61,148 nt of DNA from an uncultured Actinomycetes bacterium (lineage in GTDB: Bacteria > Actinomycetota > Actinomycetes > Nanopelagicales > Nanopelagicaceae), in assembly GCA_903843225.1 (NCBI GenBank), contig CAIMOX010000004.1, positions 1 to 61,148 on the forward strand, read 5' to 3'. Position numbers and translations under genes: made by a program. Positions 1 to 61,148 of the stretch are shown one piece after another; positions within the stretch are counted from its first letter, which is position 1; every line of letters begins with the position of its first letter. The notes below the pieces were generated by a model, which did no database searches, was not told where the DNA came from, and was given only the letters and a program-made list of their open reading frames with translations.

Positions 1-468
1 GGAAACACTGACGATAACTTCAGCGGATCTGAATGGGCGCACTTGCATGGCCAGATAGGTGATCACGCACCGACCCCCGATGTGGATCATGAGACACGAC
101 TCGTAAGACTCTTGCTCGCCGGTCAGCAATATTTTGCTGCAGCTCATGACATTAGCAATGGTGGCTTTGCTGCGACGATCTCCGAGATGGTTCTTAAAAG
201 CAATATCGGAGCCACGATCGAACTCCCAACAGAATTTATTCCAGGTAGAGTAACTGCTGGACTCTTTGCTGAGACTCCAGGCCGTGTCGTCGTTGCAGTT
301 AAGAGCTCTGATGTTGCATCACTCAAGTCAATTGCTGAGAAAGAAGGCATCGCGATGCACAAAGTTGGTAGCACTGGTGGCGATAACCTTGTGATCAATG
401 GCTCAGTAATTCCATTACCTGAGCTTCGTACCGCATTTACCGAAACCTTCCCACGGCTCTTCGGTTAA
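1..468 (+). CDS. purL: Phosphoribosylformylglycinamidine synthase subunit PurL, C-terminal part (5' cut by window)
   Basis: The frame is open from base 1, so this is the 3' end of a longer gene, about 155 codons. PurL is the large subunit that converts FGAR to FGAM with ATP and glutamine-derived ammonia, the fourth step of purine synthesis, in the cytoplasm. The visible part fits the second AIRS-type C-terminal domain: GSEWAHLHG near the start resembles the GGSEY segment of PurL, and the segment HDISNGGFAATISEM matches the highly conserved HDxSxGG motif of this superfamily. The following genes are purF and purM, which supports the call. The internal TTG at 43 is not a real start. Assignment is firm; only the truncation limits it. 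Confidence 0.93.
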   Translation, partial: GNTDDNFSGSEWAHLHGQIGDHAPTPDVDHETRLVRLLLAGQQYFAAAHDISNGGFAATISEMVLKSNIGATIELPTEFIPGRVTAGLFAETPGRVVVAVKSSDVASLKSIAEKEGIAMHKVGSTGGDNLVINGSVIPLPELRTAFTETFPRLFG

Positions 469-489
469 TCAAGAAGCGATACTGAGACA

Positions 490-789
490 GTGAGAGATCC
501 GCAGACAATGGCGAAGGTCAAAGAAATTCTCGCTGCACTCTCGGCGGCCGAACCTGGTCACGCGATTGAAGTGCGAATCCCGCCATACTCTGCGATCCAA
601 TGTGGCACCGGGCCAAAGCACACCAGAGGTACTCCACCTAATGTCGTTGAGATGAGCGCTGACGTGCTCTTTCGCTTAACTACCGGAGAGCTGACCTGGG
701 GCTCTGGGGTTTCAACTGGTGAGATCCACGCCTCTGGTGATCGATCTGACGTTTCGGCCCTCTTTAAAAAGATTAGAATCGCACTATGA
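490..789 (+). CDS. Small sterol-carrier-like (bacterial SCP ortholog) protein
   Basis: A 99-residue soluble protein starting with GTG at 490, 21 bases after purL. Its C-terminal two thirds has the SCP-2-like pattern: VVEMSADVLFRLTTGELTWG followed by GEIHASGDRSDVSALF, a beta-sheet segment then a helix. A protein of this type sits between purL and purF in many actinobacteria (bacterial SCP ortholog family). Members are thought to bind a hydrophobic ligand, but the physiological role is not established and a link to purine synthesis is only by position. The stop codon overlaps the purF start (ATGA), which implies co-translation with purF. Confidence 0.8.
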   Translation: MRDPQTMAKVKEILAALSAAEPGHAIEVRIPPYSAIQCGTGPKHTRGTPPNVVEMSADVLFRLTTGELTWGSGVSTGEIHASGDRSDVSALFKKIRIAL

Positions 790-2258
790 GTCGCCGCCCA
801 GATGGACGTTTAACCCACGAACTCTTTAGCGAAGAACACCTCCCACAAGATGAATGTGGCGTATTCGGCGTATGGGCACCCGGAGAAGAAGTCGCAAAAC
901 TTACCTTTTACGGTCTGTATGCGCTCCAACATCGTGGCCAAGAATCAGCGGGTATCGCAACATCTGATGGTGATCGAATCTTCGTATATAAAGATATGGG
1001 CTTGGTTTCACAGGTCTTTACCGAAAGCGATCTCGCATCGCTGCCCGGCAATCTTGCAGTAGGTCACTGTCGTTACAGCACTACGGGATCTTCAACCTGG
1101 GATAACGCCCAACCAACTCTACGCGCAACTAATCACGGGACTCTCGCCCTCGCGCACAACGGTAATCTCACTAACACTGGCGACCTGGCAGAATATTTAG
1201 AGAAGAACGTTCCAGGCCATAAGGGTCACGGCAAACATGCATCATCAGATACTGAAATTATGTCGGCACTCATTGCATCCCAAGAGGGTGAATCATTCGA
1301 AGCTGCAGCGGTAAAAGCTTTGCCAATGTTAAAGGGTGCATTCTCACTCGTCTTCATGGATGAAAAAACTTTATATGCGGCGCGCGATGCTCATGGTGTC
1401 CGCCCACTCGTACTCGGAAAGCTTGAGCATGGCTGGGTCTTTGCATCCGAGAGCGCAGCGCTAGATATCGTTGGCGCATCATTTATTCGCGAAATTGAGC
1501 CCGGTGAATTTGTTGCAGTAGATGCCCAAGGTCTACGTAGCTATCGCTGGGCTGATGCAACTCCCAAGGGTTGCATCTTTGAATATGTATACCTGGCTAG
1601 GCCTGATACAGCGATAGCTGGTCGCAATGTCCATGCCACACGCGTCGCGCTTGGTGAGCGTCTTGCAAAAGAGCATCCCGTTGAAGCTGATTTAGTTATT
1701 CCAGTCCCAGAATCCGGAACACCTGCGGCAGTGGGATATGCCCGCGCATCTGGAATTCCTTATGGTGCGGGACTTGTGAAGAACTCATACGTCGGTCGTA
1801 CCTTTATTCAGCCAAGTCAGACGATTCGCCAACTTGGTATTCGCCTCAAGCTCAATCCATTGCGCGAAGTTATTGAAGGAAAGCGAATCGTTGTTGTCGA
1901 TGATTCGATCGTTCGCGGAAATACCCAACGAGCTTTGATCCGGATGCTGCGTGAAGCTGGAGCCTTAGAAATTCACGTCCGTATCTCTAGCCCACCGGTG
2001 AAGTGGCCCTGTTTTTATGGCATCGACTTTGCATCCCGCGCGGAGTTAGTAGCGTCTGGGCTCGAAGTTGACGATATCAGGCGCTCAATTGGAGCGGATT
2101 CACTGGGTTATGTCTCACTCGATGGCCTTGTTGAAGCGACCACTATCGAAGAGTCAAAGCTCTGTACCGCTTGTTTCACCGGCAACTATCCAATCGAAGT
2201 TCCACCAGATATTTCAAATGGCAAGAATCTGCTCGAGATCGTGAACCATTACGAATGA
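786..2258 (+). CDS. purF: Amidophosphoribosyltransferase
   Basis: PurF makes 5-phosphoribosylamine from PRPP and glutamine, the committed step of purine synthesis. The 490-residue protein has a short propeptide ending before Cys24 in DECGVFGVW, the N-terminal nucleophile of the glutaminase domain exposed by processing. RYSTTGSS and the NGNLTN segment belong to the same Ntn domain. The C-terminal half is a phosphoribosyltransferase fold with PRPP-binding loop VVVDDSIVRGNTQ. A Cys-containing C-terminal segment (KLCTACFTGNYP) is typical of the iron-sulfur-type enzymes, though a cluster cannot be proven here. The ATG overlaps the stop of the SCP-like gene by four bases and the gene overlaps purM at its end, so the genes form one operon. 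Confidence 0.97.
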   Translation: MSRRPDGRLTHELFSEEHLPQDECGVFGVWAPGEEVAKLTFYGLYALQHRGQESAGIATSDGDRIFVYKDMGLVSQVFTESDLASLPGNLAVGHCRYSTTGSSTWDNAQPTLRATNHGTLALAHNGNLTNTGDLAEYLEKNVPGHKGHGKHASSDTEIMSALIASQEGESFEAAAVKALPMLKGAFSLVFMDEKTLYAARDAHGVRPLVLGKLEHGWVFASESAALDIVGASFIREIEPGEFVAVDAQGLRSYRWADATPKGCIFEYVYLARPDTAIAGRNVHATRVALGERLAKEHPVEADLVIPVPESGTPAAVGYARASGIPYGAGLVKNSYVGRTFIQPSQTIRQLGIRLKLNPLREVIEGKRIVVVDDSIVRGNTQRALIRMLREAGALEIHVRISSPPVKWPCFYGIDFASRAELVASGLEVDDIRRSIGADSLGYVSLDGLVEATTIEESKLCTACFTGNYPIEVPPDISNGKNLLEIVNHYE

Positions 2259-3322
2259 GTACCTATGCAGAGTCAGGTGTCGATATAGATGCCGGAGATC
2301 GCGCCGTTGAATTAATGAAGGCCCACTTAAAGCGTGCTCGTCGCCCAGAAGTTGTGGGGGATATCGGTGGATTTGCAGGGCTCTTTGATGTCTCGGCGCT
2401 TAAAGATATGAAGCGGCCATTACTTGCAACCTCAACTGATGGTGTCGGAACGAAGACTGAGATTGCACGCGCGATGGCGAAGTACGACACAATCGGTGAA
2501 GATTTGGTTGCGATGGTTGTAGATGATTTGGTTGTCTGCGGCGCTGAGCCGCTCTTCATGACAGATTACATCGCGGTCGGAAAAGTTATTCCAGAACGCA
2601 TCGCCGAGATCGTAAAGGGAATTGCCATCGGTGCTGCGAAAGCAGGGGTGGCACTTATCGGTGGCGAGACTGCCGAGCATCCTGGCCTCTTAGAAGAAGA
2701 TGAGTTTGATATCGCAGGAGCTGCAACCGGTGCAGTCGATGCTGATCGTCTGCTCGGTGCAGATAAGGTCCAAGATGGCGATCTGATTCTTGCAATGCCC
2801 GCGAGTGGAATTCATGCAAATGGTTATTCATTAGTCCGTCACATCCTTGCAACGCAAAAAATTTCACTTGGGACCAACGTTGCAGAGCTCGGCATGACTA
2901 TTGGTGAAGCACTTCTCACCCCAACCGAGATTTACTCACTCGATTGTTTAGCGCTCTACAAGGCGATGCAAGGTTCACTTCACGGATTTGTTCACATCAC
3001 CGGTGGCGGAATCGCTGAGAACACAGTTCGAGTTCTGCCAGATCACCTCATGGCGACCTACGACCGGAGCACCTGGGCCTTGCCCGCCGAGATGGGCTAT
3101 CTGGCAAAAGCTGGCTCAGTCCCGCAGGCCGATATGGAGCGGACCTGGAACTGCGGCATCGGAATGAGCGCGATTTTGGCCCCAGCCGAGGCTGATCGGG
3201 CTATCCGCACGCTCGCCGCTCGGGGGATGAAGGCCTGGGTTGCGGGCCAGATTGCTCCTCGATCAACCCAAGGCGCAGGCTCCACAGGCGCAACTTTGGT
3301 GGGTACGTACCAAAGCCGATAA
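2255..3322 (+). CDS. purM: Phosphoribosylformylglycinamidine cyclo-ligase (AIR synthetase)
   Basis: PurM closes the imidazole ring of AIR from FGAM with ATP. The start is the ATG at 2255 that overlaps the purF stop (ATGA); a longer frame reaches back to 2171 but would run inside purF. The 355-residue protein shows the family blocks in order: GGFAGLFD, DGVGTKTEIA (ATP/Mg binding), VDDLVVCGAEPLFMTDY, GGETAEHPG and the C-terminal HITGGGIAEN. The length is normal. The last quarter, from about 3040, has a higher GC content than the rest. Confidence 0.97.
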   Translation: MSTYAESGVDIDAGDRAVELMKAHLKRARRPEVVGDIGGFAGLFDVSALKDMKRPLLATSTDGVGTKTEIARAMAKYDTIGEDLVAMVVDDLVVCGAEPLFMTDYIAVGKVIPERIAEIVKGIAIGAAKAGVALIGGETAEHPGLLEEDEFDIAGAATGAVDADRLLGADKVQDGDLILAMPASGIHANGYSLVRHILATQKISLGTNVAELGMTIGEALLTPTEIYSLDCLALYKAMQGSLHGFVHITGGGIAENTVRVLPDHLMATYDRSTWALPAEMGYLAKAGSVPQADMERTWNCGIGMSAILAPAEADRAIRTLAARGMKAWVAGQIAPRSTQGAGSTGATLVGTYQSR

Positions 3323-3366
3323 TCTTCACCCCTGACGAATTTTTATCTCAGTAAGGGGGTCTCACT

Positions 3367-3540
3367 ATGGGTCGAGGCCGTGCGAAAGCCAAGCAGACAA
3401 AAGTAGCGAGAGATCTCAAGTACAACGGACAAGAGATGGATCTTGAAAGACTAGCCAAAGAGTTACATGGCGAAGTCGATACCGATAACCAGAATGATGA
3501 TGACCCTTTCGCTGAGGGCAACTACATTCGTCGCGCGTAG
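3367..3540 (+). CDS. DUF3073 family small protein
   Basis: A 57-residue protein starting MGRGRAKAKQTKVARDLKY and ending in FAEGNYIRRA, the layout of the actinobacterial DUF3073 family: a strongly basic N-terminus, then an acidic stretch rich in Asp. A ribosome binding site (AAGGGGG) lies 9 bases before the ATG. The family usually lies close to purM in actinobacteria, as here. Its function is unknown; the basic head suggests nucleic-acid or ribosome contact, which is inference only. It is easy to miss because of its size. Confidence 0.85.
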   Translation: MGRGRAKAKQTKVARDLKYNGQEMDLERLAKELHGEVDTDNQNDDDPFAEGNYIRRA

Positions 3541-3569
3541 TCTCCGCTAACTCCGCAATACTCACACCT

Positions 3570-4391
3570 ATGCGCCCAACTCCGTATGTGGCATCGCTTC
3601 GAATTTACGAACCGATTGATGCCTTTGATCCAGTAGATCAATTGCGTTGGGATGCAATTCCGATGACAGCGCTAACCGGACGTGATGAACAACTTCGTGC
3701 GTTAAAGCGAGCAATCACATCTGAGCCACCAGTTCTTCAAGTCGATGGTGCGCACATCTTGGAATTTGAAGGAAAGAAATATGTTGCGCCGTGGTCGACA
3801 GCAACTCGTTGTTGGGCAGCGCTCGAAACTTTTAAGGATTCACTTCCTGCACCTGTTGCAAAATTCTTTATTCCAACATCTGCAGAAGATGCGATCATGA
3901 CAAATGTTGATCGTGATGGACTCGAGGAGAGAGTTCCACACATCATTAGCGAGACTTGGGTAATTCCACCGCGATGGTTCTCGCTCTTCTCAGTAGATGA
4001 GCGCTTGCGTGGTACATCTCCCGACGGGGCCTACACCGTTATGCGCACATCAGTTGCGAATGCAAAGCAGCGTTGCATGTATACCCATCAATCAGTCGTG
4101 AACTCTTTTGGTAACGGTCCGATTGAAGAAGAGATCGCTGACCTTCTTGAATGGCTTTCAATGTTCCATGCTGAATCGATCGTCGAATGTGATTACGGCG
4201 GCTTAGCTGATTACTTAGAACAGGCTCTCATCGCTAATGGTGAGCCAGGGCTTGAAGCTGATACCTCGATTGAAGATATCCATCTTTCCCTCGCGGGGCT
4301 CTCTAAGGGCGATGGCGCGATGGCCGGTGAGGGCTACGAGCGCCTCGTCTCACGCTGGCGCCGTGTGGCTGCCTTCGAACAGGCGATGTAA
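3570..4391 (+). CDS. Conserved actinobacterial protein of unknown function upstream of bldC
   Basis: A 273-residue soluble protein without signal peptide or membrane segment. I do not recognise a catalytic motif. It is acidic, starts MRPTPYVASLRIYEPIDAF and contains several Trp-rich segments (RCWAALETFKDS, IISETWVIPPRWFSLF) and an acidic C-terminal half (IEEEIADLLEWLSMF). Its position between DUF3073 and bldC suggests a conserved lineage-specific protein, but no role can be inferred. The start at 3570 is the first ATG after the DUF3073 stop; a Shine-Dalgarno sequence is not obvious, so the exact start is uncertain. Confidence 0.75.
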   Translation: MRPTPYVASLRIYEPIDAFDPVDQLRWDAIPMTALTGRDEQLRALKRAITSEPPVLQVDGAHILEFEGKKYVAPWSTATRCWAALETFKDSLPAPVAKFFIPTSAEDAIMTNVDRDGLEERVPHIISETWVIPPRWFSLFSVDERLRGTSPDGAYTVMRTSVANAKQRCMYTHQSVVNSFGNGPIEEEIADLLEWLSMFHAESIVECDYGGLADYLEQALIANGEPGLEADTSIEDIHLSLAGLSKGDGAMAGEGYERLVSRWRRVAAFEQAM

Positions 4392-4517
4392 ATTCACTTT
4401 CTTTGCAGAAAAAAGACTTCTCTTTTTTAAATTGGCAGGGGATACTCCTCCCATAAGGTGCGATTCGGACACCTTCACTGATGTGAAATCGTCAGAGATC
4501 GGCGAAAGGGGGAAGCA

Positions 4518-4712
4518 ATGGCAGAAGATGTACCGGCTCAGGAAGTTCTCCTGACTCCCTCAGAAGTTGCCGCGCTCTTTCGCGTAGATCCCAAGACAGT
4601 CACTCGCTGGGCGAAGGCGGGCAAGCTGACCTCAATCCGCACCCTTGGCGGACATCGTCGTTACAAGGAATCTGAAGTTAAAGCCTTACTCAACAAGATC
4701 ACCGCTGATTAA
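4518..4712 (+). CDS. bldC: BldC-type MerR-like DNA-binding regulator
   Basis: A 64-residue protein consisting almost entirely of a winged helix-turn-helix: LLTPSEVAALFRVDPKTVTRWAK, then the wing segment RTLGGHRRYKESEV. This is the compact BldC architecture, without the dimerisation and effector domains of true MerR proteins. In Streptomyces BldC controls entry into development by binding head-to-tail to direct repeats. In a small planktonic cell its targets must differ. A purine-rich stretch (GAAAGGGGGAAGC) precedes the ATG. An excisionase-like protein at 48,129 shares the same fold but is much less similar. Confidence 0.9.
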   Translation: MAEDVPAQEVLLTPSEVAALFRVDPKTVTRWAKAGKLTSIRTLGGHRRYKESEVKALLNKITAD

Positions 4713-4733
4713 TTACTTCGCAGGTAGATACCG

Positions 4734-5774
4734 ATGAGAATCACACATCTCCAAGATCTTCTCCTTGCGCTCGCGACTTTTGTGATCGTTGGAGCGCTCA
4801 CGCCAGTAATGCGACGGTTCGCAATTCACCACGAGGTGATGGATACGCCATCGACTGCCCATAAGACTCATAAAGAACCAGTGCCGTATCTCGGTGGAGT
4901 CGCAATCATTATCGGAATCCTGGCGGTTTCATTTGGCGCACTCATCTTTAAGCACTCACCAAGTAAAAATTTCTGGCTCGCAGCATCTGTACTCGGACCA
5001 GCGCTCGTGTTAGGTCTGATCGGGTTGTGGGATGACATTAAGAATCTTCGTCCACTTCCACGATTTATCGCGCAAACAATTGCTGGAATCTTTACATCAT
5101 TGATCTTGATCTCATCGAGCACGGTCGGAACCCCAACCGGATCCAAGATCGTCGATACCGTTATCACCACACTTTGGATTGTTGGAATCTGTAACTCAAT
5201 TAACTTCTTTGATAATTTAGATGGTGGCGCCGCGGGGACAATCGCGATATCTGCCATCGCACTTACAAAACTTGGGATTGATGGCCATCAATATCTAGTT
5301 GGCGGATTAGCTGCGGTCACTGCAGGAGCCACTATTGGATTCCTATTATGGAATAAGAGTCCAGCCCGGATATATATGGGCGATGCCGGAGCGCTCTTCT
5401 TAGGAATTTTGATTGCATCGCTGACAATTCGATTGCACCCAAATGCACAGACACAATGGACCTCTTTTGCTACTCCAGTACTGCTTATTGCGGTTCCGAT
5501 CCTGGATACCAGCGTGGCAGTACTCTCACGCTTACGTCGCCGGATCTCGCCCTTTCAAGGTGGTCGCGACCATTTGAGTCATCGATTAGTGCGACTTGGA
5601 TTAGAGCGTCCTACCGCTGCAATCGCCTTATGGTCGTTATCTGGAATCTTTGCGCTAGCTGCTATCGCGATCCCGATGACATCTAAGGGGATGGAACAGG
5701 TCGTGACGGGGCTTGCGGCGACTGCATGGATCGGACTCTTCGCCTTCTTCTATCAGACCGCAGACTCCGAGTAA
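4734..5774 (+). CDS. Undecaprenyl-phosphate sugar-phosphate transferase (WecA/MraY family, GT4)
   Basis: A 346-residue polytopic membrane protein with about ten hydrophobic segments. It carries the polyprenyl-phosphate N-acetylhexosamine-1-phosphate transferase signatures: HKEPVPYLGG in the first cytoplasmic loop, GLWDDIKNLRP, the NFFDNLDGGAAG catalytic block and MGDAGALFLG, followed by the basic C-terminal GRDHLSHRLVRLG block typical of the WecA/TagO branch rather than MraY. It is expected to transfer a UDP-sugar phosphate to undecaprenyl phosphate and so start assembly of a wall polymer or surface glycan. The polysaccharide genes at 49-60 kb could depend on such an initiator, but that link is inference. 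Confidence 0.88.
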   Translation: MRITHLQDLLLALATFVIVGALTPVMRRFAIHHEVMDTPSTAHKTHKEPVPYLGGVAIIIGILAVSFGALIFKHSPSKNFWLAASVLGPALVLGLIGLWDDIKNLRPLPRFIAQTIAGIFTSLILISSSTVGTPTGSKIVDTVITTLWIVGICNSINFFDNLDGGAAGTIAISAIALTKLGIDGHQYLVGGLAAVTAGATIGFLLWNKSPARIYMGDAGALFLGILIASLTIRLHPNAQTQWTSFATPVLLIAVPILDTSVAVLSRLRRRISPFQGGRDHLSHRLVRLGLERPTAAIALWSLSGIFALAAIAIPMTSKGMEQVVTGLAATAWIGLFAFFYQTADSE

Positions 5775-5784
5775 CCTTACGACC

Positions 5785-6396
5785 ATGAGCAAAGGCAACC
5801 AGGTTGAGTTCACAATCTGGCTTCGCGAGCGCCAAGGTGCGCTCTTGAAGGCTGCTCGAGCGATCGCATTTGATCCACAGAATGCTGAAGATATCCTCCA
5901 AGAAGCTCTCGCTGATGTCTATCAGCGGTGGAACAAGGTTAAGGATCACGAAAATCCTGAGGCTTATGTCATCCGTGTGATGGTTTCAAAGCACACTGAT
6001 CTTCGTCGCAAGTGGTGGCGTAGACAGCAGGAGAATGAAACTGCATGGGATTTTGCCGAAGGCGTTCGCAATATTGCTGATCAATCAGATGAAGTGATTC
6101 AGCGATTACTAGTGCAGTCTGCGCTCAAGACTCTGACAGCAGCCCAGCGTGCAGTTCTTGTCTTGATCTATGAACATGGGCTCGTTCTGCGCGAAGTCGC
6201 TGACATCTTAGAGCTGCCAATGGGCACAGTCGCATCTCACTTAGCTCGCGGTAAGGCTGCGGTAGCGGCGCATCTGGAATTGGTTCCGGAATTTGAAAAG
6301 TCTGTGAAGAAATCGCTCCCGCCATTGTTAAAGAGTGATGTGTCGATTGACTCTGACTTTACTGGCGTTGTACTTGGAGAGGTGGTCGAAGAATGA
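5785..6396 (+). CDS. SigE-family ECF RNA polymerase sigma factor
   Basis: A 203-residue sigma-70 family protein. The start is the ATG at 5785 just after the preceding gene; a longer frame begins inside that gene. Region 2 shows FDPQNAEDILQEALADVYQRW with the conserved helix that binds the polymerase clamp; region 4 is LKTLTAAQRAVLVLIYEHGL then VADILELPMGTVASHLARGK, a helix-turn-helix for -35 recognition. This layout fits the actinobacterial SigE-like ECF group. It overlaps the following membrane-protein gene by four bases, the usual sigma / anti-sigma arrangement. The seven secreted paralogs downstream are natural candidate targets. Confidence 0.88.
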   Translation: MSKGNQVEFTIWLRERQGALLKAARAIAFDPQNAEDILQEALADVYQRWNKVKDHENPEAYVIRVMVSKHTDLRRKWWRRQQENETAWDFAEGVRNIADQSDEVIQRLLVQSALKTLTAAQRAVLVLIYEHGLVLREVADILELPMGTVASHLARGKAAVAAHLELVPEFEKSVKKSLPPLLKSDVSIDSDFTGVVLGEVVEE

Positions 6397-7064
6397 CAAT
6401 CGATATTGATGCCTTAATTCACCGCGAGCTCGAGCTCATGGGCAATGGCGCATTCTCTGGGAAAGACCTTGCTACCACTGTCTTTGCGAAGGTTCGCCGT
6501 CGCCGGATCCGCAAAGCAACTATCGCGGTTCTCTCAGTGTTGCTCTTAACCGTAACTTCAATTGGAATTTATGCACTTGGGAAGGCAGTTTCTGATCATA
6601 ATTTTGCAGCAAATAACACGGGCAACAATGGTGCAGTTGGTTCTACAGATTCAAAAACTCTTCAACCAAACCTTATTGACCACTTAATCTCTGATTACCC
6701 AGTTACCTGGGAGCAAAGTGTTGGTGATTTGAGCGCAATTTCAAAGGCAGGCGGCATTGGAGACACACTTGGTGGGCTTACTGCAGTTGGTTTGAAGGTC
6801 ACCTGGCAGAGATGTGCAGCAGGTGCTTGCCCAACTTCATGGATTATTAATTTGCAAAATCGCACTGGAGATCTTGTGACAGCCAACCCTGCACTGATGC
6901 TCTTTGTAAATCACGAACCATTGGTAAGTTCTTCGCGACCAGTCACAGTTACAGCTGGAGGCTCATCACTACTCGTTTACACTTTCCCAGAACTTACTCA
7001 AGGGCTTACAGTTGCCTCTAATTCAACATGGCAATGGAACTGGTTCTTAACACCAGCCCATTAA
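6393..7064 (+). CDS. Single-pass membrane protein, probable anti-sigma factor or sigma partner
   Basis: A 223-residue protein whose ATG overlaps the sigma factor stop. About 45 N-terminal residues are cytoplasmic and end in a positive cluster (KVRRRRIRK); a membrane helix covers about residues 48-66; the remaining 155 residues are outside. The outer domain is rich in Ser, Thr and Asn and contains a Cys pair (WQRCAAGACPTSW). The size of the cytoplasmic part and coupling to the ECF gene fit an anti-sigma factor, but no zinc-binding HxxxCxxC motif is seen. It may therefore be a non-ZAS anti-sigma or a sensing partner. Confidence 0.6.
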   Translation: MTIDIDALIHRELELMGNGAFSGKDLATTVFAKVRRRRIRKATIAVLSVLLLTVTSIGIYALGKAVSDHNFAANNTGNNGAVGSTDSKTLQPNLIDHLISDYPVTWEQSVGDLSAISKAGGIGDTLGGLTAVGLKVTWQRCAAGACPTSWIINLQNRTGDLVTANPALMLFVNHEPLVSSSRPVTVTAGGSSLLVYTFPELTQGLTVASNSTWQWNWFLTPAH

Positions 7065-7082
7065 GTTCAAAGGGTGATAACT

Positions 7083-8339
7083 GTGATTCGTTCTTCTCTG
7101 AAAAGTTTCTTCACAGTTGTAACAGCGCTCATCACATTGACTGCGCTAGTAACTGGTGCAACCCCTGCGCGCGCGGCAATCACTCTGCCAACGACATCTT
7201 TCCAACCATGTTCTTCTGGGGTCACTAACTATTGCATTGAAAGTGTCAGCATTACCAAGAGTGGCCAAAAACCTGTTGTGCTTATCTGGACTCCTGCCGG
7301 GACAGCTGGACCATCTGCCGGAAACACAACAGGTGTAGTTTCAGGAAAGTCATCTCTTCCTGGACGATGGACTGCTCCTGGCGCATTCGATACAAATAAC
7401 TACGATGGTTTGTATATCGATGCCAAGGCTGCTAACGCCTTTGTTCCATGGGTCTATATCGACACCCAGCCAACGCTTTCTAGTGGCAGCGCTACCAATC
7501 TCGCAGCGACAGCCACAAACCCTAACTATCCCGTCAATCTCGATCCTGAGAGCGCGATCGATATCAAGATACATACCGGGGATATCAAAGCAGGAGTGAC
7601 CTTTGGCGTCGGCACTGATGCGACATTGGATCTCAGCAGTGGCGCTGGGTATTCAACAGCGGAAATTTCAGGCTATCCAGTAAGTGTTCCACTCGCGAAG
7701 TCAACAAAGGATTGCACCGGTGATACCGGAGTCGCCACCGCGCTTGTTACTCAGTTTCAATCTGTGATCGTTCCGTCAAATGACCCATTTGGATTTAGCG
7801 TCGATGGCGCTAGTGGGAAGATGTATGTTGGTTCAAATGGAATCTGTAAATTATCTACTCCGACCTGGAACGCAGATACGAAGTCATTTAAGTATTCAGC
7901 ATCGGCACCAAAGCTTGCTCCAGATGGAACAACGATCAATAAAGGTTTCTATCATGCAGTTATTTCCTTCGCTGATGCGACAGCTCTTTGGGGTCTGAAG
8001 AATCCAGCAGATGCCGCTTCGGCACTTGTTGTTTCCATCACAACTTCAGCTGGTGGCTCTGTCGCCGCCACGAAATCTGTCTCAGCTCGAAATAATTTAA
8101 TCATTATCGATGTCTCAGGATTTAGCTTCCCTGATCCACTCTTAGATATCACTCTCAATCCCGATTACAACATGAACACGACTACCACCACGAAGCCACT
8201 CGTGACCGGCACACCGAAGCCGACCCCGACTCCGACCATTGCTCCAAAAAGGATCACAGTCACCTGCGTTAAAGGTGTCATCACCAAGAAGATCACTGCG
8301 GTGAACGCAACCTGTCCATCTGGTTATCGAAAGAAATAA
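7083..8339 (+). CDS. Secreted protein, first of seven tandem paralogs (short type A)
   Basis: Start chosen at the GTG at 7083 because AAAGGG lies 8 bases upstream; another GTG at 7074 is in frame. The 418-residue product has a signal peptide ending ATPARA-AI. The mature N-terminus has a Cys pair (PCSSGVTNYCIESV) also found in the other six. The second half contains segments nearly identical to the next gene (PVNLDP, TGDIKAGVT, YVGSNG, WGLKNPADAA, IIIDVSGFSF). A Thr/Pro linker (GTPKPTPTPT) is followed by the shared C-terminal module TC-x15-CPSGYRKK. No enzymatic motif is recognised. It is probably exported and held at the cell surface. It follows the sigma/anti-sigma pair by 18 bases and may be in the same operon. 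Confidence 0.8.
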   Translation: MIRSSLKSFFTVVTALITLTALVTGATPARAAITLPTTSFQPCSSGVTNYCIESVSITKSGQKPVVLIWTPAGTAGPSAGNTTGVVSGKSSLPGRWTAPGAFDTNNYDGLYIDAKAANAFVPWVYIDTQPTLSSGSATNLAATATNPNYPVNLDPESAIDIKIHTGDIKAGVTFGVGTDATLDLSSGAGYSTAEISGYPVSVPLAKSTKDCTGDTGVATALVTQFQSVIVPSNDPFGFSVDGASGKMYVGSNGICKLSTPTWNADTKSFKYSASAPKLAPDGTTINKGFYHAVISFADATALWGLKNPADAASALVVSITTSAGGSVAATKSVSARNNLIIIDVSGFSFPDPLLDITLNPDYNMNTTTTTKPLVTGTPKPTPTPTIAPKRITVTCVKGVITKKITAVNATCPSGYRKK

Positions 8340-8479
8340 TTACGCTCGAGCATGGCAAATATGACCATTCTTGTTGGATGTAGGGCGGCCGTATACGCAT
8401 AAATTTGGCTCTAAATCGCGGTTGGGTAATTAGGTGGCCACTCGAGGCGGCCAATTCTCATCCAATGAAGGAGTACCAC

Positions 8480-10477
8480 GTGCGTAAGTCGTTGATAGCT
8501 CGAGGCTCAGTCCTCGCATTACTCGCCGGATTGTTCGTAGGGGCAGCTCTGCCTTCACACGCGGCAACCCTTCGCGTCCCTAAGACCGCCTTTGCAGCCT
8601 GTGCCCAGATCAACGGAACCTATTGCGTTGAATCTGTTGTGATCACTACTGCACAGGGTAAGACCGTACCTTTGATGTGGGTGCCAAATGGCAATCCCGT
8701 TCCACAGCAGCCAGCGAATGCAGGAATTTCATTCGCGCCAATGGCCGAACTCAATAAGGCAAACGTTGTTATCGGCAATGGCTGGTGGGCTGATCAGTAC
8801 CAACGTGATGCGCTGACTTCTGGCACCGCAGTCTTCATGGATGTCTCCAACTTAATCGGCACTCCAAACTTCCCAGTCCAGGGCGCTAAGTACGATTCAG
8901 CAACGAAGACCTTCGATACAACTCGTCCGATGGATAGTTGGTCCTACCCACAAGATTGTTGGGATAACTCAAATGGTTCCGTAACGCCTAACGTTGCTTG
9001 GACTGATTGCTATAAGAGCGCACTTGTCATTATCAAGGATGGCGAAGTAAAGATGGAGTTCGATTACAATAAAGCTGATCGAGCTGCTTCAGAGGTAAAG
9101 CGTTACCAATCTGAAACCTTTATCGATCTCAAGGATCTTGCAAATACTCAGATGCAGCCTGATTGGAATGCTAAGTACGATCCAGCTACTAAGACATTCT
9201 CAAAGACAGTTCCACTTGTAACACCGATCTGGGTAACAAATAACTCACTCGTCAATGGTTGGGATGTTGCAGGCACAGTCTCTGCACTTCCATCTGCCGC
9301 AACACCTGCCGCAACACCTGCAGCGACTCCGGCTGCCAGCCCATCTGCTTCACCATCCGCGTCAGCGTCAGCAACACCGGCAACTCCGGCTGCGGGATCA
9401 ACACCGGCAGCAGCTGGCGACGGTGCTGTTCCGGGTGTAGCAGCAGCACCACTTGCTCCTGATGCTTCAACAAATGTGGCTCCACCGGTTGAAGCTGGTC
9501 GCGCACTTGGTGGTCACTGGACAACTCCGTTGTGGAACACACTCGGACTTGGCCAGCTCGGCTATGACGGACTCTTTGTTGATGCAAAGGCGGCAAACGA
9601 GTTCACAAACAACCTCTTCGTCGACGTGCTTCCAACTCTTACCGATTCCAACAACAAGGTTAATCTTGCTTCACAGCCTGGCTCAAAGGGTTACGCAGTG
9701 AACCTCGATCCAGATATCACCATCAAGGTCACAGTACGTACTGGTGATATGAAGACAGGCGTCACCGTTGCAGTTGGTGTCGATACAACAGTCCAAACTC
9801 AAAACCATGGTGATTACACCTTGGTCTCGATTGAGGGATCTGCGGTAACCGTTCCACTTGCAAAGAACCCAGCGACAGATTGTACTGGCGAGGCAGGAGT
9901 TGCAAAGGCAAATGTCCGCCAGTTCCAGACTTTGATTATTCCTCAGAATGATCAGACCGGATTCGGTATCGACGGAACAACTGGAAACCTCTATGTTGGT
10001 TCTAACGGTGTTTGCTCACTCTCAACACCGACATGGGATGCAACCAATAAGGCATTTACATGGGAAGCATCTGCTCCACACTTCGCATCTGATGGTGTGA
10101 CAGTGAACAAGGGCTTCTATAAGGCAGTCATCCCATTCCAGGATGCTGCACTGCTCTGGGGGCTTACAAATCCAGCTGATGCTGCAACAGCTCTTAAGGT
10201 TTCGTTGACTACGGAAGCTGGCGGTACATCTGCGGCGATCGCGGTCGTCTCAGCGAAGAATGGCAAGATCATTATCGATGTCTCTGGATTCGGATTCTCG
10301 CGTCCAAAGCTTTCGATCACGATCAAGAAGGGTTACAAGCCTTCGAAGGCGAAAATCACTGCCTTGCCTGCACCAAAGGTCACAGTCACCTGTGCTCTAG
10401 GTGCATCAACAAAGAAGATCACTGGCACTAACCCAGTATGTCCAAAGGGCTTCAAGCAGATCGGTCCCAAGGTTTGA
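8480..10477 (+). CDS. Secreted protein, second paralog (long type A with internal Ala/Ser/Pro linker)
   Basis: Start GTG at 8480 preceded by GAAGGAG at 6 bases; an in-frame ATG at 8465 and a longer frame to 8405 are less likely. The 665-residue protein has a signal peptide ending LPSHAA. The conserved Cys pair (CAQINGTYCVESV) follows. A region of about 200 residues absent from the first paralog comes next, ending in a low-complexity Ala/Ser/Thr/Pro linker encoded at about 9,285-9,480. The second half aligns closely with the preceding gene (GHWTTPLW, YDGLFVDAKAANEF, WGLTNPADAATAL, IIIDVSGFGF). The C-terminal module is TC-x15-CPKGFK with a short extra tail. It appears to have its own transcription unit, closed by the hairpin after it. 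Confidence 0.8.
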   Translation: MRKSLIARGSVLALLAGLFVGAALPSHAATLRVPKTAFAACAQINGTYCVESVVITTAQGKTVPLMWVPNGNPVPQQPANAGISFAPMAELNKANVVIGNGWWADQYQRDALTSGTAVFMDVSNLIGTPNFPVQGAKYDSATKTFDTTRPMDSWSYPQDCWDNSNGSVTPNVAWTDCYKSALVIIKDGEVKMEFDYNKADRAASEVKRYQSETFIDLKDLANTQMQPDWNAKYDPATKTFSKTVPLVTPIWVTNNSLVNGWDVAGTVSALPSAATPAATPAATPAASPSASPSASASATPATPAAGSTPAAAGDGAVPGVAAAPLAPDASTNVAPPVEAGRALGGHWTTPLWNTLGLGQLGYDGLFVDAKAANEFTNNLFVDVLPTLTDSNNKVNLASQPGSKGYAVNLDPDITIKVTVRTGDMKTGVTVAVGVDTTVQTQNHGDYTLVSIEGSAVTVPLAKNPATDCTGEAGVAKANVRQFQTLIIPQNDQTGFGIDGTTGNLYVGSNGVCSLSTPTWDATNKAFTWEASAPHFASDGVTVNKGFYKAVIPFQDAALLWGLTNPADAATALKVSLTTEAGGTSAAIAVVSAKNGKIIIDVSGFGFSRPKLSITIKKGYKPSKAKITALPAPKVTVTCALGASTKKITGTNPVCPKGFKQIGPKV

Positions 10478-10517
10478 TCGAAGCTCTACACAGTAAGTAG
10501 CTAGTCGTTTAACAGAT

Positions 10518-10563
10518 CGAGGGAAATTTCCCTGGTGCTTCTGCGGCGCCAGGGAAATCCTCG
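10518..10563 (+). terminator. Long hairpin after the second paralog, probable terminator
   Basis: Bases 10,518-10,538 and 10,546-10,563 form an almost perfect stem (CGAGG...TTTCCCTGGTGC against GCGCCAGGGAAAT...CCTCG) with a 7-base loop and a two-base bulge. It separates the type A paralogs from the five-gene type B operon. There is no run of T after the stem, so it could act as an mRNA stability or processing element instead. Confidence 0.6.
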
Positions 10564-10628
10564 TATCTCACCTCGAAAAGTCCATCTCTCCAGCAGGATA
10601 CAAGCAGAAGCAAAGGACACTTTCACCG

Positions 10629-12293
10629 ATGCCCATTCGTAAATTGATCGCCGTTCTCATCGGATCAGTCTTCGTGCTGACTGGAGTTGTCGCTGCACAC
10701 GCAACCGCATTGCCCGATAAAAATTTGCCCAATCAATCATTATCAATTTCGGACAATATCCTTGTATCAACAATGCCCGATGCGATCTTTGGATCTACAA
10801 ATCCCAGTGATGAGCACACCTACAAACTCTGCGATACTTTTGATGATGCAACTTGCTCCACGGCGACTACCATCGCTTTCTTTAATCACCTAGTGCCTTG
10901 CACTTCAATAGTTTCAGTCGACTGCATTAAGTCTGTATGGGCAACCGACTCCTCCGGAAAAAAAATAGAGGGTCAATTTAGTAAATACGTTGATGCCGAG
11001 AATCCATCTCATTACGATGCGATTCCATCACTTGGCATTCCAGAGGGCAAAGGCCTCGGCGCTATTTGGAGCATTCCCGGTGTGATGAGTTCAGCCGGTA
11101 CATCCACGTACCTCTTGGATGTCGCGCTAAACGGCCGGATTGACGGAACGGGTCCTCTATCCACCAGGAAAGTTAATTGGGGTGGTGGTATGACAGCTAC
11201 CCTCACACCAATTGTTGAGAAGGCTGATCCTCAAAATGACATTCATGCCATTGCGGTCTCGGCCACAGCTGATCATGGATTAGGTACGACTCAATTTGGC
11301 CAGGCTTTGGATGGCACATGTGCGGGCCACGCACCAAAAATCTGCTACGCAAAGAGTGATTTCCCAGCCGGATACCGATTTGGCTTCACAATGTCTTTGA
11401 CTCACGGATTTACCGGTTGGTTCCATGGACGTTTCTATGCGCCAAATATCTCAATAACTAATGGCGCGCAGCAGGTAATTGATGTTGAGGCTGACCCGGT
11501 AATTGTTCCAACACTGGAAGTTTCAGCGCCAACCGCATCCCTTCCCTCAGCGCTTGCAAACTATCTCTTTAGTGGGCGGACCTTTGGCATGGGGGGAGGG
11601 AAAGTCATTGGCGACCCATCAAATCCAGATTCCTTCGACCTGGCAACCCTTTTCTTGCCTATTGCAAAAGACACCGCATCAACCTCAAATTCGTTTTGGT
11701 CGTTCAAAACACTGCAAGGGAATCAATCTATGGGTGATGTCGGGCGGTGTACTGCGAGTGATGGTGGCGTCTCAGGTGTTGTGACTACGAATGCGCTTGT
11801 TTATAGTGCCGGACCTCCCTCGTTTAACTCCGGAACCGGTTCGCTTGATTACAAGTTGCTCTCACCTCATTATCAAGCAGACGGCAAAGTGGCCATTGGA
11901 AGCTATGACCTTTTGCTTCGATCAACCGTTGCTCGATGTATCTACAACTTTTCAACCGCCCCAGTGAAGGCTTCAATTGAAATCGTAAGCAATGATGGTA
12001 ATGCTCAGATTGCAAGCACAACCTTGGTGGAATCTAATGGCTGGCTAAAAATGTCTGCCAAAGGCTTTAGTTATTCATCTCCAACAATCAAGGTAAAGCT
12101 CACTCAAGATGCTCCAGCACCAACACCGTCTCCAAGCGCTTCGGTCACTCCTACTCCAGCCGCTACTGCTACTCCGGCACCAGCTGCTAGCCCGGTGATA
12201 AAGAAGACCACCATCACCTGCATTAAAGGCAAGATGACTAAGACCGTTACCGCCGTTAAGCCAACCTGTCCGATGGGATACAAAAGGAAATAA
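10629..12293 (+). CDS. Secreted protein, third paralog (type B), first gene of a five-gene coupled operon
   Basis: A 554-residue exported protein starting MPIRKLIAVLIGSVFVLTG, signal peptide ending HATA. Shared elements in order: Cys pair (PCTSIVSVDCIKSV, about residues 90-105), GWFHGRFYAPN, GVVTTNALVYSAGPPSF, LDYKLLSPHYQADG, VARCIYNFS, NGWLKMSAKGFSYSS, an Ala/Pro/Thr linker, and the terminal module TC-x15-CPMGYKRK. The HGR motif and the ARCxYxFS motif define type B. Function unknown. It follows the hairpin at 10.5 kb; its stop codon touches the next start, so all five type B genes are probably made from one mRNA. Confidence 0.82.
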   Translation: MPIRKLIAVLIGSVFVLTGVVAAHATALPDKNLPNQSLSISDNILVSTMPDAIFGSTNPSDEHTYKLCDTFDDATCSTATTIAFFNHLVPCTSIVSVDCIKSVWATDSSGKKIEGQFSKYVDAENPSHYDAIPSLGIPEGKGLGAIWSIPGVMSSAGTSTYLLDVALNGRIDGTGPLSTRKVNWGGGMTATLTPIVEKADPQNDIHAIAVSATADHGLGTTQFGQALDGTCAGHAPKICYAKSDFPAGYRFGFTMSLTHGFTGWFHGRFYAPNISITNGAQQVIDVEADPVIVPTLEVSAPTASLPSALANYLFSGRTFGMGGGKVIGDPSNPDSFDLATLFLPIAKDTASTSNSFWSFKTLQGNQSMGDVGRCTASDGGVSGVVTTNALVYSAGPPSFNSGTGSLDYKLLSPHYQADGKVAIGSYDLLLRSTVARCIYNFSTAPVKASIEIVSNDGNAQIASTTLVESNGWLKMSAKGFSYSSPTIKVKLTQDAPAPTPSPSASVTPTPAATATPAPAASPVIKKTTITCIKGKMTKTVTAVKPTCPMGYKRK

Positions 12294-14096
12294 ATGATGA
12301 ATAGGTCACGGGTAGCAATCCTTTCAGTTCTCGTATTGTCCGCCATTGGCGCGCTCTCACCTGCCGTCGCATATCAAGGCGCTAGTTGGATTCCAATCTC
12401 CCCGCAGCAGGATGATCCAAATTTTCACTCAGTGACATTCCAAGATCAGTTACCCTTGAAATTTAATTTTCCAGTCTTACAAGGTTCCGATAGCAGTGGA
12501 AATATGTGGATTTGTAAGTCAACTCAGGATCCAACCTGCTCGAATATGCCTTTAGTCTATAACTCCGTATTAAAGGTTTGCCAAAATACGACAGATACCG
12601 ACTGCATCGTGAGTGTAAGTAGTCTCGATCAGAATGGGATACCCACCCAAGCGAAGTTTTCAAGGTACACAGTGACAAACCATATTAACGCCTACCCTGC
12701 AGACCCAAAGATGAATATTCCCGCAGGTGACACTCCTAGCGTCTGGAATATTCCTAGCGCACCGCATGCCTCGGGGGCCGATTATGTGGCACTGGCGGGG
12801 TTGAGCGGGTGGGTCGATTCAAATGGGAAACCTCAACAAGGTAATCCTGGTCAATTCGGTACGTATCTTGAAGTATCACTCTTCCCAGTTGTTCTCAAGG
12901 ACTTTGGCAAGGGGCCCAATAGCTTGGATGCTGGGTGGGGTAACGTCCCAACCGGGTTTTATTACGACTCCTGCTCAGAATTCCAGCAAACCTCAACTCG
13001 TAAAAATATCGATTGCAGCCACGTAAACGGTGGTACCTGCCTGTTTCCAACTAATGAACAAGGAATGTGTTACGTCGCCGAAGATTTCCCTCCAACACAA
13101 CGTTTCAATGTTCAACTTAGACTTGCAAAGGAACCCACCGGCTGGCTCCACGGGCGCATGGTTGATCCAAACGTTTCGATTAACACGAGTTCTAGTGGAC
13201 TTTTTGAGTTATCGGTTACAGCCGGATCTACTTCAGTGCCGATGGTCTATCAAGGGGCAGACTGGCCCACTCTCCCGAGCAATTTGAAGAAGTTTTGGGT
13301 TGATTGCATGACAGATGGCGACATATGTGGAGGGGCCTTAGGAGGAGCTGGGGCAAAGCCAAATTATTGGGAAACCGCGAGTACGTTAGCCGGTAACGAG
13401 TTTGTGAATCTGATCGGACAACCTTACTCATTTGGCCCAATCGCGTTAGAAGGTATGGCAGCGATAGCTCCGCTAGTAGGCGATAAATCAAATGCGATGA
13501 AATCTTCTTGGAGCTTCAGAACTCTTGCTTCCAATGAAATGAGTGGTGCTAACGATTGCTTTACGAAATCTGCCGGGATCAAAGGAATAGTTACAACCAA
13601 CTCGACAACTTACTCTGCTGGACCACCGGCTTTCAAAAACGGCTCACTGAATTATCAGGTCGCATCGCCGCATTTCAACCCTGATGGAACTACTCCATTC
13701 AAAGGAACCTATAACCTCGTCATGAGATCAGATGTGGCGCGTTGCCTTTATGGATTCTCTAAGGCACCGATTAATGCAAGCATCTCAGTAATCTCTGCTG
13801 AGGGTAGTAGTGATGTTGCAACCACTGTTGCTAACGAGAGTAATGGCTGGCTTTACCTATCAGCCAACAACTTCCAGTTCTCATCGCCAACGATTCAAGT
13901 GAAGCTATCTCAGGACGCCGCAGCACCAACTCCATCGGCTACACCAGTCGTGACTTCGACTCAGAGGCCTTCTGCGACAGCGACTCCTGCCCCCAAGATG
14001 CCAGTTAAGTCAACGATCACCTGTATCAAGGGTAAGGCGAGTAAGAATGTCACCGCCATTAAGCCAATCTGCCCGATGGGATATAAGAAGAAATGA
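12294..14096 (+). CDS. Secreted protein, fourth paralog (type B)
   Basis: A 600-residue exported protein. ATG at 12294 follows the previous TAA without any gap; the ATG at 12297 is an alternative. The signal peptide ends near PAVAYQ. It has the Cys pair (VCQNTTDTDCIVSV), WNIPSAPHASG, GWLHGRMVDPNVSI, GIVTTNSTTYSAGPP, LNYQVASPHFNPDG, VARCLYGFSKAPI, NGWLYLSANNFQFSSP and the C-terminal module TC-x15-CPMGYKKK. It is most similar to the last gene of the array (17,436), suggesting those two arose from a recent duplication. It carries extra Cys residues in the middle (about residues 235-260) that could form more disulfides. Confidence 0.82.
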   Translation: MMNRSRVAILSVLVLSAIGALSPAVAYQGASWIPISPQQDDPNFHSVTFQDQLPLKFNFPVLQGSDSSGNMWICKSTQDPTCSNMPLVYNSVLKVCQNTTDTDCIVSVSSLDQNGIPTQAKFSRYTVTNHINAYPADPKMNIPAGDTPSVWNIPSAPHASGADYVALAGLSGWVDSNGKPQQGNPGQFGTYLEVSLFPVVLKDFGKGPNSLDAGWGNVPTGFYYDSCSEFQQTSTRKNIDCSHVNGGTCLFPTNEQGMCYVAEDFPPTQRFNVQLRLAKEPTGWLHGRMVDPNVSINTSSSGLFELSVTAGSTSVPMVYQGADWPTLPSNLKKFWVDCMTDGDICGGALGGAGAKPNYWETASTLAGNEFVNLIGQPYSFGPIALEGMAAIAPLVGDKSNAMKSSWSFRTLASNEMSGANDCFTKSAGIKGIVTTNSTTYSAGPPAFKNGSLNYQVASPHFNPDGTTPFKGTYNLVMRSDVARCLYGFSKAPINASISVISAEGSSDVATTVANESNGWLYLSANNFQFSSPTIQVKLSQDAAAPTPSATPVVTSTQRPSATATPAPKMPVKSTITCIKGKASKNVTAIKPICPMGYKKK

Positions 14097-15676
14097 TTCA
14101 AAAAACACGTAAAGCCCTCGCGGTCGGTTGGGGAACAGCTTTGCTATGTACATTGGTGGCTTCCAATGCTGCGCGGGCTACGTCTGACGCCTTTGATCCA
14201 CTTAACATTAAAACAGGGGGACCTGGGAATGTCGTCGAATATGTGGTCGAAGGTGGAACGGCTGAAAAGAGTCCATACATTGGAATTCAACCAACTAATG
14301 CGAATGGAAATCAGAGTTGGAAATGGTGCACTGGTTTAGACGATCCTATTTGTGACCCAAAAAATAATCCCGTTGGTATGAAGGCAACCTCGATCCTTCC
14401 TCCATGTACCAGCTCAACTCAAGAGAATTGCCTAGACTCTGTCGAAATTGGCACGCCTAACAACTTATCAAAAGCAGATTTATCGCGAGTTATAAGCGGT
14501 CTAACTTTCCCAGCAAACCCTTCCTATAACTACCTCGGTAGCTCAAACATTTCTCTCTGGAATGTCCCGGGCGTTGCTTCAAGTGGGGGCCAGTCGACGT
14601 ATGCAGTGATGCCTCGGATTCAGTCTTATTTCAGAGATGGAAGATTCTATCTTGGCGAATTATTTGTGAACGTGATTCCCTATCGGGAGGCGCTTGACCC
14701 TAAATATAAAGCACAAAAAATCGATACAACAGGGCCAAGCACGCCAATGTATCCCTACACCTACAGTCGGTATCAGCAAATCTGTGTGTATGAAGAAGAT
14801 GGTAAATGCGGCATCACTCAAGATTTTCCATCGGATACACGAATCAAAATTAAAATAAGAGTTACAAAAGAACTTGGGGGTTGGTTCCAAGGTCGACTTC
14901 GTAATCCTGTGATGGACGTTCAAAATTTCTCTATCAATAACAATGTAGTGACGGTTGAGGCGTCTGCAGTAACCGTCCCGAGAATGGCCCTTCTCACAAA
15001 TCAAGCGAATTTTTCAGATTTTGAAAAAACTGAATATGCAAAGATGGGATATTGGCCCACAGCAGATGATGGAAACGGTTCAGGAGCTCAAGCAGGTATC
15101 CCTGCAGATGTATTCCCATTTCTCGAGTATTACCGTCTAAAGGTGAAGGATACGGCGCTTGCTACCAATACCTTCTGGAATTTCAGCACGACTTCCCCTG
15201 GTAATGGAAGCTCATGCTTGCAGGATAGTTCGAAGTTGCTTGGCATAGTTTCAACTAATTCGATGGCTTATGATGGAACCGCGCCTTCCTTTAGTAATGG
15301 ATCATTGGATTACCACGTTTCTGGACTGCACTACATGCCCGATGGAACTACTCCCGTTCAAGGGACATATAACTTGGTGATGCGTTCTGATGTTGCGCGC
15401 TGTCTCTATGGATTTAGCAGTGCACCGATAAAGGCCACGATCTCTATTGCGGGTGCAAGCGACGGGCCAGTAGCAACGACTCTCAGTGGTGAAACCAACG
15501 GCTGGTTGAGCCTTGCCGCCGCTGGATTCTCATTTAGTCAAAAGAATATTCAGGTGAAGTTGACTCAGGATGCGCCAACCCCAAAGAAAACCACCATCAC
15601 CTGCATTAAAGGTAAGACAACTAAGACCGTTACAGCAGTTAAACCCACCTGTCCGACGGGATACAAGAAGAAATGA
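14093..15676 (+). CDS. Secreted protein, fifth paralog (type B, short linker)
   Basis: A 527-residue exported protein; ATG at 14093 overlaps the previous stop (ATGA). The signal peptide ends near AARA. Conserved elements: PPCTSSTQENCLDSV, WNVPGVASSGGQ, GWFQGRLRNP (His of the HGR motif replaced by Gln), GIVSTNSMAYDG, LDYHVSGLHYMPDG, VARCLYGFSSAPI, NGWLSLAAAGFSFS and module TC-x15-CPTGYKKK. The Pro/Thr linker before the module is almost absent, so a long spacer is not essential. Function unknown. Confidence 0.82.
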   Translation: MIQKTRKALAVGWGTALLCTLVASNAARATSDAFDPLNIKTGGPGNVVEYVVEGGTAEKSPYIGIQPTNANGNQSWKWCTGLDDPICDPKNNPVGMKATSILPPCTSSTQENCLDSVEIGTPNNLSKADLSRVISGLTFPANPSYNYLGSSNISLWNVPGVASSGGQSTYAVMPRIQSYFRDGRFYLGELFVNVIPYREALDPKYKAQKIDTTGPSTPMYPYTYSRYQQICVYEEDGKCGITQDFPSDTRIKIKIRVTKELGGWFQGRLRNPVMDVQNFSINNNVVTVEASAVTVPRMALLTNQANFSDFEKTEYAKMGYWPTADDGNGSGAQAGIPADVFPFLEYYRLKVKDTALATNTFWNFSTTSPGNGSSCLQDSSKLLGIVSTNSMAYDGTAPSFSNGSLDYHVSGLHYMPDGTTPVQGTYNLVMRSDVARCLYGFSSAPIKATISIAGASDGPVATTLSGETNGWLSLAAAGFSFSQKNIQVKLTQDAPTPKKTTITCIKGKTTKTVTAVKPTCPTGYKKK

Positions 15677-17439
15677 GAAATTCACAATACAAAGCGATTA
15701 CATTTCTATCAGTTTTATTCACGGCATTATTTACCAGCGTCGGGATCGCTGCCACTGATGAAGCTTGGGTTCAAACCCCTCCTCCGACAGCGGAGGCATC
15801 GTGGGGAATTTTGGCTCAAGGAATTTCTCAGACTTACACAAGTTTCGCTACTCCAAGCTTGATGAGTTTTACTTCGGATGGATATCAATTTGGTGTCTCT
15901 AAGGTAATTGCAGTGAAGAAGTGTGACACGATAGGTGGAGCTGATTGCCCCCTATCAGAATTCCAGAAGTATCACTCCCCGATGAGTTTTTGCTCAGCTT
16001 CAAATTCAACTGACTGCGTCCAAGAGGTGACTGCCAAAAGTGCTAGTGGCGCTTCTCTGCAGGTAAATTATCTCGGACCATACGGCGGAGACCCTTCGTG
16101 GTCCTTCAAGGGAAATTCCTCTATGAATCTACCGACCTCTGGACAATCCTTTTTAGTCGATATCCCGAGCGCTCCTCATGCTGGCGGCAGTAAATATTTA
16201 ATTTCGTCTGTTCTCGACGGCGTGCGATACCCATCTGATTCTCAATTCACCACAAACGGATTGCAAGCAACTATCTGGCCAGTTAGCATTAAAACGGGAA
16301 CTTACCAGCCGTACGCCGAATCTCTTTCACCGACGAATTACTCTGCGTTAGGAGTTAACTCGGGTGCTGGGGGTGGTTGTGAAGGGGTTCAGTCGGAGAT
16401 CGGATCATGTGCGATCGCATCTGCGTTACCACTAGATGTTAGTTTCGGCATCAAATTGAAACTTAGGACAAAAGTAGATGGCTGGATTCACGGCCGTATC
16501 TCTCATGTGGATGCAACTGTCTCGCGAGCTGGTGATGGTGATCAGCTAGTAACAATTTCTGGGTTCCCGGTAAAAGTTCCTACAATCTTCGGTTGGGTCT
16601 CAAAAGAGAAAGCACCTGCTGCACTCACAAATTTCTATAAAGCGATGGATCCGTTCTATCTGAACATGGGAAATGGCTATGGAAGGTGTCTAGATCCGAG
16701 CGAAACTAGTGGACCGTGTAATCCAAGATACTGGGAATCGATCCTTCGAAGTCCAGGGACCTCACCGGATGGCATTCAGGAATTGGCACTGTGGTTACCA
16801 ATCGTTAATGACAAAGCTGTAGCAGCACCTTCTGCGTGGTCAGTCCGGACGGTATCTGGGAATCTCAATAATTGTGGAACGGAAACAAAAAATCTAGTTG
16901 GTTTTGTGAGTACGAATGCAACCGTTTACCTCCCTGGGCCTCCAACTTTTAATTCAGCGGATGGAACGTTAGATTACAAAGTCTTGTCAACGCACTACCT
17001 ACCTGATAATTCAGTCTCACAAGGTAGCTACGATTTGGTTATAGATAGTTCGGTTGCACGCTGCATCTACGGCTTCTCGAATGCACCAATAAAGGCGACC
17101 GTTTCTGTCATTTCTAGCGATGGGTCGTCTCAGGCTGTTACAACCACTGTGACTGAAAATAATGGCTTCCTGCGTATGTCTGCCAATGGCTTTACGTACT
17201 CTAATCCCACGATCAAAGTTAAATTCACGCAGGATGCGCCAGCGCCTGTCCTAACTCCTATTGCCACCCCAACTCCAGAGCCAACTGCTTCAGCAGCGCC
17301 AACGACCCAACCTGTCGTACCCGCTCCTAAGCCAACTGTTGTTGCAAAGAAGACGACCATCACCTGCGTTAAGGGTAAGACCACTAAAACGGTTGCCGCA
17401 GTCAAACCAACCTGCCCAACGGGATATAAAAAGAAATGA
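15673..17439 (+). CDS. Secreted protein, sixth paralog (type B)
   Basis: A 588-residue exported protein; ATG at 15673 overlaps the previous stop (ATGA). The signal peptide ends near VGIAAT. Conserved elements: FCSASNSTDCVQEV, VDIPSAPHAGG, GWIHGRISHV, GFVSTNATVYLPGPPTF, LDYKVLSTHYLPD, VARCIYGFSNAPI, NGFLRMSANGFTYSNP. A linker of about 50 residues rich in Ala, Pro and Thr precedes the module TC-x15-CPTGYKKK. The linker sequence is close to that of the next gene, which suggests gene conversion or recent duplication of the 3' ends. Confidence 0.82.
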   Translation: MRNSQYKAITFLSVLFTALFTSVGIAATDEAWVQTPPPTAEASWGILAQGISQTYTSFATPSLMSFTSDGYQFGVSKVIAVKKCDTIGGADCPLSEFQKYHSPMSFCSASNSTDCVQEVTAKSASGASLQVNYLGPYGGDPSWSFKGNSSMNLPTSGQSFLVDIPSAPHAGGSKYLISSVLDGVRYPSDSQFTTNGLQATIWPVSIKTGTYQPYAESLSPTNYSALGVNSGAGGGCEGVQSEIGSCAIASALPLDVSFGIKLKLRTKVDGWIHGRISHVDATVSRAGDGDQLVTISGFPVKVPTIFGWVSKEKAPAALTNFYKAMDPFYLNMGNGYGRCLDPSETSGPCNPRYWESILRSPGTSPDGIQELALWLPIVNDKAVAAPSAWSVRTVSGNLNNCGTETKNLVGFVSTNATVYLPGPPTFNSADGTLDYKVLSTHYLPDNSVSQGSYDLVIDSSVARCIYGFSNAPIKATVSVISSDGSSQAVTTTVTENNGFLRMSANGFTYSNPTIKVKFTQDAPAPVLTPIATPTPEPTASAAPTTQPVVPAPKPTVVAKKTTITCVKGKTTKTVAAVKPTCPTGYKKK

Positions 17440-19241
17440 AGAAGTCTTTTAAATTCGCGATTGTGATGGTTGCCGTGGCCCTGATATTTGGCACAAATAC
17501 TTCCAGTGCTGAAGTCGTTGGGGATCAGCACTGGATAACTCCCATCAATTCCTCTCCTACTTTTCACTCAATAACTTATCAAGATGAGCTTCCAGCACTG
17601 GCTACATACCCAAAGCTCACTGCCGAGCAGTACACCGCTGACCCAAACATTTGGAGTCGCTTTTTATGTGCATCAACTACTGACTCACATTGTCAAAATG
17701 TTAGCCAATTCTCGTATCAATCGATTTTCCCGGTTTGCCAACTAGCAGCCGATGTAGATTGTGTCGAAGGCGTGACTGCTATTTCTATTGCAGGGCAGTC
17801 TCAAGAAGGAAAGTTTATCTCCTACACCGTTCCAGACCATGTGAATAAGTTCCCACCAGATTTATCGCTGGGTATTCCGAAAACTGAGACTCCGAGTCTC
17901 TGGGATCTTCCCTCCGCACCCCATCAATATGGAACTCAATATGCAGTTGTCGTGGCTCAAACAGGGTCCGTCAGAATGGGCGCAAATGGGAACAGTACTC
18001 AATCTCAGTTATATGCCTATCTTCTCCCGGTTTCAAAAATCGATGTTGGTTATTTGAGAAATGAATCCCCACTCAAAGTTGGATATGACTCGTTGTGGGA
18101 AACACCAAAGGATTCTTCAGGGCGCACAAATACTCAGGGATACGGAACTTCTACCGATGCATGCACAATGTCTCTGACTGATCCGACTAAGTGCCTGACT
18201 TCACGGGCCTTCCCAGATGGATTTAAGTACTCTGTGAAGATTCGCCTTTCGAAAGAACCCGTTGCGTGGCTCCATGGCAGAATGGTTGATCCAAGCATTT
18301 CAATTTCTTCATTAAATGGTGCAGTGGTTATGACCGTGACTGCATCCCCCACAAAAGTCCCGGTTCTCTCACTTGGTGTGGACTCTTCCAAACTTACTTC
18401 GGATCAAGAAGGAATTTGGGTATCTTGCTTTACGGATGGGACGGTATGTACTGGTGGAGGAACTCACGATGGTCGTCCCATTGATTTCAATAGAACTTTT
18501 ACGGCTGATTACTCAAAGACCTTGAATCTCTGGGCGACTATGAATGGCTTCGGTGCAACTGCCATCAAAGGAGTTCAACTTCTCACTCCGCTTGTTGGAG
18601 ACAAATCACAAGCACTTCCCAGTGCGTGGAGTTTTCATACACTCCCCACTAATCAACTAGCAAAGGCTGATAGCTGTTTTGCAAACGGGCCCGGTTTAAA
18701 AGGAATAGTGACCACAAATTCAACGACCTATTCAGAAGGCCCTCCTTCCTTTAAGGACGGAAGTCTTCAATACACAGTCGCTTCACCTCACTTTAACCCG
18801 GATGGTTCTGTCTTTAAAGGAACATATAACCTTGTTATGAGGTCAGATGTAGCACGTTGCCTGTATAAATTTACGAGCGCGCCAATTAAAGCCTCTATTT
18901 CAGTTGTTTCCTCTGACGGTTCTGCAGACGTTGCAACGACTGTGTCAAATGAAACTGGTGGATGGCTTTACTTGTCTGCCAATAATTTCACATTCTCAAC
19001 TCCCACAGTCCAGGTAAAACTCTCTCAAGATGCACCTGCTCCAGTAGCAACCCCGACTCCTGTTGCCACCTCAACACCAGAGCCAACTGCCTCAGCAGCA
19101 CCAACAACTGCGCCTATCGCTCCGGCCCCAAAGCCAACGGTTGCTGCCAAGAAGTCCACCATCACCTGCATCAAGGGCAAGACATCCAAAGTAGTGACCG
19201 CCATAAAACCAACCTGCCCTGCAGGCTATAAAAAGAAGTAG
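17436..19241 (+). CDS. Secreted protein, seventh paralog (type B), end of the operon
   Basis: A 601-residue exported protein; ATG at 17436 overlaps the previous stop (ATGA). The signal peptide ends near TSSAEV. Conserved elements: VCQLAADVDCVEGV, WDLPSAPHQYG, AWLHGRMVDPSISI, GIVTTNSTTYSEGPPSF, LQYTVASPHFNPDG, VARCLYKFTSAPI, GGWLYLSANNFTFSTP, the Ala/Pro/Thr linker and module TC-x15-CPAGYKKK. It shares most with the fourth paralog. The operon ends here and meets a convergent minus-strand gene whose stop begins at 19,242, with no clear terminator between. Confidence 0.82.
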   Translation: MKKSFKFAIVMVAVALIFGTNTSSAEVVGDQHWITPINSSPTFHSITYQDELPALATYPKLTAEQYTADPNIWSRFLCASTTDSHCQNVSQFSYQSIFPVCQLAADVDCVEGVTAISIAGQSQEGKFISYTVPDHVNKFPPDLSLGIPKTETPSLWDLPSAPHQYGTQYAVVVAQTGSVRMGANGNSTQSQLYAYLLPVSKIDVGYLRNESPLKVGYDSLWETPKDSSGRTNTQGYGTSTDACTMSLTDPTKCLTSRAFPDGFKYSVKIRLSKEPVAWLHGRMVDPSISISSLNGAVVMTVTASPTKVPVLSLGVDSSKLTSDQEGIWVSCFTDGTVCTGGGTHDGRPIDFNRTFTADYSKTLNLWATMNGFGATAIKGVQLLTPLVGDKSQALPSAWSFHTLPTNQLAKADSCFANGPGLKGIVTTNSTTYSEGPPSFKDGSLQYTVASPHFNPDGSVFKGTYNLVMRSDVARCLYKFTSAPIKASISVVSSDGSADVATTVSNETGGWLYLSANNFTFSTPTVQVKLSQDAPAPVATPTPVATSTPEPTASAAPTTAPIAPAPKPTVAAKKSTITCIKGKTSKVVTAIKPTCPAGYKKK

Positions 19242-19475
19242 TTAATACCCAAGTAGCCCATGTTCTTTCAGTAACTCCTCTGGAATTCCTAGTTGTGAGA
19301 TTGGTCTACTAAACATCTCCCAATATCCATCTTCTGGATGTGGGGGAATAATTTCTCCATGTAACTTCCAGACAATATCGCCGAGTGGCATTCCCGCTTC
19401 AAACATTTTCAGGAAGTGATCATCTGCTTCTGCCGGTTCGAAGATAATCGTCTCCCACTCAACCTTAGTTTTCAT
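19242..19475 (-). CDS. Small acidic protein, possible antitoxin of a two-gene module
   Basis: A 77-residue acidic protein when started at the ATG at 19475 (MKTKVEWETIIFEP). A longer start at 19532 would overlap the upstream gene by 34 bases, and GGAG lies upstream of the shorter start, so I prefer the latter. It contains ADDHFLKMFEAGMPLGDIVW, which could form helices, and ends PEELLKEHGLLGY. No known family is recognised. It is the second gene of a pair, 23 bases after the 92-residue gene. The order (possible toxin first) resembles BrnTA or HigBA modules. Function is a hypothesis. Confidence 0.5.
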   Translation of the reverse strand: MKTKVEWETIIFEPAEADDHFLKMFEAGMPLGDIVWKLHGEIIPPHPEDGYWEMFSRPISQLGIPEELLKEHGLLGY

Positions 19476-19498
19476 GATCCTAGTTTCTCCTAGTTTTT

Positions 19499-19777
19499 CT
19501 ATTTTGAATAGCGTGCGGTCCGAATAATCCACGTATTATTTTCTTCATTCACCAGTGATATAACTGTGCGTATTACTTTGTCACCTGGGAGCCTTAATCT
19601 GATTACAGTTCGTAGTCCGTGAATCTCATGATCTTCATCAATTCCACGAAGATCACGATTGCAGATCACATAGCCTTCGAGATCACCACAATCAATGCCA
19701 TATTTTGATCCTAGTTTTTCTCGGATGGATTCCTTATTCAAAATTTCAGTAATCCAGATAGATCTGTAGGGCGCCAT
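19499..19777 (-). CDS. Small protein, possible BrnT/RelE-like toxin
   Basis: A 92-residue protein starting MAPYRSIWITEILNKES. The overall shape resembles the BrnT family: a short first strand, a helix (SIREKLGSKYGI), DLEGYV, strands around GLRTVIRLRLPGDKVIRTVISLV, and a terminal WIIRTARYSK that parallels the IRIISAR ending of BrnT toxins. The resemblance is a pattern judgement without an alignment. It lies next to a tRNA cluster, a usual place for small mobile modules. No clear ribosome binding site precedes the ATG. Confidence 0.5.
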   Translation of the reverse strand: MAPYRSIWITEILNKESIREKLGSKYGIDCGDLEGYVICNRDLRGIDEDHEIHGLRTVIRLRLPGDKVIRTVISLVNEENNTWIIRTARYSK

Positions 19778-19865
19778 CGGCGAAGCATGGGCAAGGAGCG
19801 GAAAGGTACATGAAGAGAGATGCTGTCACTGTGAATAAGTGGGGGCTGTGCATTAAAAACTAGAG

Positions 19866-19939
19866 TGGCTCGGGACAGGATCGAACTGTCGACCTCACGA
19901 TCTTCAATCGCGCGCTCGTACCAACTGAGCTACCGAGCC
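19866..19939 (-). tRNA. tRNA-Phe(GAA), copy 1
   Basis: The reverse strand folds into a 74-base cloverleaf: acceptor GGCTCGG/CCGAGCC, D-loop AGTTGGTAC, anticodon loop TTGAAGA, T-arm GACAG-TTCGATC-CTGTC, discriminator A. CCA is not encoded. The base after the anticodon (position 37) is G instead of the A seen in copy 2 at 60,101. Confidence 0.95.
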
Positions 19940-19963
19940 AGTATTAGTGGCGTTGTATAACCG

Positions 19964-20037
19964 CGACCCAGACGGGACTTGAACCCGCGACCTCCGCCGT
20001 GACAGGGCGGCGCGCTAACCAACTGCGCTACTGGGCC
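19964..20037 (-). tRNA. tRNA-Asp(GTC), copy 1
   Basis: A 74-base cloverleaf on the reverse strand: acceptor GGCCCAG/CTGGGTC, anticodon loop CTGTCAC, T-arm GCGGG-TTCAAGT-CCCGT, discriminator G as expected for tRNA-Asp. It lies 24 bases from tRNA-Phe and is probably cotranscribed with tRNA-Glu. Confidence 0.95.
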
Positions 20038-20169
20038 TAACCGAGTGCCCGGCTCCTGCTATTACGCATTCAACCGAACATCTCATTCGATACAGGATCG
20101 CTCCCGTACCAAAGCTAGGTCGTATCTTTTTCAGATACCTATTTAATTATCAACCCTGTGAGGGATTGG

Positions 20170-20242
20170 TGCCCCCAACGGGGTTCGAACCCGTGTTACC
20201 GCCGTGAAAGGGCGATGTCCTAGGCCTCTAGACGATGGGGAC
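20170..20242 (-). tRNA. tRNA-Glu(TTC)
   Basis: A 73-base cloverleaf on the reverse strand: acceptor GTCCCCA/TGGGGGC, anticodon loop CTTTCAC, T-arm ACGGG-TTCGAAC-CCCGT. It is the first gene of the Glu-Asp-Phe transcript; the 130 bases between Glu and Asp show no other gene. Confidence 0.95.
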
Positions 20243-20302
20243 GTTTAGAGCGAGCGCTAAGGGTATCGGACGCACGGCCTGCGGCAAAACTCAGTTATTG
20301 CG

Positions 20303-21085
20303 CTACTTCAGCTCCCACTTTGTGGTCACAGTGACCGTAATTGACTGCTGGCCGAGATCGATCTGGACTGGTGCCGCCATCGATCCTGCCGACTTTGCCA
20401 TCGCCATCAATGGAATTGGCCCTGATTGATTGACCTGCTCATCAACGCTCAATACCAAGCCGAGCTTTGAGCCGGTGAGAGAGGCGTAACTTTCAGCCTT
20501 CGCCTTTGCAGCAGCGATGGCCAGTGTGCGGGCGTTCGCCTCTGCAATCTTCTGGTCATAGACAAAAGAGGTAGTCGAATTGATAGAGAGTGCATTACCC
20601 ACAGCGCTCTGCAGATTCGAAATAATGAGGCCAGCGTTCTTCGCATCACGGATCACAACATTGAAGTTCTGAGTGGAACGGTATCCGACTATCTTTGCAG
20701 CCCCCGCTGATGAGTAACTGTATTCAGGGTTGGTCGAGAGATTGACTGCTCGAATGTATTGAGCCTCAACACCATTCTTCTTCAAGCTAGCACGGAAGGC
20801 ATCGGCTGATTGTGCAGTGGATGCGAGTGCTGCTGCCTGGCTCGAAGCGAGCGTTGAAATATTTGCATCAACCCGAACAGAATCGGGTGTCACCTTTACA
20901 GTGCCATCGCCCACCACGTTTACAAAGCGGGCCCCAGCAAAGGATTCATCACCGTTATAGCCTGATCCCATATGGCCAAAGCCCATGTGATCGGATCCCA
21001 TACGGCCACCAAATCCAAAGCTCAGCGCTACTACGATAACGAGTACGCCTGCAGCGCCTGCTAGATACCAAGGTTTAATCTTCAT
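20303..21085 (-). CDS. SIMPL (DUF541) domain exported protein
   Basis: A 260-residue protein with an N-terminal membrane anchor or signal segment (about residues 7-26), a Gly/Met/His-rich spacer (SDHMGFGHMGSGYNG) and a SIMPL/DUF541 domain: VVGDGTVKVTPDSVRVDANIST, a helix with Ala/Ser repeats, YSSAGAAKIVGYRSTQNFNVVI, and AIAAAKAKAESYASLTGSKLG. SIMPL proteins are periplasmic or surface-exposed with unclear roles, some linked to oxidative stress. The Met/His-rich spacer might bind a metal, which is speculation. It is transcribed away from the Sua5 gene. Confidence 0.85.
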   Translation of the reverse strand: MKIKPWYLAGAAGVLVIVVALSFGFGGRMGSDHMGFGHMGSGYNGDESFAGARFVNVVGDGTVKVTPDSVRVDANISTLASSQAAALASTAQSADAFRASLKKNGVEAQYIRAVNLSTNPEYSYSSAGAAKIVGYRSTQNFNVVIRDAKNAGLIISNLQSAVGNALSINSTTSFVYDQKIAEANARTLAIAAAKAKAESYASLTGSKLGLVLSVDEQVNQSGPIPLMAMAKSAGSMAAPVQIDLGQQSITVTVTTKWELK

Positions 21086-21158
21086 ACCTTTATCCTCTCA
21101 CTAATTCATCGATCCTATAAGTGCGTAAGAAGCGAGAAATAGGTGAGAGAATTAGGCC

Positions 21159-22121
21159 ATGACGCTCTTCTCGGTATGCACGACAGATACCTTGGTTGAC
21201 GCTGCCACGGCGCTGAAATCTGGCGCACTCGTCGCATTCCCAACTGAGACGGTCTATGGGCTCGGTGCTGATGCGCAGAACCCCGAAGCAGTGGCACGTA
21301 TCTACTCCGTAAAAGGTCGTCCCGCGGATCACCCACTCATCGTCCATATTGATTCGATGGATCGTATGGGGGATTGGGCAGCGGATGTTCCGGCATTCGC
21401 TATTGCGCTCGCTCGCGATTACTGGCCTGGGCCAATGACACTGGTTTTACAGCGCAGCGCTATCGCCAAAGACTTTATTACTGGGGGACAAGAGACTGTT
21501 GGGCTCCGGGTTCCAGCACATCCATTAGCTCTTGGACTACTTAAAGCATTTCATGAAGCCGGTGGGCTCGGCATCGCAGCACCATCAGCAAATCGATTCG
21601 GTGCAGTCTCTCCAACCACGGCTGATGCAGTGCAAGAAGAACTCGAAAGTTATATGGCCGATACTGATCTGATTCTCGATGGTGGCCCATCACTTGTTGG
21701 AGTTGAATCAACGATTATTGATTGCACCGGCGATGCTCCACGAATCCTGCGCTTAGGTGCGATCACGCAAGAGATGATTGAAGAGACAACCGGCTTGGTT
21801 GTTACTGATGCAACCAGCGCTCAATCAGATATCCGCGTATCCGGTTCACTTGAATCTCATTACTCACCTAAAGCAAAAGTTATTCTCGATGTTGTTGCTG
21901 TTGCCGGTGATGGTTTGATTGCACCAGATCAGATCCCAACTCCTAACGGAGTCATTCGACTGATGGCGCCATCGACAAATGAGCAATATGCTAGGGATTT
22001 GTATCGAGCACTTCGATTAGCCGATCAAAAGGGCCTTGAAGTCGTTGTTGCCCTACAACCCGGTGGCGATGGACTTGCAGCTGCGATCCGAGATCGCTTG
22101 CAACGCGCAGCACACGAGTAA
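21159..22121 (+). CDS. L-threonylcarbamoyladenylate synthase (Sua5/TsaC type)
   Basis: A 320-residue two-domain protein. The N-terminal YrdC domain shows GALVAFPTETVYGLGADA, the KGRPADHPLIVHI substrate-binding block, WPGPMTLVL, GLRVPAHPLA and APSANRFGAVSPTTA. The C-terminal about 110 residues form the Sua5 domain (HYSPKAKVIL linker). It makes threonylcarbamoyl-AMP from threonine, bicarbonate and ATP for t6A37 in tRNAs reading ANN codons. In many actinobacteria it lies near prfA/prmC/wecA genes; here it precedes an ABC exporter by 26 bases. Confidence 0.94.
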   Translation: MTLFSVCTTDTLVDAATALKSGALVAFPTETVYGLGADAQNPEAVARIYSVKGRPADHPLIVHIDSMDRMGDWAADVPAFAIALARDYWPGPMTLVLQRSAIAKDFITGGQETVGLRVPAHPLALGLLKAFHEAGGLGIAAPSANRFGAVSPTTADAVQEELESYMADTDLILDGGPSLVGVESTIIDCTGDAPRILRLGAITQEMIEETTGLVVTDATSAQSDIRVSGSLESHYSPKAKVILDVVAVAGDGLIAPDQIPTPNGVIRLMAPSTNEQYARDLYRALRLADQKGLEVVVALQPGGDGLAAAIRDRLQRAAHE

Positions 22122-22147
22122 TATTCCAAGTTGATAAGGAGCAATAG

Positions 22148-23884
22148 GTGTTAACAACAGTACTTCGTAAGTACCTTGCGCCATATCGCGCTACCGTTAT
22201 GGGTATCACCGTGCTCTTGCTGATTCAGACAATCACCAACCTTTACCTACCAAACCTCAACGCCGATCTCATTAACAATGGCGTGACCAAGGGCGATATT
22301 CATTACATCTGGCACATCGGTCTCATTATGTTGGCATCTTCTGCGCTGATTATGGGTGCTTCAGTCTGGCTCGCATATTTGAGCTCAAAGGTATCGATGG
22401 CATTCGGTCGCGATATGCGAGACGATGTTTTCTCAACCGTCGAAGGGTTCTCGGCCCGCGAGCTCAATCAGTTTGGCGCACCCTCATTGATTACTCGTAA
22501 TACGAACGACGTACAACAAGTACAGATGGTGCTCTTTATGGGGCTCACCATGATGGTTGGCGCTCCGATTACTGGTGTTGGCGCTGTGATCATGGCAGTC
22601 CATACCAATGCCACGCTCTCCCTACTTTTACTCGTATCGGTTCCGATCATGAGTCTTTTAATCTTCTTCTTGCTCCGTCGGGTTGTCCCACTCTTTCGCA
22701 CTACCCAACTTAAAGTTGATCGCATTAACTTAATTCTGCGCGAGCAGATCGCAGGAATCCGAGTAATCCGAGCCTTCGTAAAGACTCGTGAAGAAGAAGC
22801 TCGCTTTGCGGCGAGCAATCAAGATCTCATGGATGTCCAGCTCAAGGTAACTCGCACCTTCGCCATCATGTTCCCGGCTTTGATGCTGATATTAAATCTA
22901 TCGAGCGTTGCAGTGCTCTGGGTCGGCGGACATTTGATCAATACTGGTTCGATGCCGATCGGTAATTTGATGGCATTCTTGACCTACATCATGCAGATTC
23001 TCTCGAGCGTAATGATGGCTGTGATGATGTCGCTAATGATTCCGCGCGCTGCTGCATCTGCCGAGCGAATCAAAGAAGTGTTAGATACTCCTTCATCAGT
23101 TGGTGATGCGATTAATCCCCTCACCCCAGCAAAGCGTGAAGGCGTTCTAACCTTTGACTTTGTTGAATATCGCTATCCCGGCGCTGAGCATCCAGTCTTA
23201 TCAAATATCTCTTTTACTGCTCACCCAGGCCAAGTCACCGCAATTGTGGGTTCAACTGGATCCGGTAAGACCACTCTGCTTAATTTGATTCCACGTTTTA
23301 TTGACCCGACTTCTGGACGAGTTTTGCTTGATGGTATCGATGTCAAAGATCAATCACTCGAAGGGATCTGGTCAGAGATTGGCCTTGTTCCACAACGATC
23401 ATTCTTATTCGGTGGCACGATCGCTGAGAACCTTCGATACGGTGATCTCAATGCCAGCGATGAAGAACTCTGGGCGGCACTTGAAATTGCTCAAGGCAAA
23501 GATTTTGTCTCAGAGCTCGCCGATGGGCTTCAATCACGAGTCGCTCAGGGCGGCACCAACTTCTCTGGTGGTCAACGCCAGCGCCTTTCTATCGCGCGTG
23601 CAATTGTGAAGAACCCACGGATCTATCTACTTGATGATTCATTCTCAGCGTTGGATTACACAACCGATGCAAAGCTTCGCGTGGCACTTGAAGATCATGC
23701 CAAGGATTCCACGGTAATTATCGTTGCACAGCGGGTATCAACAATTCTGAGCGCAAATCAGATCATTGTTCTGAACGAGGGCAAGATCGATGGCATTGGC
23801 ACACATGCCGACCTCATGAATACTTGTAAGACTTATCAAGAGATTGTCTTGTCGCAGCTCAGCCCTGAAGAGGCTGCATCATGA
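22148..23884 (+). CDS. ABC exporter half-transporter, degenerate-site subunit
   Basis: A 578-residue protein: six membrane helices (about residues 15-300) then an ATPase domain. Start GTG at 22148 with AAGGAG upstream. Walker A is GSTGSGKTTLLN; signature FSGGQRQRLSIARA; Walker B YLLDDSFSALD, where Asp replaces the catalytic Glu; the H-loop is VAQRVST, with Gln in place of His. These two changes mark the non-hydrolysing site of heterodimeric exporters of the TM287/288, BmrCD or LmrCD kind. The next gene overlaps by four bases and supplies the partner. Substrate unknown; drugs or lipids are usual. Confidence 0.92.
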   Translation: MLTTVLRKYLAPYRATVMGITVLLLIQTITNLYLPNLNADLINNGVTKGDIHYIWHIGLIMLASSALIMGASVWLAYLSSKVSMAFGRDMRDDVFSTVEGFSARELNQFGAPSLITRNTNDVQQVQMVLFMGLTMMVGAPITGVGAVIMAVHTNATLSLLLLVSVPIMSLLIFFLLRRVVPLFRTTQLKVDRINLILREQIAGIRVIRAFVKTREEEARFAASNQDLMDVQLKVTRTFAIMFPALMLILNLSSVAVLWVGGHLINTGSMPIGNLMAFLTYIMQILSSVMMAVMMSLMIPRAAASAERIKEVLDTPSSVGDAINPLTPAKREGVLTFDFVEYRYPGAEHPVLSNISFTAHPGQVTAIVGSTGSGKTTLLNLIPRFIDPTSGRVLLDGIDVKDQSLEGIWSEIGLVPQRSFLFGGTIAENLRYGDLNASDEELWAALEIAQGKDFVSELADGLQSRVAQGGTNFSGGQRQRLSIARAIVKNPRIYLLDDSFSALDYTTDAKLRVALEDHAKDSTVIIVAQRVSTILSANQIIVLNEGKIDGIGTHADLMNTCKTYQEIVLSQLSPEEAAS

Positions 23885-25836
23885 GCCAGCAACGTCCTGC
23901 GAGCCCAGCAGCGGGTGGAATGCGCGGCGGCCCAATGGGCGGCATGATGGGTGCGCCTCCTGCAAAGTCCAAGAATTTCAAGGGCTCATTACGTCGCTTA
24001 ATGGCAGAGCTCAAGCCTGAGCGAAATATCTTGGTCACTGTTCTAGTGCTCATCACATCATCAGTAACGATCGGCGCCTTCGGTCCCAAGATTCTCGGTC
24101 GCGCAACCAACGAAATCTTTAATGGATTCATTGGGAAGAAACTCCCAATGGGCCTGTCAAAAGATCAAGTCGTCGCAGGGCTTCGGGCAAAGGGTCAAAC
24201 AACTCAAGCAGACATGCTGGCGAAGAGTTCTGTGATCCCAGGCCACGGTATGAATTTCACAACGATCGCTCACTTCTTACTTCTCGCCATTGCGCTCTAT
24301 GTAATCTCATCTCTCTTCATGTGGGTTCAGGCTTATCTCATGGCTGGCGTTACACAGCGCACCGTATATCGCTTGCGTCGCCTCGCAGAAGAGAAGATTG
24401 GTCGACTACCGCTTAAATACTTTGATACTCAGTCTCGTGGTGATCTGCTCAGTCGCGTGACCAACGATATCGACAACATCGCGACATCACTGCAGCAAGG
24501 TCTCTCACAGATTCTAAACTCAGTTCTGACTGTCGTATCAGTCTTAATCATGATGGTCTGGATCAGTCCCGAGCTTGCGCTCGTCAGCTTGATCGCGATT
24601 CCACTATCCATGTTCGCCTCAGTGAAGATCGCAAAGCGATCTAAAGTTGAATTCGTCGCCCAATGGGATTGGACCGGAAAACTCAATGGCCACGTTGAAG
24701 AGATGCATACTGGCCATGCACTTGTGAAGGTATTTGGCCGCCGCCAACAAGCGATCAAGGATTTCAAATCCCTCAACTCGAATCTCTATGAATCAAGCTT
24801 TAAAGCTCAGTTCATCTCGGGAATTATCCAACCTGTGACGCAGTTGGTTTCAAACCTGATCTATGTGGCGATTGCAGTGCTTGGTGGATATCGGGTAGCC
24901 ACAGGCGCCATGAGCCTTGGTGATGTTCAGGCATTTATCTCGTACTCGCGTCAGTTCGGTATGCCACTAGCTCAGATCGCAGGATTGATGAACACAGTTC
25001 AATCTGGTGTTGCTTCTGCCGAGCGACTCTTCGAACTTCTCGATGCGACCGAGGAAGAACCTGATCGTAAAGATTCAACTCCAATCGGACGCGCTAAGGG
25101 TGAAGTGATCTTCAAAGATGTCTCATTCCGATATGTGAATGATCAGCCACTGATTGAAAACTTTAACCTCACTGTAAAACCTGGGCAGACCGTCGCAATT
25201 GTTGGGCCGACAGGAGCTGGCAAGACAACGCTTGTGAACCTCATCATGCGCTTCTATGAAATCAATAGTGGAGTTATCACGTTGGATGGCATCGATACCA
25301 AGATGATGACTCGCGATGATCTCCGCCGACAATTCGGAATGGTTCTGCAAGAGACCTGGCTCTTCAGTGGATCAATGCGTGAGAACATCGCTTTCGGTTC
25401 AACAAATCCATCTGATGATCAGGTTGCAGCTGCAGCATCTGCGGCAAATATCGATCACTTCATACGCGCCTTGCCTAAAGGATTCGATTCTCTTCTCACC
25501 GACGATAACTCGACAGTCTCTAATGGAGAACGCCAGCTCTTAACTATCGCTCGCGCCTTTATGGCAGACCCGGCAATTTTAATTTTGGATGAAGCCACAT
25601 CCTCTGTAGATACCCGTACCGAAGTATTGGTTCAACAAGCGATGGCAAAGCTTCGCACCGGCCGTACCAGCTTTGTGATCGCTCACCGACTCTCAACAAT
25701 TCGTGACGCCGATGTAATCCTGGTAATGGATAAAGGCGCGTTGGTTGAGCAAGGCACCCACCACCAGTTAATGGCAGCCAAGGGCTTCTATTACGACCTG
25801 TATGCGAGCCAGTTCTCAGCCAGTATCGCCGAATAA
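23881..25836 (+). CDS. ABC exporter half-transporter, catalytic-site subunit
   Basis: A 651-residue partner of the preceding gene. It has a Gly/Met/Pro-rich N-terminal tail (about 30 residues), a membrane domain interrupted after the first helix by about 45 extra residues, and an ATPase domain with Walker A GPTGAGKTTLVN, Walker B LILDEATSSVD with catalytic Glu and H-loop IAHRLST. Its signature is VSNGERQLLTIARA, departing from LSGGQ, as expected when it faces the degenerate ATP site of the partner. Four-base overlap (ATGA) implies equal production of the two halves. Confidence 0.92.
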   Translation: MSQQRPASPAAGGMRGGPMGGMMGAPPAKSKNFKGSLRRLMAELKPERNILVTVLVLITSSVTIGAFGPKILGRATNEIFNGFIGKKLPMGLSKDQVVAGLRAKGQTTQADMLAKSSVIPGHGMNFTTIAHFLLLAIALYVISSLFMWVQAYLMAGVTQRTVYRLRRLAEEKIGRLPLKYFDTQSRGDLLSRVTNDIDNIATSLQQGLSQILNSVLTVVSVLIMMVWISPELALVSLIAIPLSMFASVKIAKRSKVEFVAQWDWTGKLNGHVEEMHTGHALVKVFGRRQQAIKDFKSLNSNLYESSFKAQFISGIIQPVTQLVSNLIYVAIAVLGGYRVATGAMSLGDVQAFISYSRQFGMPLAQIAGLMNTVQSGVASAERLFELLDATEEEPDRKDSTPIGRAKGEVIFKDVSFRYVNDQPLIENFNLTVKPGQTVAIVGPTGAGKTTLVNLIMRFYEINSGVITLDGIDTKMMTRDDLRRQFGMVLQETWLFSGSMRENIAFGSTNPSDDQVAAAASAANIDHFIRALPKGFDSLLTDDNSTVSNGERQLLTIARAFMADPAILILDEATSSVDTRTEVLVQQAMAKLRTGRTSFVIAHRLSTIRDADVILVMDKGALVEQGTHHQLMAAKGFYYDLYASQFSASIAE

Positions 25837-25926
25837 ATCCAGCAGAGTTTGTCCGCGGGTCGTAGGTCTTCCATTCGTCGATCTTTTCTAATTGGCTTTA
25901 GCCACATCTAGTGAGAGGGATCAACA

Positions 25927-26256
25927 ATGGGTAAGCGAGTTCTTGCTCATTATTACTATCGCGTCAAGTTCGGGCAATACGCAAAAGCAAATAAATATTT
26001 TGAAGAGATAAAGGCTGAGGCGCTCAAACTCGGTATTAGTGATGTACTTATGGGAACAGTTGAGATCGGACAGAACTCACCATCAACCTACTTCTCACTC
26101 ATTTTTGAAAGCGCTGATGCTTACGGTCGCCAGTGGGGCGGCGGCTCAGAGTATGAAACCAAGAGCGCTGCATGGGTTGCTTTATGGAAGCGAATTAGTG
26201 GAGAAGAGCATCAGGTCATCGAAGGTGTGGGATCAGACCTGATCTACGAGAAGTAA
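25927..26256 (+). CDS. Small protein of unknown function, possibly a dimeric alpha-beta barrel fold
   Basis: A 109-residue soluble protein with GAGGG before the ATG. It starts MGKRVLAHYYYRVKFGQYAKANKYFEE, alternates strands and helices, and ends HQVIEGVGSDLIYEK. The size and pattern (strand, helix, DVLMGTVEI strand, STYFSLIFE strand, helix) resemble NIPSNAP or monooxygenase-like dimeric barrels, but no specific family is certain. It is a single gene between the ABC exporter and a convergent operon. Confidence 0.65.
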   Translation: MGKRVLAHYYYRVKFGQYAKANKYFEEIKAEALKLGISDVLMGTVEIGQNSPSTYFSLIFESADAYGRQWGGGSEYETKSAAWVALWKRISGEEHQVIEGVGSDLIYEK

Positions 26257-26274
26257 AAGAGCAATTCGCCCGTC

Positions 26275-26754
26275 TCAACCACCAAACTCGAGATTAAGTT
26301 GCACTTCAGTGCTCGTTAGAGCTGAGGAAGAATCCAAACTAGCGCCGATAGAGCTAAAGTGAGTTGGATCAGCGGATTTTAATTTCATTCCAAAGATCAG
26401 CGCACGCATGGCACCTTGATCTGGGGTTTCTAGACTAGGGCTATACCCCCCAACAATTTGAATCGACGAGATGGGTGTTTCAAGAGGTAGTCCGTTCGAC
26501 TTTTCATAACTAACGATATCTGATCGAATTGCCGCCATGTCGAAGTTTGGGTAGATCTTACTGACAAGATATTGTGCAGCTTGATCTGAATGACTTTTTG
26601 CAGCAATGGTTGTGGACGGCAAGTTTGGTACCTTAGGAACGAAGGAGATCGTGGCCAAGAAGATCACCATCAGAGCCAAAAAAAGATCTGCATACATCCA
26701 GCCAGCCTGTCCGAGAATATCGGGTTTTCCGACTTCACTATATCGGCGCCTCAT
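26275..26754 (-). CDS. Stator-like membrane protein (MotB/ExbD/ZorB-like layout)
   Basis: A 159-residue protein with a short basic cytoplasmic head, one membrane helix (about residues 18-40, GWMYADLFLALMVIFLATI) and an outer domain of about 115 residues. An Asp at position 23 near the start of the helix follows the YAD arrangement of MotB and ZorB, where it carries protons. The outer domain (IVGGYSP.....GAMRALIFGMKL) faintly resembles an OmpA-like peptidoglycan-binding fold. The ATG overlaps the stop of the partner membrane gene by four bases. Function unknown; a proton-driven stator is inference. Confidence 0.6.
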   Translation of the reverse strand: MRRRYSEVGKPDILGQAGWMYADLFLALMVIFLATISFVPKVPNLPSTTIAAKSHSDQAAQYLVSKIYPNFDMAAIRSDIVSYEKSNGLPLETPISSIQIVGGYSPSLETPDQGAMRALIFGMKLKSADPTHFSSIGASLDSSSALTSTEVQLNLEFGG

Positions 26755-27464
26755 TGGATCTTCCGAATTGACTTGAGTGCATCCTTCGAAATATCCTGCA
26801 GAATCTTTGTCGATCTAGCGAGCGATTCTGTAGAACTTGTTAATCGATTGACACCTTGGGCCATTGATTGATTCATAACAAGAGGAGTCAGAGTTCGCTT
26901 ATCAAAGAAGAAATCGACGATTGCAAGACCAATTTCAATTCGAGCTGTATCTGCCATCTCAATTTGAGCTTCCTCAATCATAGAAATACGACGATCAGTA
27001 AAGCTCACAGCAACCGTCAGAGCGATAACAATTGTAATGAGTAGGAAGTCAAGGAAGGCAATGTGCCCAATTACCCATTCTCGTCCCAGAATATGAAACC
27101 CGTTCTGCCAAAACTCTAGGAAGTTAGCAACTGAACCAGTATTTCGGGAGACATAAATTGCAAAAGCAGAGGTCGCGTGACTAACAGCGCTCCACGTCAA
27201 GGCCACGGGAACGAAGACGAGAATATTTCGAACTAGCGTCAGGGCAAAAGATAGGCGTTTTAAAAGAGAGCTTGGTGAAGAATTCGGGTGTGGTAACAAA
27301 ATAAAAGGATCAAGAGTCGCAAACTTTGGCCAACGCTTGCGGCTAACAAGTCCATCTGTGATCGCTTTGATGTAGGGATCATCAGTAGCACCGTATTCTT
27401 TGGCCCATCGCGAAACCTTCTCTGCAAGGATGAGATGTGATTGAAGCTTTGGTGTCCGTGCCAT
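26751..27464 (-). CDS. Two-helix membrane protein, possible stator partner (MotA/ExbB/ZorA-like role)
   Basis: A 237-residue protein: about 70 cytoplasmic residues, a first membrane helix near residues 76-103, an outer loop with aromatic residues (LEFWQNGFHILGREW), a second helix near 130-155 (FLDFLLITIVIALTVAVSF), and a C-terminal helical tail of about 80 residues ending MAQGVNRLTSSTESLARST. A long helix after the membrane part is also a property of ZorA-type proteins, but I see no clear MotA/ExbB signature. ATG at 27464 abuts the stop of the kinase reading frame, so kinase and both membrane proteins are one translation unit. Confidence 0.6.
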   Translation of the reverse strand: MARTPKLQSHLILAEKVSRWAKEYGATDDPYIKAITDGLVSRKRWPKFATLDPFILLPHPNSSPSSLLKRLSFALTLVRNILVFVPVALTWSAVSHATSAFAIYVSRNTGSVANFLEFWQNGFHILGREWVIGHIAFLDFLLITIVIALTVAVSFTDRRISMIEEAQIEMADTARIEIGLAIVDFFFDKRTLTPLVMNQSMAQGVNRLTSSTESLARSTKILQDISKDALKSIRKIQ

Positions 27465-29162
27465 TTAGAGCTCCTTGCCTGCCGCGGGGATTTCAGCAAC
27501 TAACGTCGCTTTTTGATTCTTATTGATTAACTGCCAATTCTTGTTGGTGGCTTTGTCATAAATCATCGCTCCAAAGCCTCCGGTGAAGGAGTGCACCAGC
27601 TAACCATCATTGGATGCTTCGAGCGAGATTGAATCGGCTTTGTACTCGATTGTAAAAGTAATCGCTGTCGCAGCCCCGTGCCTACATGCATTCGAAATAG
27701 CCTCGCTAACCACTTCGCATAGTTGGTCTAAGGCGATCGAATCTGGACATGAATCAATTGATCTCTCACTAATTAGGACGTCGATGAGTGGTGACCAGAG
27801 ATCTTTAATAGTTTCTAGCCGGTCTCGAATTGGGATCTGGCTCTCTACAGATGTAATCGAATCTGGCAAGATCAAATAACTAGTAATAATCTCGAGCTCC
27901 TTCCGAACTTGACCTTCCGTCTTTAGATTATAAATTCGAAAGGCGGAGCTATTTAATTTAGTTTGAAGTGAGCCATGAAGAAACCGAGCAAGTTTGTCTA
28001 ACGATGCATTATGAGAATAGATATGTGTTGTGATATTTCGGTATTCTGTGAAGTATCGACTTTGAATCTTATCTAGAGATTGCAAAGAGGTCATTAGATA
28101 AGCACCCGAGAAAGGTACCATCAAGATTAAAAAGATCGTCCATAAAGCTATCAAGATAAAGGATTTGAGATCCAAAATTCCATTAAGTAGTCTATAAGCG
28201 CCAAGGCAACAGAGAGCATTGAGTAGTCCCGCTATTACTGAGAACAGAAAGACATAATTAACGGCAGGAAGTGTGTGCTTGTAAGTCCAAACGAGCAAAG
28301 CAATTAATGCCATGAAGGAAGTAGTATTGAGAGTGAATAGAATTAAGCCTTTCGCGATTCCAAATCCGCTGATATCACTTCGAATTTGAGTAGCACTGTA
28401 AAAGGAAACCATCCAAGGCCACTGTCTCTCTATCGAATCTGGAATTAAGAGCATTAGGGCAAGTGAATCTTTGAATAACTTTTGATGATTTGTAGTAGCT
28501 GTTACAACCCGGTGGCTTAGCGGTCGAACTAGATTGTTCGCTAAATCACGAATCTCTCTCGCTATCTGTGAGTTTTGAGGCAAATTTTTCTTCTGTGATA
28601 ATTTCAAGATCTCATTTCGACTCTTATCAAGGCGGTGTGAAACTTCTTCTACTAGCCTAATGCGAATCGGAGTTATATTTTTAGCATCTTTTAATTGCTC
28701 AATACTTGTCAAGATCGCATGATGCTGTGCCGTAGCTTTGGATATTTCATAGTAGGAAAAGGAGATTAGAGCGGTAAAAGGCACTGCAATACATCCGATC
28801 AAAGAACCATTGATAATTCGGATAAATCCAACGCCGAGAGTCTCAGATGGAATATGGTAAATCATTCGAGCACAAGTGAAGGTGATCGCACCACGAAAAG
28901 CTCCGAGCCCTAGACCCAATGAGAATAGAGCGTTATTAGAGATGGGATTCTCAATGCGGTCAGCCAGCAAGGTTTTATCAAGTATTACTAGGAAAAAGAC
29001 CGAGAGAAGAAGTGAGATTGTAGAAACGACCGTCCATCGCAGAAAGATTTGCTTTGAAATGTTATCTTCGGTTAGTGGAATGCTAAGAATAAGAAATGGA
29101 ACGAAGAGAACACCGATACGATAATTGATCGCGTGTCGCCCGCCCAGAATTATGGTTCTCAA
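27465..29162 (-). pseudogene. Membrane sensor histidine kinase interrupted by an in-frame TAG
   Basis: The open frame from 29162 gives 520 residues and ends at TAG (27,600-27,602). Reading on in the same frame adds 44 residues (LVHSFTGGFGAMIYD ... AEIPAAGKEL) up to TAA at 27,465-27,467, directly before the next ATG. The 520 residues hold about eight membrane helices, the phosphoacceptor block ARFLHGSLQTKL (His396), and the N box EAISNACRHG (Asn491). The TAG falls right after SLEASNDG, the first Gly box; the second Gly box (TGGFGAM) lies behind it. The stopped product lacks an essential part of the ATP lid. It could be an inactivating mutation, programmed readthrough or a sequencing error. The 4-base overlap with the regulator gene shows a single operon. 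Confidence 0.8.
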
Positions 29163-29812
29163 TTGATGTGACTATTTTCGCTCGGGATCGATCCAGATTC
29201 TTGAAAATATAATCGAGATAACTCGACACGCTTGTTAATGTGTCTGTCATCTATCCTGAAGTGATGAATCAAACGCGAAATTGCCTGCTCTACCGATTTC
29301 TCGCGCACTCCTCTTACTTTTGCGATCTCGGTATTAGAGAAACCGAGAGCAACGAGTCGAAGTGTTTCAAGTTGAGCGTCTGGAATCGATATGCCCTGTT
29401 TTTTTATTGGCGCCGATTCACTATGTAGATTTTTTGATAATGAAAGTAAAATTTCTTGATGTAATTTCTCTACCTCATGAATATCGCGCTTCACTAGGTA
29501 GCGCGATCCTCCAGGAAGCCTGGCAATTTTCGGATCTAAATATCTCGGATCATTGAATCCAGTCAGTAAGACGATCCCGATCCGTGGAAGGATTCTTCTA
29601 AGCCCTAAAGCTAGGTCGACTCCATTAGGTCCAAATCCCAAATCAAGATCTAAGACTGCCACGTCGGGCTTGGAGACCCCGGCAACCTTCATAGCGGATG
29701 CGACCGATCCAGTGTCATGCACAATTTCAAGGCCTTGTAGTTGGAGTGCTGCCTTGATCGTAGTACGAGTGAAGGCATCATCCTCGACGAGCATGACCCG
29801 CAATCTTTGCAT
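29159..29812 (-). CDS. LuxR/NarL-family response regulator
   Basis: A 217-residue regulator: receiver domain (about 1-120) with acidic pair EDD at 10-12, phosphoacceptor block VAVLDLDLG (Asp55), LLTGF and the conserved Lys in YLVKRD; then a LuxR-type helix-turn-helix (about 140-195, DAQLETLRLVALGFSNTEIAKVRGV). It overlaps the kinase gene by four bases and is the first gene of the minus-strand operon. The recognition helix region (REKSVEQAISRLIHHF) is typical of the family. Candidate targets are its own operon and the divergent surface-protein genes at 30,028 and 30,841. Confidence 0.88.
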   Translation of the reverse strand: MQRLRVMLVEDDAFTRTTIKAALQLQGLEIVHDTGSVASAMKVAGVSKPDVAVLDLDLGFGPNGVDLALGLRRILPRIGIVLLTGFNDPRYLDPKIARLPGGSRYLVKRDIHEVEKLHQEILLSLSKNLHSESAPIKKQGISIPDAQLETLRLVALGFSNTEIAKVRGVREKSVEQAISRLIHHFRIDDRHINKRVELSRLYFQESGSIPSENSHIN

Positions 29813-30027
29813 AGGACTAAAATAGTGTGTTCTAGGTTGAGGGGTTACCCCTTCGGGGGATCGCCATATCTAGATAGTAGGGCTAACCCAGCGTGCCAGC
29901 CATTCCCACGCCTGTAAAAGTTGCCAGTTTCAGCGGAAAAAAAAATCTCAGTGAAAAATACGCTTCGTGTCGTATCCCCACGACATTGAGTTGCTGTAAG
30001 CCGTAAGAGCTTCTAAAGGAGGCGGTC
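29813..30027. promoter_or_regulatory. Divergent intergenic region between the two-component operon and surface-protein genes
   Basis: This 215-base stretch must hold promoters for both directions. In the leader of the minus-strand operon (29,841-29,858) two hairpins share one arm: CCCC-GAA-GGGG and GGGG-TAA-CCCC, so only one can form at a time. On the plus strand AAAGGAGG lies 6 bases before the ATG at 30,028, an unusually strong ribosome binding site. I could not assign -10/-35 boxes with confidence. Confidence 0.45.
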
Positions 30028-30825
30028 ATGAAGAGTTGGACTAGACATCGATTCTTTGGTTCATGTGCAATTGCCGTGGGGTCACTTGGATTGGCTCTGA
30101 TTTTCTCTCCTGTTATTTCAAGTTCAGCAACATCACCAGCTGGAAGCACTGAAAGAGATACCATCGGAGGATCTACAGTCCCTGCACCACAGTGCCAGTG
30201 GGCGATCAACGGTTCGACTACTACTCCCGCAATGGCAAATGCAACGAAATACGCTGGAACACAATTAACTCTGACCGCAGCGCCAGTTACTTCAAGCGCT
30301 AAGGTTATTGCAGTTGGCTCTGACCCAAGCGCAACCTGCGTGTGGTGGTCCGCAACGGGTCAAAATGCATCAATCACAGCAAGTATGGCCCCAAATATTT
30401 ATTTAGGTGACCACTGGAACGGGATATATAACAGTTCTTATTTCCCTCACACAACATCCAACTATGGAATGTATGATGCAAACGGATATCTTTCATGGGT
30501 CTTCAAAAGTCCGTCAACTGATTTAGATATGACAGCGACTACAAATGGCGATAACACCGCATCTTGTGTTTACAACACACTCGGTCTCTCATCTGCGAAT
30601 GCATCAGGAGCATCACTTGCTTCGGTCGGAAACCACAATAGCCAGGCCGGCTGTTCATGGAGCACTGTTTACTCCACTGCAATCCCAGATCAGAGTACTC
30701 TTTACAATGGAACAACTTCCACCGTGCCCAATGGCACTGGAAAAGCACTTGACGCCACATTCGGTAGCTACACATCGGTTACGCTGATTGGTCCAGTCGT
30801 AACTACAACCCTCTCTCTGAGCTAA
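30028..30825 (+). CDS. Secreted Ser/Thr/Asn-rich protein of unknown function
   Basis: A 265-residue exported protein with a strong Shine-Dalgarno. The signal peptide covers about residues 1-34 (SPVISSSATS). The mature part is rich in Ser, Thr and Asn, with several Cys (APQCQWAING, SATCVWWSATG, TASCVYNTLG, AGCSWSTVY) that could form two disulfides, and ends in a repetitive hydrophobic strand VTTTLSLS. This C-terminus and spacing resemble small fibre- or WxL-like surface proteins, but no WxL motif is present. It is followed 15 bases later by a DUF916-like membrane protein, so the two are likely partners. Confidence 0.72.
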   Translation: MKSWTRHRFFGSCAIAVGSLGLALIFSPVISSSATSPAGSTERDTIGGSTVPAPQCQWAINGSTTTPAMANATKYAGTQLTLTAAPVTSSAKVIAVGSDPSATCVWWSATGQNASITASMAPNIYLGDHWNGIYNSSYFPHTTSNYGMYDANGYLSWVFKSPSTDLDMTATTNGDNTASCVYNTLGLSSANASGASLASVGNHNSQAGCSWSTVYSTAIPDQSTLYNGTTSTVPNGTGKALDATFGSYTSVTLIGPVVTTTLSLS

Positions 30826-30840
30826 CTACACCAGCCATAA

Positions 30841-31974
30841 GTGCGAAAGACTTTCAGTGCGCTCATAACGATCTTGTTTGGGGTGATCATCGCAACCCCA
30901 GGATCAGCATCTGGCAATTTAGGTATCGCGGTGCAAGTCAAACCCATACCTGGGTTAAGCACAAGCTCGCAAGATAGTCACTCTACAAACCTTACATTTT
31001 TGCTTAAACCCGGTGAGAGCTCTTCGAGAGTTTTACAGATACAGAACACCGGAAATGTCCCAGGATTCTTCTCTCTTCGTTTGTCTTATAGTCATTTAGT
31101 AAATGGGATTCCAGTGTTCGATGAGAGTAAAACTAGTGAGATTACACCGTGGTTTTCGCTGAGCCAGCCCCGATTTCAAATAGGCGCCGGTGGGAGAGCC
31201 GAATCAACGATGACCCTAAATATCCCAAAGGGAACTCCTATTGGAATCCATGAGGGAACAATATTTATTACTGCAGACCCCGTGACACTCACATCTGCAA
31301 GCCGCGGTGCCCAGGCTTCGATCAAATCAAATGTTCGAATCGCACTATCTTTCTTCCTAGGTGTCGGAGACACGAATCAGATAGTTACTCTCTTTGCGAT
31401 CGAGAGTGTGCAAGAGAAATTTAATGGTGCGGCGCCTTATCTAGTTGTGAGTTTGCGCAATACAGGTAAAACACCAATCGCTCCAAGTGGATCAATAACA
31501 CTTGAAGATCCGAAGCATATATTCACAGTAAGTGCCCCGATTAATTTCAACTCTGGAACGATTCAACCTGGTACTTCTGGTGCAGTCGAAGTACCTTTAC
31601 CTGCATCAATCCCTTCAGGGAATTGGTCGGCTCTCACAACAGCAACCCAAGGGTCTGTTGTCCAAACAAGTAGAGGTGATATCACCATCTACAAGGTGGT
31701 GCCAGTAAATTACACTGGAATCTTCATCAAGGTAGGGGCGGCCGTCTTATTCATTATATTGATTTTCGTCGGCTTGATTCTTGTACGACGGAGTAAGAAA
31801 AATATTATCAATAGTAATGACTCTGAATCAAACTTAACCGAGCTTGAGTTGGCAGATACTAAGCAACCGTCAAAAAAAGTCATCAAGAAGAAGGCACCAG
31901 CAAAGAAGGCACCAGCAAAGAAGGCACCAGCAAAGAAGGCACCAGCAAAGAAGGCACCAGCAAAGAAGCGTTAG
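30841..31974 (+). CDS. DUF916-like (WxL-interacting-protein-like) surface membrane protein with a Lys/Ala/Pro repeat tail
   Basis: A 377-residue protein starting with GTG at 30841. Signal peptide ends near PGSASG. The outer part has two Ig-like domains: first LLKPGESSSRVLQIQNTGNVPGFFSL ... with PWFSLSQPRFQIGAGG and PIGIHEGTIFIT, then LVVSLRNTGKTPIAP. This fits DUF916-type proteins that bind surface partners in Gram-positive bacteria. One membrane helix lies near residues 300-322 (AAVLFIILIFVGLILV), followed by a cytoplasmic tail of about 55 residues ending in five KKAPA-type repeats. The basic tail could bind nucleic acid, ribosomes or acidic phospholipid; this is inference. It is expected to pair with the secreted protein encoded just upstream. 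Confidence 0.72.
   Translation: MRKTFSALITILFGVIIATPGSASGNLGIAVQVKPIPGLSTSSQDSHSTNLTFLLKPGESSSRVLQIQNTGNVPGFFSLRLSYSHLVNGIPVFDESKTSEITPWFSLSQPRFQIGAGGRAESTMTLNIPKGTPIGIHEGTIFITADPVTLTSASRGAQASIKSNVRIALSFFLGVGDTNQIVTLFAIESVQEKFNGAAPYLVVSLRNTGKTPIAPSGSITLEDPKHIFTVSAPINFNSGTIQPGTSGAVEVPLPASIPSGNWSALTTATQGSVVQTSRGDITIYKVVPVNYTGIFIKVGAAVLFIILIFVGLILVRRSKKNIINSNDSESNLTELELADTKQPSKKVIKKKAPAKKAPAKKAPAKKAPAKKAPAKKR
31891..31965 (+). repeat. Five perfect 15-base tandem repeats inside a coding region
   Basis: The unit AAGGCACCAGCAAAG occurs five times without a mismatch and encodes KAPAK repeats at the C-terminus of the DUF916-like protein. Perfect identity implies recent expansion or length variation between strains. 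Confidence 0.95.
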
Positions 31975-32060
31975 CTTCTCGCAATTACGGTTTTATGAAA
32001 CTTCACAATATTAAGGATCGGGACGCCACGAATGCCCCATAGGTGAAAAACCCAGCGCAC

Positions 32061-32077
32061 ACCGCCCTTTCGGCGGT
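32061..32077 (+). terminator. Short GC-rich hairpin downstream of the DUF916-like gene
   Basis: ACCGCC-CTTTC-GGCGGT forms a six-base-pair stem. No T run follows, so it is at best a weak terminator or mRNA 3' stabiliser. It lies 87 bases after the stop and before tRNA-Lys. Confidence 0.4.
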
Positions 32078-32135
32078 ACCAGCCAAACCAATTAAGCCAG
32101 TTAAGTCAACAAAGTAATCTGTGATTCTTTCTTCC

Positions 32136-32170
32136 TATAGACTCTCCCACTGAGCGTGAAAGCGCTCGTG
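32136..32170 (+). promoter_or_regulatory. -10 box and leader of tRNA-Lys copy 1
   Basis: TATAGA (32,136-32,141) is followed by a leader with a small stem (GAGCG...CGCTC). The leader is repeated exactly before tRNA-Lys copy 2 (TATAGA at 47,774), with a two-base insertion just after the box, so the duplicated unit includes promoter and tRNA. Confidence 0.55.
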
Positions 32171-32243
32171 GGGCCTATAGCTCAGTCGGTAGAGCAACGG
32201 ACTTTTAATCCGTGGGTCGACAGTTCGAGCCTGTCTGGGCCCA
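32171..32243 (+). tRNA. tRNA-Lys(TTT), copy 1
   Basis: A 73-base cloverleaf: acceptor GGGCCTA/TGGGCCC, anticodon loop CTTTTAA, T-arm GACAG-TTCGAGC-CTGTC, discriminator A; CCA not encoded. It differs from copy 2 (47,811) only by one compensated base pair in the T-stem (A-T here, G-C there). It marks the left edge of the catabolic cassette. Confidence 0.96.
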
Positions 32244-32283
32244 CTTCTCTGTAGTCCCGGCGTACCATCTTCTATAAATCAGA

Positions 32284-33408
32284 TTAGGCCACGGTGTATT
32301 TATCGACAAGATCAAGATCAAGTTCAAGTCCTAATCCGGGAGCTGTGGGAACTTTGATCTTGCCATTTGCTGGGGTCGGATAACCGCCAATAAATATCTC
32401 GCGAAGTGGATTATCAATAAACATATATTCGAGTCTGTATAACTCAGGGGCAGCTGAAGCAATTTGCAGCGCTGCTAGATGACTAATACCACCAGAGAAT
32501 CCAGTGTGAGGTGCAAATCTTGCACCAAATGCATGTGTTAATACCATTGCATGGCGTGCTCCAGTGATTCCACCACAACGTGCGAGGTCAGGTTGAACGA
32601 CGTCAAGTAAGCCGCGCTCAAGAAACTTTCGGAAGCCATAAGCTAGGAAGACAGTCTCTCCACCAGCGAGTGGTACCGAGGAATGCTGTCGCACTGCTGC
32701 ATAACCGTCAAGATTGTCAGGATGGACCGGTTCTTCGAAGAAACATATATCGAGATCTTCAAGGCGCTTAGCCATCCACACAGCATCTGCGGCGTCATAG
32801 GCGCTATTTGCATCGAGACCTAGCTCTACCTTATCCCCAACAGCTTCACGAATCGCTCGAATTTTTTCGATATCAGCATACTTTCCGCCAGATTCTTTGG
32901 AGTGGCCTGACTTAAGTTTGATCATTGTGTGACCCTTGGCCATCTGGTCTTTCGTTTCAGCGATCATCTCTTCGGTTTTCGCAATGTAAACAGATGATGC
33001 GTAGACCTCAAGCTCATCGCGGCCGGCTCCATATAACAAGTCACGGATTGGTTTATTTGCCTTTTTGCCTGCAATATCCCACAGCGCTGTGTCGATTCCA
33101 CTGATTGCCTCAATAATGATTCCGGCAGAGTGCCCGAAGCGGCGGAGTTGATTTACCATAAAGAGGTAGAGACCTTCGATTTTTTCAGGATCTTTGCCAA
33201 TGAGTAGGGGAGCAAAGAGCTTTTCAACTGCTTCTTTGGTGGCTTCTCCACCCGACCGAGCGATGGATTCACCATACCCGATGATTCCTTCATCGGTCTC
33301 AATGGTTACCAAGACTGCACTAAATTCAGGATAGCGACCCGCAGCAAAAACCACACTCTTTTCAGGGCGGCCTTTCAGAACTCGGGCGTTGATTTGGGTT
33401 ATTTTCAT
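32284..33408 (-). CDS. Enolase-superfamily sugar-acid dehydratase (mandelate racemase / muconate lactonizing enzyme type)
   Basis: A 374-residue protein with the N-terminal capping domain and a C-terminal barrel. Catalytic Lys pair in MIKLKSGH; metal ligands Asp in GLDANSAYD, Glu in FFEEPV and Glu in AGGETVF; His in APHTGFSGG. This KxK/His set is the mandelate-racemase subgroup, where most members dehydrate aldonic or uronic acids to 2-keto-3-deoxy acids. The exact substrate cannot be read from sequence. It is the last gene of a minus-strand operon of kinase, dehydrogenases and aldolase, which supports a sugar-acid dehydration step. Confidence 0.85.
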   Translation of the reverse strand: MKITQINARVLKGRPEKSVVFAAGRYPEFSAVLVTIETDEGIIGYGESIARSGGEATKEAVEKLFAPLLIGKDPEKIEGLYLFMVNQLRRFGHSAGIIIEAISGIDTALWDIAGKKANKPIRDLLYGAGRDELEVYASSVYIAKTEEMIAETKDQMAKGHTMIKLKSGHSKESGGKYADIEKIRAIREAVGDKVELGLDANSAYDAADAVWMAKRLEDLDICFFEEPVHPDNLDGYAAVRQHSSVPLAGGETVFLAYGFRKFLERGLLDVVQPDLARCGGITGARHAMVLTHAFGARFAPHTGFSGGISHLAALQIASAAPELYRLEYMFIDNPLREIFIGGYPTPANGKIKVPTAPGLGLELDLDLVDKYTVA

Positions 33409-33426
33409 ATCATCTCCTTGTAGTCA

Positions 33427-34779
33427 TTAGGTATTAATTAGTCTTTTAGCAGTCGGTGAATTCGTTAAGTCATCAAACCCTGCTGCCCTACTTGCTAATT
33501 GGGCAGCACCAAAGCATCCAGGTTCAGAGATTTCTGAAATATAGAAGTCACCCAGGTAGATACTTTTAGTAACTGTAATTGCTTCGTTTCTCAGCCATCC
33601 ACCACAAGCCACAATGCTTGTGTGACGACCGAAATGCTGATCGAGCATGTTGACTCCACGTTGAGCCCGACGACCAACAAAATCTAACGCACCTCTCCAG
33701 ATGCGCGCATCACTTTCTTTCTCTTCATTTTTCATAAGACTCCATGACGCTGGGTCGAGTTCATTAAAAACTGGCCCATCCACAACAGATAATGCATCTT
33801 GGCTCAAATGTAAGATGGTGGCTTGGTTCCCCTCAAACTCACCCTTTATTCCCATGATCTCAAGCGCACTTTTAAGTATCAGGCCCGATCCAAGTCCCAC
33901 CATCGCGGAGTAACGACCAGGAAGAGGATGTCTTCCGATAGTGATTCCATCGGCAACTGCAGCTTCAATTGTTTGGGGTGAGAGTTGATCTAATCGAACC
34001 TCCCTGGAGAGTGCTTCGCCTGTTCCCATTGAGTCTACGATGTTGAAAGAGTTGCTCTCACCAGTACCAATAGCCGCACACATATGATCATGACCTGCAA
34101 CTATTAATGCTGCCCCATTGAAGTGTGAACCCTTTCTATCGATTCTTCCCAAAATATCTTGCGTGCTGACAAGTTCAGGCATCTCAAAATGCGTCTTAAA
34201 TACGGCATTCTGGAAGTCATCGCGCCAATCATCAGCCAATATGTCGTACAAGCCAGTACGTGATGCCAATGATCTTTCAGCTACCAGTTTTCCACCGAGG
34301 ATGAAGGCAACCCATTCGGGGACTCCAACCCATCGCGCACCCTGAGGAAATGTGATTTGGGATTGTAACCACAATAATTTTGCGATTGTGGCGCGACTAT
34401 TAGTTGGAAGTCCTGTGATGCTTGTGAATTCTGATCGAGTGACCTCTGTGAAGAGTTCCTCAACTACTTCATCAGGACGGCTATCATTCCAAGCAAGAAT
34501 GTTGCACAATGCTTCATCTTGCATATCTAGGATTAATCCAGCTTCAGCCATCCCAGTTATCCCAAAAGCCTCGATGGGGGAAGTTATGTGTACGTCAATT
34601 TCCGCTAACACATCAACAATGACTTTATGCAGGTCCCCAGATTGCATCTCTATTTGGCGGCCAGACACTTTCCAAGGAGTGGGTCGAGAAGCTGACGTAA
34701 CTACCGTTCCATCTGAGGAAAAAATGCAACATTTGACGTTGGTCGTACCCACATCAAGGCCGGCAAATAATCGCGTCAT
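33427..34779 (-). CDS. FGGY-family carbohydrate kinase
   Basis: A 450-residue kinase; start taken as ATG at 34779 (MTRLFAGLDVGTTNVKC), since a longer frame adds residues that overlap the next gene upstream. The phosphate-binding DVGTTNVKCCIFSSDG and the SMGTGEALS region are family signatures; GGWLRNEAI is the C-terminal adenosine-binding block. FGGY kinases phosphorylate sugars, polyols or keto acids. Within this operon it probably phosphorylates the 2-keto-3-deoxy product before aldol cleavage. It is one base from the aldehyde dehydrogenase stop, so expression is coupled. Confidence 0.85.
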   Translation of the reverse strand: MTRLFAGLDVGTTNVKCCIFSSDGTVVTSASRPTPWKVSGRQIEMQSGDLHKVIVDVLAEIDVHITSPIEAFGITGMAEAGLILDMQDEALCNILAWNDSRPDEVVEELFTEVTRSEFTSITGLPTNSRATIAKLLWLQSQITFPQGARWVGVPEWVAFILGGKLVAERSLASRTGLYDILADDWRDDFQNAVFKTHFEMPELVSTQDILGRIDRKGSHFNGAALIVAGHDHMCAAIGTGESNSFNIVDSMGTGEALSREVRLDQLSPQTIEAAVADGITIGRHPLPGRYSAMVGLGSGLILKSALEIMGIKGEFEGNQATILHLSQDALSVVDGPVFNELDPASWSLMKNEEKESDARIWRGALDFVGRRAQRGVNMLDQHFGRHTSIVACGGWLRNEAITVTKSIYLGDFYISEISEPGCFGAAQLASRAAGFDDLTNSPTAKRLINT

Positions 34780-34780
34780 C

Positions 34781-36226
34781 TTAGATCCGTACGTTGATGT
34801 ACTTAGTGACAAGATAGTCATTTAGAGGGTTTGGACCACCCTCACGGCCAAAGCCTGAAATCTTTACCCCGCCTGCTGGAGCCTCGGCTGTCGCGATAAC
34901 GAGATTGTTGATTCCAACCATCCCGACATCCAATTCGGCGCTTATCCTCATGGCTTCGCGAAGATCTGTCGTGAAGCCATAACCTGCTAAGCCATACGGC
35001 ACTGAATTAGCAAAAATAATAGCCTCATCAAGAGTTTTGTAAGTTTTCATAGGAAGCACGGGTGCGAAAGGTTCCATCTGCCAAATATCAGCGTCATCAC
35101 CAGGATCTGAAACGATCGTTGGTGTAAAAAAGTAACCATTTGAAAAATTACTATCTACTTGTCCCCCGGAAAGAATTTTTCCACCATTGTCAATAGCATT
35201 TTTTGTCAAAGATAACGCCCGATCCAGAGTGCGTTTATTGAGAAGGGGACCGACTGTGCTTGACGGATCCGTCGCTGGCCCAACTTTTAACTCATCCAAT
35301 TCAGCGAGAAGATAATCCGTGAATTCTTTTTCGATAGATTCTTGAACAATCAAACGACTCATAGCGATACATACTTGCCCATTGTTTCGCCATTTACCTT
35401 TCACTACAGCTTTCGCGGCTTCTTTCAGATTGGCTTTTTCAGTAACGATGCACGCCGCATGTCCACCCAACTCCATTGTCGAAGGGATTACTCTGTCAGC
35501 CGCCAACTTCAATAATTTCTGACCAACCGAGACAGACCCAGTGAGGCTAATTTTGTGAATGATGGGCGAGGCGATAAGTCTCTGTGAAATTAATTCTGGA
35601 TCACCTGTGAGGAGATTAATAACACCTGCGGGCAAACCAGCCACCATCAGAGTTTCAACGAGGGCAATTGCGGTGAATGGTGTCTCTTCAGCGGGTTTGA
35701 GAATCACAGAACAACCCGCTGCGATGGCTGATGCCATTTTTCTGGCTGCTAGTAGTGCGGGAAAGTTACTCGCCGTAAACGCCGCTACGGGGCCAACAGA
35801 ACTTTGTATTGTCCAGAGACGCAGGTCTTGTGATCTTGCGGGGATAGCCTCACCAAAGATTCGACGGGCCTCATCTGCGCACCAATCAAAGATCTCTGCT
35901 GATCCTTGAATTTCTGCTTCAGCTTCAGCAATAGGTTTTCCTTGCTCTTGGCTGATAGTGAGAGCAATCTCTGACTTTTTTTCAATCAGGAGCCTCGCTG
36001 TTTCACGTAAGACCTTTGTACGATCCCAAGGATTACTGATGCGCCATAAAAGCCAAGCCTCGTGAGCTGCCACCAAGGCTTCATCGATATCTTTTGTATC
36101 TGCCATGGCGCAGTATCCAATGGTTTCCTCCGTTGCCGGATTGATCACAGTCAGTTTTCCAGCGGAGCGAGAGTCCCGCCATATTCCTCCAATGAAAAGC
36201 TTGCCCTCTTTCATTGTGCTACTCAT
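34781..36226 (-). CDS. NAD(P)-dependent aldehyde dehydrogenase
   Basis: A 481-residue ALDH of succinate-semialdehyde/glycolaldehyde dehydrogenase type. Nucleotide binding ILKPAEETPF, catalytic Glu in MELGGHAACIV, catalytic Cys in NNGQVCIAMSRL, and C-terminal GLAGYGFT and GFGREGGP. It probably oxidises the aldehyde released by the aldolase step (or an earlier sugar aldehyde) to an acid. It overlaps the alcohol dehydrogenase gene by four bases. Confidence 0.9.
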   Translation of the reverse strand: MSSTMKEGKLFIGGIWRDSRSAGKLTVINPATEETIGYCAMADTKDIDEALVAAHEAWLLWRISNPWDRTKVLRETARLLIEKKSEIALTISQEQGKPIAEAEAEIQGSAEIFDWCADEARRIFGEAIPARSQDLRLWTIQSSVGPVAAFTASNFPALLAARKMASAIAAGCSVILKPAEETPFTAIALVETLMVAGLPAGVINLLTGDPELISQRLIASPIIHKISLTGSVSVGQKLLKLAADRVIPSTMELGGHAACIVTEKANLKEAAKAVVKGKWRNNGQVCIAMSRLIVQESIEKEFTDYLLAELDELKVGPATDPSSTVGPLLNKRTLDRALSLTKNAIDNGGKILSGGQVDSNFSNGYFFTPTIVSDPGDDADIWQMEPFAPVLPMKTYKTLDEAIIFANSVPYGLAGYGFTTDLREAMRISAELDVGMVGINNLVIATAEAPAGGVKISGFGREGGPNPLNDYLVTKYINVRI

Positions 36227-37227
36227 AGAATAATCTCTTCAGAACACGTCACAAGAATTTTCATGGCTGACTTTCGCTTCATCGCCTGTAGTGCCTCTTC
36301 AAATGACTCTAGTTTGTAAATGTCCGTCACTAATATTTCCAGATCATCGTCTGTGGTTGAGAGGAGTTGAACAGCTTCCGCAAAGGTGTTGTTAATGGAG
36401 AATGAGCCCATGATGGAGATCTCCCAGCGGTTAAGCATCTGTGGTGAGATTAGTATTTGATCATCTGGCTGTGCAACACCCATAATCAAAAAGATTCCAC
36501 CATTCTCAACGAACTTTACAGAGTCTTGCATCACAGCAGCACTTCCTGTTGCATCAATGACAATATCCCACTTGTCATTAGCCAATAGATCCTTTGGATC
36601 TAGAACTGATCGGATTCCAAGACGTGATATCAGATTTCTACGCTCTTTAACGGGCTCGATGACCGTAACATCGGAGGTGAATTTCATTAGCACGTAGGCA
36701 AATAGGCTACCGATAGGACCACCACCGATAACTAAGACCCTTTTACCTTTTACATCTGTGAGTTTTACCATTCCAGTCAGTACACATGCGAGCGGTTCGG
36801 CAAGTAAGGCTGTTTTCCAAGACATGCTTGACGGAACGAGAACACAAGACTTCTCTTGAATAGCTACAAAATTACTGAAGCCCCCTGGATATTTCGTGCC
36901 GTAACCCCCCTTTGTTCGGCAGAGATTACTTTTTTCAGAGATACAGAATTTACAGTTTTCACAAGTCCGTGATGGATTTACGACGACGCGGTCACCAACT
37001 GCAAATGTGGTGGCGCCACTACCAATGGAAACTACTATGCCACCAAATTCATGACCTGGAATGATGGGAAAAATCACAGCTGTATTTGACCCAGATAGCG
37101 TATGAAGGTCGGTTCCACAGATACCCGAAGCTACCACCGAAATAACAACTTCATCCTCATGTGCCACTGGTTTTGGAGCGTCTGCTATTACCCAATCATT
37201 TGCAGACTGAACAAGTAGAGCGCGCAT
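36223..37227 (-). CDS. Zinc-dependent alcohol/polyol dehydrogenase
   Basis: A 334-residue medium-chain dehydrogenase. Catalytic zinc ligands in SGICGTDLHT and PGHEFGG; structural zinc Cys pattern C-x2-C-x2-C-x7-C in CENCKFCISEKSNLC; Rossmann motif VLVIGGGPIGSLFA. It resembles threonine, sorbitol or galactitol dehydrogenases that oxidise a secondary hydroxyl with NAD. In this operon it most likely performs the first oxidation of the incoming sugar or polyol. Confidence 0.88.
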   Translation of the reverse strand: MRALLVQSANDWVIADAPKPVAHEDEVVISVVASGICGTDLHTLSGSNTAVIFPIIPGHEFGGIVVSIGSGATTFAVGDRVVVNPSRTCENCKFCISEKSNLCRTKGGYGTKYPGGFSNFVAIQEKSCVLVPSSMSWKTALLAEPLACVLTGMVKLTDVKGKRVLVIGGGPIGSLFAYVLMKFTSDVTVIEPVKERRNLISRLGIRSVLDPKDLLANDKWDIVIDATGSAAVMQDSVKFVENGGIFLIMGVAQPDDQILISPQMLNRWEISIMGSFSINNTFAEAVQLLSTTDDDLEILVTDIYKLESFEEALQAMKRKSAMKILVTCSEEIIL

Positions 37228-37234
37228 TTTAGGG

Positions 37235-38083
37235 TCAGAGATTTTCTTCGTATGCAGTGACCAACATTTTGAAATTCCCCGCTACTTCAGTGATGAGTTG
37301 AGAAGCATTAACGTTTCCTTCTAGGTATTTGCCGATTGGTGCTTGCCAGACACTTCTACCCACAGCGAATCCCGAGTAGTTAGGAGCCTTTGCTGCATTC
37401 CCAACCCAGTTTTGAACTGCTTCAAGAGAGGCGCCACTACCAAGAACAATTAGCTGAGAATTGAGCTGCTCAAAGATCTTAAGCTCACCAATTTGCTTGG
37501 TGTGATCTTCAGAGTCGAGGCCTTCAATCTTCCAGACCGCAGGATTAACTCCTGCATCAGAGAGTTCCGTAATCGTTGACTTAAGTTCAGGGAAGAGTCC
37601 GTCTTTTGAGATTCGAGAGCGTGTTGATTCTTCTGATTGATTAATGATAATTTCAACGAGGTAGTCGTAGTTATTTACTTGGCACCACTCTTGAATTTTC
37701 TTAAGGAGAGTAATTTGGCGTTCTTTTCGGCCCGAATCATCACTGGATGAGTGAAAAATCAAAGTCTTTACTAAGTCAGGCTTGAATTTATCGATATGAG
37801 CTGGGAAGTCGTCTCCGTACTGCAGAATCATTTCAGGAGTTCGGCTAGCTTCGACCGGCATGGATAGCAGGAGTCCACGTTTTTTCGTCTCTATTGCGGC
37901 CTCTGCACCGTATTCTTCATCGACTAAGTAACCGAATCTGCCAGGGACCTGGCCCGCGACTTCAGACAAAGCATCGAGAACTAATAACTTAAGTTCAGAG
38001 TACTTTTTTTCATCTTTTCCAGGGAAGAGATCTCGGAGCACCTTCCGATGATCGAAAGCTAATATGCAAAGAGAATCTTTCAT
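37235..38083 (-). CDS. DUF2090 aldolase-like protein (IolJ-type 2-deoxy-5-keto-gluconate-6-phosphate aldolase domain)
   Basis: A 282-residue protein; start chosen at ATG 38083 (MKDSLCILAFDHR) because the family begins there, whereas the longer frame to 38149 adds non-conserved residues. LAFDHRKVLRDLF, GYLVDEEYGAEAA, WKIEGLDS and GFAVGRSVW are characteristic of DUF2090, a domain that in inositol catabolism is linked to cleavage of 2-deoxy-5-keto-gluconate 6-phosphate. Here no other inositol gene is present, so it probably cleaves a related phosphorylated keto-deoxy acid. First gene of the catabolic operon. Confidence 0.8.
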   Translation of the reverse strand: MKDSLCILAFDHRKVLRDLFPGKDEKKYSELKLLVLDALSEVAGQVPGRFGYLVDEEYGAEAAIETKKRGLLLSMPVEASRTPEMILQYGDDFPAHIDKFKPDLVKTLIFHSSSDDSGRKERQITLLKKIQEWCQVNNYDYLVEIIINQSEESTRSRISKDGLFPELKSTITELSDAGVNPAVWKIEGLDSEDHTKQIGELKIFEQLNSQLIVLGSGASLEAVQNWVGNAAKAPNYSGFAVGRSVWQAPIGKYLEGNVNASQLITEVAGNFKMLVTAYEENL

Positions 38084-38193
38084 CTGTGTACCTACCCTAA
38101 AGAAGTGGAAGATATTTGGACTTCCAACTGAACTCCAAAACCTTAGCACCCCTTGAAATCTTTTTCAATGCCCTTTTTTCCGCGGGCTCCTTC

Positions 38194-39009
38194 TTACTCA
38201 GCAAGGACGACCTCTATGCCGCTGTTTTGCAATCGACTCACGATCTTGGGGTTTGCATCAGCGTTTGTGATCAGAATATCGATTTCATCGATGTTGCAGA
38301 TTTTTGAGGTAAAAACGGCTTCAATTTTTGATGAATCTGCCAAGACAATTTTCTGTCTCGCTGCAGATAAAATCGCTTGCTTCATGAGAGCATCTAAATG
38401 AGAACTTGTTGTAAACCCTCTCTCCAGAGAGACTCCTGAGACTCCTACAAACGCTACATCAGCTGATAATTCTTCGAGAATACGTAGCGCCCACTCACCC
38501 CCTGAGGCGAAGGTCTTTGGATTCACTTCTCCACCCGTCACGAGCACTGATTGAAATCCTCGATAGGAGAGCTCTAAGGCGGCTGGTAATCCCATTGAAA
38601 CGATTGTTGGTGAGTAATCGACAGGGACGCGCCTCGCTAGTTCCAAGACGGTTGTTCCGGCATCAAAAATAACCACTCCACCATGGGGCATGTAGTTCAA
38701 AGCGGCAAGGCCAATAGCCACTTTCTCTTTCACTCGTAACATCGAGCGCTCTGAAGCCGTTGGGGCTTGAACTTTCAGGAAACCAGGAGCTCTCAAGACA
38801 GCCCCACCATGAACGCGACCGATTAGCCCACCATTTTCCAACTTAATGAGGTCTCGTCTGACAGTTTCATTTGTGACCGTGAAGAGGCTTGCTAATTCAT
38901 TAACATCAACTCGCTCATTTTTGTTGAGTAAATTAGAGATCGTTTCGAGGCGCTCGGTAGCCTTCGTTGCCCGAGGTCGTGTTTCAGGCTTCTGAGTTTT
39001 CTTGGCCAT
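38194..39009 (-). CDS. DeoR/GlpR-family sugar-responsive repressor
   Basis: A 271-residue regulator; ATG at 39009 lies 6 bases from GGGAGG. N-terminal winged helix (ELASLFTVTNETVRRDLIKL, then LIGRVHGGAVL) and a C-terminal DeoR sensor domain of the isomerase-like fold (VVIFDAGTTVLELARR, FVGVSGVSLERGFTT, VLADSSKIEAVFTS). Such repressors sense a phosphorylated sugar intermediate. It lies between the divergent catabolic operon and uptake genes and likely controls both. Confidence 0.9.
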   Translation of the reverse strand: MAKKTQKPETRPRATKATERLETISNLLNKNERVDVNELASLFTVTNETVRRDLIKLENGGLIGRVHGGAVLRAPGFLKVQAPTASERSMLRVKEKVAIGLAALNYMPHGGVVIFDAGTTVLELARRVPVDYSPTIVSMGLPAALELSYRGFQSVLVTGGEVNPKTFASGGEWALRILEELSADVAFVGVSGVSLERGFTTSSHLDALMKQAILSAARQKIVLADSSKIEAVFTSKICNIDEIDILITNADANPKIVSRLQNSGIEVVLAE

Positions 39010-39126
39010 CACTTGCCTCCCTCCCCTTCACTAGATACGCCATCAGCCTAATACGACGGAGCCCTTTGCCGAAAGAGGAATGGGAAATTACAAAATGTTA
39101 TAAATATGGATTTCAATAAAAATCCC

Positions 39127-39165
39127 ACAATATTGTTGACTCAGCTGTGCAAAGATGTTTAAATT
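39127..39165 (+). promoter_or_regulatory. Promoter and candidate operator of the CUT1 uptake operon
   Basis: TTGACT (39,136-39,141), an 18-base spacer and TAAATT (39,160-39,165) fit a housekeeping promoter. The perfect palindrome ACAATATTGT (39,127-39,136) overlaps the -35 box and is a plausible repressor site. The whole 39,010-39,236 interval is gene-free and AT-rich. Confidence 0.5.
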
Positions 39166-39236
39166 CCACGTTAAGTGGGTAAAAAACTCACTAGGAGTTC
39201 ATCCGACTATTGAACGAGCAATGAAAGGTGCAGAAA

Positions 39237-40565
39237 ATGGTACGTCAAAGTCTCCAATTTAAGAACCGGATTAGCATTGTGACTCTCGGAATGGTCACTC
39301 TTGCAGGCCTGGTGACTTCAATTTCGAGTCCTGCAAATGCTGCAACTCCCATAAGTCGTGCATTCGCTGGGACTACCCTCAATGTTCTTGTTGATGCCAC
39401 TCCTAGAGGCCAGTTGCTCTTAAGTAGCACCATTATCAAAGACTTTGAAAAGGCAAGCGGCATGACGATCAATGTAGATGCCGTTCCAGAATCTGGAGTC
39501 ATAACAAAAGCCCTCTTGGCACTTGGTGCGGGTCAGGGTCAGTACGATGTTATTGAAAATGGCGCCAAGTCAGTGCCGCAAGAAGTGGATTCCAATTGGC
39601 TGCTCCCGTTAGACAAATATTATGCCGACTCAGCAAATGCTAGTTTCATGAGTGGGTTCTCGCAAGGAACTATAAAATCCCTTTCATATAAGGATCATTC
39701 CTATGTCACCCCGTTCAACATGGGTGGAGTTGTGTTGTATTACAACAAGGAAATGCTCAAAGCTGCAAAGATCAAGACTCCACCAAACACAACCGAACAA
39801 TTGGTAGACGATGCAAGACGATTGAATAGTAGTGATCATTTTGGAGTTTGTTTCCGCGGAACTCGTGCTTCAAATTCCAATTCATTCGGCTGGATCATGT
39901 TGTGGATGTTGAATGGTGGTCGCTGGGATCCATCAGGGACAGGTAGATACGATGTCCTAACCGATGCACCTGCGATCAAGACTGCTCAGCAATATCAAGT
40001 TCTATCACATTACGCGTCACCGGGAATCGCAAGCCTCAACTTTGACGACTGCCAAACACAGATGGCACAAGGAAAGGTTGCTTTGTGGCTCGATGACGCC
40101 GCACTTGGACCTGCACTTGAGATACCTGCAAAATCTACCGTCGTGGGAAAAGTTGGCTACAGCGTGCTAACTGGCAAGGCAGCTGGAGACGAGAAATATG
40201 TCCCTGGTGCTGTTTGGGGTTACTCAATCGCTAAAACAACAACGCGCGCAGATGCTGCTTGGGAACTAATTAAGTATCTGTCAGGCAAGGACGTGAACCT
40301 TGCTACTACGTTGGCTGGCGCCTCGGCTCCTGCTCGCACTGACGTTCTCGATGACCCAGGCGTCATTGCCAAACTAAACCCTAGTTATATGGCAGCTTTG
40401 AAACTGTCTTGGTCTCACGTGAATCCTGCATACTCACCACTAATCTCCCAAGGTGGGGCGATTAGATCTGCACTCGCACTTGCGGTCTCTCAGATTCTTT
40501 CAGGGAGCAGTCCAACAGGGGCGATGACTCAGGCAAATAATACGGTTAAGCAGCTCACTAAATAA
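39237..40565 (+). CDS. Sugar ABC transporter substrate-binding protein (CUT1 type)
   Basis: A 442-residue exported binding protein. ATG 39237 has AAAGG 8 bases upstream; an upstream GTG at 39228 is less likely. Signal peptide ends SSPANAAT. The mature part is a family 1 extracellular solute-binding fold (STIIKDFEKASGMTINVDAVP, VTPFNMGGVVLYYNKEML, YSIAKTTTRADAAWELIKYLSG). No lipobox Cys follows the signal, so anchoring must be different or the protein is loosely bound. It is the first gene of the uptake operon and is separated from the permeases by a hairpin. Confidence 0.88.
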   Translation: MVRQSLQFKNRISIVTLGMVTLAGLVTSISSPANAATPISRAFAGTTLNVLVDATPRGQLLLSSTIIKDFEKASGMTINVDAVPESGVITKALLALGAGQGQYDVIENGAKSVPQEVDSNWLLPLDKYYADSANASFMSGFSQGTIKSLSYKDHSYVTPFNMGGVVLYYNKEMLKAAKIKTPPNTTEQLVDDARRLNSSDHFGVCFRGTRASNSNSFGWIMLWMLNGGRWDPSGTGRYDVLTDAPAIKTAQQYQVLSHYASPGIASLNFDDCQTQMAQGKVALWLDDAALGPALEIPAKSTVVGKVGYSVLTGKAAGDEKYVPGAVWGYSIAKTTTRADAAWELIKYLSGKDVNLATTLAGASAPARTDVLDDPGVIAKLNPSYMAALKLSWSHVNPAYSPLISQGGAIRSALALAVSQILSGSSPTGAMTQANNTVKQLTK

Positions 40566-40575
40566 GGAACTAACT

Positions 40576-40611
40576 CCTGTGCTGACGATTATCGTTGGCA
40601 CAGGGGTTTTT
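40576..40611 (+). terminator. Rho-independent hairpin between binding protein and permease genes
   Basis: CCTGTGC (40,576-40,582) pairs with GCACAGG (40,598-40,604), extended inside by GACGAT/ATCGTT, followed by GGTTTTT. It is a well-formed terminator placed between genes of one operon, so it likely lowers permease relative to binding protein expression. Confidence 0.85.
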
Positions 40612-40637
40612 CATTGGCAAGAAATGAGAAGAAGATT

Positions 40638-41618
40638 ATGCCAAAACAAGTAAAAGAAGAAGTGACTGCCTCACGAGGTGAGGGTTCTAAACACTTACAA
40701 CATATCAATCAATCGATACGAGATGATGTGTCACGCTTTGGTATTAAGGCAATTCTCTTTAGTGATAGTGAACGCTTGTATAAGATGCTTGTGGTCATAC
40801 CATTCGGAGTTCTTTTTGCTCTTACTGCCTTACCACTTCTTGCTACTTTTGTTACAAGCTTATTCGGTTGGTATCTTGGCGATCCAATGGGGCCAAAATT
40901 TATTGGTTTTAGCAACTACTCTCAAATGTTTTCTGATCCCACATTTTGGAATTCAATAGGTAAGACTGCCTATCAAGTTATCGTGACCGTTTCAGGTCAA
41001 ATGGTATTGGGAATGTCTTTTGCCCTTTTGCTTTCCCGCAAATTCCGAGGTGTTGGCCTTCTTCGCTCTCTTTATATTATTCCAATGATGATCACCCCCG
41101 TCATAGTCGGACTTCTGTGGCGGATGCTTTTCAATCCAAGTGGTGGTGCCATTAATTATTTTTTGTCCTTGGTTGGAATCCATGGTCCAAATTGGCTGGG
41201 AGATACTCGAACCGCAATGCCAGCGATTATTCTCACGGATCTTTGGTTTTCAACGCCTTTTGTGGGAGTAATCTTGCTAGCAGGTATTTTATCTATACCG
41301 ACAGAGATTTTTGAGGCAGCACGTGTTGATGGGGCAAGTGCAAGTAAGATCTTTTGGAATATTACATTACCCTTACTGCGACCGATGATTTTTCTATCAC
41401 TTCTTTTTCGCCTGATGGATGCGATGAAGAGATTCGATTCAATCTACGTCATGACTGGAGGTGGTCCAGGAAACTCCACTGAAACGCTTGATCTACACAT
41501 ATATTTCGCTACTTTTGAGAACCTTCAAGTGGGGTATAGCGCTGCGATGGGTTGTGTCCTTTTGGTCCTAATATTTGGAGTTTCAATAGTAATTTTAAGA
41601 AAAATGGAAAATGAATAA
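40638..41618 (+). CDS. Sugar ABC transporter permease (MalF/UgpA type)
   Basis: A 326-residue protein when started at ATG 40638 (MPKQVKEEVTASRG), which has GAGAAGAAG upstream; a TTG at 40614 is in frame. A cytoplasmic head of about 45 residues is followed by six membrane helices and the permease coupling loop EAARVDGASASKIFWNITLPLLRP. It overlaps the second permease gene by eight bases. No ATPase of this system is encoded nearby. Confidence 0.88.
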   Translation: MPKQVKEEVTASRGEGSKHLQHINQSIRDDVSRFGIKAILFSDSERLYKMLVVIPFGVLFALTALPLLATFVTSLFGWYLGDPMGPKFIGFSNYSQMFSDPTFWNSIGKTAYQVIVTVSGQMVLGMSFALLLSRKFRGVGLLRSLYIIPMMITPVIVGLLWRMLFNPSGGAINYFLSLVGIHGPNWLGDTRTAMPAIILTDLWFSTPFVGVILLAGILSIPTEIFEAARVDGASASKIFWNITLPLLRPMIFLSLLFRLMDAMKRFDSIYVMTGGGPGNSTETLDLHIYFATFENLQVGYSAAMGCVLLVLIFGVSIVILRKMENE

Positions 41619-42441
41619 TAGGAAGAGCAGTAAAGTTCAATCACACTTCACTACCGTTTTGACCTATGTGATTGTTTTAAGTTCTCTTCTGCCGCTCTTG
41701 TGGCTCGTCTTAACCTCTCTAAAAACTCAAGTGGAAGCTTTGAAAATGCCTCCGAGTATTATTTTCAAGCCTTCATTAGAGAACTTTAGAATGGTTTTAG
41801 GTCGGGGGTCATTTGTTCACGGTTACATCAATAGTCTCGTAATAGCTCTCGGCACGACTTCGATTGCATTGATTTTCGGAATATCAGCCGGATATTCATT
41901 GTCCCGACCTTCCGGACAAGGTAGCAAATATATGGGTAGGTGGATAGTTTTGGCGCGAATGGCGCCACCCGTTACTTTTGCGATTCCACTCTATTTAGCG
42001 TTTAGCCATCTTAAAATGTTAGATAATTATTTTAGTTTAATCATTACCTACTTAACGATTGTTTTACCATTTGTAACTTGGCTGATGCGTGGATTCTTCA
42101 AGTCGCTGCCACCTGAAATGGAGGAAGCTGCTCGAATCGATGGGTGTAGTCGTATCCAGGCGCTATTTCGAATCCTGATCCCGTCAGTTAAATCTGGCGT
42201 GGCTACATGCGCCATCTTCGGAACAATCATGGCTTGGAACGAATTCTTTTATGCTTTGATCATTTCAGGAAGAAATACCAGGCCAGTTTCGGTCGATATT
42301 CAAACCTTCATCAGCGCCGCAGGGACCGATTGGGGCGCGCTCACGGCCGCTGGGCTCTTAGTTGTTGCGCCAGTCCTTCTCTTCACTGTATTCGCCCAGA
42401 AGGGGCTGCTCAGGGGCCTCACTTCAGGATCTGTTAAGTAG
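41611..42441 (+). CDS. Sugar ABC transporter permease (MalG type)
   Basis: A 276-residue six-helix permease with the coupling loop EEAARIDGCSRIQALFRILIP and the typical PPSIIFKPSLENF segment after the first helix. Overlaps the first permease gene. The operon ends here; the ATPase must be supplied from elsewhere, as with shared MsmX/MsiK-type ATPases. Confidence 0.9.
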   Translation: MNNRKSSKVQSHFTTVLTYVIVLSSLLPLLWLVLTSLKTQVEALKMPPSIIFKPSLENFRMVLGRGSFVHGYINSLVIALGTTSIALIFGISAGYSLSRPSGQGSKYMGRWIVLARMAPPVTFAIPLYLAFSHLKMLDNYFSLIITYLTIVLPFVTWLMRGFFKSLPPEMEEAARIDGCSRIQALFRILIPSVKSGVATCAIFGTIMAWNEFFYALIISGRNTRPVSVDIQTFISAAGTDWGALTAAGLLVVAPVLLFTVFAQKGLLRGLTSGSVK

Positions 42442-42492
42442 GAAAAGAAGCCGTAGAGCCCTCGTTCCACAGCTTGTTAATATTTAGTGGAA

Positions 42493-42527
42493 GTCAACAA
42501 AATCTCCACAAAACTATTGACTTTTGT
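42493..42527 (+). promoter_or_regulatory. Candidate promoter/operator of the CUT2 operon
   Basis: Two nested inverted repeats occur: GTCAA (42,493-42,497) with TTGAC (42,517-42,521), and ACAAAA (42,508-42,513) with TTTTGT (42,522-42,527). TTGACT at 42,517 could be the -35 box, but no clear -10 follows at the right spacing. It lies about 90 bases before the CUT2 binding protein gene. Confidence 0.35.
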
Positions 42528-42615
42528 ATTTGCTGCGAATTAGCCTTGCTGGAGAGGTATAAACCCGGGGATACCTTAGTGAACGAGATTCCGGATACAG
42601 GAAGGAATAACTTAA

Positions 42616-43569
42616 GTGCTCGCAAAAAACAAAAATACTAGGCGAATGATCAGCGCTTGCACCGCTGTTATCGCCGCGATGGGACTCTCTGCTGGAGTCA
42701 CATCGCAATCTCAGGCTACTACCAAAACCCTTGGTCTTATTATCTTCAACGGCCAGGACACATTTTCTCAGCTAGCCGAAAAGGGCATTTTGGCCGCTGC
42801 CAAGACAAATGGCTGGACAGTCAAGACCGTTGACGTGGCAGGTAGTGTTGATGGGGCTAATAGCGCAATCCAAAATTTTGTAAGTGCAAAGGTCAACGCA
42901 ATTATTGCGACCGTTGTTGCCAGCACCTCTTTAAAGTCAGGCCTGGCTCAAGCCACGAAAGCTGGTATCCCGGTCGTGAGTCAGTCTGGTGGATTAGCAC
43001 CAGGCATTGCGGGTAACGTTACAAGTGTCAACGACGTTTCTAATGCCGCACCACTTCTTGATATGGCGAAGGTGATGGGAGGCAAAGGCAGGGTTCTAGC
43101 ATTTACTTTCAAGCCAGGTCTTCCATGCTTGCTCCGCGAGAACACTCTTGATTCAGTTATGAGTAAGTATCCAAACATCACTGTTACTAAGTCTGAACTT
43201 CCAAGCGATGGCCACGCAGCATATGCTGCCTCAACCACTGCTGCTTGGTTGCAAACCAATGCTTCATACTCAGGAAATCTTGCAGTGTGGGCTTGCTACG
43301 ACGATCCTGCAGTTGCAGCGATCAGCTCAATCACTGCATCGGGCAAGAAGGCATTTGTCTACGGCTATAACGGAAGTGCAGATGCGCTGGCTGCAATTAA
43401 AGCTGGAACAATGAAAGGAACAGTTTTCTTTGATCCGATCGCGACGGGTAAGGCTACATTTGCAGCTGTTCTGACCTCCCTTAAGGCAGGTAAAAAGGCA
43501 AATCTTGGAACGATCGCGGCGCCGTTTACGTTGATAACATCAGCAAACGTGGCAACTTTACTTCCATAA
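42616..43569 (+). CDS. Sugar ABC transporter substrate-binding protein (CUT2, RbsB-like)
   Basis: A 317-residue exported protein starting with GTG at 42616, GGAAGG upstream. Signal peptide ends near SQSQAT. The periplasmic-binding-protein-like fold shows LGLIIFNGQDTFSQLAEKGILAAAK, DGANSAIQNFVSAKVNAIIATV, GIPVVSQSGG and FVYGYNGSADALAAIKAG. It resembles ribose- or inositol-type binding proteins. Followed by a strong hairpin, then the permease gene. Confidence 0.87.
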   Translation: MLAKNKNTRRMISACTAVIAAMGLSAGVTSQSQATTKTLGLIIFNGQDTFSQLAEKGILAAAKTNGWTVKTVDVAGSVDGANSAIQNFVSAKVNAIIATVVASTSLKSGLAQATKAGIPVVSQSGGLAPGIAGNVTSVNDVSNAAPLLDMAKVMGGKGRVLAFTFKPGLPCLLRENTLDSVMSKYPNITVTKSELPSDGHAAYAASTTAAWLQTNASYSGNLAVWACYDDPAVAAISSITASGKKAFVYGYNGSADALAAIKAGTMKGTVFFDPIATGKATFAAVLTSLKAGKKANLGTIAAPFTLITSANVATLLP

Positions 43570-43586
43570 AAAACAGCTCTAATTAG

Positions 43587-43630
43587 TGAATTATGAGCCC
43601 CACGCAGAAGTCGTTGGGTCTCATAATTCA
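43587..43630 (+). terminator. Hairpin between CUT2 binding protein and permease genes
   Basis: TGAATTATGAGCCC (43,587-43,600) pairs with GGGTCTCATAATTCA (43,616-43,630) with one bulged base and a 15-base loop, then a T-rich TTATTTAG. Like the hairpin at 40,576 it lies directly after a binding-protein gene. Confidence 0.7.
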
Positions 43631-43695
43631 TTATTTAGGTAGATTCACATTTGTTGGAGTTGTAGCGCATTAGACGAAAGGACAATCAAAGATCC

Positions 43696-44691
43696 ATGAA
43701 GTCAAATCTAACGTTTGTTGAAAAAGGCACCAGATTCCTTGTCAACTACAGCGCACTTATTGTCCTTGCGGTTCTCATTGTTGTCTTTGGGACTCTAAGT
43801 CCAAGCGCATTTTTTAGTTTGAATAATCTGCAGAACATCTTTGTGCAGGCATCCCCCGGTGGAGTAGTGGCTCTAGCCTTAACTATCACGATGATCGTCG
43901 GGGAGTTTGATCTTTCTGTAGGTTATATGGCGAGCCTTGCAGGTCTGCTTGTCTTTGGTTTTATGGTCAACCATCATGATAGTTTCATTCTCTCAGTCTT
44001 TTACTCCCTCGGTGCTACATCCCTTCTGGGATTGATCAGTGGACTTATAGTCTCAAGGCTTAAAGTGAATGCTTTTATAGGAACCCTTGGTATCGGTTTC
44101 GTGGCAGTAGGTATCGTCTACTCCTTTAGTAACGGCGCACTCATTACAGGTAAGACCCCTCACATTGTTGACACTCTTGGTTTAGGTTCGATTATAAAGA
44201 TCCAGAACCTCACCCTTCTATGGATTTGTTGTATCGCCATCTTGTGGGTCGTAACAGAGCGGACACCATTAGGGGTTCATATGCGTGCCATCGGTGGACA
44301 AGCACGTGCTGCAGAGCTAGTTGGGCTTCCAGTCGCAAAAATTAGAATGTGGGCGTTCGTTTGTTCTGCATTTCTTGCTGGGTTCGGTGGAATTATGTTG
44401 TCTATGCGTCTTGGCAGTGGCCAGCCAAATGCAGGAAATGGCTACTTACTCGATGGATTTTCAGCTACCTTTTTAGGCAGGGGTTTTTATCGGGCGGGAG
44501 AATTTAGCGTTCCAGGGACCGTAGTGGGAGCGCTCATTCTGCAGGTTGGCTATAACGGACTGGCAATTATTGGTATGCCAACGGCTGCCAAATACTATTT
44601 CTCGGGTGGAACGCTTGTAGTGGCACTTGCCTTAGGTACTATCGCGGGTAGTTATCACTTCAAATTAAATGATAGAAAAAGAAAGAAATGA
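43696..44691 (+). CDS. Sugar ABC transporter permease (RbsC type)
   Basis: A 331-residue polytopic permease. Family signs are the GEFDLSVGYMASLAGLL segment, RLKVNAFIGTLG, the MRAIGGQARAAELVGLPV loop and the FLGRGFYRAGEFSVPGTVVGALIL segment near the C-terminus. It overlaps the ATPase gene by four bases. Together with the neighbouring binding protein and ATPase it forms a CUT2 importer. Confidence 0.9.
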   Translation: MKSNLTFVEKGTRFLVNYSALIVLAVLIVVFGTLSPSAFFSLNNLQNIFVQASPGGVVALALTITMIVGEFDLSVGYMASLAGLLVFGFMVNHHDSFILSVFYSLGATSLLGLISGLIVSRLKVNAFIGTLGIGFVAVGIVYSFSNGALITGKTPHIVDTLGLGSIIKIQNLTLLWICCIAILWVVTERTPLGVHMRAIGGQARAAELVGLPVAKIRMWAFVCSAFLAGFGGIMLSMRLGSGQPNAGNGYLLDGFSATFLGRGFYRAGEFSVPGTVVGALILQVGYNGLAIIGMPTAAKYYFSGGTLVVALALGTIAGSYHFKLNDRKRKK

Positions 44692-45452
44692 ATTCAATGA
44701 CTGAGCTAATCCTTCAACTTAAGAACGTTAGTAAGAAATATGTTGGTCTTACAGCATTGCATCCGAGTGACCTCGACCTCTACTCCGGTGAGATTTTGGT
44801 AATTTTAGGTAGTAATGGAGCAGGAAAATCCACACTATTGAAACTTATGTGCGGCGCGGAGTCTTCGGATTCTGGAGAAGTTATTTTTCTTGGAGCCCAA
44901 CAGAAACATTGGAGTGTCGCGACTTCCCGATCCCTGGGAGTTGAAGTAGTGCACCAAGAGCTCGCTGTTGTCGGAGAATTGAATCCGATTGAAAATCTTT
45001 ATTTGGGCCGCGAGCTTGTTGTCCATAAGCGATGGTGGCCATTCTTGGCGCGACGAGTAATGCGTAAGGAAGGCAGTGACCTACTGAGGTCCCTTGGAGC
45101 TCAACTTTCGAGTCTGAAAGGGAAGACAGTTGAGTTATCTGGCGGCCAGCGCCAAGCTGTTGCAATCGCACGAGCCGTAGGGTGGGGAGAGAAGCTCATC
45201 ATCCTGGATGAGCCCACAGCTGCATTAGGTATCGCTGAAACTGCTGAGGTTGAGCAGATGATTCGCACGTTACGCGGGCGGGGGTTAGCAGTAGTCCTTG
45301 TTACTCATAGATTAGATCAGGCAAAGAATCTTGCAGATAGAGTCGCTGTTGTGCGCCAGGGCAGGATTGTTGGAAATTTTCTCAAGGCAGATATCGAAGT
45401 TGGAAAACTTGCCATCTTGATCACGGGCGAGGAGAGCGCGAGTGTGGTGTAA
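44688..45452 (+). CDS. Sugar ABC transporter ATPase, single nucleotide-binding domain (CUT2)
   Basis: A 254-residue ATPase: Walker A GSNGAGKST, signature LSGGQRQAVAIARA (the QAVAIARA form is typical of CUT2), Walker B LIILDEPTAALG and H-loop LVTHRLDQ. Classical RbsA/MglA proteins have two such domains in about 500 residues; here there is only one, so the transporter must use a homodimer, as FrcA-type ATPases do. Coupled by overlap to the permease. Confidence 0.9.
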   Translation: MNSMTELILQLKNVSKKYVGLTALHPSDLDLYSGEILVILGSNGAGKSTLLKLMCGAESSDSGEVIFLGAQQKHWSVATSRSLGVEVVHQELAVVGELNPIENLYLGRELVVHKRWWPFLARRVMRKEGSDLLRSLGAQLSSLKGKTVELSGGQRQAVAIARAVGWGEKLIILDEPTAALGIAETAEVEQMIRTLRGRGLAVVLVTHRLDQAKNLADRVAVVRQGRIVGNFLKADIEVGKLAILITGEESASVV

Positions 45453-45458
45453 CTATCT

Positions 45459-46421
45459 ATGGGAATGAGCGTTCCTTTCTATAATGAATTGCCGCGTCGA
45501 GGGGTAGCGCAGCAACGGGTTGGGTGGGACTTGTTTGGAGAGAGATATCCTCTTGGCAGGCTTAATTTGGTTGATTCACAAGTAGTACAGCAAGAATTAA
45601 TCGGAGTAGGCGATCCCACACCAATTTCTCTTAATTGGAATCTTGAGTATCCCGATCCAGGAATCTTGGGGAGAACGCCATATAAACATAATATAAAACG
45701 AGTCACTGATGGTTGGGATGACTATCTTGATGGTTACTTTCCGCAAGGTTCAAGTCAATGGGACGCGATGTGCCATTGTCGTCACCCTGAGCTTGGGTAC
45801 TACAACGGAGTATTAGCCACGGATGAATTCGATGGCGGTCTCTCGGTCCGAGAGAAATTAGGCATTCATAATCTTGCCCGTGCTGGGATTACCGCACGAT
45901 TCATTCTCATCGATATTGTGAACTTTCATGCTCAATCTGGCGTGTCCTGGTCCGGAATGTCAGGTTTCCAAATTTCTAAAGAATTACTCATCTCGATTCT
46001 AGATTTTCAAGAAACTACGTTACAAAGTGGTGACATCTTGATCCTTAGAACAGGGTGGACCGAGGAATATTCCAATTTCTCACCTTCTGCTCGAGTCCAG
46101 CTCGCCGCCGCCCCCTTGAAGATTTCTGGTCTTAAAAACGATGAATCATTGATCGAATGGTTGTGGGATCAAGGCGTTGTCGGCATAGCAGCTGACAATC
46201 CAACCGTTGAAGCGACGCCATTTGATGTTAGTGATCCAGCCACATTTATGCATTACCAGCTCATTCCTTTACTGGGGTTTTTGCTTGGTGAATTATTTGA
46301 TCTTGAGGCCCTTGCAAAGAGGTGCGCTGAGTCTTCAAAGTGGCATGGTGTGATTATTTCAGCCCCTCTCAATATCTATGCGGGTGTTGGTTCACCAGCT
46401 AATTCCATTGCGTTGGTCTAA
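45459..46421 (+). CDS. Cyclase-family (kynurenine formamidase-like) metal-dependent hydrolase
   Basis: A 320-residue cytoplasmic protein of the cyclase family: QWDAMCHCRHPELGYYNG occupies the place of the metal-binding HxGTHxDxP motif, LIDIVNFHAQ and GDILILRTGWTEEY are conserved blocks, and GIAADNPTVEATPF supplies a late motif. The metal motif is atypical (DAMCHCRH), as in a divergent subgroup that acts on amides, esters or lactones. In this position it may open a lactone or hydrolyse an ester of the imported substrate; this is inference. Six bases after the ATPase. Confidence 0.75.
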   Translation: MGMSVPFYNELPRRGVAQQRVGWDLFGERYPLGRLNLVDSQVVQQELIGVGDPTPISLNWNLEYPDPGILGRTPYKHNIKRVTDGWDDYLDGYFPQGSSQWDAMCHCRHPELGYYNGVLATDEFDGGLSVREKLGIHNLARAGITARFILIDIVNFHAQSGVSWSGMSGFQISKELLISILDFQETTLQSGDILILRTGWTEEYSNFSPSARVQLAAAPLKISGLKNDESLIEWLWDQGVVGIAADNPTVEATPFDVSDPATFMHYQLIPLLGFLLGELFDLEALAKRCAESSKWHGVIISAPLNIYAGVGSPANSIALV

Positions 46422-46429
46422 GAGGTTCA

Positions 46430-47608
46430 ATGCCAAATAATATAGTGGGGCATTTCAAAGGTAGCCCATTTGAAAAGATAGAGGAAATTTTCTATCAAAT
46501 ACTCACAGAACGTCCGCGATCTGGTCAGGCTTTATCAATTTGGCATAACGGTGGTTGTGTCCTGGATATCTACGGTGGGTTCTCAAACTATGAGAGGCGA
46601 CTAGCCTGGACGAAAGATACGCCAAGTGTCATTTTCTCCGCTACAAAAGGAATACTTTCTGTTATCGCTGCGCAATTAGTTCAATCGGGAGTTCTGAAGT
46701 ATGAAGATTTGGTGACAAAGTGGTGGCCTGAATTTAATCTTCAAGGAAGAGATCGATTGACAGTCAGAGACCTTCTTTCACATAGGGGCGGTCTACCAGT
46801 CCTGAAAGACGGTGTCACTCTCGAGCAGACTCTCGACTGGAATTACATGGTTCAACGGTTGGAGTCCGAGGATGTGCTGTGGAGATCTGGCTCTTACTAT
46901 ATGTATCACGCTATAACCTACGGTTGGTTGATCGGTGAGTTGATCGTACGTGTTAGCGGAATGTCACCTGGCGAATTTCTACAGAGCCAGATTGCCGTGC
47001 CCTTGAAGCTTGATAGTTGGATTGGGGTATCGGAAGATATTCAATATCAAGTGGCACAGATGTATACAGCTGACGGATTAAAGAATGCTTTCGCAAATAT
47101 TGAGGCTGAAGGCAGTTACTTTGGAGACTTAAGACTGCAAGCATTATCACTGGGGGGAGCTTTCACGCCAGAGCTAGTGGGTCCACAAAGTGGTTTTAAT
47201 GATCCACGAGTCCAGCAAGCTGAAGTTCCTGGGGCTAATGGAATATCAACTGCAAGATCGCTTGCAAAATTCTGGTCAGCAGTTGTGGTTGAGACCGATG
47301 GTATGAGGTTACTGAGTGACGAGGTGATTACTAGGGCGACTACATTGCAATCCACAGGTAATCCCTTCAATGAATTACCACCACCTTACTCACGTTTTGG
47401 AATGGGTTTTCAACTTGACTCAGAAGCCCGTAGGTACTTGAGCTCTCGATCTTTTGGCCATAATGGTGCTGGTGGGCAAACAGCTTTTGCAGATCTGGAA
47501 CACAAAATCGGCTTTGCATATCTGACGACAGAGATGGAAGACAGCGCCTGTGACACACGAGCTACTCGGTTAATTACAGCGCTAAGGGATGCATTGGCCC
47601 AAGGCTGA
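46430..47608 (+). CDS. Class C beta-lactamase-like serine hydrolase / esterase (EstB type)
   Basis: A 392-residue protein with GAGG before the ATG. Catalytic SxxK motif in IFSATKGILS, a Tyr-containing second motif (YYMYHAITYGWL), and SFGHNGAGGQTAFAD near the C-terminus in the place of the KTG box (HNGAGG). There is no signal peptide, so it is cytoplasmic, unlike true beta-lactamases; this fits EstB-like esterases. Probably hydrolyses an ester or lactone in the same pathway as the cyclase-like protein. It is the last gene of the catabolic cassette; the following 200 bases up to tRNA-Lys hold no evident gene. Confidence 0.85.
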   Translation: MPNNIVGHFKGSPFEKIEEIFYQILTERPRSGQALSIWHNGGCVLDIYGGFSNYERRLAWTKDTPSVIFSATKGILSVIAAQLVQSGVLKYEDLVTKWWPEFNLQGRDRLTVRDLLSHRGGLPVLKDGVTLEQTLDWNYMVQRLESEDVLWRSGSYYMYHAITYGWLIGELIVRVSGMSPGEFLQSQIAVPLKLDSWIGVSEDIQYQVAQMYTADGLKNAFANIEAEGSYFGDLRLQALSLGGAFTPELVGPQSGFNDPRVQQAEVPGANGISTARSLAKFWSAVVVETDGMRLLSDEVITRATTLQSTGNPFNELPPPYSRFGMGFQLDSEARRYLSSRSFGHNGAGGQTAFADLEHKIGFAYLTTEMEDSACDTRATRLITALRDALAQG

Positions 47609-47810
47609 AATTATGAGAAGGTCAAACCCTCTCGGTCTTTACTTCCTACCAGTCAGCACCTTAAAGAAGCGGATTACCTTGTTGCGCCAACGCTTTCCCT
47701 GCTGAATTGGATTTAATTCAAGCACTTGCATATGGGCTGGTTCACCAGGAGTTTTGACCTGTTCGCCTACCGTTATAGAGACTCTCCCACTGAGCGTGAA
47801 AGCGCTCGTG

Positions 47811-47883
47811 GGGCCTATAGCTCAGTCGGTAGAGCAACGGACTTTTAATCCGTGGGTCGACGGTTCGAGCCCGTCTGGGCCCA
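47811..47883 (+). tRNA. tRNA-Lys(TTT), copy 2
   Basis: Same 73-base cloverleaf as at 32,171 with T-arm GACGG-TTCGAGC-CCGTC. Promoter -10 box TATAGA at 47,774 and the leader are shared with copy 1. It forms the junction between the two cassettes and is the intact partner of the fragment at 60,663. Confidence 0.96.
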
Positions 47884-47940
47884 CTCATTTAGCGCATGCA
47901 ATGCGCAGTTGAGTGTGCTTTTACATCGAATCATCAATTC

Positions 47941-47961
47941 TGGATGCAGTTCTTGGATGCA
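47941..47961 (+). repeat. 21-base direct repeat near the left end of the polysaccharide cassette (copy 1)
   Basis: TGGATGCAGTTCT-TGGATGCA is itself a direct repeat of TGGATGCA and recurs exactly at 60,543-60,563. It lies 58 bases inside the cassette from tRNA-Lys copy 2. Possible recombinase arm-type site. A perfect inverted repeat GCGCAT-GCA-ATGCGC lies nearby at 47,892-47,906. Confidence 0.7.
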
Positions 47962-48043
47962 GCTGACTCAGAAAGTCATCCTTGGACTCTATAAAGTCCG
48001 TTGGAGCTTAGGCTTACAGAACTCCGTAACTTTGACACCGTAA

Positions 48044-48157
48044 TCCTGCTGGGACAACCCCTGGTCGAAGTGGACCCCAGTAGAGGAACAGCAGCTACTA
48101 GAGCGACTAAAAGCAGGGCACAGCATTGATGAACATTCCATCCCTTTATACCCCTAA
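48044..48157 (+). pseudogene. Fragment of a helix-turn-helix domain (WTPVEEQQLLERLKAGHS type)
   Basis: A stretch without start codon, opened by a TAA at 48,041, reads CWDNPWSKWTPVEEQQLLERLKAGHSIDE and then turns into unrelated sequence ending at TAA. The pattern matches the small domain WTxEEExxLLxxLxxGxSIxEIA found at the ends of bacterial helicases and other large proteins. It is therefore debris of a larger lost gene. The break coincides with the start of the excisionase-like gene. Confidence 0.5.
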
Positions 48158-48320
48158 ACAAGTAGCAGATTACTTGCACGTCTCTCGGGGGACTATTTAC
48201 AGCATAATTTCTAGGCAAGAAATTCAGAGTATAAAAATTGGGCGAAATCGTAGATTTACCAATGAACAGATTCAAGATTTCATTCAAAGTAGACGAACAG
48301 CAGTTGTCATGGACCTCTAG
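48129..48320 (+). CDS. Excisionase-like (helix-turn-helix type 17) small DNA-binding protein
   Basis: A 63-residue protein from ATG 48129 (a TTG at 48126 is in frame). It reads YTPKQVADYLHVSRGTIYSII, then SIKIGRNRRFTNEQIQDFIQS: the MerR-like winged helix of the excisionase family used by integrative elements and by small regulators. Location just inside tRNA-Lys copy 2 fits a recombination directionality factor. No integrase is present in the cassette, so the element may be immobile or helped in trans. Confidence 0.78.
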   Translation: MNIPSLYTPKQVADYLHVSRGTIYSIISRQEIQSIKIGRNRRFTNEQIQDFIQSRRTAVVMDL

Positions 48321-48522
48321 CTTGTAGACCTGTTAGCAAGGTCATTGGATTGTAACTAGTGGCAAAAAAGTGGAATTTCATCTTGCATAAGGAATTTTCT
48401 GCAAACTGGACAGTCATGGATTGACTAGAAAACTCATGTCAAGTCATCAAAATATGGATTAGGCATGGAAACCTGGTCACGCCGATGGATAGTGGCTCTA
48501 CGTCAAACACAGTAGCCCCTAA
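48321..48522. other. Gene-free stretch in the debris zone
   Basis: About 200 bases between the excisionase-like gene and the truncated VOC reading frame. No intact gene, tRNA or clear hairpin is visible. It may contain decayed 5' sequence of the VOC gene, but I could not read a convincing continuation in any frame. Confidence 0.4.
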
Positions 48523-48954
48523 GACAATCCTGGACATAAAGCACAAGAAGGTGGCGGTTGGCTCACTTGGGTTTTTGCAACTGAAGCTATTCCAAAGGTT
48601 GAAGAGAAGTTCGGACGCAGCGCAATCGAAGGTCACCGCACACGTCCAGACGGTACTGATCTCAAGTGGAAGCAAATCGGAGTTAATGAAATTGCCGATT
48701 CTCGAGAGCTGCCATTCTTTATCCAATGGTTGACTGCAGATCACTCATCACAAGATGGCAAAGCGGTTGCTGCAATTGAGAAGATTACGATTGCTGACTC
48801 TGATCAACTATCAGACTCATGGTTTAAGACAGAGATCCTTGCTGGATTAAATGGCACAGATCTTGAGTTCATTGACCCGTCAACAAATGATGGGGAGTCG
48901 GGGATTGTTGCGGTGCATTTGATGACGCCGGCAGGGTCAGTTGTTCTCGACTAA
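48523..48954 (+). pseudogene. 5'-truncated glyoxalase-like VOC-family gene
   Basis: The frame opens after TAA at 48,520 with no start codon and reads GGGWLTWVFATEAIPKVEE, then GHRTRPDGTDLKWKQIGV, then SRELPFFIQWLTADHSSQDG, and ends GIVAVHLMTPAGSVVLD. The RPDGTxLxW and LPFFIxW patterns belong to the Glyoxalase_3-like VOC family, usually about 200 residues. The N-terminal third is missing. A shorter frame starting at the TTG at 48,730 would make only 74 residues and is unlikely to be functional. Debris at the left end of the cassette. Confidence 0.7.
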
Positions 48955-49010
48955 GGCTCACGAGACCAGTCACCATTGATTTATTAGCCTCGCATAAGTT
49001 ACTTTTCACC

Positions 49011-50219
49011 ATGCAGAAAAAGTGTGACGTATTAATTATCGGCGCTGGCGTCGTAGGACTTTCAACTGGAATTGCTCTTCTGCAAAGCCGCCCAAACCTC
49101 AAAGTCGTAATCGCGGATAAAGAAAAAGACATAGGACTCCACGCTAGTGGCCGTAATTCAGGCGTTATTCATGCAGGTTTCTATTACTCTCCTGATTCGC
49201 TTAAGGCTAAATTTTGTCGTGATGGAAATTTTGAATTAAGAAAACTTGCCAAAAAGTATAGAATTCCCGTTAACAATGTTGGGAAAGTTGTAGTAACTCG
49301 AAACGAAGATGAGGACTCTCGCCTAAATACATTGTTCGAACGCGGCATTGCAAATGGAGTAGAACTTGAAATACACCCTCAAGAGAAACTCAAAGATTTC
49401 GAACCTCTGGCAATTACGCACAATCGCTTTATGTGGTCACCAAATACTGGAATATCTGACTCAATTGCAATTGTGAAAGCCATGCGAGATGAGTTTTATT
49501 CACTCGGTGGAGTGATCGAGTTTGGTTCAAAGGTAAAGATTGTCGAATCTAAAGGCGAGATTGTCGACGCTAGCAATGAATTTCTCTTTAAGCATGTGGT
49601 CAATGCCGCTGGTGCGCAAGCAGATCGAATCTCAAGAGCTGTAGGTGTGGGATCAGAGTATGCAATGTTGCCATTCATGGGCGTGTACCGAGCGACAAGT
49701 GAGAAAAATCTGCCACTGAAACGACTTGTATATCCGGTTCCGCATCCAATTAATCCATTTCTCGGAGTCCACTTCACTCTTACGATTGATGGAAAAGTTA
49801 AAATTGGTCCAACAGCAATACCAATCGCAGGTCGCGAACAGTATTCATTTACAGAAGGTTGGTCGGGCTCTGATATTGCTCAGGCTTTGAAGGGTATGAA
49901 ATCGTTAGTAACTGGAGATTCTCATGACTTTGGTGCAATTCTGAAGAGTGAATGGCCAAAGATTATTCAGAGACTTCTTGTAAAAGAATCAACCGAGTTA
50001 GTGCCCTCCGCGATAGGGGTGAGAGACTGGCATCGCAAACCACCAGGAATTCGAGCTCAGTTAGTTCACTTGCCGACAGGAAAACTTGAGCAAGACTTCA
50101 TTGTGACTAGTCAAGCAAATGCCACACATGTACTTAACGCCGTTTCTCCTGGCTGGACAAGTTCAATCCCATTTGGAAGACATGTTGCCGAAAAATCCGT
50201 CCTTCCGCTACTAGGATAG
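49011..50219 (+). CDS. lhgO: L-2-hydroxyglutarate oxidase-like FAD enzyme (LhgO family)
   Basis: A 402-residue FAD-dependent oxidoreductase of the DAO fold. FAD-binding VLIIGAGVVGLSTGIALLQ at the N-terminus; SGRNSGVIHAGFYY and the C-terminal LNAVSPGWTSSIPFG are LhgO-type blocks. LhgO oxidises L-2-hydroxyglutarate to 2-oxoglutarate and feeds electrons to the respiratory chain. Close homologues also occur next to nucleotide-sugar genes, as here (28 bases before an SDR gene), where another hydroxy acid may be the substrate; that is inference. First intact cargo gene of the cassette. Confidence 0.85.
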   Translation: MQKKCDVLIIGAGVVGLSTGIALLQSRPNLKVVIADKEKDIGLHASGRNSGVIHAGFYYSPDSLKAKFCRDGNFELRKLAKKYRIPVNNVGKVVVTRNEDEDSRLNTLFERGIANGVELEIHPQEKLKDFEPLAITHNRFMWSPNTGISDSIAIVKAMRDEFYSLGGVIEFGSKVKIVESKGEIVDASNEFLFKHVVNAAGAQADRISRAVGVGSEYAMLPFMGVYRATSEKNLPLKRLVYPVPHPINPFLGVHFTLTIDGKVKIGPTAIPIAGREQYSFTEGWSGSDIAQALKGMKSLVTGDSHDFGAILKSEWPKIIQRLLVKESTELVPSAIGVRDWHRKPPGIRAQLVHLPTGKLEQDFIVTSQANATHVLNAVSPGWTSSIPFGRHVAEKSVLPLLG

Positions 50220-50247
50220 TTACGTAGACTCAAAAGGAGAATTTGTC

Positions 50248-51267
50248 ATGCGCAAACTGGTTGTTGTTACAGGTGGTAGTGGTTATATCGGCTCTGTTTT
50301 ATGCCCACTTCTAGTTGAAGCAGGATATCGAGTACGCGTTCTTGATCGCTTTTTCTTCGGCAACACCATCCCAGATTCCGAGAATATCGAAAAAATAAAG
50401 ATCGATTCGCGACAGATAATGCAATCGCATCTTCAGGGTGCATATGCGGTTTTAGATCTAGCCGCACTCAGTAACGATCCAGCAGGTGAGCTTGATCCAG
50501 TTAAAACTCTTGATATTAATTATCGCGCTCGCCGTCGACTCCAAGAATTGGCATCTGATATCGGAGTTGAAAGATACATACTCGCATCATCGTGCAGTAT
50601 TTATGGATTTCAAGATGGCATCCTGGATGAAAACTCCCCAACAAACCCCTTAACTACTTATGCAGAAGCTAATTTGCGAGCAGAAGAATCAGCTCTGCAG
50701 CTTCACGCCAATGGTACCGACTTGGCCGTAACTCTATTTAGGCAAGCAACGATGTATGGTCTAAGCCCAAGAATGCGTTTTGACATTGCAGTAAACGGCA
50801 TGACCCTTGGAATGTGGCAGAACGGAACAATCCCGATGCTTCGTGATGGCACACAATGGAGACCTTTTATTCACATCCGTGACACATCGAAGGCATTTAT
50901 TCTTGCTTTAAACGCAAAGAGAGAATTGATCGCAGGCGAGCGTTTTAATGTTGGTTGCAAAGAACAGAACTATCAAATCATGCAGCTAGGTGAATTAGTG
51001 GCTGAGGGAATTGGAAAGAAATTCGATTTCACCTGGTACGGGGATCCTGATCACCGCTCATATCAAGTCAATTTTGACAAAGTTAAAGATGTGCTTGGTT
51101 TTACCCCAGATTGGACACCACTCGAAGGTGCTAAAGAAATTGCTGATGCCTTAGAGAGCGGGACTGTCAAACCTGACATCTACACCAAAACCCTAGCCTG
51201 GTACACAGAATTAATTGAATGGGAAAAGCGAATGAAGGACCTTGCTCCAGATGGAAACATATTGTGA
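50248..51267 (+). CDS. Extended SDR nucleotide-sugar epimerase/dehydratase with altered catalytic motif
   Basis: A 339-residue protein with AAAGGAG before its ATG. Rossmann motif VTGGSGYIGS; Ser block ASSCSIYG at about 113-120; the catalytic YxxxK motif reads YAEAN (Tyr138, Asn142), so the Lys is missing. The substrate part has FRQATMYGLSPRMRFD, WRPFIHIRDTSKAF and FNVG, typical of nucleotide-sugar SDRs. The Lys to Asn change would impair the normal mechanism unless another Lys substitutes. The gene overlaps rfbD by four bases and likely contributes to a deoxysugar pathway. Confidence 0.82.
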   Translation: MRKLVVVTGGSGYIGSVLCPLLVEAGYRVRVLDRFFFGNTIPDSENIEKIKIDSRQIMQSHLQGAYAVLDLAALSNDPAGELDPVKTLDINYRARRRLQELASDIGVERYILASSCSIYGFQDGILDENSPTNPLTTYAEANLRAEESALQLHANGTDLAVTLFRQATMYGLSPRMRFDIAVNGMTLGMWQNGTIPMLRDGTQWRPFIHIRDTSKAFILALNAKRELIAGERFNVGCKEQNYQIMQLGELVAEGIGKKFDFTWYGDPDHRSYQVNFDKVKDVLGFTPDWTPLEGAKEIADALESGTVKPDIYTKTLAWYTELIEWEKRMKDLAPDGNIL

Positions 51268-52124
51268 GTTCAGTTTCAATTATCGGTCCAAATGGTCAAC
51301 TTGGTTCAGATTTAGTAAAAGTCTTTTCGGTTGCAGGCTGGAAAGTAGTTCCAATAACGCATGGTGAAATATCAGTTGAAAACCCAGAGTCTGTTTCGGG
51401 TGCTCTCAAGATTGTGCGGACAGACTGGGTGATTAACACTGCTGCTTTCCATAAGGTGGATGAATGTGAAAAAGATTCGCAAAAAGCATGGGAGATAAAT
51501 GCGTTCGGCGCAAAGAATGTTGCAGTAGCAGCACGTGATCTGGGAATGCGCGCCGTATTCATTAGCTCAGATTATGTCTATTCTGGCAATAAAGAGGATT
51601 CATATTCAGAATGCGATCTGGTATCACCTGTCAACGCATATGGGCATTCCAAAGCTGGTGGAGAGGCAGTGACCTTGGCTGCGAATGAAAAGAATCTAGT
51701 GATCCGAATTGCGAGTGTTTTTGGCGCTGCAGGAAGCAGCGGTAAGGGTGGCAATTTCGTTGAAACCATCATTAATAAGGCAAAGGCTGGGGAACCGTTA
51801 TCAGTAGTCGACGATATTTTAATGTCCCCTACTTATACAGTGGATGCAGCTCAAAAGATTTTAGAACTTTTGAATCTTAACCAGAGTGGTACTTTCAACG
51901 CGACAAACTCTGGTTCAACAACTTGGTTTGGGTTTGCACAAGAAATTCTCAAACAGACGAAATTAACTACCGAGCTAAATTCGTCCAAGACGAATTGGGA
52001 ATCTGCTTTAAAACGACCCAAGAACTCCTCATTGGATATCAAAAAAATCGAGGGCCTTTCAATAAGTTCTCCAAGTTGGTCAGAAGGGCTAAGCCGCTAC
52101 CTAGTAGAAAAAGGCCACATCTAA
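51264..52124 (+). CDS. rfbD: dTDP-4-dehydrorhamnose reductase
   Basis: A 286-residue SDR; start GTG 51264 overlaps the previous stop (GTGA), while a longer frame to 51219 lies inside the previous gene. N-terminal SIIGPNGQLGSDL, the DWVINTAAFHKVDECE block, SSDYVYSG and the intact catalytic YGHSK are RmlD signatures. It reduces dTDP-4-keto-L-rhamnose (or a related keto sugar) with NADPH. RfbD, RfbA and RfbC follow one another, while RfbB is absent from the window. Confidence 0.88.
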   Translation: MSSVSIIGPNGQLGSDLVKVFSVAGWKVVPITHGEISVENPESVSGALKIVRTDWVINTAAFHKVDECEKDSQKAWEINAFGAKNVAVAARDLGMRAVFISSDYVYSGNKEDSYSECDLVSPVNAYGHSKAGGEAVTLAANEKNLVIRIASVFGAAGSSGKGGNFVETIINKAKAGEPLSVVDDILMSPTYTVDAAQKILELLNLNQSGTFNATNSGSTTWFGFAQEILKQTKLTTELNSSKTNWESALKRPKNSSLDIKKIEGLSISSPSWSEGLSRYLVEKGHI

Positions 52125-52993
52125 TGAAGGGCATTATCCTTGCTGGCGGAAGTGCAACCAGGCTGCGCCCGGCTTCACTAGGTGTAAGCAAGCAATTGAT
52201 GCCCGTTTACGACAAACCTTTGATTTACTATCCATTAACTACTCTTTTGTTGAGCGGTATTCGTGAGATCTTATTGATTTCTACGCCTCATGATCTTCCT
52301 CAGTTTAGAAGACTTTTTTCAAATTCTAACTCATGGGGAATTGAGATTTCATTTGCAGAACAACGAAATCCAGGTGGCCTTGCAGAGGCTCTGTTGATTG
52401 GTGAAAGCTTTATAAATGGTGGGGAAGTCTCCCTAATTTTGGGCGATAACCTGTTTCATGGAACTGGCCTAGGCCGACAACTTCAAGATTCCTTTGTAAA
52501 CCCCGGGGCTCTGATTGCTGCCTATCATGTTTCCGATCCAAGAGCATTTGGAGTAGTGGAATTTGGTAGTGATGGACTTGCAAAGTCTCTTGAAGAAAAG
52601 CCTGTGATACCCAAAAGTTCTTGGGCAGTGCCAGGTTTATACTTTTATGATGAAACTTCTGTAGATAGAACCAAATCTCTCCAAAGGTCTCCTCGCGGAG
52701 AACTTGAGATTACCGACCTAAACCGGAGTTATTTGAATGACAGCCAGCTGCGTGTGAAAACATTCGCGCGAGGTACAACATGGCTCGATATGGGTACTCC
52801 TGCAACACTCTTAGAAGCGGCTGAGTATGTGCGTATTGTTCAAGATCGACAGGGACTTTTGATTGGATCTCCAGAGGAAGCGGCATGGAGGTCAGGATGG
52901 ATCGATGATCAAAAATTATTGGAAATCGCAAGCGGACTAAAAGCAACACAATACGGTCAACTACTTGGCAAATTGCCAGAAGAGGAAAAATAA
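52124..52993 (+). CDS. rfbA: Glucose-1-phosphate thymidylyltransferase
   Basis: A 289-residue nucleotidyltransferase; ATG at 52124 overlaps the rfbD stop (TAATG); the longer frame from 51923 is not used. N-terminal LAGGSATRLRP, SKQLMPVYDKPLIYYPL, the LILGDNLFHG metal block and WLDMGTPATLLEA are RmlA signatures. It makes dTDP-glucose from dTTP and glucose-1-phosphate. Length matches the family. Confidence 0.94.
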   Translation: MKGIILAGGSATRLRPASLGVSKQLMPVYDKPLIYYPLTTLLLSGIREILLISTPHDLPQFRRLFSNSNSWGIEISFAEQRNPGGLAEALLIGESFINGGEVSLILGDNLFHGTGLGRQLQDSFVNPGALIAAYHVSDPRAFGVVEFGSDGLAKSLEEKPVIPKSSWAVPGLYFYDETSVDRTKSLQRSPRGELEITDLNRSYLNDSQLRVKTFARGTTWLDMGTPATLLEAAEYVRIVQDRQGLLIGSPEEAAWRSGWIDDQKLLEIASGLKATQYGQLLGKLPEEEK

Positions 52994-53527
52994 ATGCCTA
53001 TCCAAGTTGAAGAAACTGCCATCCCTGACGTAAAAATTGTCCGCGCGACACGCTTTCATGATGAACGTGGATTCTTTACTGAAACTTACAAGGAAGCCGA
53101 ATATCTTGAGGCGGGAATACCAAAATTTGTTCAGGATAATTTATCGGAATCATCCAAAGGTGTCATACGTGGGCTGCACTGGCAAACCTCACCTTACGGA
53201 CAAGGAAAGCTTGTTAGTTGCCTGAGTGGCGCTATTTTGGATGTTGCAGTTGACATTCGAAAAGAAAGCCCAACTTTCGGTCAACATGTTTCAGTTGCAT
53301 TAAATTCATATGAACAAATTGCATTGTGGGTGCCTGAAGGGTTTGCCCATGGATTTCAGGCACTAGAAGACGGTACGCGTGTTCATTATAAAGTTACGAA
53401 TTATTGGAATAAAGACTCTGAAAGATCATTAAATAGCCTTGACCCTCACCTGGGAATACCTTGGCATAAGTTACCCATATTGTTGTCAGAAAAAGACAAC
53501 TCAGCTCCAACTCTCCGGCAAGTATGA
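52994..53527 (+). CDS. rfbC: dTDP-4-dehydrorhamnose 3,5-epimerase
   Basis: A 177-residue cupin-fold epimerase following rfbA without a gap. DERGFFTETY, VIRGLHWQ with the catalytic His, VDIRKESPTFG and ALWVPEGFAHGFQAL are RmlC hallmarks; the catalytic His-Asp pair is present. It inverts C3 and C5 of dTDP-4-keto-6-deoxyglucose. It overlaps the RgpF-like gene by four bases. Confidence 0.94.
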   Translation: MPIQVEETAIPDVKIVRATRFHDERGFFTETYKEAEYLEAGIPKFVQDNLSESSKGVIRGLHWQTSPYGQGKLVSCLSGAILDVAVDIRKESPTFGQHVSVALNSYEQIALWVPEGFAHGFQALEDGTRVHYKVTNYWNKDSERSLNSLDPHLGIPWHKLPILLSEKDNSAPTLRQV

Positions 53528-54306
53528 TCAAAAGAAATTTCAATAGGTATACAAGGAGAGTTGCAGGAAGACTTCTAGATGCATTGTGTGTGATTTTTGA
53601 TCTCTTTTCACAAACTTCATCGAAGGTTACATTAGTCAGAAAAAGTCTTGACTTTGAAAAAAGCAGCAGGTTTCTTGTCTTTGTATTTTATGGACCCATA
53701 ATCATGAAAAGACATTTAGATTTTCTGAATTCCATGAGTAAAAAAGGTATACATGTTGTTGTAGTAAGTAATGGATGCGAAAATATCGGGGACAACCAAC
53801 TTCTAAATCTAAGTATTGTCCGCCGCAAAAATATTGGCCGTGATCTTGCTGCATACAGAGATGCAATTCGAATTATTTTGGACAAAGGAGAAGGCGAACT
53901 CCAGTACATATTTTTGATAAACGATACTATGACATGGGATGATCGCATCATTGATTGCTTATTGGCTAGATTTGATTCTAACATTGACGTGCTATCCATA
54001 ACTAAGTCCTATCAAATTATCCCCCACATACAAACCTTCGGACTTTTAGTAAGAGGTAGTGTTGCTTCAAGATTCGTTAAATATTCAAACTGGCGGAATT
54101 GGAAACTCAAAAGGACTATAGTTTTCCGAGGTGAAATCATGCTCCAGCGAAGACTTGAAAATCATGGGTTAAGAGTGGGTAGCCTAATCGATGGGGAAGC
54201 CTTACAAAAAAAATATCTTAGAACTGACGAATTTCCACTTAATCCTACAAATGAGTTAGCAGATCATCTTGCCAAGGAAATTTTTGGTATTAGAAAAATT
54301 AAGTAA
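53524..54306 (+). CDS. RgpF-like rhamnan synthesis family protein
   Basis: A 260-residue cytoplasmic protein. The core VVVVSNGCENIG, then RRKNIGRDLAAYRDAI and IFLINDTMTWDD match the rhamnan synthesis F family (N-x-GRD-x3-Y motif), glycosyltransferases that add rhamnose-type residues to surface polymers. It directly follows the dTDP-rhamnose genes. The N-terminus is basic and may associate with the membrane. The base composition becomes more AT-rich from here to about 60 kb. Confidence 0.8.
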   Translation: MIKRNFNRYTRRVAGRLLDALCVIFDLFSQTSSKVTLVRKSLDFEKSSRFLVFVFYGPIIMKRHLDFLNSMSKKGIHVVVVSNGCENIGDNQLLNLSIVRRKNIGRDLAAYRDAIRIILDKGEGELQYIFLINDTMTWDDRIIDCLLARFDSNIDVLSITKSYQIIPHIQTFGLLVRGSVASRFVKYSNWRNWKLKRTIVFRGEIMLQRRLENHGLRVGSLIDGEALQKKYLRTDEFPLNPTNELADHLAKEIFGIRKIK

Positions 54307-55015
54307 TCGAATTCCTAGCAAATATTGCATCCATTTGAATCATTTTTCCATAGTTTTTTTCAGAAAATGATTCGACTAATCCAACCAAACTGAAGCCAAG
54401 AGGCTCGAGGTAGCTTATTAAAGATTTCAAGGTGGAACCTCCTATGTACGCCTCGACCAGCGATGCTTCAATGACCAGAACTTCAACTTTGCTAAGAGTA
54501 TTTTTGGCTCCTTTCAGAGCTTCGATCTCATAGCCTTGTAAGTCCAGTTTTAATAGAATTGGGCCAAGTAGTGAATCTGCCAATAAGTCCAGTGGGACCA
54601 TCGAAACATTCCGAATTTCTTCGAAAAAGACCTCAGGGGCGGCTCCCAGGTGAGCATTAGAAAACTCCATAAAACTGGAAGATTCGCCAGAATTTGAGGC
54701 TATATGAAAAGCAGCACTTTTAGATTCGGATCCCAACGCTAATGCATGACTCTGAATTTTTGTAAATTTCTTCAAAATTTCAAAATTCTTTGGTGAGAGT
54801 GAAGTTATTGGATCGATTAGCAAAAGATTTGGGTTTGATTGCAGATTGAGAAATGGCAATACGTCTTTCGCCCAAGTACCATCATGGGCTCCAGCGTCAA
54901 TGACAGACGAGAATTCCCAGTGCCGGAGTAAATTTATGAGGCGATTTCTTGGGATCAAATGAGAAAGACTAGTCACTTCCGCAGTTAGGGCCTTTAGCTT
55001 AGATAGTATTCGCAT
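54299..55015 (-). CDS. FkbM-family methyltransferase
   Basis: A 238-residue SAM-dependent methyltransferase on the strand opposite to its neighbours. SAM site SSVIDAGAHDGTWAKDVLPF, LLKLDLQGYEIEALKGA with the FkbM Asp, and VLVIEASLVEAYIGGS are typical. FkbM enzymes O-methylate sugars or small molecules and frequently occur in polysaccharide clusters. The end overlaps the RgpF-like gene by eight bases in convergent orientation, so it needs its own promoter, in the roughly 30 bases before the next plus-strand gene or inside it. Confidence 0.87.
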   Translation of the reverse strand: MRILSKLKALTAEVTSLSHLIPRNRLINLLRHWEFSSVIDAGAHDGTWAKDVLPFLNLQSNPNLLLIDPITSLSPKNFEILKKFTKIQSHALALGSESKSAAFHIASNSGESSSFMEFSNAHLGAAPEVFFEEIRNVSMVPLDLLADSLLGPILLKLDLQGYEIEALKGAKNTLSKVEVLVIEASLVEAYIGGSTLKSLISYLEPLGFSLVGLVESFSEKNYGKMIQMDAIFARNSIT

Positions 55016-55047
55016 GTGTCTATAGTAACGAATAACGAGGTCGTATC

Positions 55048-56928
55048 TTGAATATCGGAGATGTCTGGCGAATCTTTAAATTAAACTACGGCCGGAGAGG
55101 ATTTCTTCGCCTAGCAATTTATTTTTTGCGACACCCTGGATCGGTCCTCACTGTAGTGCGGATCGCCCGGAAACGCGATTGGCTTTCGGCAAGATCTATT
55201 TTTTTGCCAATTCTAAACAGAGAAAAACTTAACAAAGATGAAGTTCATTTCAATGCGTCTCTTGAAATTAGGAACGAGGCAAATCGTTGGCTTAGAAAAA
55301 ATAATTTCAAATCTCATAATTTTAATTATTCAGTGATTATTCCTGTTTTTAAGCCAAAATTAAATTTGTTAGAAGAAGCTGTTCGAAGTGTCACATCACA
55401 AACGAACAAAAATTGGGAAATAATATTGATTGCAGATGGAATTGAATCCGCAAATGAAATATATAAAAGCAACACCTTGAAAGAGCTCGTTACTAATTTC
55501 GACACACGCCAGTTATTCCCAACAGTGGGCTTTGAGAATTCGAAGATTAGTTTGATTGTTCAGCCTAAAAGAGTGGGTATTCGTGATACGACAATTGCTG
55601 CTATCAAAGTTGCAAAAGGGGATCGGGTGGTTCTATTGGACCAAGACGACCTACTCAATGCCCAAGCGATTGATTCCTTTGATGTCTTCGATAGCACCTT
55701 TGGTGGCATATACACAGATCATGCTGTAGTTACTGAAACTGGGGTGATTACTGAAACTTTCCGCAAACCAAAATGGTCACCATTTTTGGCGCATCAGATT
55801 ATGTATTTTGGCCACAGTAAATGCTTTAGGAAAGATTTGATTGAGAGTTTTTATACAATAGAACTTGACGATTTGACCGCTGATCATATTGCAATGCTTA
55901 AAATTGGGCTTGCTGGTTATGGCATCGCACACATACCACTTCTGCTTGCTGCCTGGCGAATAAATGACACTTCTTTAGCTTATAGTGCAATTACTAAGCC
56001 GGAAGTAATGCTGAATTTTGAAAAGTCAATATCTGAAATCAGTGCTTCAAATTCTTTACACTTTCAAGGAGTGTACGGACCGTTTTTCCATCGCCTTGCG
56101 CCTATTGTTAATAATAGCTTTAAGCAACCTGCGCTAGACATCATAATTCCAACTATGTGGTCGGGTGACCATGCTATACGGCTTCTCAACCAATTAAAAA
56201 CTCTCATAAAAGATTCGCATGTAAATATAATTTTGATTGATACTAATCTTAATTCTAGACCGACTGAATTTGTTAAGATTCAAGAATCTTTTGGATCCAA
56301 ACTAAAAGTCCTGGTCTGGGATGAAAAATTTAATTATTCTAAAGTAAATAACTTTGCTTTTCATCAATCAGATTCTGAGGACGTGCTATTTTTGAATGAT
56401 GACACAAGATTATTAACTTATGACACGTTCCGAAAAATGCAAGCGATGCTGGCATTTCCCGGAATTTCAGCTGTGGGAGCAAAACTACTTTATGAAAATG
56501 GAACAGTTCAGCATGGCGGTGTAGCCTTAGGGATACGGGGGACTGCGGACCATATGTATCGGAATTGGAAGTATTCGGATTCAGGTGTTCACGATTCACT
56601 AAATTGGTCTCGCGAAGTTTCTGCAGTAACCGCAGCGTGTTTGCTGACAAAGAGAAAGTTTTTCTCGGAAGTGGGGGGTTTTGATGAAGAGTTTGATATT
56701 GCTTACCAAGACCTGGATTTGTGCCTGAAATTATCAGATAAATTTGGTTCCATTGTTCAAATGCAGAGTGTATTTTTGTTGCACATGGAAAGTGTATCTA
56801 GAGGATCTGCATATTCATTTCCTGATAGGTCGAAAATACTCTCAAATTGGCACACTGATGGAGTGTTAGATCCATTTACCGTGGGTTCGCGATGGAGAAA
56901 TTCGAGTACGGCCAATAACAATGGGTAA
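55048..56928 (+). CDS. Two-domain family 2 glycosyltransferase
   Basis: A 626-residue protein starting with TTG 55048 (GAGG upstream). The first GT-A domain (about 92-320) begins YSVIIPVFKPKLNLLEEAVRS and contains VVLLDQDDLLNA; the second (about 365-590) begins LDIIIPTMWSGD and contains VLFLNDDTRL and FDEEFDIAYQDLDLCLKL. Such tandem GT2 proteins extend surface polysaccharides, each domain adding one linkage. Both DxD-like motifs are present, so both sites may be active. It overlaps the next gene by eight bases. Confidence 0.9.
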   Translation: MNIGDVWRIFKLNYGRRGFLRLAIYFLRHPGSVLTVVRIARKRDWLSARSIFLPILNREKLNKDEVHFNASLEIRNEANRWLRKNNFKSHNFNYSVIIPVFKPKLNLLEEAVRSVTSQTNKNWEIILIADGIESANEIYKSNTLKELVTNFDTRQLFPTVGFENSKISLIVQPKRVGIRDTTIAAIKVAKGDRVVLLDQDDLLNAQAIDSFDVFDSTFGGIYTDHAVVTETGVITETFRKPKWSPFLAHQIMYFGHSKCFRKDLIESFYTIELDDLTADHIAMLKIGLAGYGIAHIPLLLAAWRINDTSLAYSAITKPEVMLNFEKSISEISASNSLHFQGVYGPFFHRLAPIVNNSFKQPALDIIIPTMWSGDHAIRLLNQLKTLIKDSHVNIILIDTNLNSRPTEFVKIQESFGSKLKVLVWDEKFNYSKVNNFAFHQSDSEDVLFLNDDTRLLTYDTFRKMQAMLAFPGISAVGAKLLYENGTVQHGGVALGIRGTADHMYRNWKYSDSGVHDSLNWSREVSAVTAACLLTKRKFFSEVGGFDEEFDIAYQDLDLCLKLSDKFGSIVQMQSVFLLHMESVSRGSAYSFPDRSKILSNWHTDGVLDPFTVGSRWRNSSTANNNG

Positions 56929-57973
56929 CAAAATCCTAATCTCAATTGACTCTGAATCTGAAGCAAATTCGAGTTATCATGTCACGAACGTTGCTCTTCA
57001 TCTGAAGAGATTAGGTTTCATAGTGTCTGTTCAGTTTGCTCAAATCATGCCAGGGACTACTATGGATTTATTGAGGCAACAAAATATAGAATCATCAGTA
57101 ATAGGCACTAAAATACGCGATCTAGATTTTCTTTATCTTTGGTCACCGCGCAGTAAGAATAGATCTATCGCGAATTTGTATGACTATAAACACCTCATAG
57201 TGCACGTTGAAGACAATGATTGGTATCTTGAAGAATTATTAGGAAATTTAGATTCCCTCGGCCAAATTGATAAAACACTAGAGAAGTCTAGTTTGATCAC
57301 TTATATTAATTCAAATACAAGTTCGTTGATTCCCAAAGATATAGATACTTATCTCCTTCTTCCAGGGGTAGACGATGCTACTTTTTCTGATATTCAAGTT
57401 TCTTTACCCCTCGCAAAAATTTCATCAGGATTTTACCTTTATGCTGGCAACGTGACAGATTATGTGCTTGAAGGATTAACTAATATTGCATTCGCTGTAA
57501 AGGAATACAACAGGAAATTTGACACCGAAGACATCTTACTTGTCACCGGAAGGGACTGGACCAATCAACTGCTACATCGAATTCCTGACGTGGTAGTCAT
57601 AGGTAATTTTCTGGCCAAGGATATGGTGAGTAAATTGATGCGAAAGTCAATTGCAAATTTGCAATGTAGTTCGCAGGACGAGTTTGACTTATACAGATTT
57701 CCCAGCAAATTGCCCGAGTATCTCATTTCTGGGAGACCAACCCTGATCGAGAGATTTACTCTAGATATCGAATTGAGAAACAAAGAAAATTGTTTAGAGG
57801 TCGTTGATAAGTCAATGTCAGCTTGGCTGGAAGGCTTAATACAACTTAGGATGATGAGCAGTCATGAAATAAAGACCTTGGGTGAGAGTGCTAAAGACTT
57901 TGCTCTTCAAAATCTTTCTTGGAATAAATCAGTTTCTGGCCTTGCAGATAAATTACTCAAAATGCAGATGTGA
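56921..57973 (+). CDS. Probable glycosyltransferase (GT-B fold)
   Basis: A 350-residue soluble protein. It starts KILISIDSESEANSSYHVTNVALHLKRLG, has LLPGVDDATF in the position of the domain junction of family 4 transferases, FYLYAGNVTDYVL and a C-terminal YRFPSKLPEYLISGRPTLIERF similar to the nucleotide-sugar contact region. The exact family and sugar are unclear. It overlaps both neighbours, indicating one mRNA with the GT2 and epimerase genes. Confidence 0.7.
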   Translation: MGNKILISIDSESEANSSYHVTNVALHLKRLGFIVSVQFAQIMPGTTMDLLRQQNIESSVIGTKIRDLDFLYLWSPRSKNRSIANLYDYKHLIVHVEDNDWYLEELLGNLDSLGQIDKTLEKSSLITYINSNTSSLIPKDIDTYLLLPGVDDATFSDIQVSLPLAKISSGFYLYAGNVTDYVLEGLTNIAFAVKEYNRKFDTEDILLVTGRDWTNQLLHRIPDVVVIGNFLAKDMVSKLMRKSIANLQCSSQDEFDLYRFPSKLPEYLISGRPTLIERFTLDIELRNKENCLEVVDKSMSAWLEGLIQLRMMSSHEIKTLGESAKDFALQNLSWNKSVSGLADKLLKMQM

Positions 57974-58002
57974 AATACGGACACAGAATGGAGAAAATAG
58001 AG

Positions 58003-59001
58003 ATGAAGTCAGCCCTAGTTCTAGGTGCAGGGGGATTTATAGGAAGCCATATGGTGAAGCGACTTAAATCTGAAGGCTATTGGGTGCGGGGGGTGGATCT
58101 TAAGTATCCTGAGTATTCGAGTACTAATGCAGACGAATTTGTTATTGCTGATTTACGTAATGTCGAAGTTGTCAAACAAGTATTAATCCCAAGTTCGTCT
58201 CTGATCTTTGATGAGATATATCAATTCGCAGCAGACATGGGTGGCGCAGGTTTTGTCTTTACTGGAGAAAACGATGCTGAAATTATGCACAATTCAGCTA
58301 CGATCAATTTAAACGTTTTGGAGAGTTTGCATCAACACAATCAATCTATAAGACTGAATCATACCAAAATATTTTATTCAGGATCTGCTTGTATGTACCC
58401 CGCTTATAACCAGAAAGATCCCGATAATCCTAACTGCACAGAGGATTCAGCCTATCCCGCGGAACCAGATAGCGAATATGGCTGGGAAAAACTCTTTAGC
58501 GAGAGATTGTTTTTCGCTTATCATCGAAACCACAATATTCCAGTTGCGGTAGCTCGTTATCACAATATTTTTGGCCCGGAAGGTACATGGGAAGGGGGCC
58601 GTGAAAAAGCACCTGCAGCAATTTGTAGAAAAGTTGCGGCTGCGAAGGATACAGATTCAATCGAAATATGGGGGGATGGAAATCAAACTCGCTCATTTCT
58701 TTATATCGATGAGTGCATCGAAGCAACAAGAAGATTTATGATGCATACTGATTTTATAGGCCCAGTAAATATTGGCTCAGAAGAGATGGTCACAATAAAT
58801 CAACTAGTTAGTATCACCGCCGATATTGCTGGGAAAAAAATAGAAACATCACATATCGATGGCCCACAAGGTGTAAGGGGTCGAAATTCATCAAATAATT
58901 TGATCCGTGAAAAATTAGGTTGGGACTATAAAATGACATTGGCAGAAGGAATCCAAAACACTTATGAGTGGATCAGGTTTCAAAGTGAGATTGGGAAGTA
59001 A
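58003..59001 (+). CDS. GDP-mannose 3,5-epimerase-like SDR
   Basis: A 332-residue enzyme with ATG 58003 preceded by GGAG; a GTG at 57970 that overlaps the previous stop and an ATG at 57988 are in frame. ALVLGAGGFIGSH, the FAADMGGAGF block, SGSACMYPAY, catalytic YGWEK, and RYHNIFGPEGTWEGGREKAPAA are closely similar to GDP-mannose 3,5-epimerase, which makes GDP-L-galactose and GDP-gulose in plants and some bacteria. GTW/REKAP is especially diagnostic. It indicates an unusual L-sugar in this surface polymer. Confidence 0.85.
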   Translation: MKSALVLGAGGFIGSHMVKRLKSEGYWVRGVDLKYPEYSSTNADEFVIADLRNVEVVKQVLIPSSSLIFDEIYQFAADMGGAGFVFTGENDAEIMHNSATINLNVLESLHQHNQSIRLNHTKIFYSGSACMYPAYNQKDPDNPNCTEDSAYPAEPDSEYGWEKLFSERLFFAYHRNHNIPVAVARYHNIFGPEGTWEGGREKAPAAICRKVAAAKDTDSIEIWGDGNQTRSFLYIDECIEATRRFMMHTDFIGPVNIGSEEMVTINQLVSITADIAGKKIETSHIDGPQGVRGRNSSNNLIREKLGWDYKMTLAEGIQNTYEWIRFQSEIGK

Positions 59002-59998
59002 TCTGAAATTCGATAGCCCTAAAAGGTCGCAAGGGCTACAGATTGCGAGAGCTGTCGCGGCGACATCCGTCTTTATCCATCATTTCGTTTGGTATTCGCA
59101 AAGTTTTTTTGGTTTCCATGTGACCGGAGTGCCAATTCTAGGTACATGCGGCGTTGTTATTTTTTTTGTTCTATCGGGATACCTAATGACCGGTTCATTA
59201 ATCAGGGGAGATCAAACTTTTTTGGCTAATAGGGTGCTTCGGATATATCCTTCTTTTCTAATTGCAGCCTTTGTTGTAATGGGAACAAAGATTCTCCTCT
59301 GGGGAGGCTTAGGGCCAGTTAGTCACGTAACTGAGGCGCTGACCTTGCTGCCGTTTGGGAATGTGAGCTACCCGCTGTTTGTTGAGTGGAGTTTAGTTTT
59401 TGAAGTTTGCTTTTACTTATTAATTGCGTTTACGTTGTTTTGGCGCCGTCTAAGGCTACATGTTTTTGTGCTGATTCTATTTGTTTGGATTTTGATAATT
59501 GCACTTCGTGAAGAACAGAGTGAGATTCTCAATGTGGGTTTTAAAGTCTTTACAAGCTCATGGTGCATTGCTCTGATTGCTGGGAGCGTTTTAAAGCTTG
59601 TTCTTTATGCAAAAATTATCAAACCTTTTTCGACATCCAAGTCTCAGATTTTTGGAACCCTTCTTGGAATTCTCGCTACCATAACCTCTTTCTATGTCTT
59701 TGACTTTAATTCTAATCTATATTTATTGGCTTTAAGTCTTTCGAGTTGCCTTTGCATATTATCGTTGATTGAAGCAACATCTAGATCCTTCTTAGTTCAA
59801 ATAGGGAATTATTCATATGGTATCTATCTACTACATGTACCTCTCATTACAATTCTGATGTCATTGATGTCCCAACACCTTTCTTGGAATAAATGGATTA
59901 GCATTAGTCTTACGTTAATTATTTCGGCTCTCACCTCTCACCTCTTTGGTCTTTTTGACTTTTATTTATATAGATACTTAAGACGCCTAAAACTTTGA
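58964..59998 (+). CDS. Membrane acyltransferase (acyltransferase 3 / OafA type)
   Basis: A 344-residue polytopic protein with about ten membrane helices. The start of the domain is GLQIARAVAATSVFIHHFVW, containing the family's R and HH residues; VIFFVLSGYLMTGSLI is the next block; FLANRVLRIYPSF follows. OafA-type enzymes O-acetylate surface sugars. The ATG at 58964 overlaps the previous gene by 38 bases; a GTG at 58985 is an equal alternative. Last gene of the polysaccharide cluster. Confidence 0.85.
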   Translation: MSGSGFKVRLGSNLKFDSPKRSQGLQIARAVAATSVFIHHFVWYSQSFFGFHVTGVPILGTCGVVIFFVLSGYLMTGSLIRGDQTFLANRVLRIYPSFLIAAFVVMGTKILLWGGLGPVSHVTEALTLLPFGNVSYPLFVEWSLVFEVCFYLLIAFTLFWRRLRLHVFVLILFVWILIIALREEQSEILNVGFKVFTSSWCIALIAGSVLKLVLYAKIIKPFSTSKSQIFGTLLGILATITSFYVFDFNSNLYLLALSLSSCLCILSLIEATSRSFLVQIGNYSYGIYLLHVPLITILMSLMSQHLSWNKWISISLTLIISALTSHLFGLFDFYLYRYLRRLKL

Positions 59999-60100
59999 TT
60001 TTCAGAGAAGTTTTATCAAGAAGGCAGCAGGGCGAAATAATTAGTCGCGAGTTATTCCAAAAATTCGAAATCGCTTTAGGAATTCAAGTCAGTTGTGAAG

Positions 60101-60174
60101 TGGCTTGGGCCGGGATCGAACCGGCGACCTAACGATTTTCAGTCGTTCGCTCGTACCAACTGAGCTATCAAGCC
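60101..60174 (-). tRNA. tRNA-Phe(GAA), copy 2
   Basis: A 74-base cloverleaf on the reverse strand: acceptor GGCTTGA/CCAAGCC (the last pair is A-C), anticodon loop CTGAAAA, T-arm GCCGG-TTCGATC-CCGGC. It keeps the usual A at position 37, unlike copy 1 at 19,866. Located inside the polysaccharide cassette. Confidence 0.94.
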
Positions 60175-60251
60175 AACAAAGATCTTGCTAGCAGTTGCCC
60201 ACCAGTACGTATGGCACACAAATAAATTTGCATACAACACCAAAACCTTTG

Positions 60252-60325
60252 CGACCCGGACGGGACTTGAACCCGCGACCTCCGCCGTGACAGGGCGGCG
60301 CGCTAACCAGCTGCGCTACCGGGCC
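60252..60325 (-). tRNA. tRNA-Asp(GTC), copy 2
   Basis: Nearly identical to copy 1 at 19,964, with acceptor GGCCCGG/CCGGGTC and one D-loop change; anticodon loop CTGTCAC. It is followed by tRNA-Phe copy 2 after 77 bases, the same order as in the first cluster, but without tRNA-Glu. Confidence 0.95.
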
Positions 60326-60662
60326 TTAAGTTACTGATGAACATAAGTGGCTCTTATGTCACCCTCAAAGCCTTTACTTCTTTACTACTTTTCTTGCGTG
60401 CCCCCACCCTTTAATGTCTTCTTATCGGAATGAGCTCCAGATGGTATGGATAGGTAAGTGGCACGATGCTGAGCAGTAGCCTAAAAAAACAAAGTAAGAA
60501 CTTATCTGTTCCCCAGTCAACGGACTAGTCCAAGGTATGGGTTGGATGCAGTTCTTGGATGCAATTAAACCTTCTCGAAAAGACCCCTTAACGACCTTTT
60601 CGCATGTCCCCCGTGTGGAGTAGACTTCACTGAACAAGGCAGGACAAAGGTGGATAAGGAAA
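60326..60662. other. Gene-free right end of the polysaccharide cassette
   Basis: No convincing gene. A minus-strand open frame at 60,422-60,712 is largely antisense to the tRNA fragment. The stretch holds the second copy of the 21-base repeat. No integrase remnant was recognised. Confidence 0.5.
60543..60563 (+). repeat. 21-base direct repeat, copy 2
   Basis: Exact second copy of the TGGATGCA-containing repeat at 47,941, in the same orientation, 100 bases before the tRNA-Lys fragment. With copy 1 it lies close to both ends of the cassette. Confidence 0.7.
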
Positions 60663-60720
60663 CAACGTACTTTTAATCCGTGGGTCGACGGTTCGAGCCC
60701 GTCAGGGCCCACTCATCTAG
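60663..60720 (+). repeat. 3' fragment of tRNA-Lys, probable attachment site (attR)
   Basis: From the anticodon stem to beyond the 3' end this matches tRNA-Lys copy 2 (47,835-47,892) with three mismatches (60,668, 60,704, 60,717). It lacks the 5' half, so it cannot make a tRNA. The T-stem has the G-C version of copy 2, not the A-T version of copy 1. An intact tRNA at one end and a 3' fragment at the other is the usual footprint of a tRNA-targeting integrative element. Confidence 0.82.
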
Positions 60721-61069
60721 AAAAGCGGAATCTGCTGAAATGAGCGTAAGTTCCGTATGTAGTTGTATTCAAAACCTATTCTTCCATCTACTACAGACAT
60801 TTTCTAGTGCGCTTAAATTGCAGGTGTAGGCAATCAACTCATACCAAATCCATACCAAATCCAAAAGCAAAGCGACCCCCAAGTCATTACTGGCTGGGTT
60901 TCTCTGACCTCCTTCGCAGTCCAATGAGTCTGAGCTCTTTTGGAAACAATCTCATTGTTCAGTTCTGTTATATCGCGATCTTTGGCTCATTGAGTTACAG
61001 CCGATTTACCAGCAAGGATATTTTGTCTTAATTGCTCGCAAGACGTTAATCGCAAAGGAATTGCGGTTG
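60721..61069. other. Gene-free stretch right of the attachment site
   Basis: About 350 bases without a supportable gene. It contains a short tandem repeat (CATACCAAATC twice, near 60,840-60,861). Nothing else is evident. Confidence 0.4.
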
Positions 61070-61148
61070 TTACTCGATTACGACTGAACTGTCTTGGCCA
61101 TACTTGCCAGAGTGGTCGCCGTTGAGCACATGGACACCACCAACTCCA
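61070..61148 (-). CDS. C-terminal end of an unidentified minus-strand gene (cut by window)
   Basis: Reading the reverse strand from the window edge gives 25 open codons (GVGGVHVLNGDHSGKYGQD, then SSVVIE) and a TAA at 61,070-61,072. Codon choice and composition look protein-coding, but the piece is too short to name. It would be the first host gene to the right of the cassettes. Confidence 0.4.
   Translation of the reverse strand, partial: GVGGVHVLNGDHSGKYGQDSSVVIE

Follow-up and report, generated by a model that had tools for sequence, protein, structure and literature searches.

What use a small-genome actinobacterium makes of seven consecutive genes for related secreted proteins is the question raised by the 61,148-nt stretch of DNA analysed here (the window). 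The window is contig C4 of an assembly of 1.35 Mb (54 contigs, 99.9% complete), a size in keeping with the small-genome cell supposed in the first-pass annotation.

Anatomy of the array

The seven open reading frames, A1, A2 and B1–B5, lie head to tail on the forward strand (7083–19241; Table 1). Pairwise comparison confirmed that they are consecutive paralogues filling 12 kb, as had been proposed from a first reading, with 49% identity between A1 and A2 over 338 aa (E 4e-99), 32–45% between pairs of type B proteins (E down to 1e-170) and 22–34% between the C-terminal halves of type A and type B proteins (E 1e-7 to 1e-22). The proteins form two subfamilies, A1/A2 and B1–B5, whose common ground is the C-terminal half together with a terminal module; the division into two type A and five type B members is reflected in the motif W-[FIL]-[HQ]-G-R, which 5/5 type B proteins carry and neither type A protein does (0/2). 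B1–B5 are tightly coupled, with neighbouring genes abutting or overlapping by 4 nt (0 to −4 nt). A2 starts with a GTG codon at 8480 with GGAG upstream, while an alternative, longer TTG ORF from 8405 overlaps the promoter-like site. A1 is missing from some related arrays (L062, L063), and two extra family members occur elsewhere in the same genome (C52:2867-4222 and C17:22999-24636).

Table 1 Coordinates of the array genes and associated features in the window.
Feature	Position	Strand	Basis or remark
ECF (SigE-like) sigma factor gene, first of cassette	5785-6396	+	ORF 5713-6396; ATG 5785 likely
Anti-sigma-like single-pass membrane protein	6393-7064	+	4-nt overlap with sigma gene
A1, short type A secreted protein	7083-8339	+	missing from some related arrays
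Promoter-like site GCATAAAT-N14-CGGT	8397-8422	+	some 58 nt upstream of A2
A2, long type A secreted protein, predicted major product	8480-10477	+	codon adaptation
Stable hairpin, A2-B1 spacer, GGGAAATTTCCCTGGTGC...GGCGCCAGGGAAATCCTC	10518-10568	+	T-run absent after hairpin
B1 secreted protein	10629-12293	+	
B2 secreted protein	12294-14096	+	structure modelled, pLDDT 82.6
B3 secreted protein	14093-15676	+	
B4 secreted protein	15673-17439	+	
B5 secreted protein	17436-19241	+	

A signal-peptide-like N-terminus is present in 7/7 proteins, as the first-pass annotation had stated, and no other hydrophobic segment is strong enough for a further membrane span. The N-terminal cysteine pair (C-x6/8-C-[ILV]-x-[SEG]-V) and the terminal module were likewise recovered in 7/7. 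This module is a basic stretch of 30 residues with two cysteines (type B consensus KKxTITCxKGKxTKxVTAxKPxCPxGYKKK), and type B proteins carry ten invariant cysteines, equivalent to five candidate pairs. Homology of the C-terminal half held at the aligned positions, but the consensus strings printed for it are only approximate, with literal matches in 4/7 proteins for [AS]-x-H-[YF]-x2-D-G, 6/7 for [ALC]-x-[WY]-[GN]-[LF] and 1/7 for NGxLxxSAxxFxFS.

Fold, distribution and the terminal module

Searches of the family against Pfam, NCBIfam, PHROG, PADLOC and PDB sequences gave no match above cut-off, and no catalytic family was matched by sequence in the libraries searched, in line with the initial failure to recognise an enzyme or named family. 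No description of the protein family was found in the literature; most genome-reduced lake bacteria are reported to have conserved secreted proteomes (PMC11039613), and the passages of that paper bearing on this point do not name such an array. The array proteins represent a new protein family, predicted to be exported and disulfide-rich. AlphaFold models of B2 (pLDDT 82.6, pTM 0.80) and A1 (pLDDT 81.0, pTM 0.75) consist largely of beta structure, arranged as two major beta regions, a disordered proline-rich linker and a small beta hairpin at the end. Structure-based searches with these two models, as suggested beforehand, returned no confident whole-protein match (Foldseek against PDB and viral models), and the best VIA-align score (Z 5.3), also the best in the comparison with catalytic folds, is weak and is read as probably a common beta-sandwich only, most such matches being to beta-sandwich regions of large enzymes. 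Two candidate identities were judged to be chance matches. One is myelin P2 for type A (E 0.002); the other is the plant lectin fold Phloem protein 2 (PF14299), whose likeness consists of weak Pfam scores on the C-terminal half of B2 (20.2 bits, E 6e-4) and B3 (14.3 bits, E 0.04), both below the gathering score of 25, and for which structural support was not found.

The weak fold matches (Z 4–5) are mostly to beta-sandwich domains of GH98, dextranase, CBM3 and hyaluronate lyase, and this glycan-active company could suggest nutrient capture, with surface-held polysaccharide or glycoprotein binders as paralogues tuned to ligands and the ECF pair upstream (Table 1) as substrate sensor, by analogy with the sigma/anti-sigma-controlled glycan uptake of Bacteroidota. 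Related module-bearing proteins adjoin GH16 enzymes and sugar transporters, and the strong purifying selection on each B gene described below would suit fixed ligands. However, Z values of 4–5 are common among unrelated beta-sandwiches, no transporter or hydrolase travelling with the cassette was found in the loci read, and up to 19 copies with strain-level turnover are high for a substrate set, so that we consider nutrient capture unlikely. With fold similarities as low as Z about 5, any binding role is a guess.

Among the acI actinobacteria, which are tiny and rank among the most numerous cells in lakes, the family has a patchy distribution. The search of related genomes proposed in the first-pass annotation, in which copies were counted with a profile of the shared C-terminal domain, found the family to be almost confined to acI / 'Ca. 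Nanopelagicales', with 0 or 8–19 copies per well-assembled genome and a conserved cassette order. Closed genomes of the acI genus g27 contain 11–19 copies, the closed genome G083 contains 16 and other genomes 8–12, yet several closed genomes belonging to these genera have none. A class-wide search of about 350 genomes beyond the acI family produced two marginal matches only. The terminal module is nearly as narrowly distributed: in the class sample it occurs in 31 acI genomes and a single other genome, and the phylum sample adds two genomes from one other family. Named relatives of A1/A2 come from uncultured freshwater actinobacterium assemblies and from IMCC19121, an acI-A7 strain (PMC5301498); judged by these relatives, the genome of the window probably belongs to acI / 'Ca. 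Nanopelagicales'.

The module is not limited to the array family. In acI relatives it ends an FMN-binding protein as well as Ig-like (BIg21) proteins located beside GH16 enzymes, and close to the IMCC19121 array it ends a 2,256-aa TIG/InlB-repeat protein. In IMG/VR, 24 contigs encode a 562–568-aa signal-peptide protein that ends in the module, with a phage large terminase-like gene as its upstream neighbour in the 3 contigs checked. Among complete homologues of this phage protein, 14 carry the module whereas about 37 end immediately ahead of it, and this exact presence or absence, together with the other carriers, indicates that the module is a portable C-terminal unit, unlike known anchors in the libraries searched. 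The phages using it presumably have acI hosts. No relative of the core domain was found in viral contigs, and a prophage or mobile-element origin of the array was set aside on that ground.

No named S-layer or SLH domain was matched in Pfam/NCBIfam. Inspection by eye picked out no LPXTG, SLH or lipobox in the array proteins, which makes retention at the cell putative, and the proteins might be released rather than cell-held. Such secreted inhibitors, toxins or public goods, for which the module would be a folding or export aid instead of an anchor, would fit the lack of a recognised anchor, and signal peptides and disulfides alone also fit soluble proteins. Against this, the module also ends large repeat proteins and Ig-like proteins of surface type, the searches turned up neither a catalytic nor a toxin domain, and release would, on general reasoning, be costly for a dilute oligotroph. 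We regard release as improbable and retention at the surface as moderately supported, with the module as its putative means.

A sigma factor cassette and its promoter-like site

Several features at this locus were absent from the first-pass annotation, namely an ECF sigma factor gene with a putative anti-sigma partner just upstream, a promoter-like site, dispersed regulon members and a contrast between A2 and the B genes. The first gene of the cassette encodes a protein with Sigma-70 region 2 (Sigma70_r2, 9.5e-8) and region 4 (Sigma70_r4_2, 1e-10), both above cut-off, and without region 3, which is the general composition of an ECF sigma factor. It scores 62.5 against 42.9 for TIGR02937, while its best NCBIfam match, SigE-fam_strep TIGR02983, is below cut-off (115.1 bits; cut-off 141.55). 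A sigma orthologue lies upstream of the array in nearly all related loci. The product of the overlapping gene has a short basic cytoplasmic part, one transmembrane segment and an extracellular domain with a cysteine pair and a TWQWNW end; no recognised anti-sigma domain was matched above cut-off in Pfam/NCBIfam, and its position, topology and co-occurrence point to a putative anti-sigma. A profile of this protein (A9) detected it in 44/296 genomes of the order at E<1e-15, and it is present in 35 of the 36 genomes (of 296) that encode a full-length A2 (Fisher p 6.6e-36, a statistic that ignores relatedness). The lone A2 genome without it (G289, locus L064), whose A2 stands apart from the sigma pair, also lacks the site before A2. 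As the family exists without the anti-sigma-like gene in g21/g22, including the 16-copy genome G083, the regulator is not universal.

The cassette consists of the ECF sigma gene, the anti-sigma-like gene, the GCATAAAT-N14-CGGT site, A2, a hairpin and variable B genes, and this order is kept in six genera (g1, g18, g25, g27, g28 and g29; in g28 by position). It is located at purM/GT4 in the window and its relatives, at adk-map in others and elsewhere in IMCC19121, and these several chromosomal addresses indicate that the cassette moves as a unit.

The site was first noticed by eye in 11 loci and was then tested on newly fetched loci. All 20 of these carried it (14 exact copies); two of them repeat earlier loci (L113 = L062, L114 = L063), leaving 18/18 new loci with the site before A2, 13 exact and 5 with one mismatch. 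Neither GCATAA nor CGGT varies over the 36 sites collected, and their spacing is constant at 16 nt; this invariance is partly built into the search pattern, and their arrangement is as expected for putative −35 and −10 elements. Of the copies in five sigma-positive closed genomes, 8/9 exact ones and 11/44 with one mismatch stand directly ahead of a family gene (about 0.4% expected by chance for each), the ninth exact copy preceding another module-bearing secreted protein (L136). Twelve array-free genomes, closed or nearly so, contain one exact copy in total. Since the site is also found ahead of scattered family genes and of secreted proteins with the module but no core domain, it marks a regulon, with a common promoter-like element upstream of both adjacent and distant genes. 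We infer that it is the promoter recognised by the adjacent sigma. The usual ECF consensus is GGAAC/CGTC, which the site does not resemble. The site is absent upstream of the sigma gene or operon, which gives autoregulation of the sigma no support. In the window's own genome an exact copy also occurs at C28:17272 before a LuxR-like gene, which may be chance. Several g1 genomes have an antisense copy inside the anti-sigma-like gene, which was discounted as a functional site, since the codons it covers encode the conserved membrane span.

The arrangement recalls ECF sigma/membrane anti-sigma surface regulons, such as the SigE-type envelope response and Bacteroidota outer-membrane systems, in which an ECF gene likewise overlaps a gene for a single-pass membrane protein and adjacent exported targets share a promoter-like site at several loci. 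It differs from them in that the sigma falls below the TIGR02983 cut-off, the partner has no Pfam/NCBIfam anti-sigma domain, the site departs from the usual ECF consensus and the targets are a lineage-specific family. Regulation of the array as a unit is well supported and, in our judgement, very probable.

Within the cassette, A2 and the B genes differ. Over 15 loci the A2–B spacer has a mean folding z of −4.4, compared with −1.35 for spacers before A2; hairpin position is kept while sequences differ, mostly without a T-run, and three further loci have short A2–B spacers and no hairpin. A2 has the highest codon adaptation of the 24 window genes (0.594, against 0.39–0.41 for the B genes, measured on a small ribosomal reference set of 562 codons from one genome), and over 21 loci the median is 0.62 for A2, compared with 0.445 for B genes (p 8e-10) and 0.46 for others (p 7e-9). 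A2 has the top value of its own locus in most relatives, and codon usage is ribosomal-like in A2 and not in the B genes. This suggests abundance for A2 only, and we read A2 as the predicted major product, with weaker downstream B products.

Strain turnover and a putative surface coat

The B tree comprises roughly ten old lineages common to several species, with a different subset in each genome. Even the array locus with the closest flanks to those of the window (A14, 78–92%) has no B orthologue above 40% identity. Between the closed genomes G142 and G143 the sigma (100%), A2 (99%) and flanks (98%) are nearly identical, and with the membrane protein and one downstream B included the range is 97–100%. 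The B gene in slot 1, however, has 85% identity and a dS of 1.68, compared with 0.11–0.49 in the flanks, with dN/dS of 0.07; elsewhere one B is replaced by two unrelated Bs, and one extra B is present. The dN/dS values of 0.06–0.07, from the only genome pair tested, indicate strong purifying selection. B turnover in these sequences is best described as recombination that replaces genes while they stay under constraint, rather than as a speeding-up of residue change, and antigenic variation by fast residue change was rejected for this pair. Of the surface layer, adhesin set or antigenic/phage-facing diversity suggested in the first-pass annotation, the surface type and the diversity, through gene replacement, were retained, whereas whole-gene exchange with strong purifying selection means that rapid point-mutation antigenic variation is not seen. 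Consecutive exported paralogues with strain-variable content are also typical of mycoplasma vsp/vlp-type tandem surface-antigen arrays; the difference here is that whole genes are seen to be replaced while under purifying selection.

Simple duplication within a neutral family of secreted proteins, with no special regulation or role, could yield tandem paralogues of many lineages, but the conserved cassette, site, hairpin, co-occurrence and purifying selection, and the keeping of such bulk in a 1.35 Mb genome, make this very improbable. Phage predation has been proposed as the driver of acI microdiversity (PMC10202952), and the B proteins might be phage- or grazer-facing decoys that mask or mimic receptors and are swapped under predation, the phage copy of the module allowing a phage protein to be placed there too. 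The replacement of whole genes among close relatives, the 0-or-many distribution and the exact presence or absence of the module in the phage secreted-protein homologues beside the terminase-like gene would suit such decoys. The low dN/dS, with no fast residue change, the absence of a core-domain relative from viral contigs and the absence of a PADLOC match speak against them, and we hold a decoy role to be doubtful.

The reading we favour, and think somewhat more probable than not, is that the array is the structural part of a sigma-controlled, exchangeable surface-protein coat specific to acI, with A2 as its main component. A coat fits proteins that are exported, disulfide-rich and all-beta and whose C-terminal module is common to surface-type proteins. 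The membrane anti-sigma-like protein would keep the adjacent ECF sigma from acting as long as its extracellular domain detects no signal from the envelope or from outside, and the freed sigma would start transcription at the site before A2 and scattered family genes. A2 would then be made in bulk, the hairpin after it setting the B genes lower, and all products would undergo Sec export, disulfide bonding and surface retention by the linker and the basic two-cysteine module. A2 would form the common coat, while the B proteins, with an A2-like C-terminal beta-sandwich and different N-terminal regions, would offer replaceable outward-facing binding surfaces that strains swap by whole-gene recombination. 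This scheme draws on sequence for the family, signal peptides, cassette order, site, co-occurrence, hairpin, codon contrast and gene replacement; the anti-sigma role, the use of the site by the sigma, surface display, ligand and a phage-facing role are proposals built on these. In such a coat the array would probably cover or diversify the cell surface that faces viruses, grazers or food. More speculatively, acI may wear a lineage-specific coat of one major protein and a recombining minor library, with a private C-terminal module and one ECF sigma switch, as their main phage interface, the phages having captured the module to place their own protein there; this wider proposal is tentative.

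Bacterial S-layer and other major surface-protein systems likewise feature one exported, probably highly expressed protein of conserved structure comparable to A2, Ig-like beta-sandwiches and paralogues. The array differs from them in that no S-layer/SLH domain is matched and in its two-cysteine terminal module, for which the libraries searched offer no known anchor of the kind. The exported protein family, the portable C-terminal module and the candidate ECF promoter are new, none being present in the libraries searched. A regulated, strain-variable exported set present in 0 or many copies offers a definite candidate for the structures that phages and grazers encounter and for the differences between strains that are otherwise alike, and it is directly testable, since a single genus includes closed genomes with and without the array.

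Family proteins and carriers of the terminal module

The 30-residue two-cysteine terminal module of the array family also forms the C-terminus of a large repeat protein in the acI-A7 strain IMCC19121, encoded a few genes downstream of the array (Table). In phage contigs, a signal-peptide protein encoded directly 3' of a terminase-like gene ends with the acI module in some phages, and in others ends right before the module position. One type B protein lacks the module and has a different C-terminal end, and its genome also lacks the sigma pair (ECF sigma and anti-sigma-like genes). The seemingly split family gene of genome G141 adjoins an intact near-copy of its own N-terminus, which suggests recent duplication followed by decay.

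Features and their coordinates
Feature	Location	Strand	Remarks
2,256-aa protein	L139:1990-8760 (IMCC19121)		TIG and InlB-type repeats
562-aa signal-peptide protein	L154:1402-3090, L160, L167 and 21 further IMG/VR loci (L151-L175)		phage contigs
Type B protein	L064:7879-9777		no terminal module
Apparent family gene fragments	L142:6158-6886		G141
Promoter-like site	window 6549-6574	-	exact
Promoter-like site	L072 (G000 C28:17272-17297)	-	exact
217-aa protein	window 29159-29812	-	weak PDC-M60B and SduA matches
tRNA-Phe, tRNA-Asp	window 19865-20242		with tRNA-Glu
tRNA-Phe, tRNA-Asp	window 60100-60325		
tRNA-Lys(ttt)	window 32171; 47811		two copies

Further copies of the promoter-like site

The copy within the window lies antisense in the anti-sigma-like membrane protein gene, where it coincides with conserved membrane-span codons, and recurs in genomes G003, G012, G014 and G021. 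Elsewhere in the window's own genome, a copy stands immediately 5' of a LuxR-type regulator gene, which could be a regulon member, or the site there could be due to chance.

Other features of the window

The 217-aa protein matched the defence-library models weakly (E 4e-5), and its gene adjoins that of a 520-aa protein without matches. The duplicated tRNA genes possibly mark island borders. The G+C content of the window falls from ~50% to 38–40% approaching 54–60 kb.

Follow-up and report, generated by a model that had tools for sequence, protein, structure and literature searches.

We analysed a 61,148-nucleotide stretch of DNA from an uncultured Actinomycetes bacterium (the window, here meaning that whole stretch). 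Part of it is occupied by a two-component signalling operon, in which the frame of a sensor histidine kinase is broken by an in-frame TAG. The features that concern us, by coordinate, strand and basis, are:

25927–26256, plus strand: conserved ORF at the border of an accessory segment (comparison with sister L159)
26257–32132, no strand: accessory segment with the kinase operon and the ORFs 30028–30825 and 30841–31974, missing in sister L159 (GC content and sister comparison)
26275–26754, minus strand: membrane protein of 159 aa, second of a conserved pair (neighbourhood comparison)
26751–27464, minus strand: membrane protein of 237 aa, first of the conserved pair (profile and neighbourhood comparison)
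27468–27599, minus strand: 44 in-frame codons after the stop, with the G2 box (GGFGA) and the last helix and strands of the ATPase domain (alignment, profile score, spacing)
27471–27476, minus strand: AAGGAG, a ribosome-binding-like site of the next gene, within the last kinase codons (read in the sequence)
27600–27602, minus strand: in-frame TAG, codon 521, directly behind the G1 box (NDG) (frame reading; all 34 aligned relatives have a sense codon)
27603–29162, minus strand: kinase part before the stop, with membrane part, phospho-acceptor helix (LARFLHGSLQ), N box (EAISNACRHG) and G1 box (frame reading, domain and profile matches)
29159–29812, minus strand: response regulator with receiver and LuxR/NarL-type HTH, its stop overlapping the kinase start (domain matches)
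32171–32244, plus strand: tRNA-Lys (ttt) at the segment border (tRNA search and comparison with L159)

The kinase frame (29162–27468, minus strand) starts with a TTG at 29162 and runs for 520 codons to ...SLEASNDG, where the TAG (27602–27600) stands as codon 521. Behind it lie 44 sense codons (LVHSFTGGFGAMIYDK...AAGKEL), GGFGAM among them, that extend to 27468 and end in a TAA (27467–27465), with the ATG of the next gene following directly at 27464. As read from the sequence, the TAG is the only interruption, and we found no second stop within the 564 sense codons of the frame. This frame reading on the minus strand confirmed the original prediction that the TAG splits the kinase ATPase domain, with the second glycine box behind it.

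As expected for a sensor kinase of the GHKL/HATPase_c type, the phospho-acceptor H396 is invariant and the N box aligned in the 11 sequences compared. The product translated with table 11 ends after NDG and leaves the G2 box behind the TAG, so that its ATPase domain is incomplete, and the HATPase_c match of the kinase as written falls below its cut-off. DevS, DosT, VraS and DesK have ATPase domains that match the family profile. The window kinase is like these sensor kinases in its ATPase-domain profile match and in having a response regulator in front of it, but unlike them its frame as written ends after the G1 box. The first position of the G1 box is N in the window copy, D in 30 of 34 relatives and N in two; because two relatives also have N there, NDG, judged from the alignment, is not by itself a sign of decay.

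We compared the stop with the corresponding position in relatives, using the C-terminal 200 residues of 34 distinct sequences. The stop falls inside a conserved domain, and its column holds a sense codon in all 34 intact relatives, encoding ten different residues. A search with the full-length profile gave matches in 161 of 296 family genomes and in 376 of 394 class genomes, in the class mostly through the ATPase domain alone. A single-protein query matched in six of 32 genus genomes, including the window's own, the other five matches being 22–27% identical; a single-protein scan of genome contigs found no close kinase relative, and a plasmid search for the kinase gave no match. Among the matches listed from the 296 family and 394 class genomes, eight distinct places besides that of the window were flagged as carrying one stop, and we read all of them. 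Seven are natural C-terminal stops (L086–L090, L232 and L233), as is the TGA at a HATPase_c match elsewhere in the window's own genome (G000:C41), and at the eighth (L091), close to the end of a contig, the frame changes before the ATPase domain is reached. Among the matches listed, the window copy alone is thus broken inside the ATPase domain. A recurrent or conserved stop was rejected, since no relative examined carries a stop there; programmed read-through or UAG reassignment would be expected to show conservation of the stop and its context, and neither is conserved.

The 44 residues behind the stop resemble the end of a kinase far more than chance would allow. A profile built from the columns behind the stop in the 34 relatives, with the window copy left out, gave them 16.2 bits, compared with 9.0 bits for the best of 5000 shuffles. 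When the stop is counted as one residue, the spacing to the G2 box is 8, as it is in 24 of the 34 relatives. The sequence after the stop is therefore homologous and in register, bearing out the earlier claim of an intact tail with frame and spacing kept, and the spacing disfavours a frameshift or indel in place of a point stop. The original prediction had also called the decay very recent. Absence of a second lesion fits that description; however, the nearest relatives found, at only 22–28% identity, are too distant to date the TAG change or to support a rate test for loss of constraint. Absence of a second lesion in the tail fits a sequencing error or read-through as well.

The first of these alternatives is that the TAG arose through faulty base calling or assembly, or that the consensus took up a minor allele, with the gene intact in most cells. 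The lesion is single and isolated, with no other decay across the 564 codons, and the draft genome comprises 54 contigs; moreover, sister records are labelled uncultured actinobacterium MAGs, so the window's genome may be a MAG too. We surveyed ORF ends in a sample of 461,148 of the 1,348,165 bases, consisting of the window, which was included because of the finding, and 20 stretches of 20 kb. A mechanical set of 411 ORFs, none overlapping and each 100 aa or longer, was drawn from this sample by length alone, and 22 of them have an in-frame tail of at least 30 codons that is mostly free of another such ORF. The kinase tail ranks first of the 22 by coding-like codon usage. The only other positive tail is a separate ATG-started ORF of 44 aa behind a 676-aa ORF, which we take to be DNA ligase. 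Hence, the kinase TAG is the sole stop in the 411-ORF sample behind which coding-like sequence continues in frame without forming a separate ORF. No second ORF of the sample is interrupted in this way, so such stops are not widespread in the assembly; this argues against an error, and we consider that alternative, although the strongest competitor of our preferred reading, unlikely.

A second alternative is that read-through of the UAG is frequent enough to be useful and gives a low level of full-length kinase; the original prediction had left room for this. The tail is intact, in register and coding-like, and the RNA around the stop is predicted to fold slightly more stably than shuffled sequences do (z −1.89, with 8 of 200 shuffles as good). 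However, any recent mutation would leave an intact tail, and the fold signal is weak and not convincing. Promoter-like sites were no commoner than in shuffles, and terminator-like sites numbered 5, compared with a shuffle mean of 2.7; our interpretation draws on neither result. The sense codon in all aligned relatives also speaks against read-through, as does the state of UAG decoding in this genome. UAG terminates 91 of the 411 ORFs in the 461-kb sample, RF1, the release factor for UAG, is present with a score above the curated cut-off, and none of 42 tRNA matches, one of them unassigned, has a CUA anticodon. Neither a UAG-decoding tRNA nor loss of RF1 was thus found, general recoding or a suppressor was rejected on these grounds, and the original prediction that general recoding is unlikely was upheld. 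Read-through as such gained no positive support, and we regard it as very improbable. Compared with known cases of programmed stop-codon read-through or UAG reassignment, the window UAG is similar in being in frame with coding sequence on both sides, but differs in being unconserved, in a genome with RF1, no CUA anticodon found and UAG in wide use as a stop.

The earlier claim that TAG is an ordinary stop elsewhere in the window was borne out. Of its two examples, lhgO is probably an FAD-dependent oxidoreductase at 49011–50219, which does end in TAG, but the name DUF3073 was not confirmed; the one short TAG-ended ORF scanned (62 aa, 3097–3285) had no Pfam match at 0.001. The unassigned one of the 42 tRNA matches is a tRNA-like gene (L052; G000:C46:1281–1354) with an unusual anticodon loop, read by ARAGORN as gacg.

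We also examined the genes downstream of the kinase. The 237-aa membrane protein has matches in 47 of 296 family genomes, and its gene is adjacent to that of the 159-aa protein in 19 of 20 neighbourhoods examined; the 159-aa gene was not found in the twentieth (L139), a 3-kb contig in which the 237-aa match ends near the contig start. A kinase of the same family lies within ~6 kb of the pair in four of the 20 neighbourhoods (L138, L146, L147 and L156), and in family genomes the pair (window 26275–27464) mostly stands without a kinase nearby. No Pfam family was found for either protein of the pair. One of 13 relatives of the 159-aa protein has a weak ExbD match (E 0.032).

The kinase gene lies in a segment that is missing from sister species, a point beyond the original prediction. 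Sister L159 has an ABC transporter 90% identical to that of the window, and it holds the window's 19853–25835 and 25885–26259, with the tRNA-Lys block ~46 bp after the conserved ORF. Because L159 joins the conserved ORF to the tRNA-Lys block, 26257–32132 is extra in the window. GC content in this segment is 0.43–0.46, compared with 0.49–0.52 at 20–26 kb. Six sister genomes lack the DNA of the segment, apart from brief stretches matching one ORF's repetitive tail (window 31887–31968). Two of the six encode an intact but distant family kinase at another locus; in a further two the matches are just weak or partial, and the last two gave none. The label Candidatus Nanopelagicaceae is attached to a 73% relative. 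The kinase operon was probably acquired. One paper links many prokaryote pseudogenes to failed horizontal transfer (Genome Biol 2004, PMC522871). L159 instead carries another insert at the neighbouring spot (L159 8094–11870), which lies between its ABC transporter and the conserved ORF and holds an ORF of 1258 aa; the spot looks variable. By eye, the 1258-aa ORF has a signal-like start and an OmpA-like end.

An accessory segment absent from sisters is a plausible place for real decay, which again argues against a sequencing error. An ordinary broken gene, or else a sequencing error, is the most probable account of the kinase, rather than a new reading of the code; more specifically, we think it likely that the TAG is a real nonsense allele of an accessory two-component sensor histidine kinase. 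We infer that the base is real, the product dead and the event recent. One base change would have turned codon 521 into UAG, where ribosomes would terminate. The shortened product would keep the membrane part, the phospho-acceptor histidine, the N box and the G1 box but not the G2 box or the last part of the ATPase fold, and is predicted to be unable to autophosphorylate. Proper ATP binding is not expected of a GHKL ATPase that has lost the G2 box and all that follows. The stop should leave production of the response regulator and the two membrane proteins possible, since the gene after the kinase carries a ribosome-binding-like site of its own, and loss of the kinase is probably tolerated, because the low-GC segment beside tRNA-Lys is missing in sister species. 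The locus resembles known nonsense-inactivated accessory genes in having one disabling stop in an otherwise intact frame, in a patchy segment beside a tRNA gene, and differs from them in that the window kinase has no known high-identity parent copy and a single lesion, and in that the base comes from the assembly only.

Two further readings take the shortened or leaky gene to be functional. In one, selection would have favoured the truncated protein as such, for example as a receptor that lacks kinase activity but dephosphorylates the regulator or keeps it bound. In favour of this, the phospho-acceptor helix, the N box and the whole sensor part are open; however, all 34 aligned relatives keep a complete ATPase domain, and a long-selected truncation would not maintain a tail that is still coding-like, so we find this reading scarcely credible. 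In the other, the UAG would be a leaky stop with a regulatory role, specific to this lineage; it would keep active kinase at a low level in an accessory two-component operon next to a tRNA gene, and the downstream membrane pair would be partly uncoupled from the kinase. This we regard as a long shot. Proof of a full-length protein would make the locus an instance of bacterial signalling that employs a leaky UAG. Under the nonsense-allele reading, the locus is a small example of a tRNA-adjacent accessory signalling operon in a small-genome actinobacterium of freshwater type, with the kinase lost and the other genes open. The annotation of 27600–29162 as a kinase should carry a truncated mark.

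Several other features of the window concern its tRNA genes, repeats and base composition. A tRNA-Lys (ttt) occurs twice, at 32136–32245 and 47776–47885, the copies being 97% identical over 110 bases including the upstream flank, and there is a third, partial copy at 60663–60720. The pair tRNA-Phe/tRNA-Asp also occurs twice, at 19864–20038 and 60099–60326. The repetition of these genes suggests tRNA-bounded islands. At 8246–19239, six tandem ORFs end in a common 92-base repeat, 67–88% identical to the reference copy, and form a paralogous array. Finally, GC content falls to 0.38–0.42 at 52000–60000, compared with 0.48–0.51 in the first 14 kb.

Follow-up and report, generated by a model that had tools for sequence, protein, structure and literature searches.

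A tRNA-Lys(UUU) gene as the probable docking site of an additive gene array in acI actinobacteria

The window analysed here is the whole of contig C4 (61,148 bases) of the 1.35-Mb genome G000, a MAG whose family is taken as Nanopelagicaceae (acI). The acI actinobacteria rank among the most numerous microbes of fresh water, and their very small genomes still differ in genes for sugar uptake, envelope and defence. The window was compared with 31 congeners and 264 other genomes of the family, giving a set of 296 genomes with G000 included, 32 of which make up the genus. The core gene order of the family runs from tRNA-Phe, tRNA-Asp and tRNA-Glu through a SIMPL-domain gene and a TsaC/Sua5 gene to tRNA-Lys, and the DNA 3' of tRNA-Lys is different in nearly every genome compared. 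The features of the window are collected in Table 1.

Table 1. Features of the window, with positions counted from its first base
Feature	Position	Strand	Basis or remark
Core left flank: tRNA-Phe, tRNA-Asp, tRNA-Glu cluster	19865..20242	-	ARAGORN; Phe-Asp-Glu order upstream of TsaC and tRNA-Lys in most relatives
Core left flank: TsaC/Sua5-like gene	21159..22121	+	ORF, cluster c2; tRNA-Lys directly next in many relatives; core promoter family behind gene
Lys1 leader, with hairpin	32140..32170	+	Identical to the Lys2 leader and the G007 leader
Lys1, complete tRNA-Lys(UUU), T-stem haplotype ACAG/CTGT	32171..32244	+	ARAGORN tRNA-Lys(ttt)
Catabolic block, genome-specific, without integrase	32246..47638	.	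ORFs, Pfam; no match in 31 congeners
C-terminal remnant (~40 codons) of the conserved FUSC/ArAE exporter gene c4	47639..47764	-	Cut at the Lys2 leader
Lys2 leader	47780..47810	+	Identical to the Lys1 leader
Lys2, complete tRNA-Lys(UUU); putative attL of type-1 element	47811..47884	+	ARAGORN tRNA-Lys(ttt); 3' half is the element's (L058)
Type-1 left end	47885..48061	+	Three other species have it at 95.8-98.4% identity over ~250 nt, counting the tRNA; identity stops here
Putative integrase arm site, left, TGGATGCAGTTCTTGGATGCA	47941..47961	+	Confined to tRNA-Lys element ends in the 296 genomes
HTH_17 excisionase-like gene	48129..48320	+	Pfam HTH_17 2.6e-13; PHROG excisionase 3e-8
Type-1 cargo: FAD oxidoreductase, nucleotide-sugar genes, glycosyl- and methyltransferases, acyltransferase	49011..59998	.	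ORFs, Pfam
Element-borne tRNA-Phe	60100..60174	-	ARAGORN; 98.7% identical in G004, G008 and L058 elements; 82-91% to host copies
Element-borne tRNA-Asp	60251..60325	-	ARAGORN; 98.7-100% in G004 and G008 elements
Putative integrase arm site, right	60543..60563	+	Repeat of the left site
tRNA-Lys 3' fragment from nt 25; putative attR of type-1 element	60663..60712	+	Repeat match to Lys1/Lys2
Left end of second element type (CATCTAGAAAAGCGGAATCTGCTG...)	60713..61148	+	Cut by contig end; last 269 nt 98.5% identical to G004 contig C43

Two complete tRNA-Lys(UUU) genes, Lys1 and Lys2, bound a catabolic block of about 15.5 kb, as the initial annotation had stated and ARAGORN confirms. They lie in a repeat of 110 nt (32136-32245 and 47776-47885) that is 97% identical with three mismatches, a match far beyond chance, and the longest exact run is 83 nt, beginning at 32139 and 47779. 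The two copies had further been credited with a common -10 box, leader and tRNA. The leader of ~31 nt (GACTCTCCCACTGAGCGTGAAAGCGCTCGTG), with a strong hairpin right before the tRNA, is indeed shared along with the tRNA; one mismatch, however, falls at the -10-like TATAGA, which stands 2 bp further upstream in Lys2, so that the common part is the leader and not an in-register -10 box. Lys1 and Lys2 do not differ in leader or 5' half; G007 has the identical leader and a nearly identical unit, and the leader set is shared less closely with G205, G055 and G004. With the Lys1 and Lys2 leaders the same, nothing marks either copy as imported.

The remaining two mismatches make up one T-stem pair, GACAG/CTGTC in Lys1 and GACGG/CCGTC in Lys2, and both stems are fully paired. 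This pair difference, which the initial annotation had read as compensated, is real, but the reading as a local compensatory mutation was rejected in view of the wide spread of the two 3' haplotypes. The 3' halves of tRNA-Lys fall into few haplotypes across the family, with several per genome, and the Lys1/Lys2 difference consists of two of these, probably imported by integration. The 3' half of Lys2 equals that of the type-1 element (see below) in the record L058, so the compensated pair probably came with that half.

The catabolic character assigned to 32.2-47.6 kb is borne out by Pfam, which identifies an MR/MLE enolase, an FGGY kinase, an aldehyde dehydrogenase, a Zn-alcohol dehydrogenase, a DUF2090 gene, a DeoR regulator, two ABC importers, a cyclase and a beta-lactamase-fold esterase. 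The block has no nucleotide match in the 31 congeners, its cyclase is present in 2 of the 296 family genomes, and a search of the sequence behind Lys1 for a tie to a known element end returned none. The idea that both tRNA copies form one clean unit is not supported at Lys2, whose left border falls in the truncated core gene c4. The N-terminal part of c4, its first 243 codons, closes contig C28 of G000, and ~70 codons of the gene are unaccounted for. Because c4 lies downstream of tRNA-Lys in G027 and a G007 contig ends at the c4 stop codon, the gene appears to border the tRNA-Lys variable region on the right in this sublineage. The remnant can be read in three ways: either Lys2 and its element interrupt c4, or the block carried the c4 end, or the assembly joins two strains.

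Behind Lys2, positions 47,811-60,713 hold an integrated element, here called type 1: its tRNA is regenerated, it has arm repeats and a gene resembling excisionases, and a 3' fragment of the tRNA has been displaced. This third tRNA-Lys copy (3'-only, 60663-60712) and the doubled tRNA-Phe and tRNA-Asp (at 19.9 and 60.1 kb) are additions to the initial annotation. The 177 nt behind Lys2 recur near-unchanged behind tRNA-Lys in G011, G004 and G008, where the tRNAs and flanks differ. In those genomes the left end is followed by an ORF starting MATRRSNGEGTVWYAKTEGRFRAQ, which has no Pfam match and which, judged by its sequence and position, is a probable arm-binding N-terminus of a tyrosine integrase; in the window this ORF is missing and the HTH_17 excisionase-like gene stands in its place. 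The arm repeat, TGGATGCARTTCTTGGATGCA, is found at both element ends and elsewhere in the 296 genomes only at such ends, a reversed-pattern control gave 0 matches, and the viral contigs searched contained none. A frame-broken remnant (~48540-48953) with a glyoxalase/VOC-like translation separates the excisionase-like gene from the glycan cargo.

The right end of the element, comprising tRNA-Phe, tRNA-Asp and CAACGTACTTTTAA joined to the tRNA 3' half, is found again in G004 and G008, and shorter stretches of it in G018, G016 and G205. Type-1 ends are common to G000, G004, G008, G011, G018 and G016 despite different host tRNA sequences. The two tRNA genes move with the right end: they are near-identical in G000, G004 and G008 (tRNA-Phe also in L058), and host tRNA-Phe copies differ by 9-17%. 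The cargo differs from element to element, with nucleotide-sugar and glycosyl genes in the window, an MmeI-type restriction enzyme in L056, a record matching G205, and a glycosyltransferase with methyltransferases in L058; the named records with type-1 ends are lake MAGs labelled uncultured actinobacterium and one binned as beta-proteobacterium. At attL the 3' half suits host base 7 in G000, G011, G004 and G008 (A-U, A-U, U-A and C-G) with the same element DNA behind it, an agreement that may indicate a compatibility barrier.

No integrase (PF00589) match was obtained on contig C4, and a search for a full-length type-1 integrase in viral contigs, phage records and the 296 genomes gave nothing but fragments at the ends of contigs. 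Other PF00589 loci of the genus were considered as the missing integrase and rejected, as no tRNA-Lys(UUU) fragment lies near them. Apart from this loss of the integrase, which makes it defective, the window element works like an Islander-type element. The sequence that comes after the 60,663 fragment is a different one, found in G018 behind a complete tRNA-Lys, which indicates a further element behind the first.

Across the family, all tRNA-Lys 3' fragments start at nt 25-34, with eight independent end types in this 10-nt span. The clustering has P ~8e-4 (by hand) for a uniform start over the detectable nt 2-37; a wider span gave 3e-5 and was judged too generous. From the other side, two 5'-only copies (in G006 and on contig C66 of G011) stop directly after CTTTTAATCC. 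Both sets of fragments agree and point to a crossover at the anticodon stem-loop ACGGA-CTTTTAA-TCCGT. The copy in G006 is the core tRNA-Lys (L114 9110-9160, contig C28 of that genome), with a DNA-methylase-like gene behind the cut; its 3' half lies on another contig (L021 98-144, contig C9), no complete tRNA-Lys(UUU) was matched in G006, and the arrangement looks like the state known from tRNA-dependent lysogeny. The G011 copy (L006 ~8933-8975, minus strand) is a tRNA-Lys 5' half fused to a 3' half from another tRNA-like sequence (GAAGGTTCAAATCCTTCACCCGCCACCA), so that the junction at the anticodon is chimeric. Intact integrase genes adjoin tRNA-Lys in G252, together with AAA and Prim-Pol genes, and in G145, together with an excisionase-like gene. 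The G252 element (L085 2063-11210, contig C8) is a compact, satellite-like tRNA-Lys element of 9 kb that encodes the integrase, an AAA ATPase, Prim-Pol and many small membrane proteins and lipoproteins.

The initial annotation had called for a comparison of the locus in relatives, and the result agrees with its expectations: the 32-48 kb block is absent elsewhere in the 32 genus genomes, tRNA-Lys in relatives is followed by nothing or by other genes, and the possession of both copies is not universal. Little or nothing stands behind tRNA-Lys in G021, G256, G123 and G133. The site in G021 is nearly empty, with one gene before the core resumes, and in the closed genomes G256, G123, G133 and G126 a transporter gene directly follows tRNA-Lys. 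Among closed genomes, G256 provides the empty site for G257, with flanks ~96% identical. In G257, 2,537 bp are inserted in tRNA-Lys. The insert holds, in order, a first gene, a complete tRNA-Lys whose promoter is different, a second gene and a 3' fragment of 45 nt, and synteny picks up again exactly behind it. PF00589 recombinases number two genome-wide in G257, both of XerC/XerD size. The tandem array by repeated site-specific insertion that the initial annotation had suggested is directly supported for 47.8-60.7 kb and across the family, and the 31 congeners and 264 other family genomes support its replaceable modules at tRNA-Lys.

Two complete tRNA-Lys copies are also found on one contig in G278 and G217. 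Across genera, the sequences upstream of these second copies are related to one another and distinct from the core promoter that follows TsaC; the two leaders of the window fall into another set of this kind. An A7-A66 acceptor mismatch occurs in 4 of 24 copies from 12 two-copy genomes and in 0 of 30 copies elsewhere (hypergeometric P 0.034 by hand, or 0.027 with 33 instead of 30), the multi-copy genomes being ones chosen for fetching. In G217 the first tRNA-Lys is chimeric and its T-stem is broken; the second is intact. Such hybrid tRNAs would be the expected product of one complete tRNA integrating into another via the anticodon loop.

The tRNA-Lys(UUU) gene of this family is thus probably a recurrent docking site and the window an additive array, a reading supported directly by the anatomy, the uniqueness of the cassette, the shared element ends, the breakpoint clustering, the closed-genome insertion and the hybrid tRNAs. 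The gene would serve as attachment site for elements with a tyrosine integrase as well as for gene cassettes that lack one, all crossing over within the anticodon stem-loop. The 47.8-60.7 kb module would be an element after integrase loss, with sugar and glycan cargo and tRNA-Phe and tRNA-Asp between its att sites; Lys2 would be its attL, rebuilt from the host 5' half and the element 3' half, the 60,663 fragment would be its attR, and a second element type would lie directly behind it in the array. The 32.2-47.6 kb module would be a catabolic cassette peculiar to this genome and enclosed by two complete tRNA-Lys units. Complete second units would arise because some modules bring along an entire tRNA-Lys gene, promoter included, and integration of such a module via the resident anticodon loop would leave two complete hybrid tRNAs. 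For the catabolic block, we infer that an integrase in trans moved it and that its circle carried a complete tRNA-Lys unit. Against this explanation stand the lack of an integrase in the window, the two-gene array of G257 with only XerC/XerD-size recombinases, the Lys2 border cutting c4, the leader common to Lys1 and Lys2, and the origin of the window from a MAG. Because that border cuts a conserved exporter gene, the whole-unit duplication in G000 could be a rearrangement, and confidence in its origin is below that in the array itself.

Homologous recombination in the 110-bp unit is an unlikely but still credible source of the catabolic module, which would have come from another strain as a circle or linear piece holding the catabolic block, leader and tRNA-Lys, with no integrase required. 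The identity of leader and 5' half between Lys1 and Lys2, the near-identity in G007 and the absence of an integrase from the block are in keeping with this, the 83-nt exact repeat suffices for RecA, and right-end DNA that is 94-98.5% identical to G004, a genome sharing ~70-79% with G000 in its flanking genes, shows between-species exchange at the locus. Such recombination cannot, however, yield 3'-only fragments, for which there is no homology upstream of nt 25-34, or shared element ends, and it accounts for the 32-48 kb module only. A local rearrangement is unlikely as well. In that case Lys2 and the type-1 element were duplicated or moved into c4, and the block already lay between Lys1 and c4, coming to be bounded by tRNAs only later; the ~40 c4 codons ending at the Lys2 leader, the N-terminal part at the C28 end and the placement of c4 in G027 and G007 would all follow. 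The closed genome nevertheless has whole-unit copies with their own promoter that show no such scars, and with ~70 c4 codons missing the break could be elsewhere.

It is rather improbable that the assembly collapsed strain variants at the tRNA repeat, so that Lys1 with the block and Lys2 with the element come from different strains. The source is a MAG contig with an 83-nt exact repeat, and in many relatives a contig breaks off no more than a few hundred bases from tRNA-Lys, but the c4/Lys2 junction lies outside any repeat, so reads must support it, and equal structures occur in a closed genome. Ordinary vertical duplication of the tRNA beside stable metabolic genes would explain two complete, well-folded tRNAs; it is highly improbable, given a block absent from 31 of 31 congeners and a region that is different in every relative examined. 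Beyond the docking-site reading, a bolder and doubtful proposal is an integron-like system on a tRNA gene, in which cassettes holding one to a dozen genes and no integrase would be captured in trans at the anticodon loop of the essential tRNA-Lys. Each cassette would end in a complete unit of promoter and tRNA-Lys or in a 3' half, every insertion or excision would leave a working tRNA, and the match of the 7-66 pair between the 5' half of the host and the 3' half of the element would limit the hosts open to an element.

Among known systems, the tycheposons of Prochlorococcus, attributed to Hackl et al. 2023 (cited in PMC10872708), are reportedly cargo elements at tRNA genes that reshape islands and have a characteristic deep-branching tyrosine recombinase. 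They are close in behaviour, tRNA-anchored cargo being present here too, but most cassettes here, including the window module, lack a recombinase. Islander-type tRNA islands (PMC4383910) likewise have a complete tRNA with a displaced same-orientation 3' fragment, an anticodon-centred crossover (class A) and tandem arrays. The bracketing tDNA and 3' fragment used by Islander are present in the window (47811-47884 and 60663-60712), relatives supply empty sites (G256, and G021 nearly so), and the integrase inside is absent; unlike Islander islands, the locus includes cassettes that lack an integrase, some of them single genes that the Islander filters would reject, and complete second tRNAs with their own promoter. 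The additive fGI1 of 'Ca. Actinomarinales' (PMC7771536) resembles the locus in its streamlined aquatic actinobacterial hosts, tRNA cassette targets, tRNA-fragment direct repeats and envelope-sugar cargo. It belongs to a different order and has five tRNAs in one glycan island, whereas here one tRNA-Lys has catabolic, defence and secreted-protein cargo. Anatomically the locus is an additive tRNA-anchored island of the kind known from Actinomarinales (PMC7771536) and Islander (PMC4383910).

Lysogeny that depends on tRNA, described for actinobacteriophages and mycobacteriophages at tRNA-Lys-TTT (PMC10865867), is defined in mycobacteriophages by the tRNA-Lys-TTT anticodon site together with an element-borne tRNA-Lys-TTT; its attB shares only a short core with the anticodon loop it overlaps, and the host tRNA is therefore not rebuilt. 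Shared with it are the same tRNA gene, the anticodon-loop core beginning with CTT, the element-borne tRNA of the same isotype and the disrupted host tRNA in G006. A complete same-isotype tRNA is borne by the elements of G257, G278 and G217 and presumably by the window block. In contrast to that system, the window has no identified phage genes and the host tRNA is rebuilt at attL (Lys2); a host tRNA that is not rebuilt is seen in G006 (disrupted, L114) and on G011 C66 (5'-only). The fGI-2 of 'Ca. Methylopumilus' at tRNA-Lys (PMC10872708) also combines tRNA-Lys 3'-end repeats and variable cargo in a streamlined freshwater bacterium, but its host is a proteobacterium, the gene is tRNA-Lys(ctt) and only the last 20 nt are repeated. 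The AICE set of integrase, replication protein and FtsK-type transfer protein is absent from the window, and no transfer protein was recognised among the scanned G252 element genes. As for integrons, no IntI-like gene was recognised on contig C4 or in G257, and the recombination sites are tRNA genes, not attC.

The tRNA-Lys locus offers a concrete entry point for acI sugar-uptake, envelope and defence genes that is common to several genera. It also provides a natural series on one tRNA gene, from regenerated and disrupted to duplicated with its own promoter, which bears on the evolution of tRNA-dependent lysogeny and of tRNA-carrying elements.

Two further observations concern other parts of the genome. 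On contig C28 of G000 (~8090-12924, L109), nested inverted repeats of 186 nt at 94% and 311 nt at 91% enclose a weak integrase-like ORF, and parts of them are found again on contig C17 of G007. The window carries seven consecutive secreted-protein genes at 7074-19241, the first and the last five of which share an ending like TC[IV]KGxxxKxxTAxxxxCPxGY[KR]KK, with a variant in the second. This C-terminal motif, which may be a surface-anchoring or assembly signal, also ends the gene directly behind tRNA-Lys in G135 (L074).
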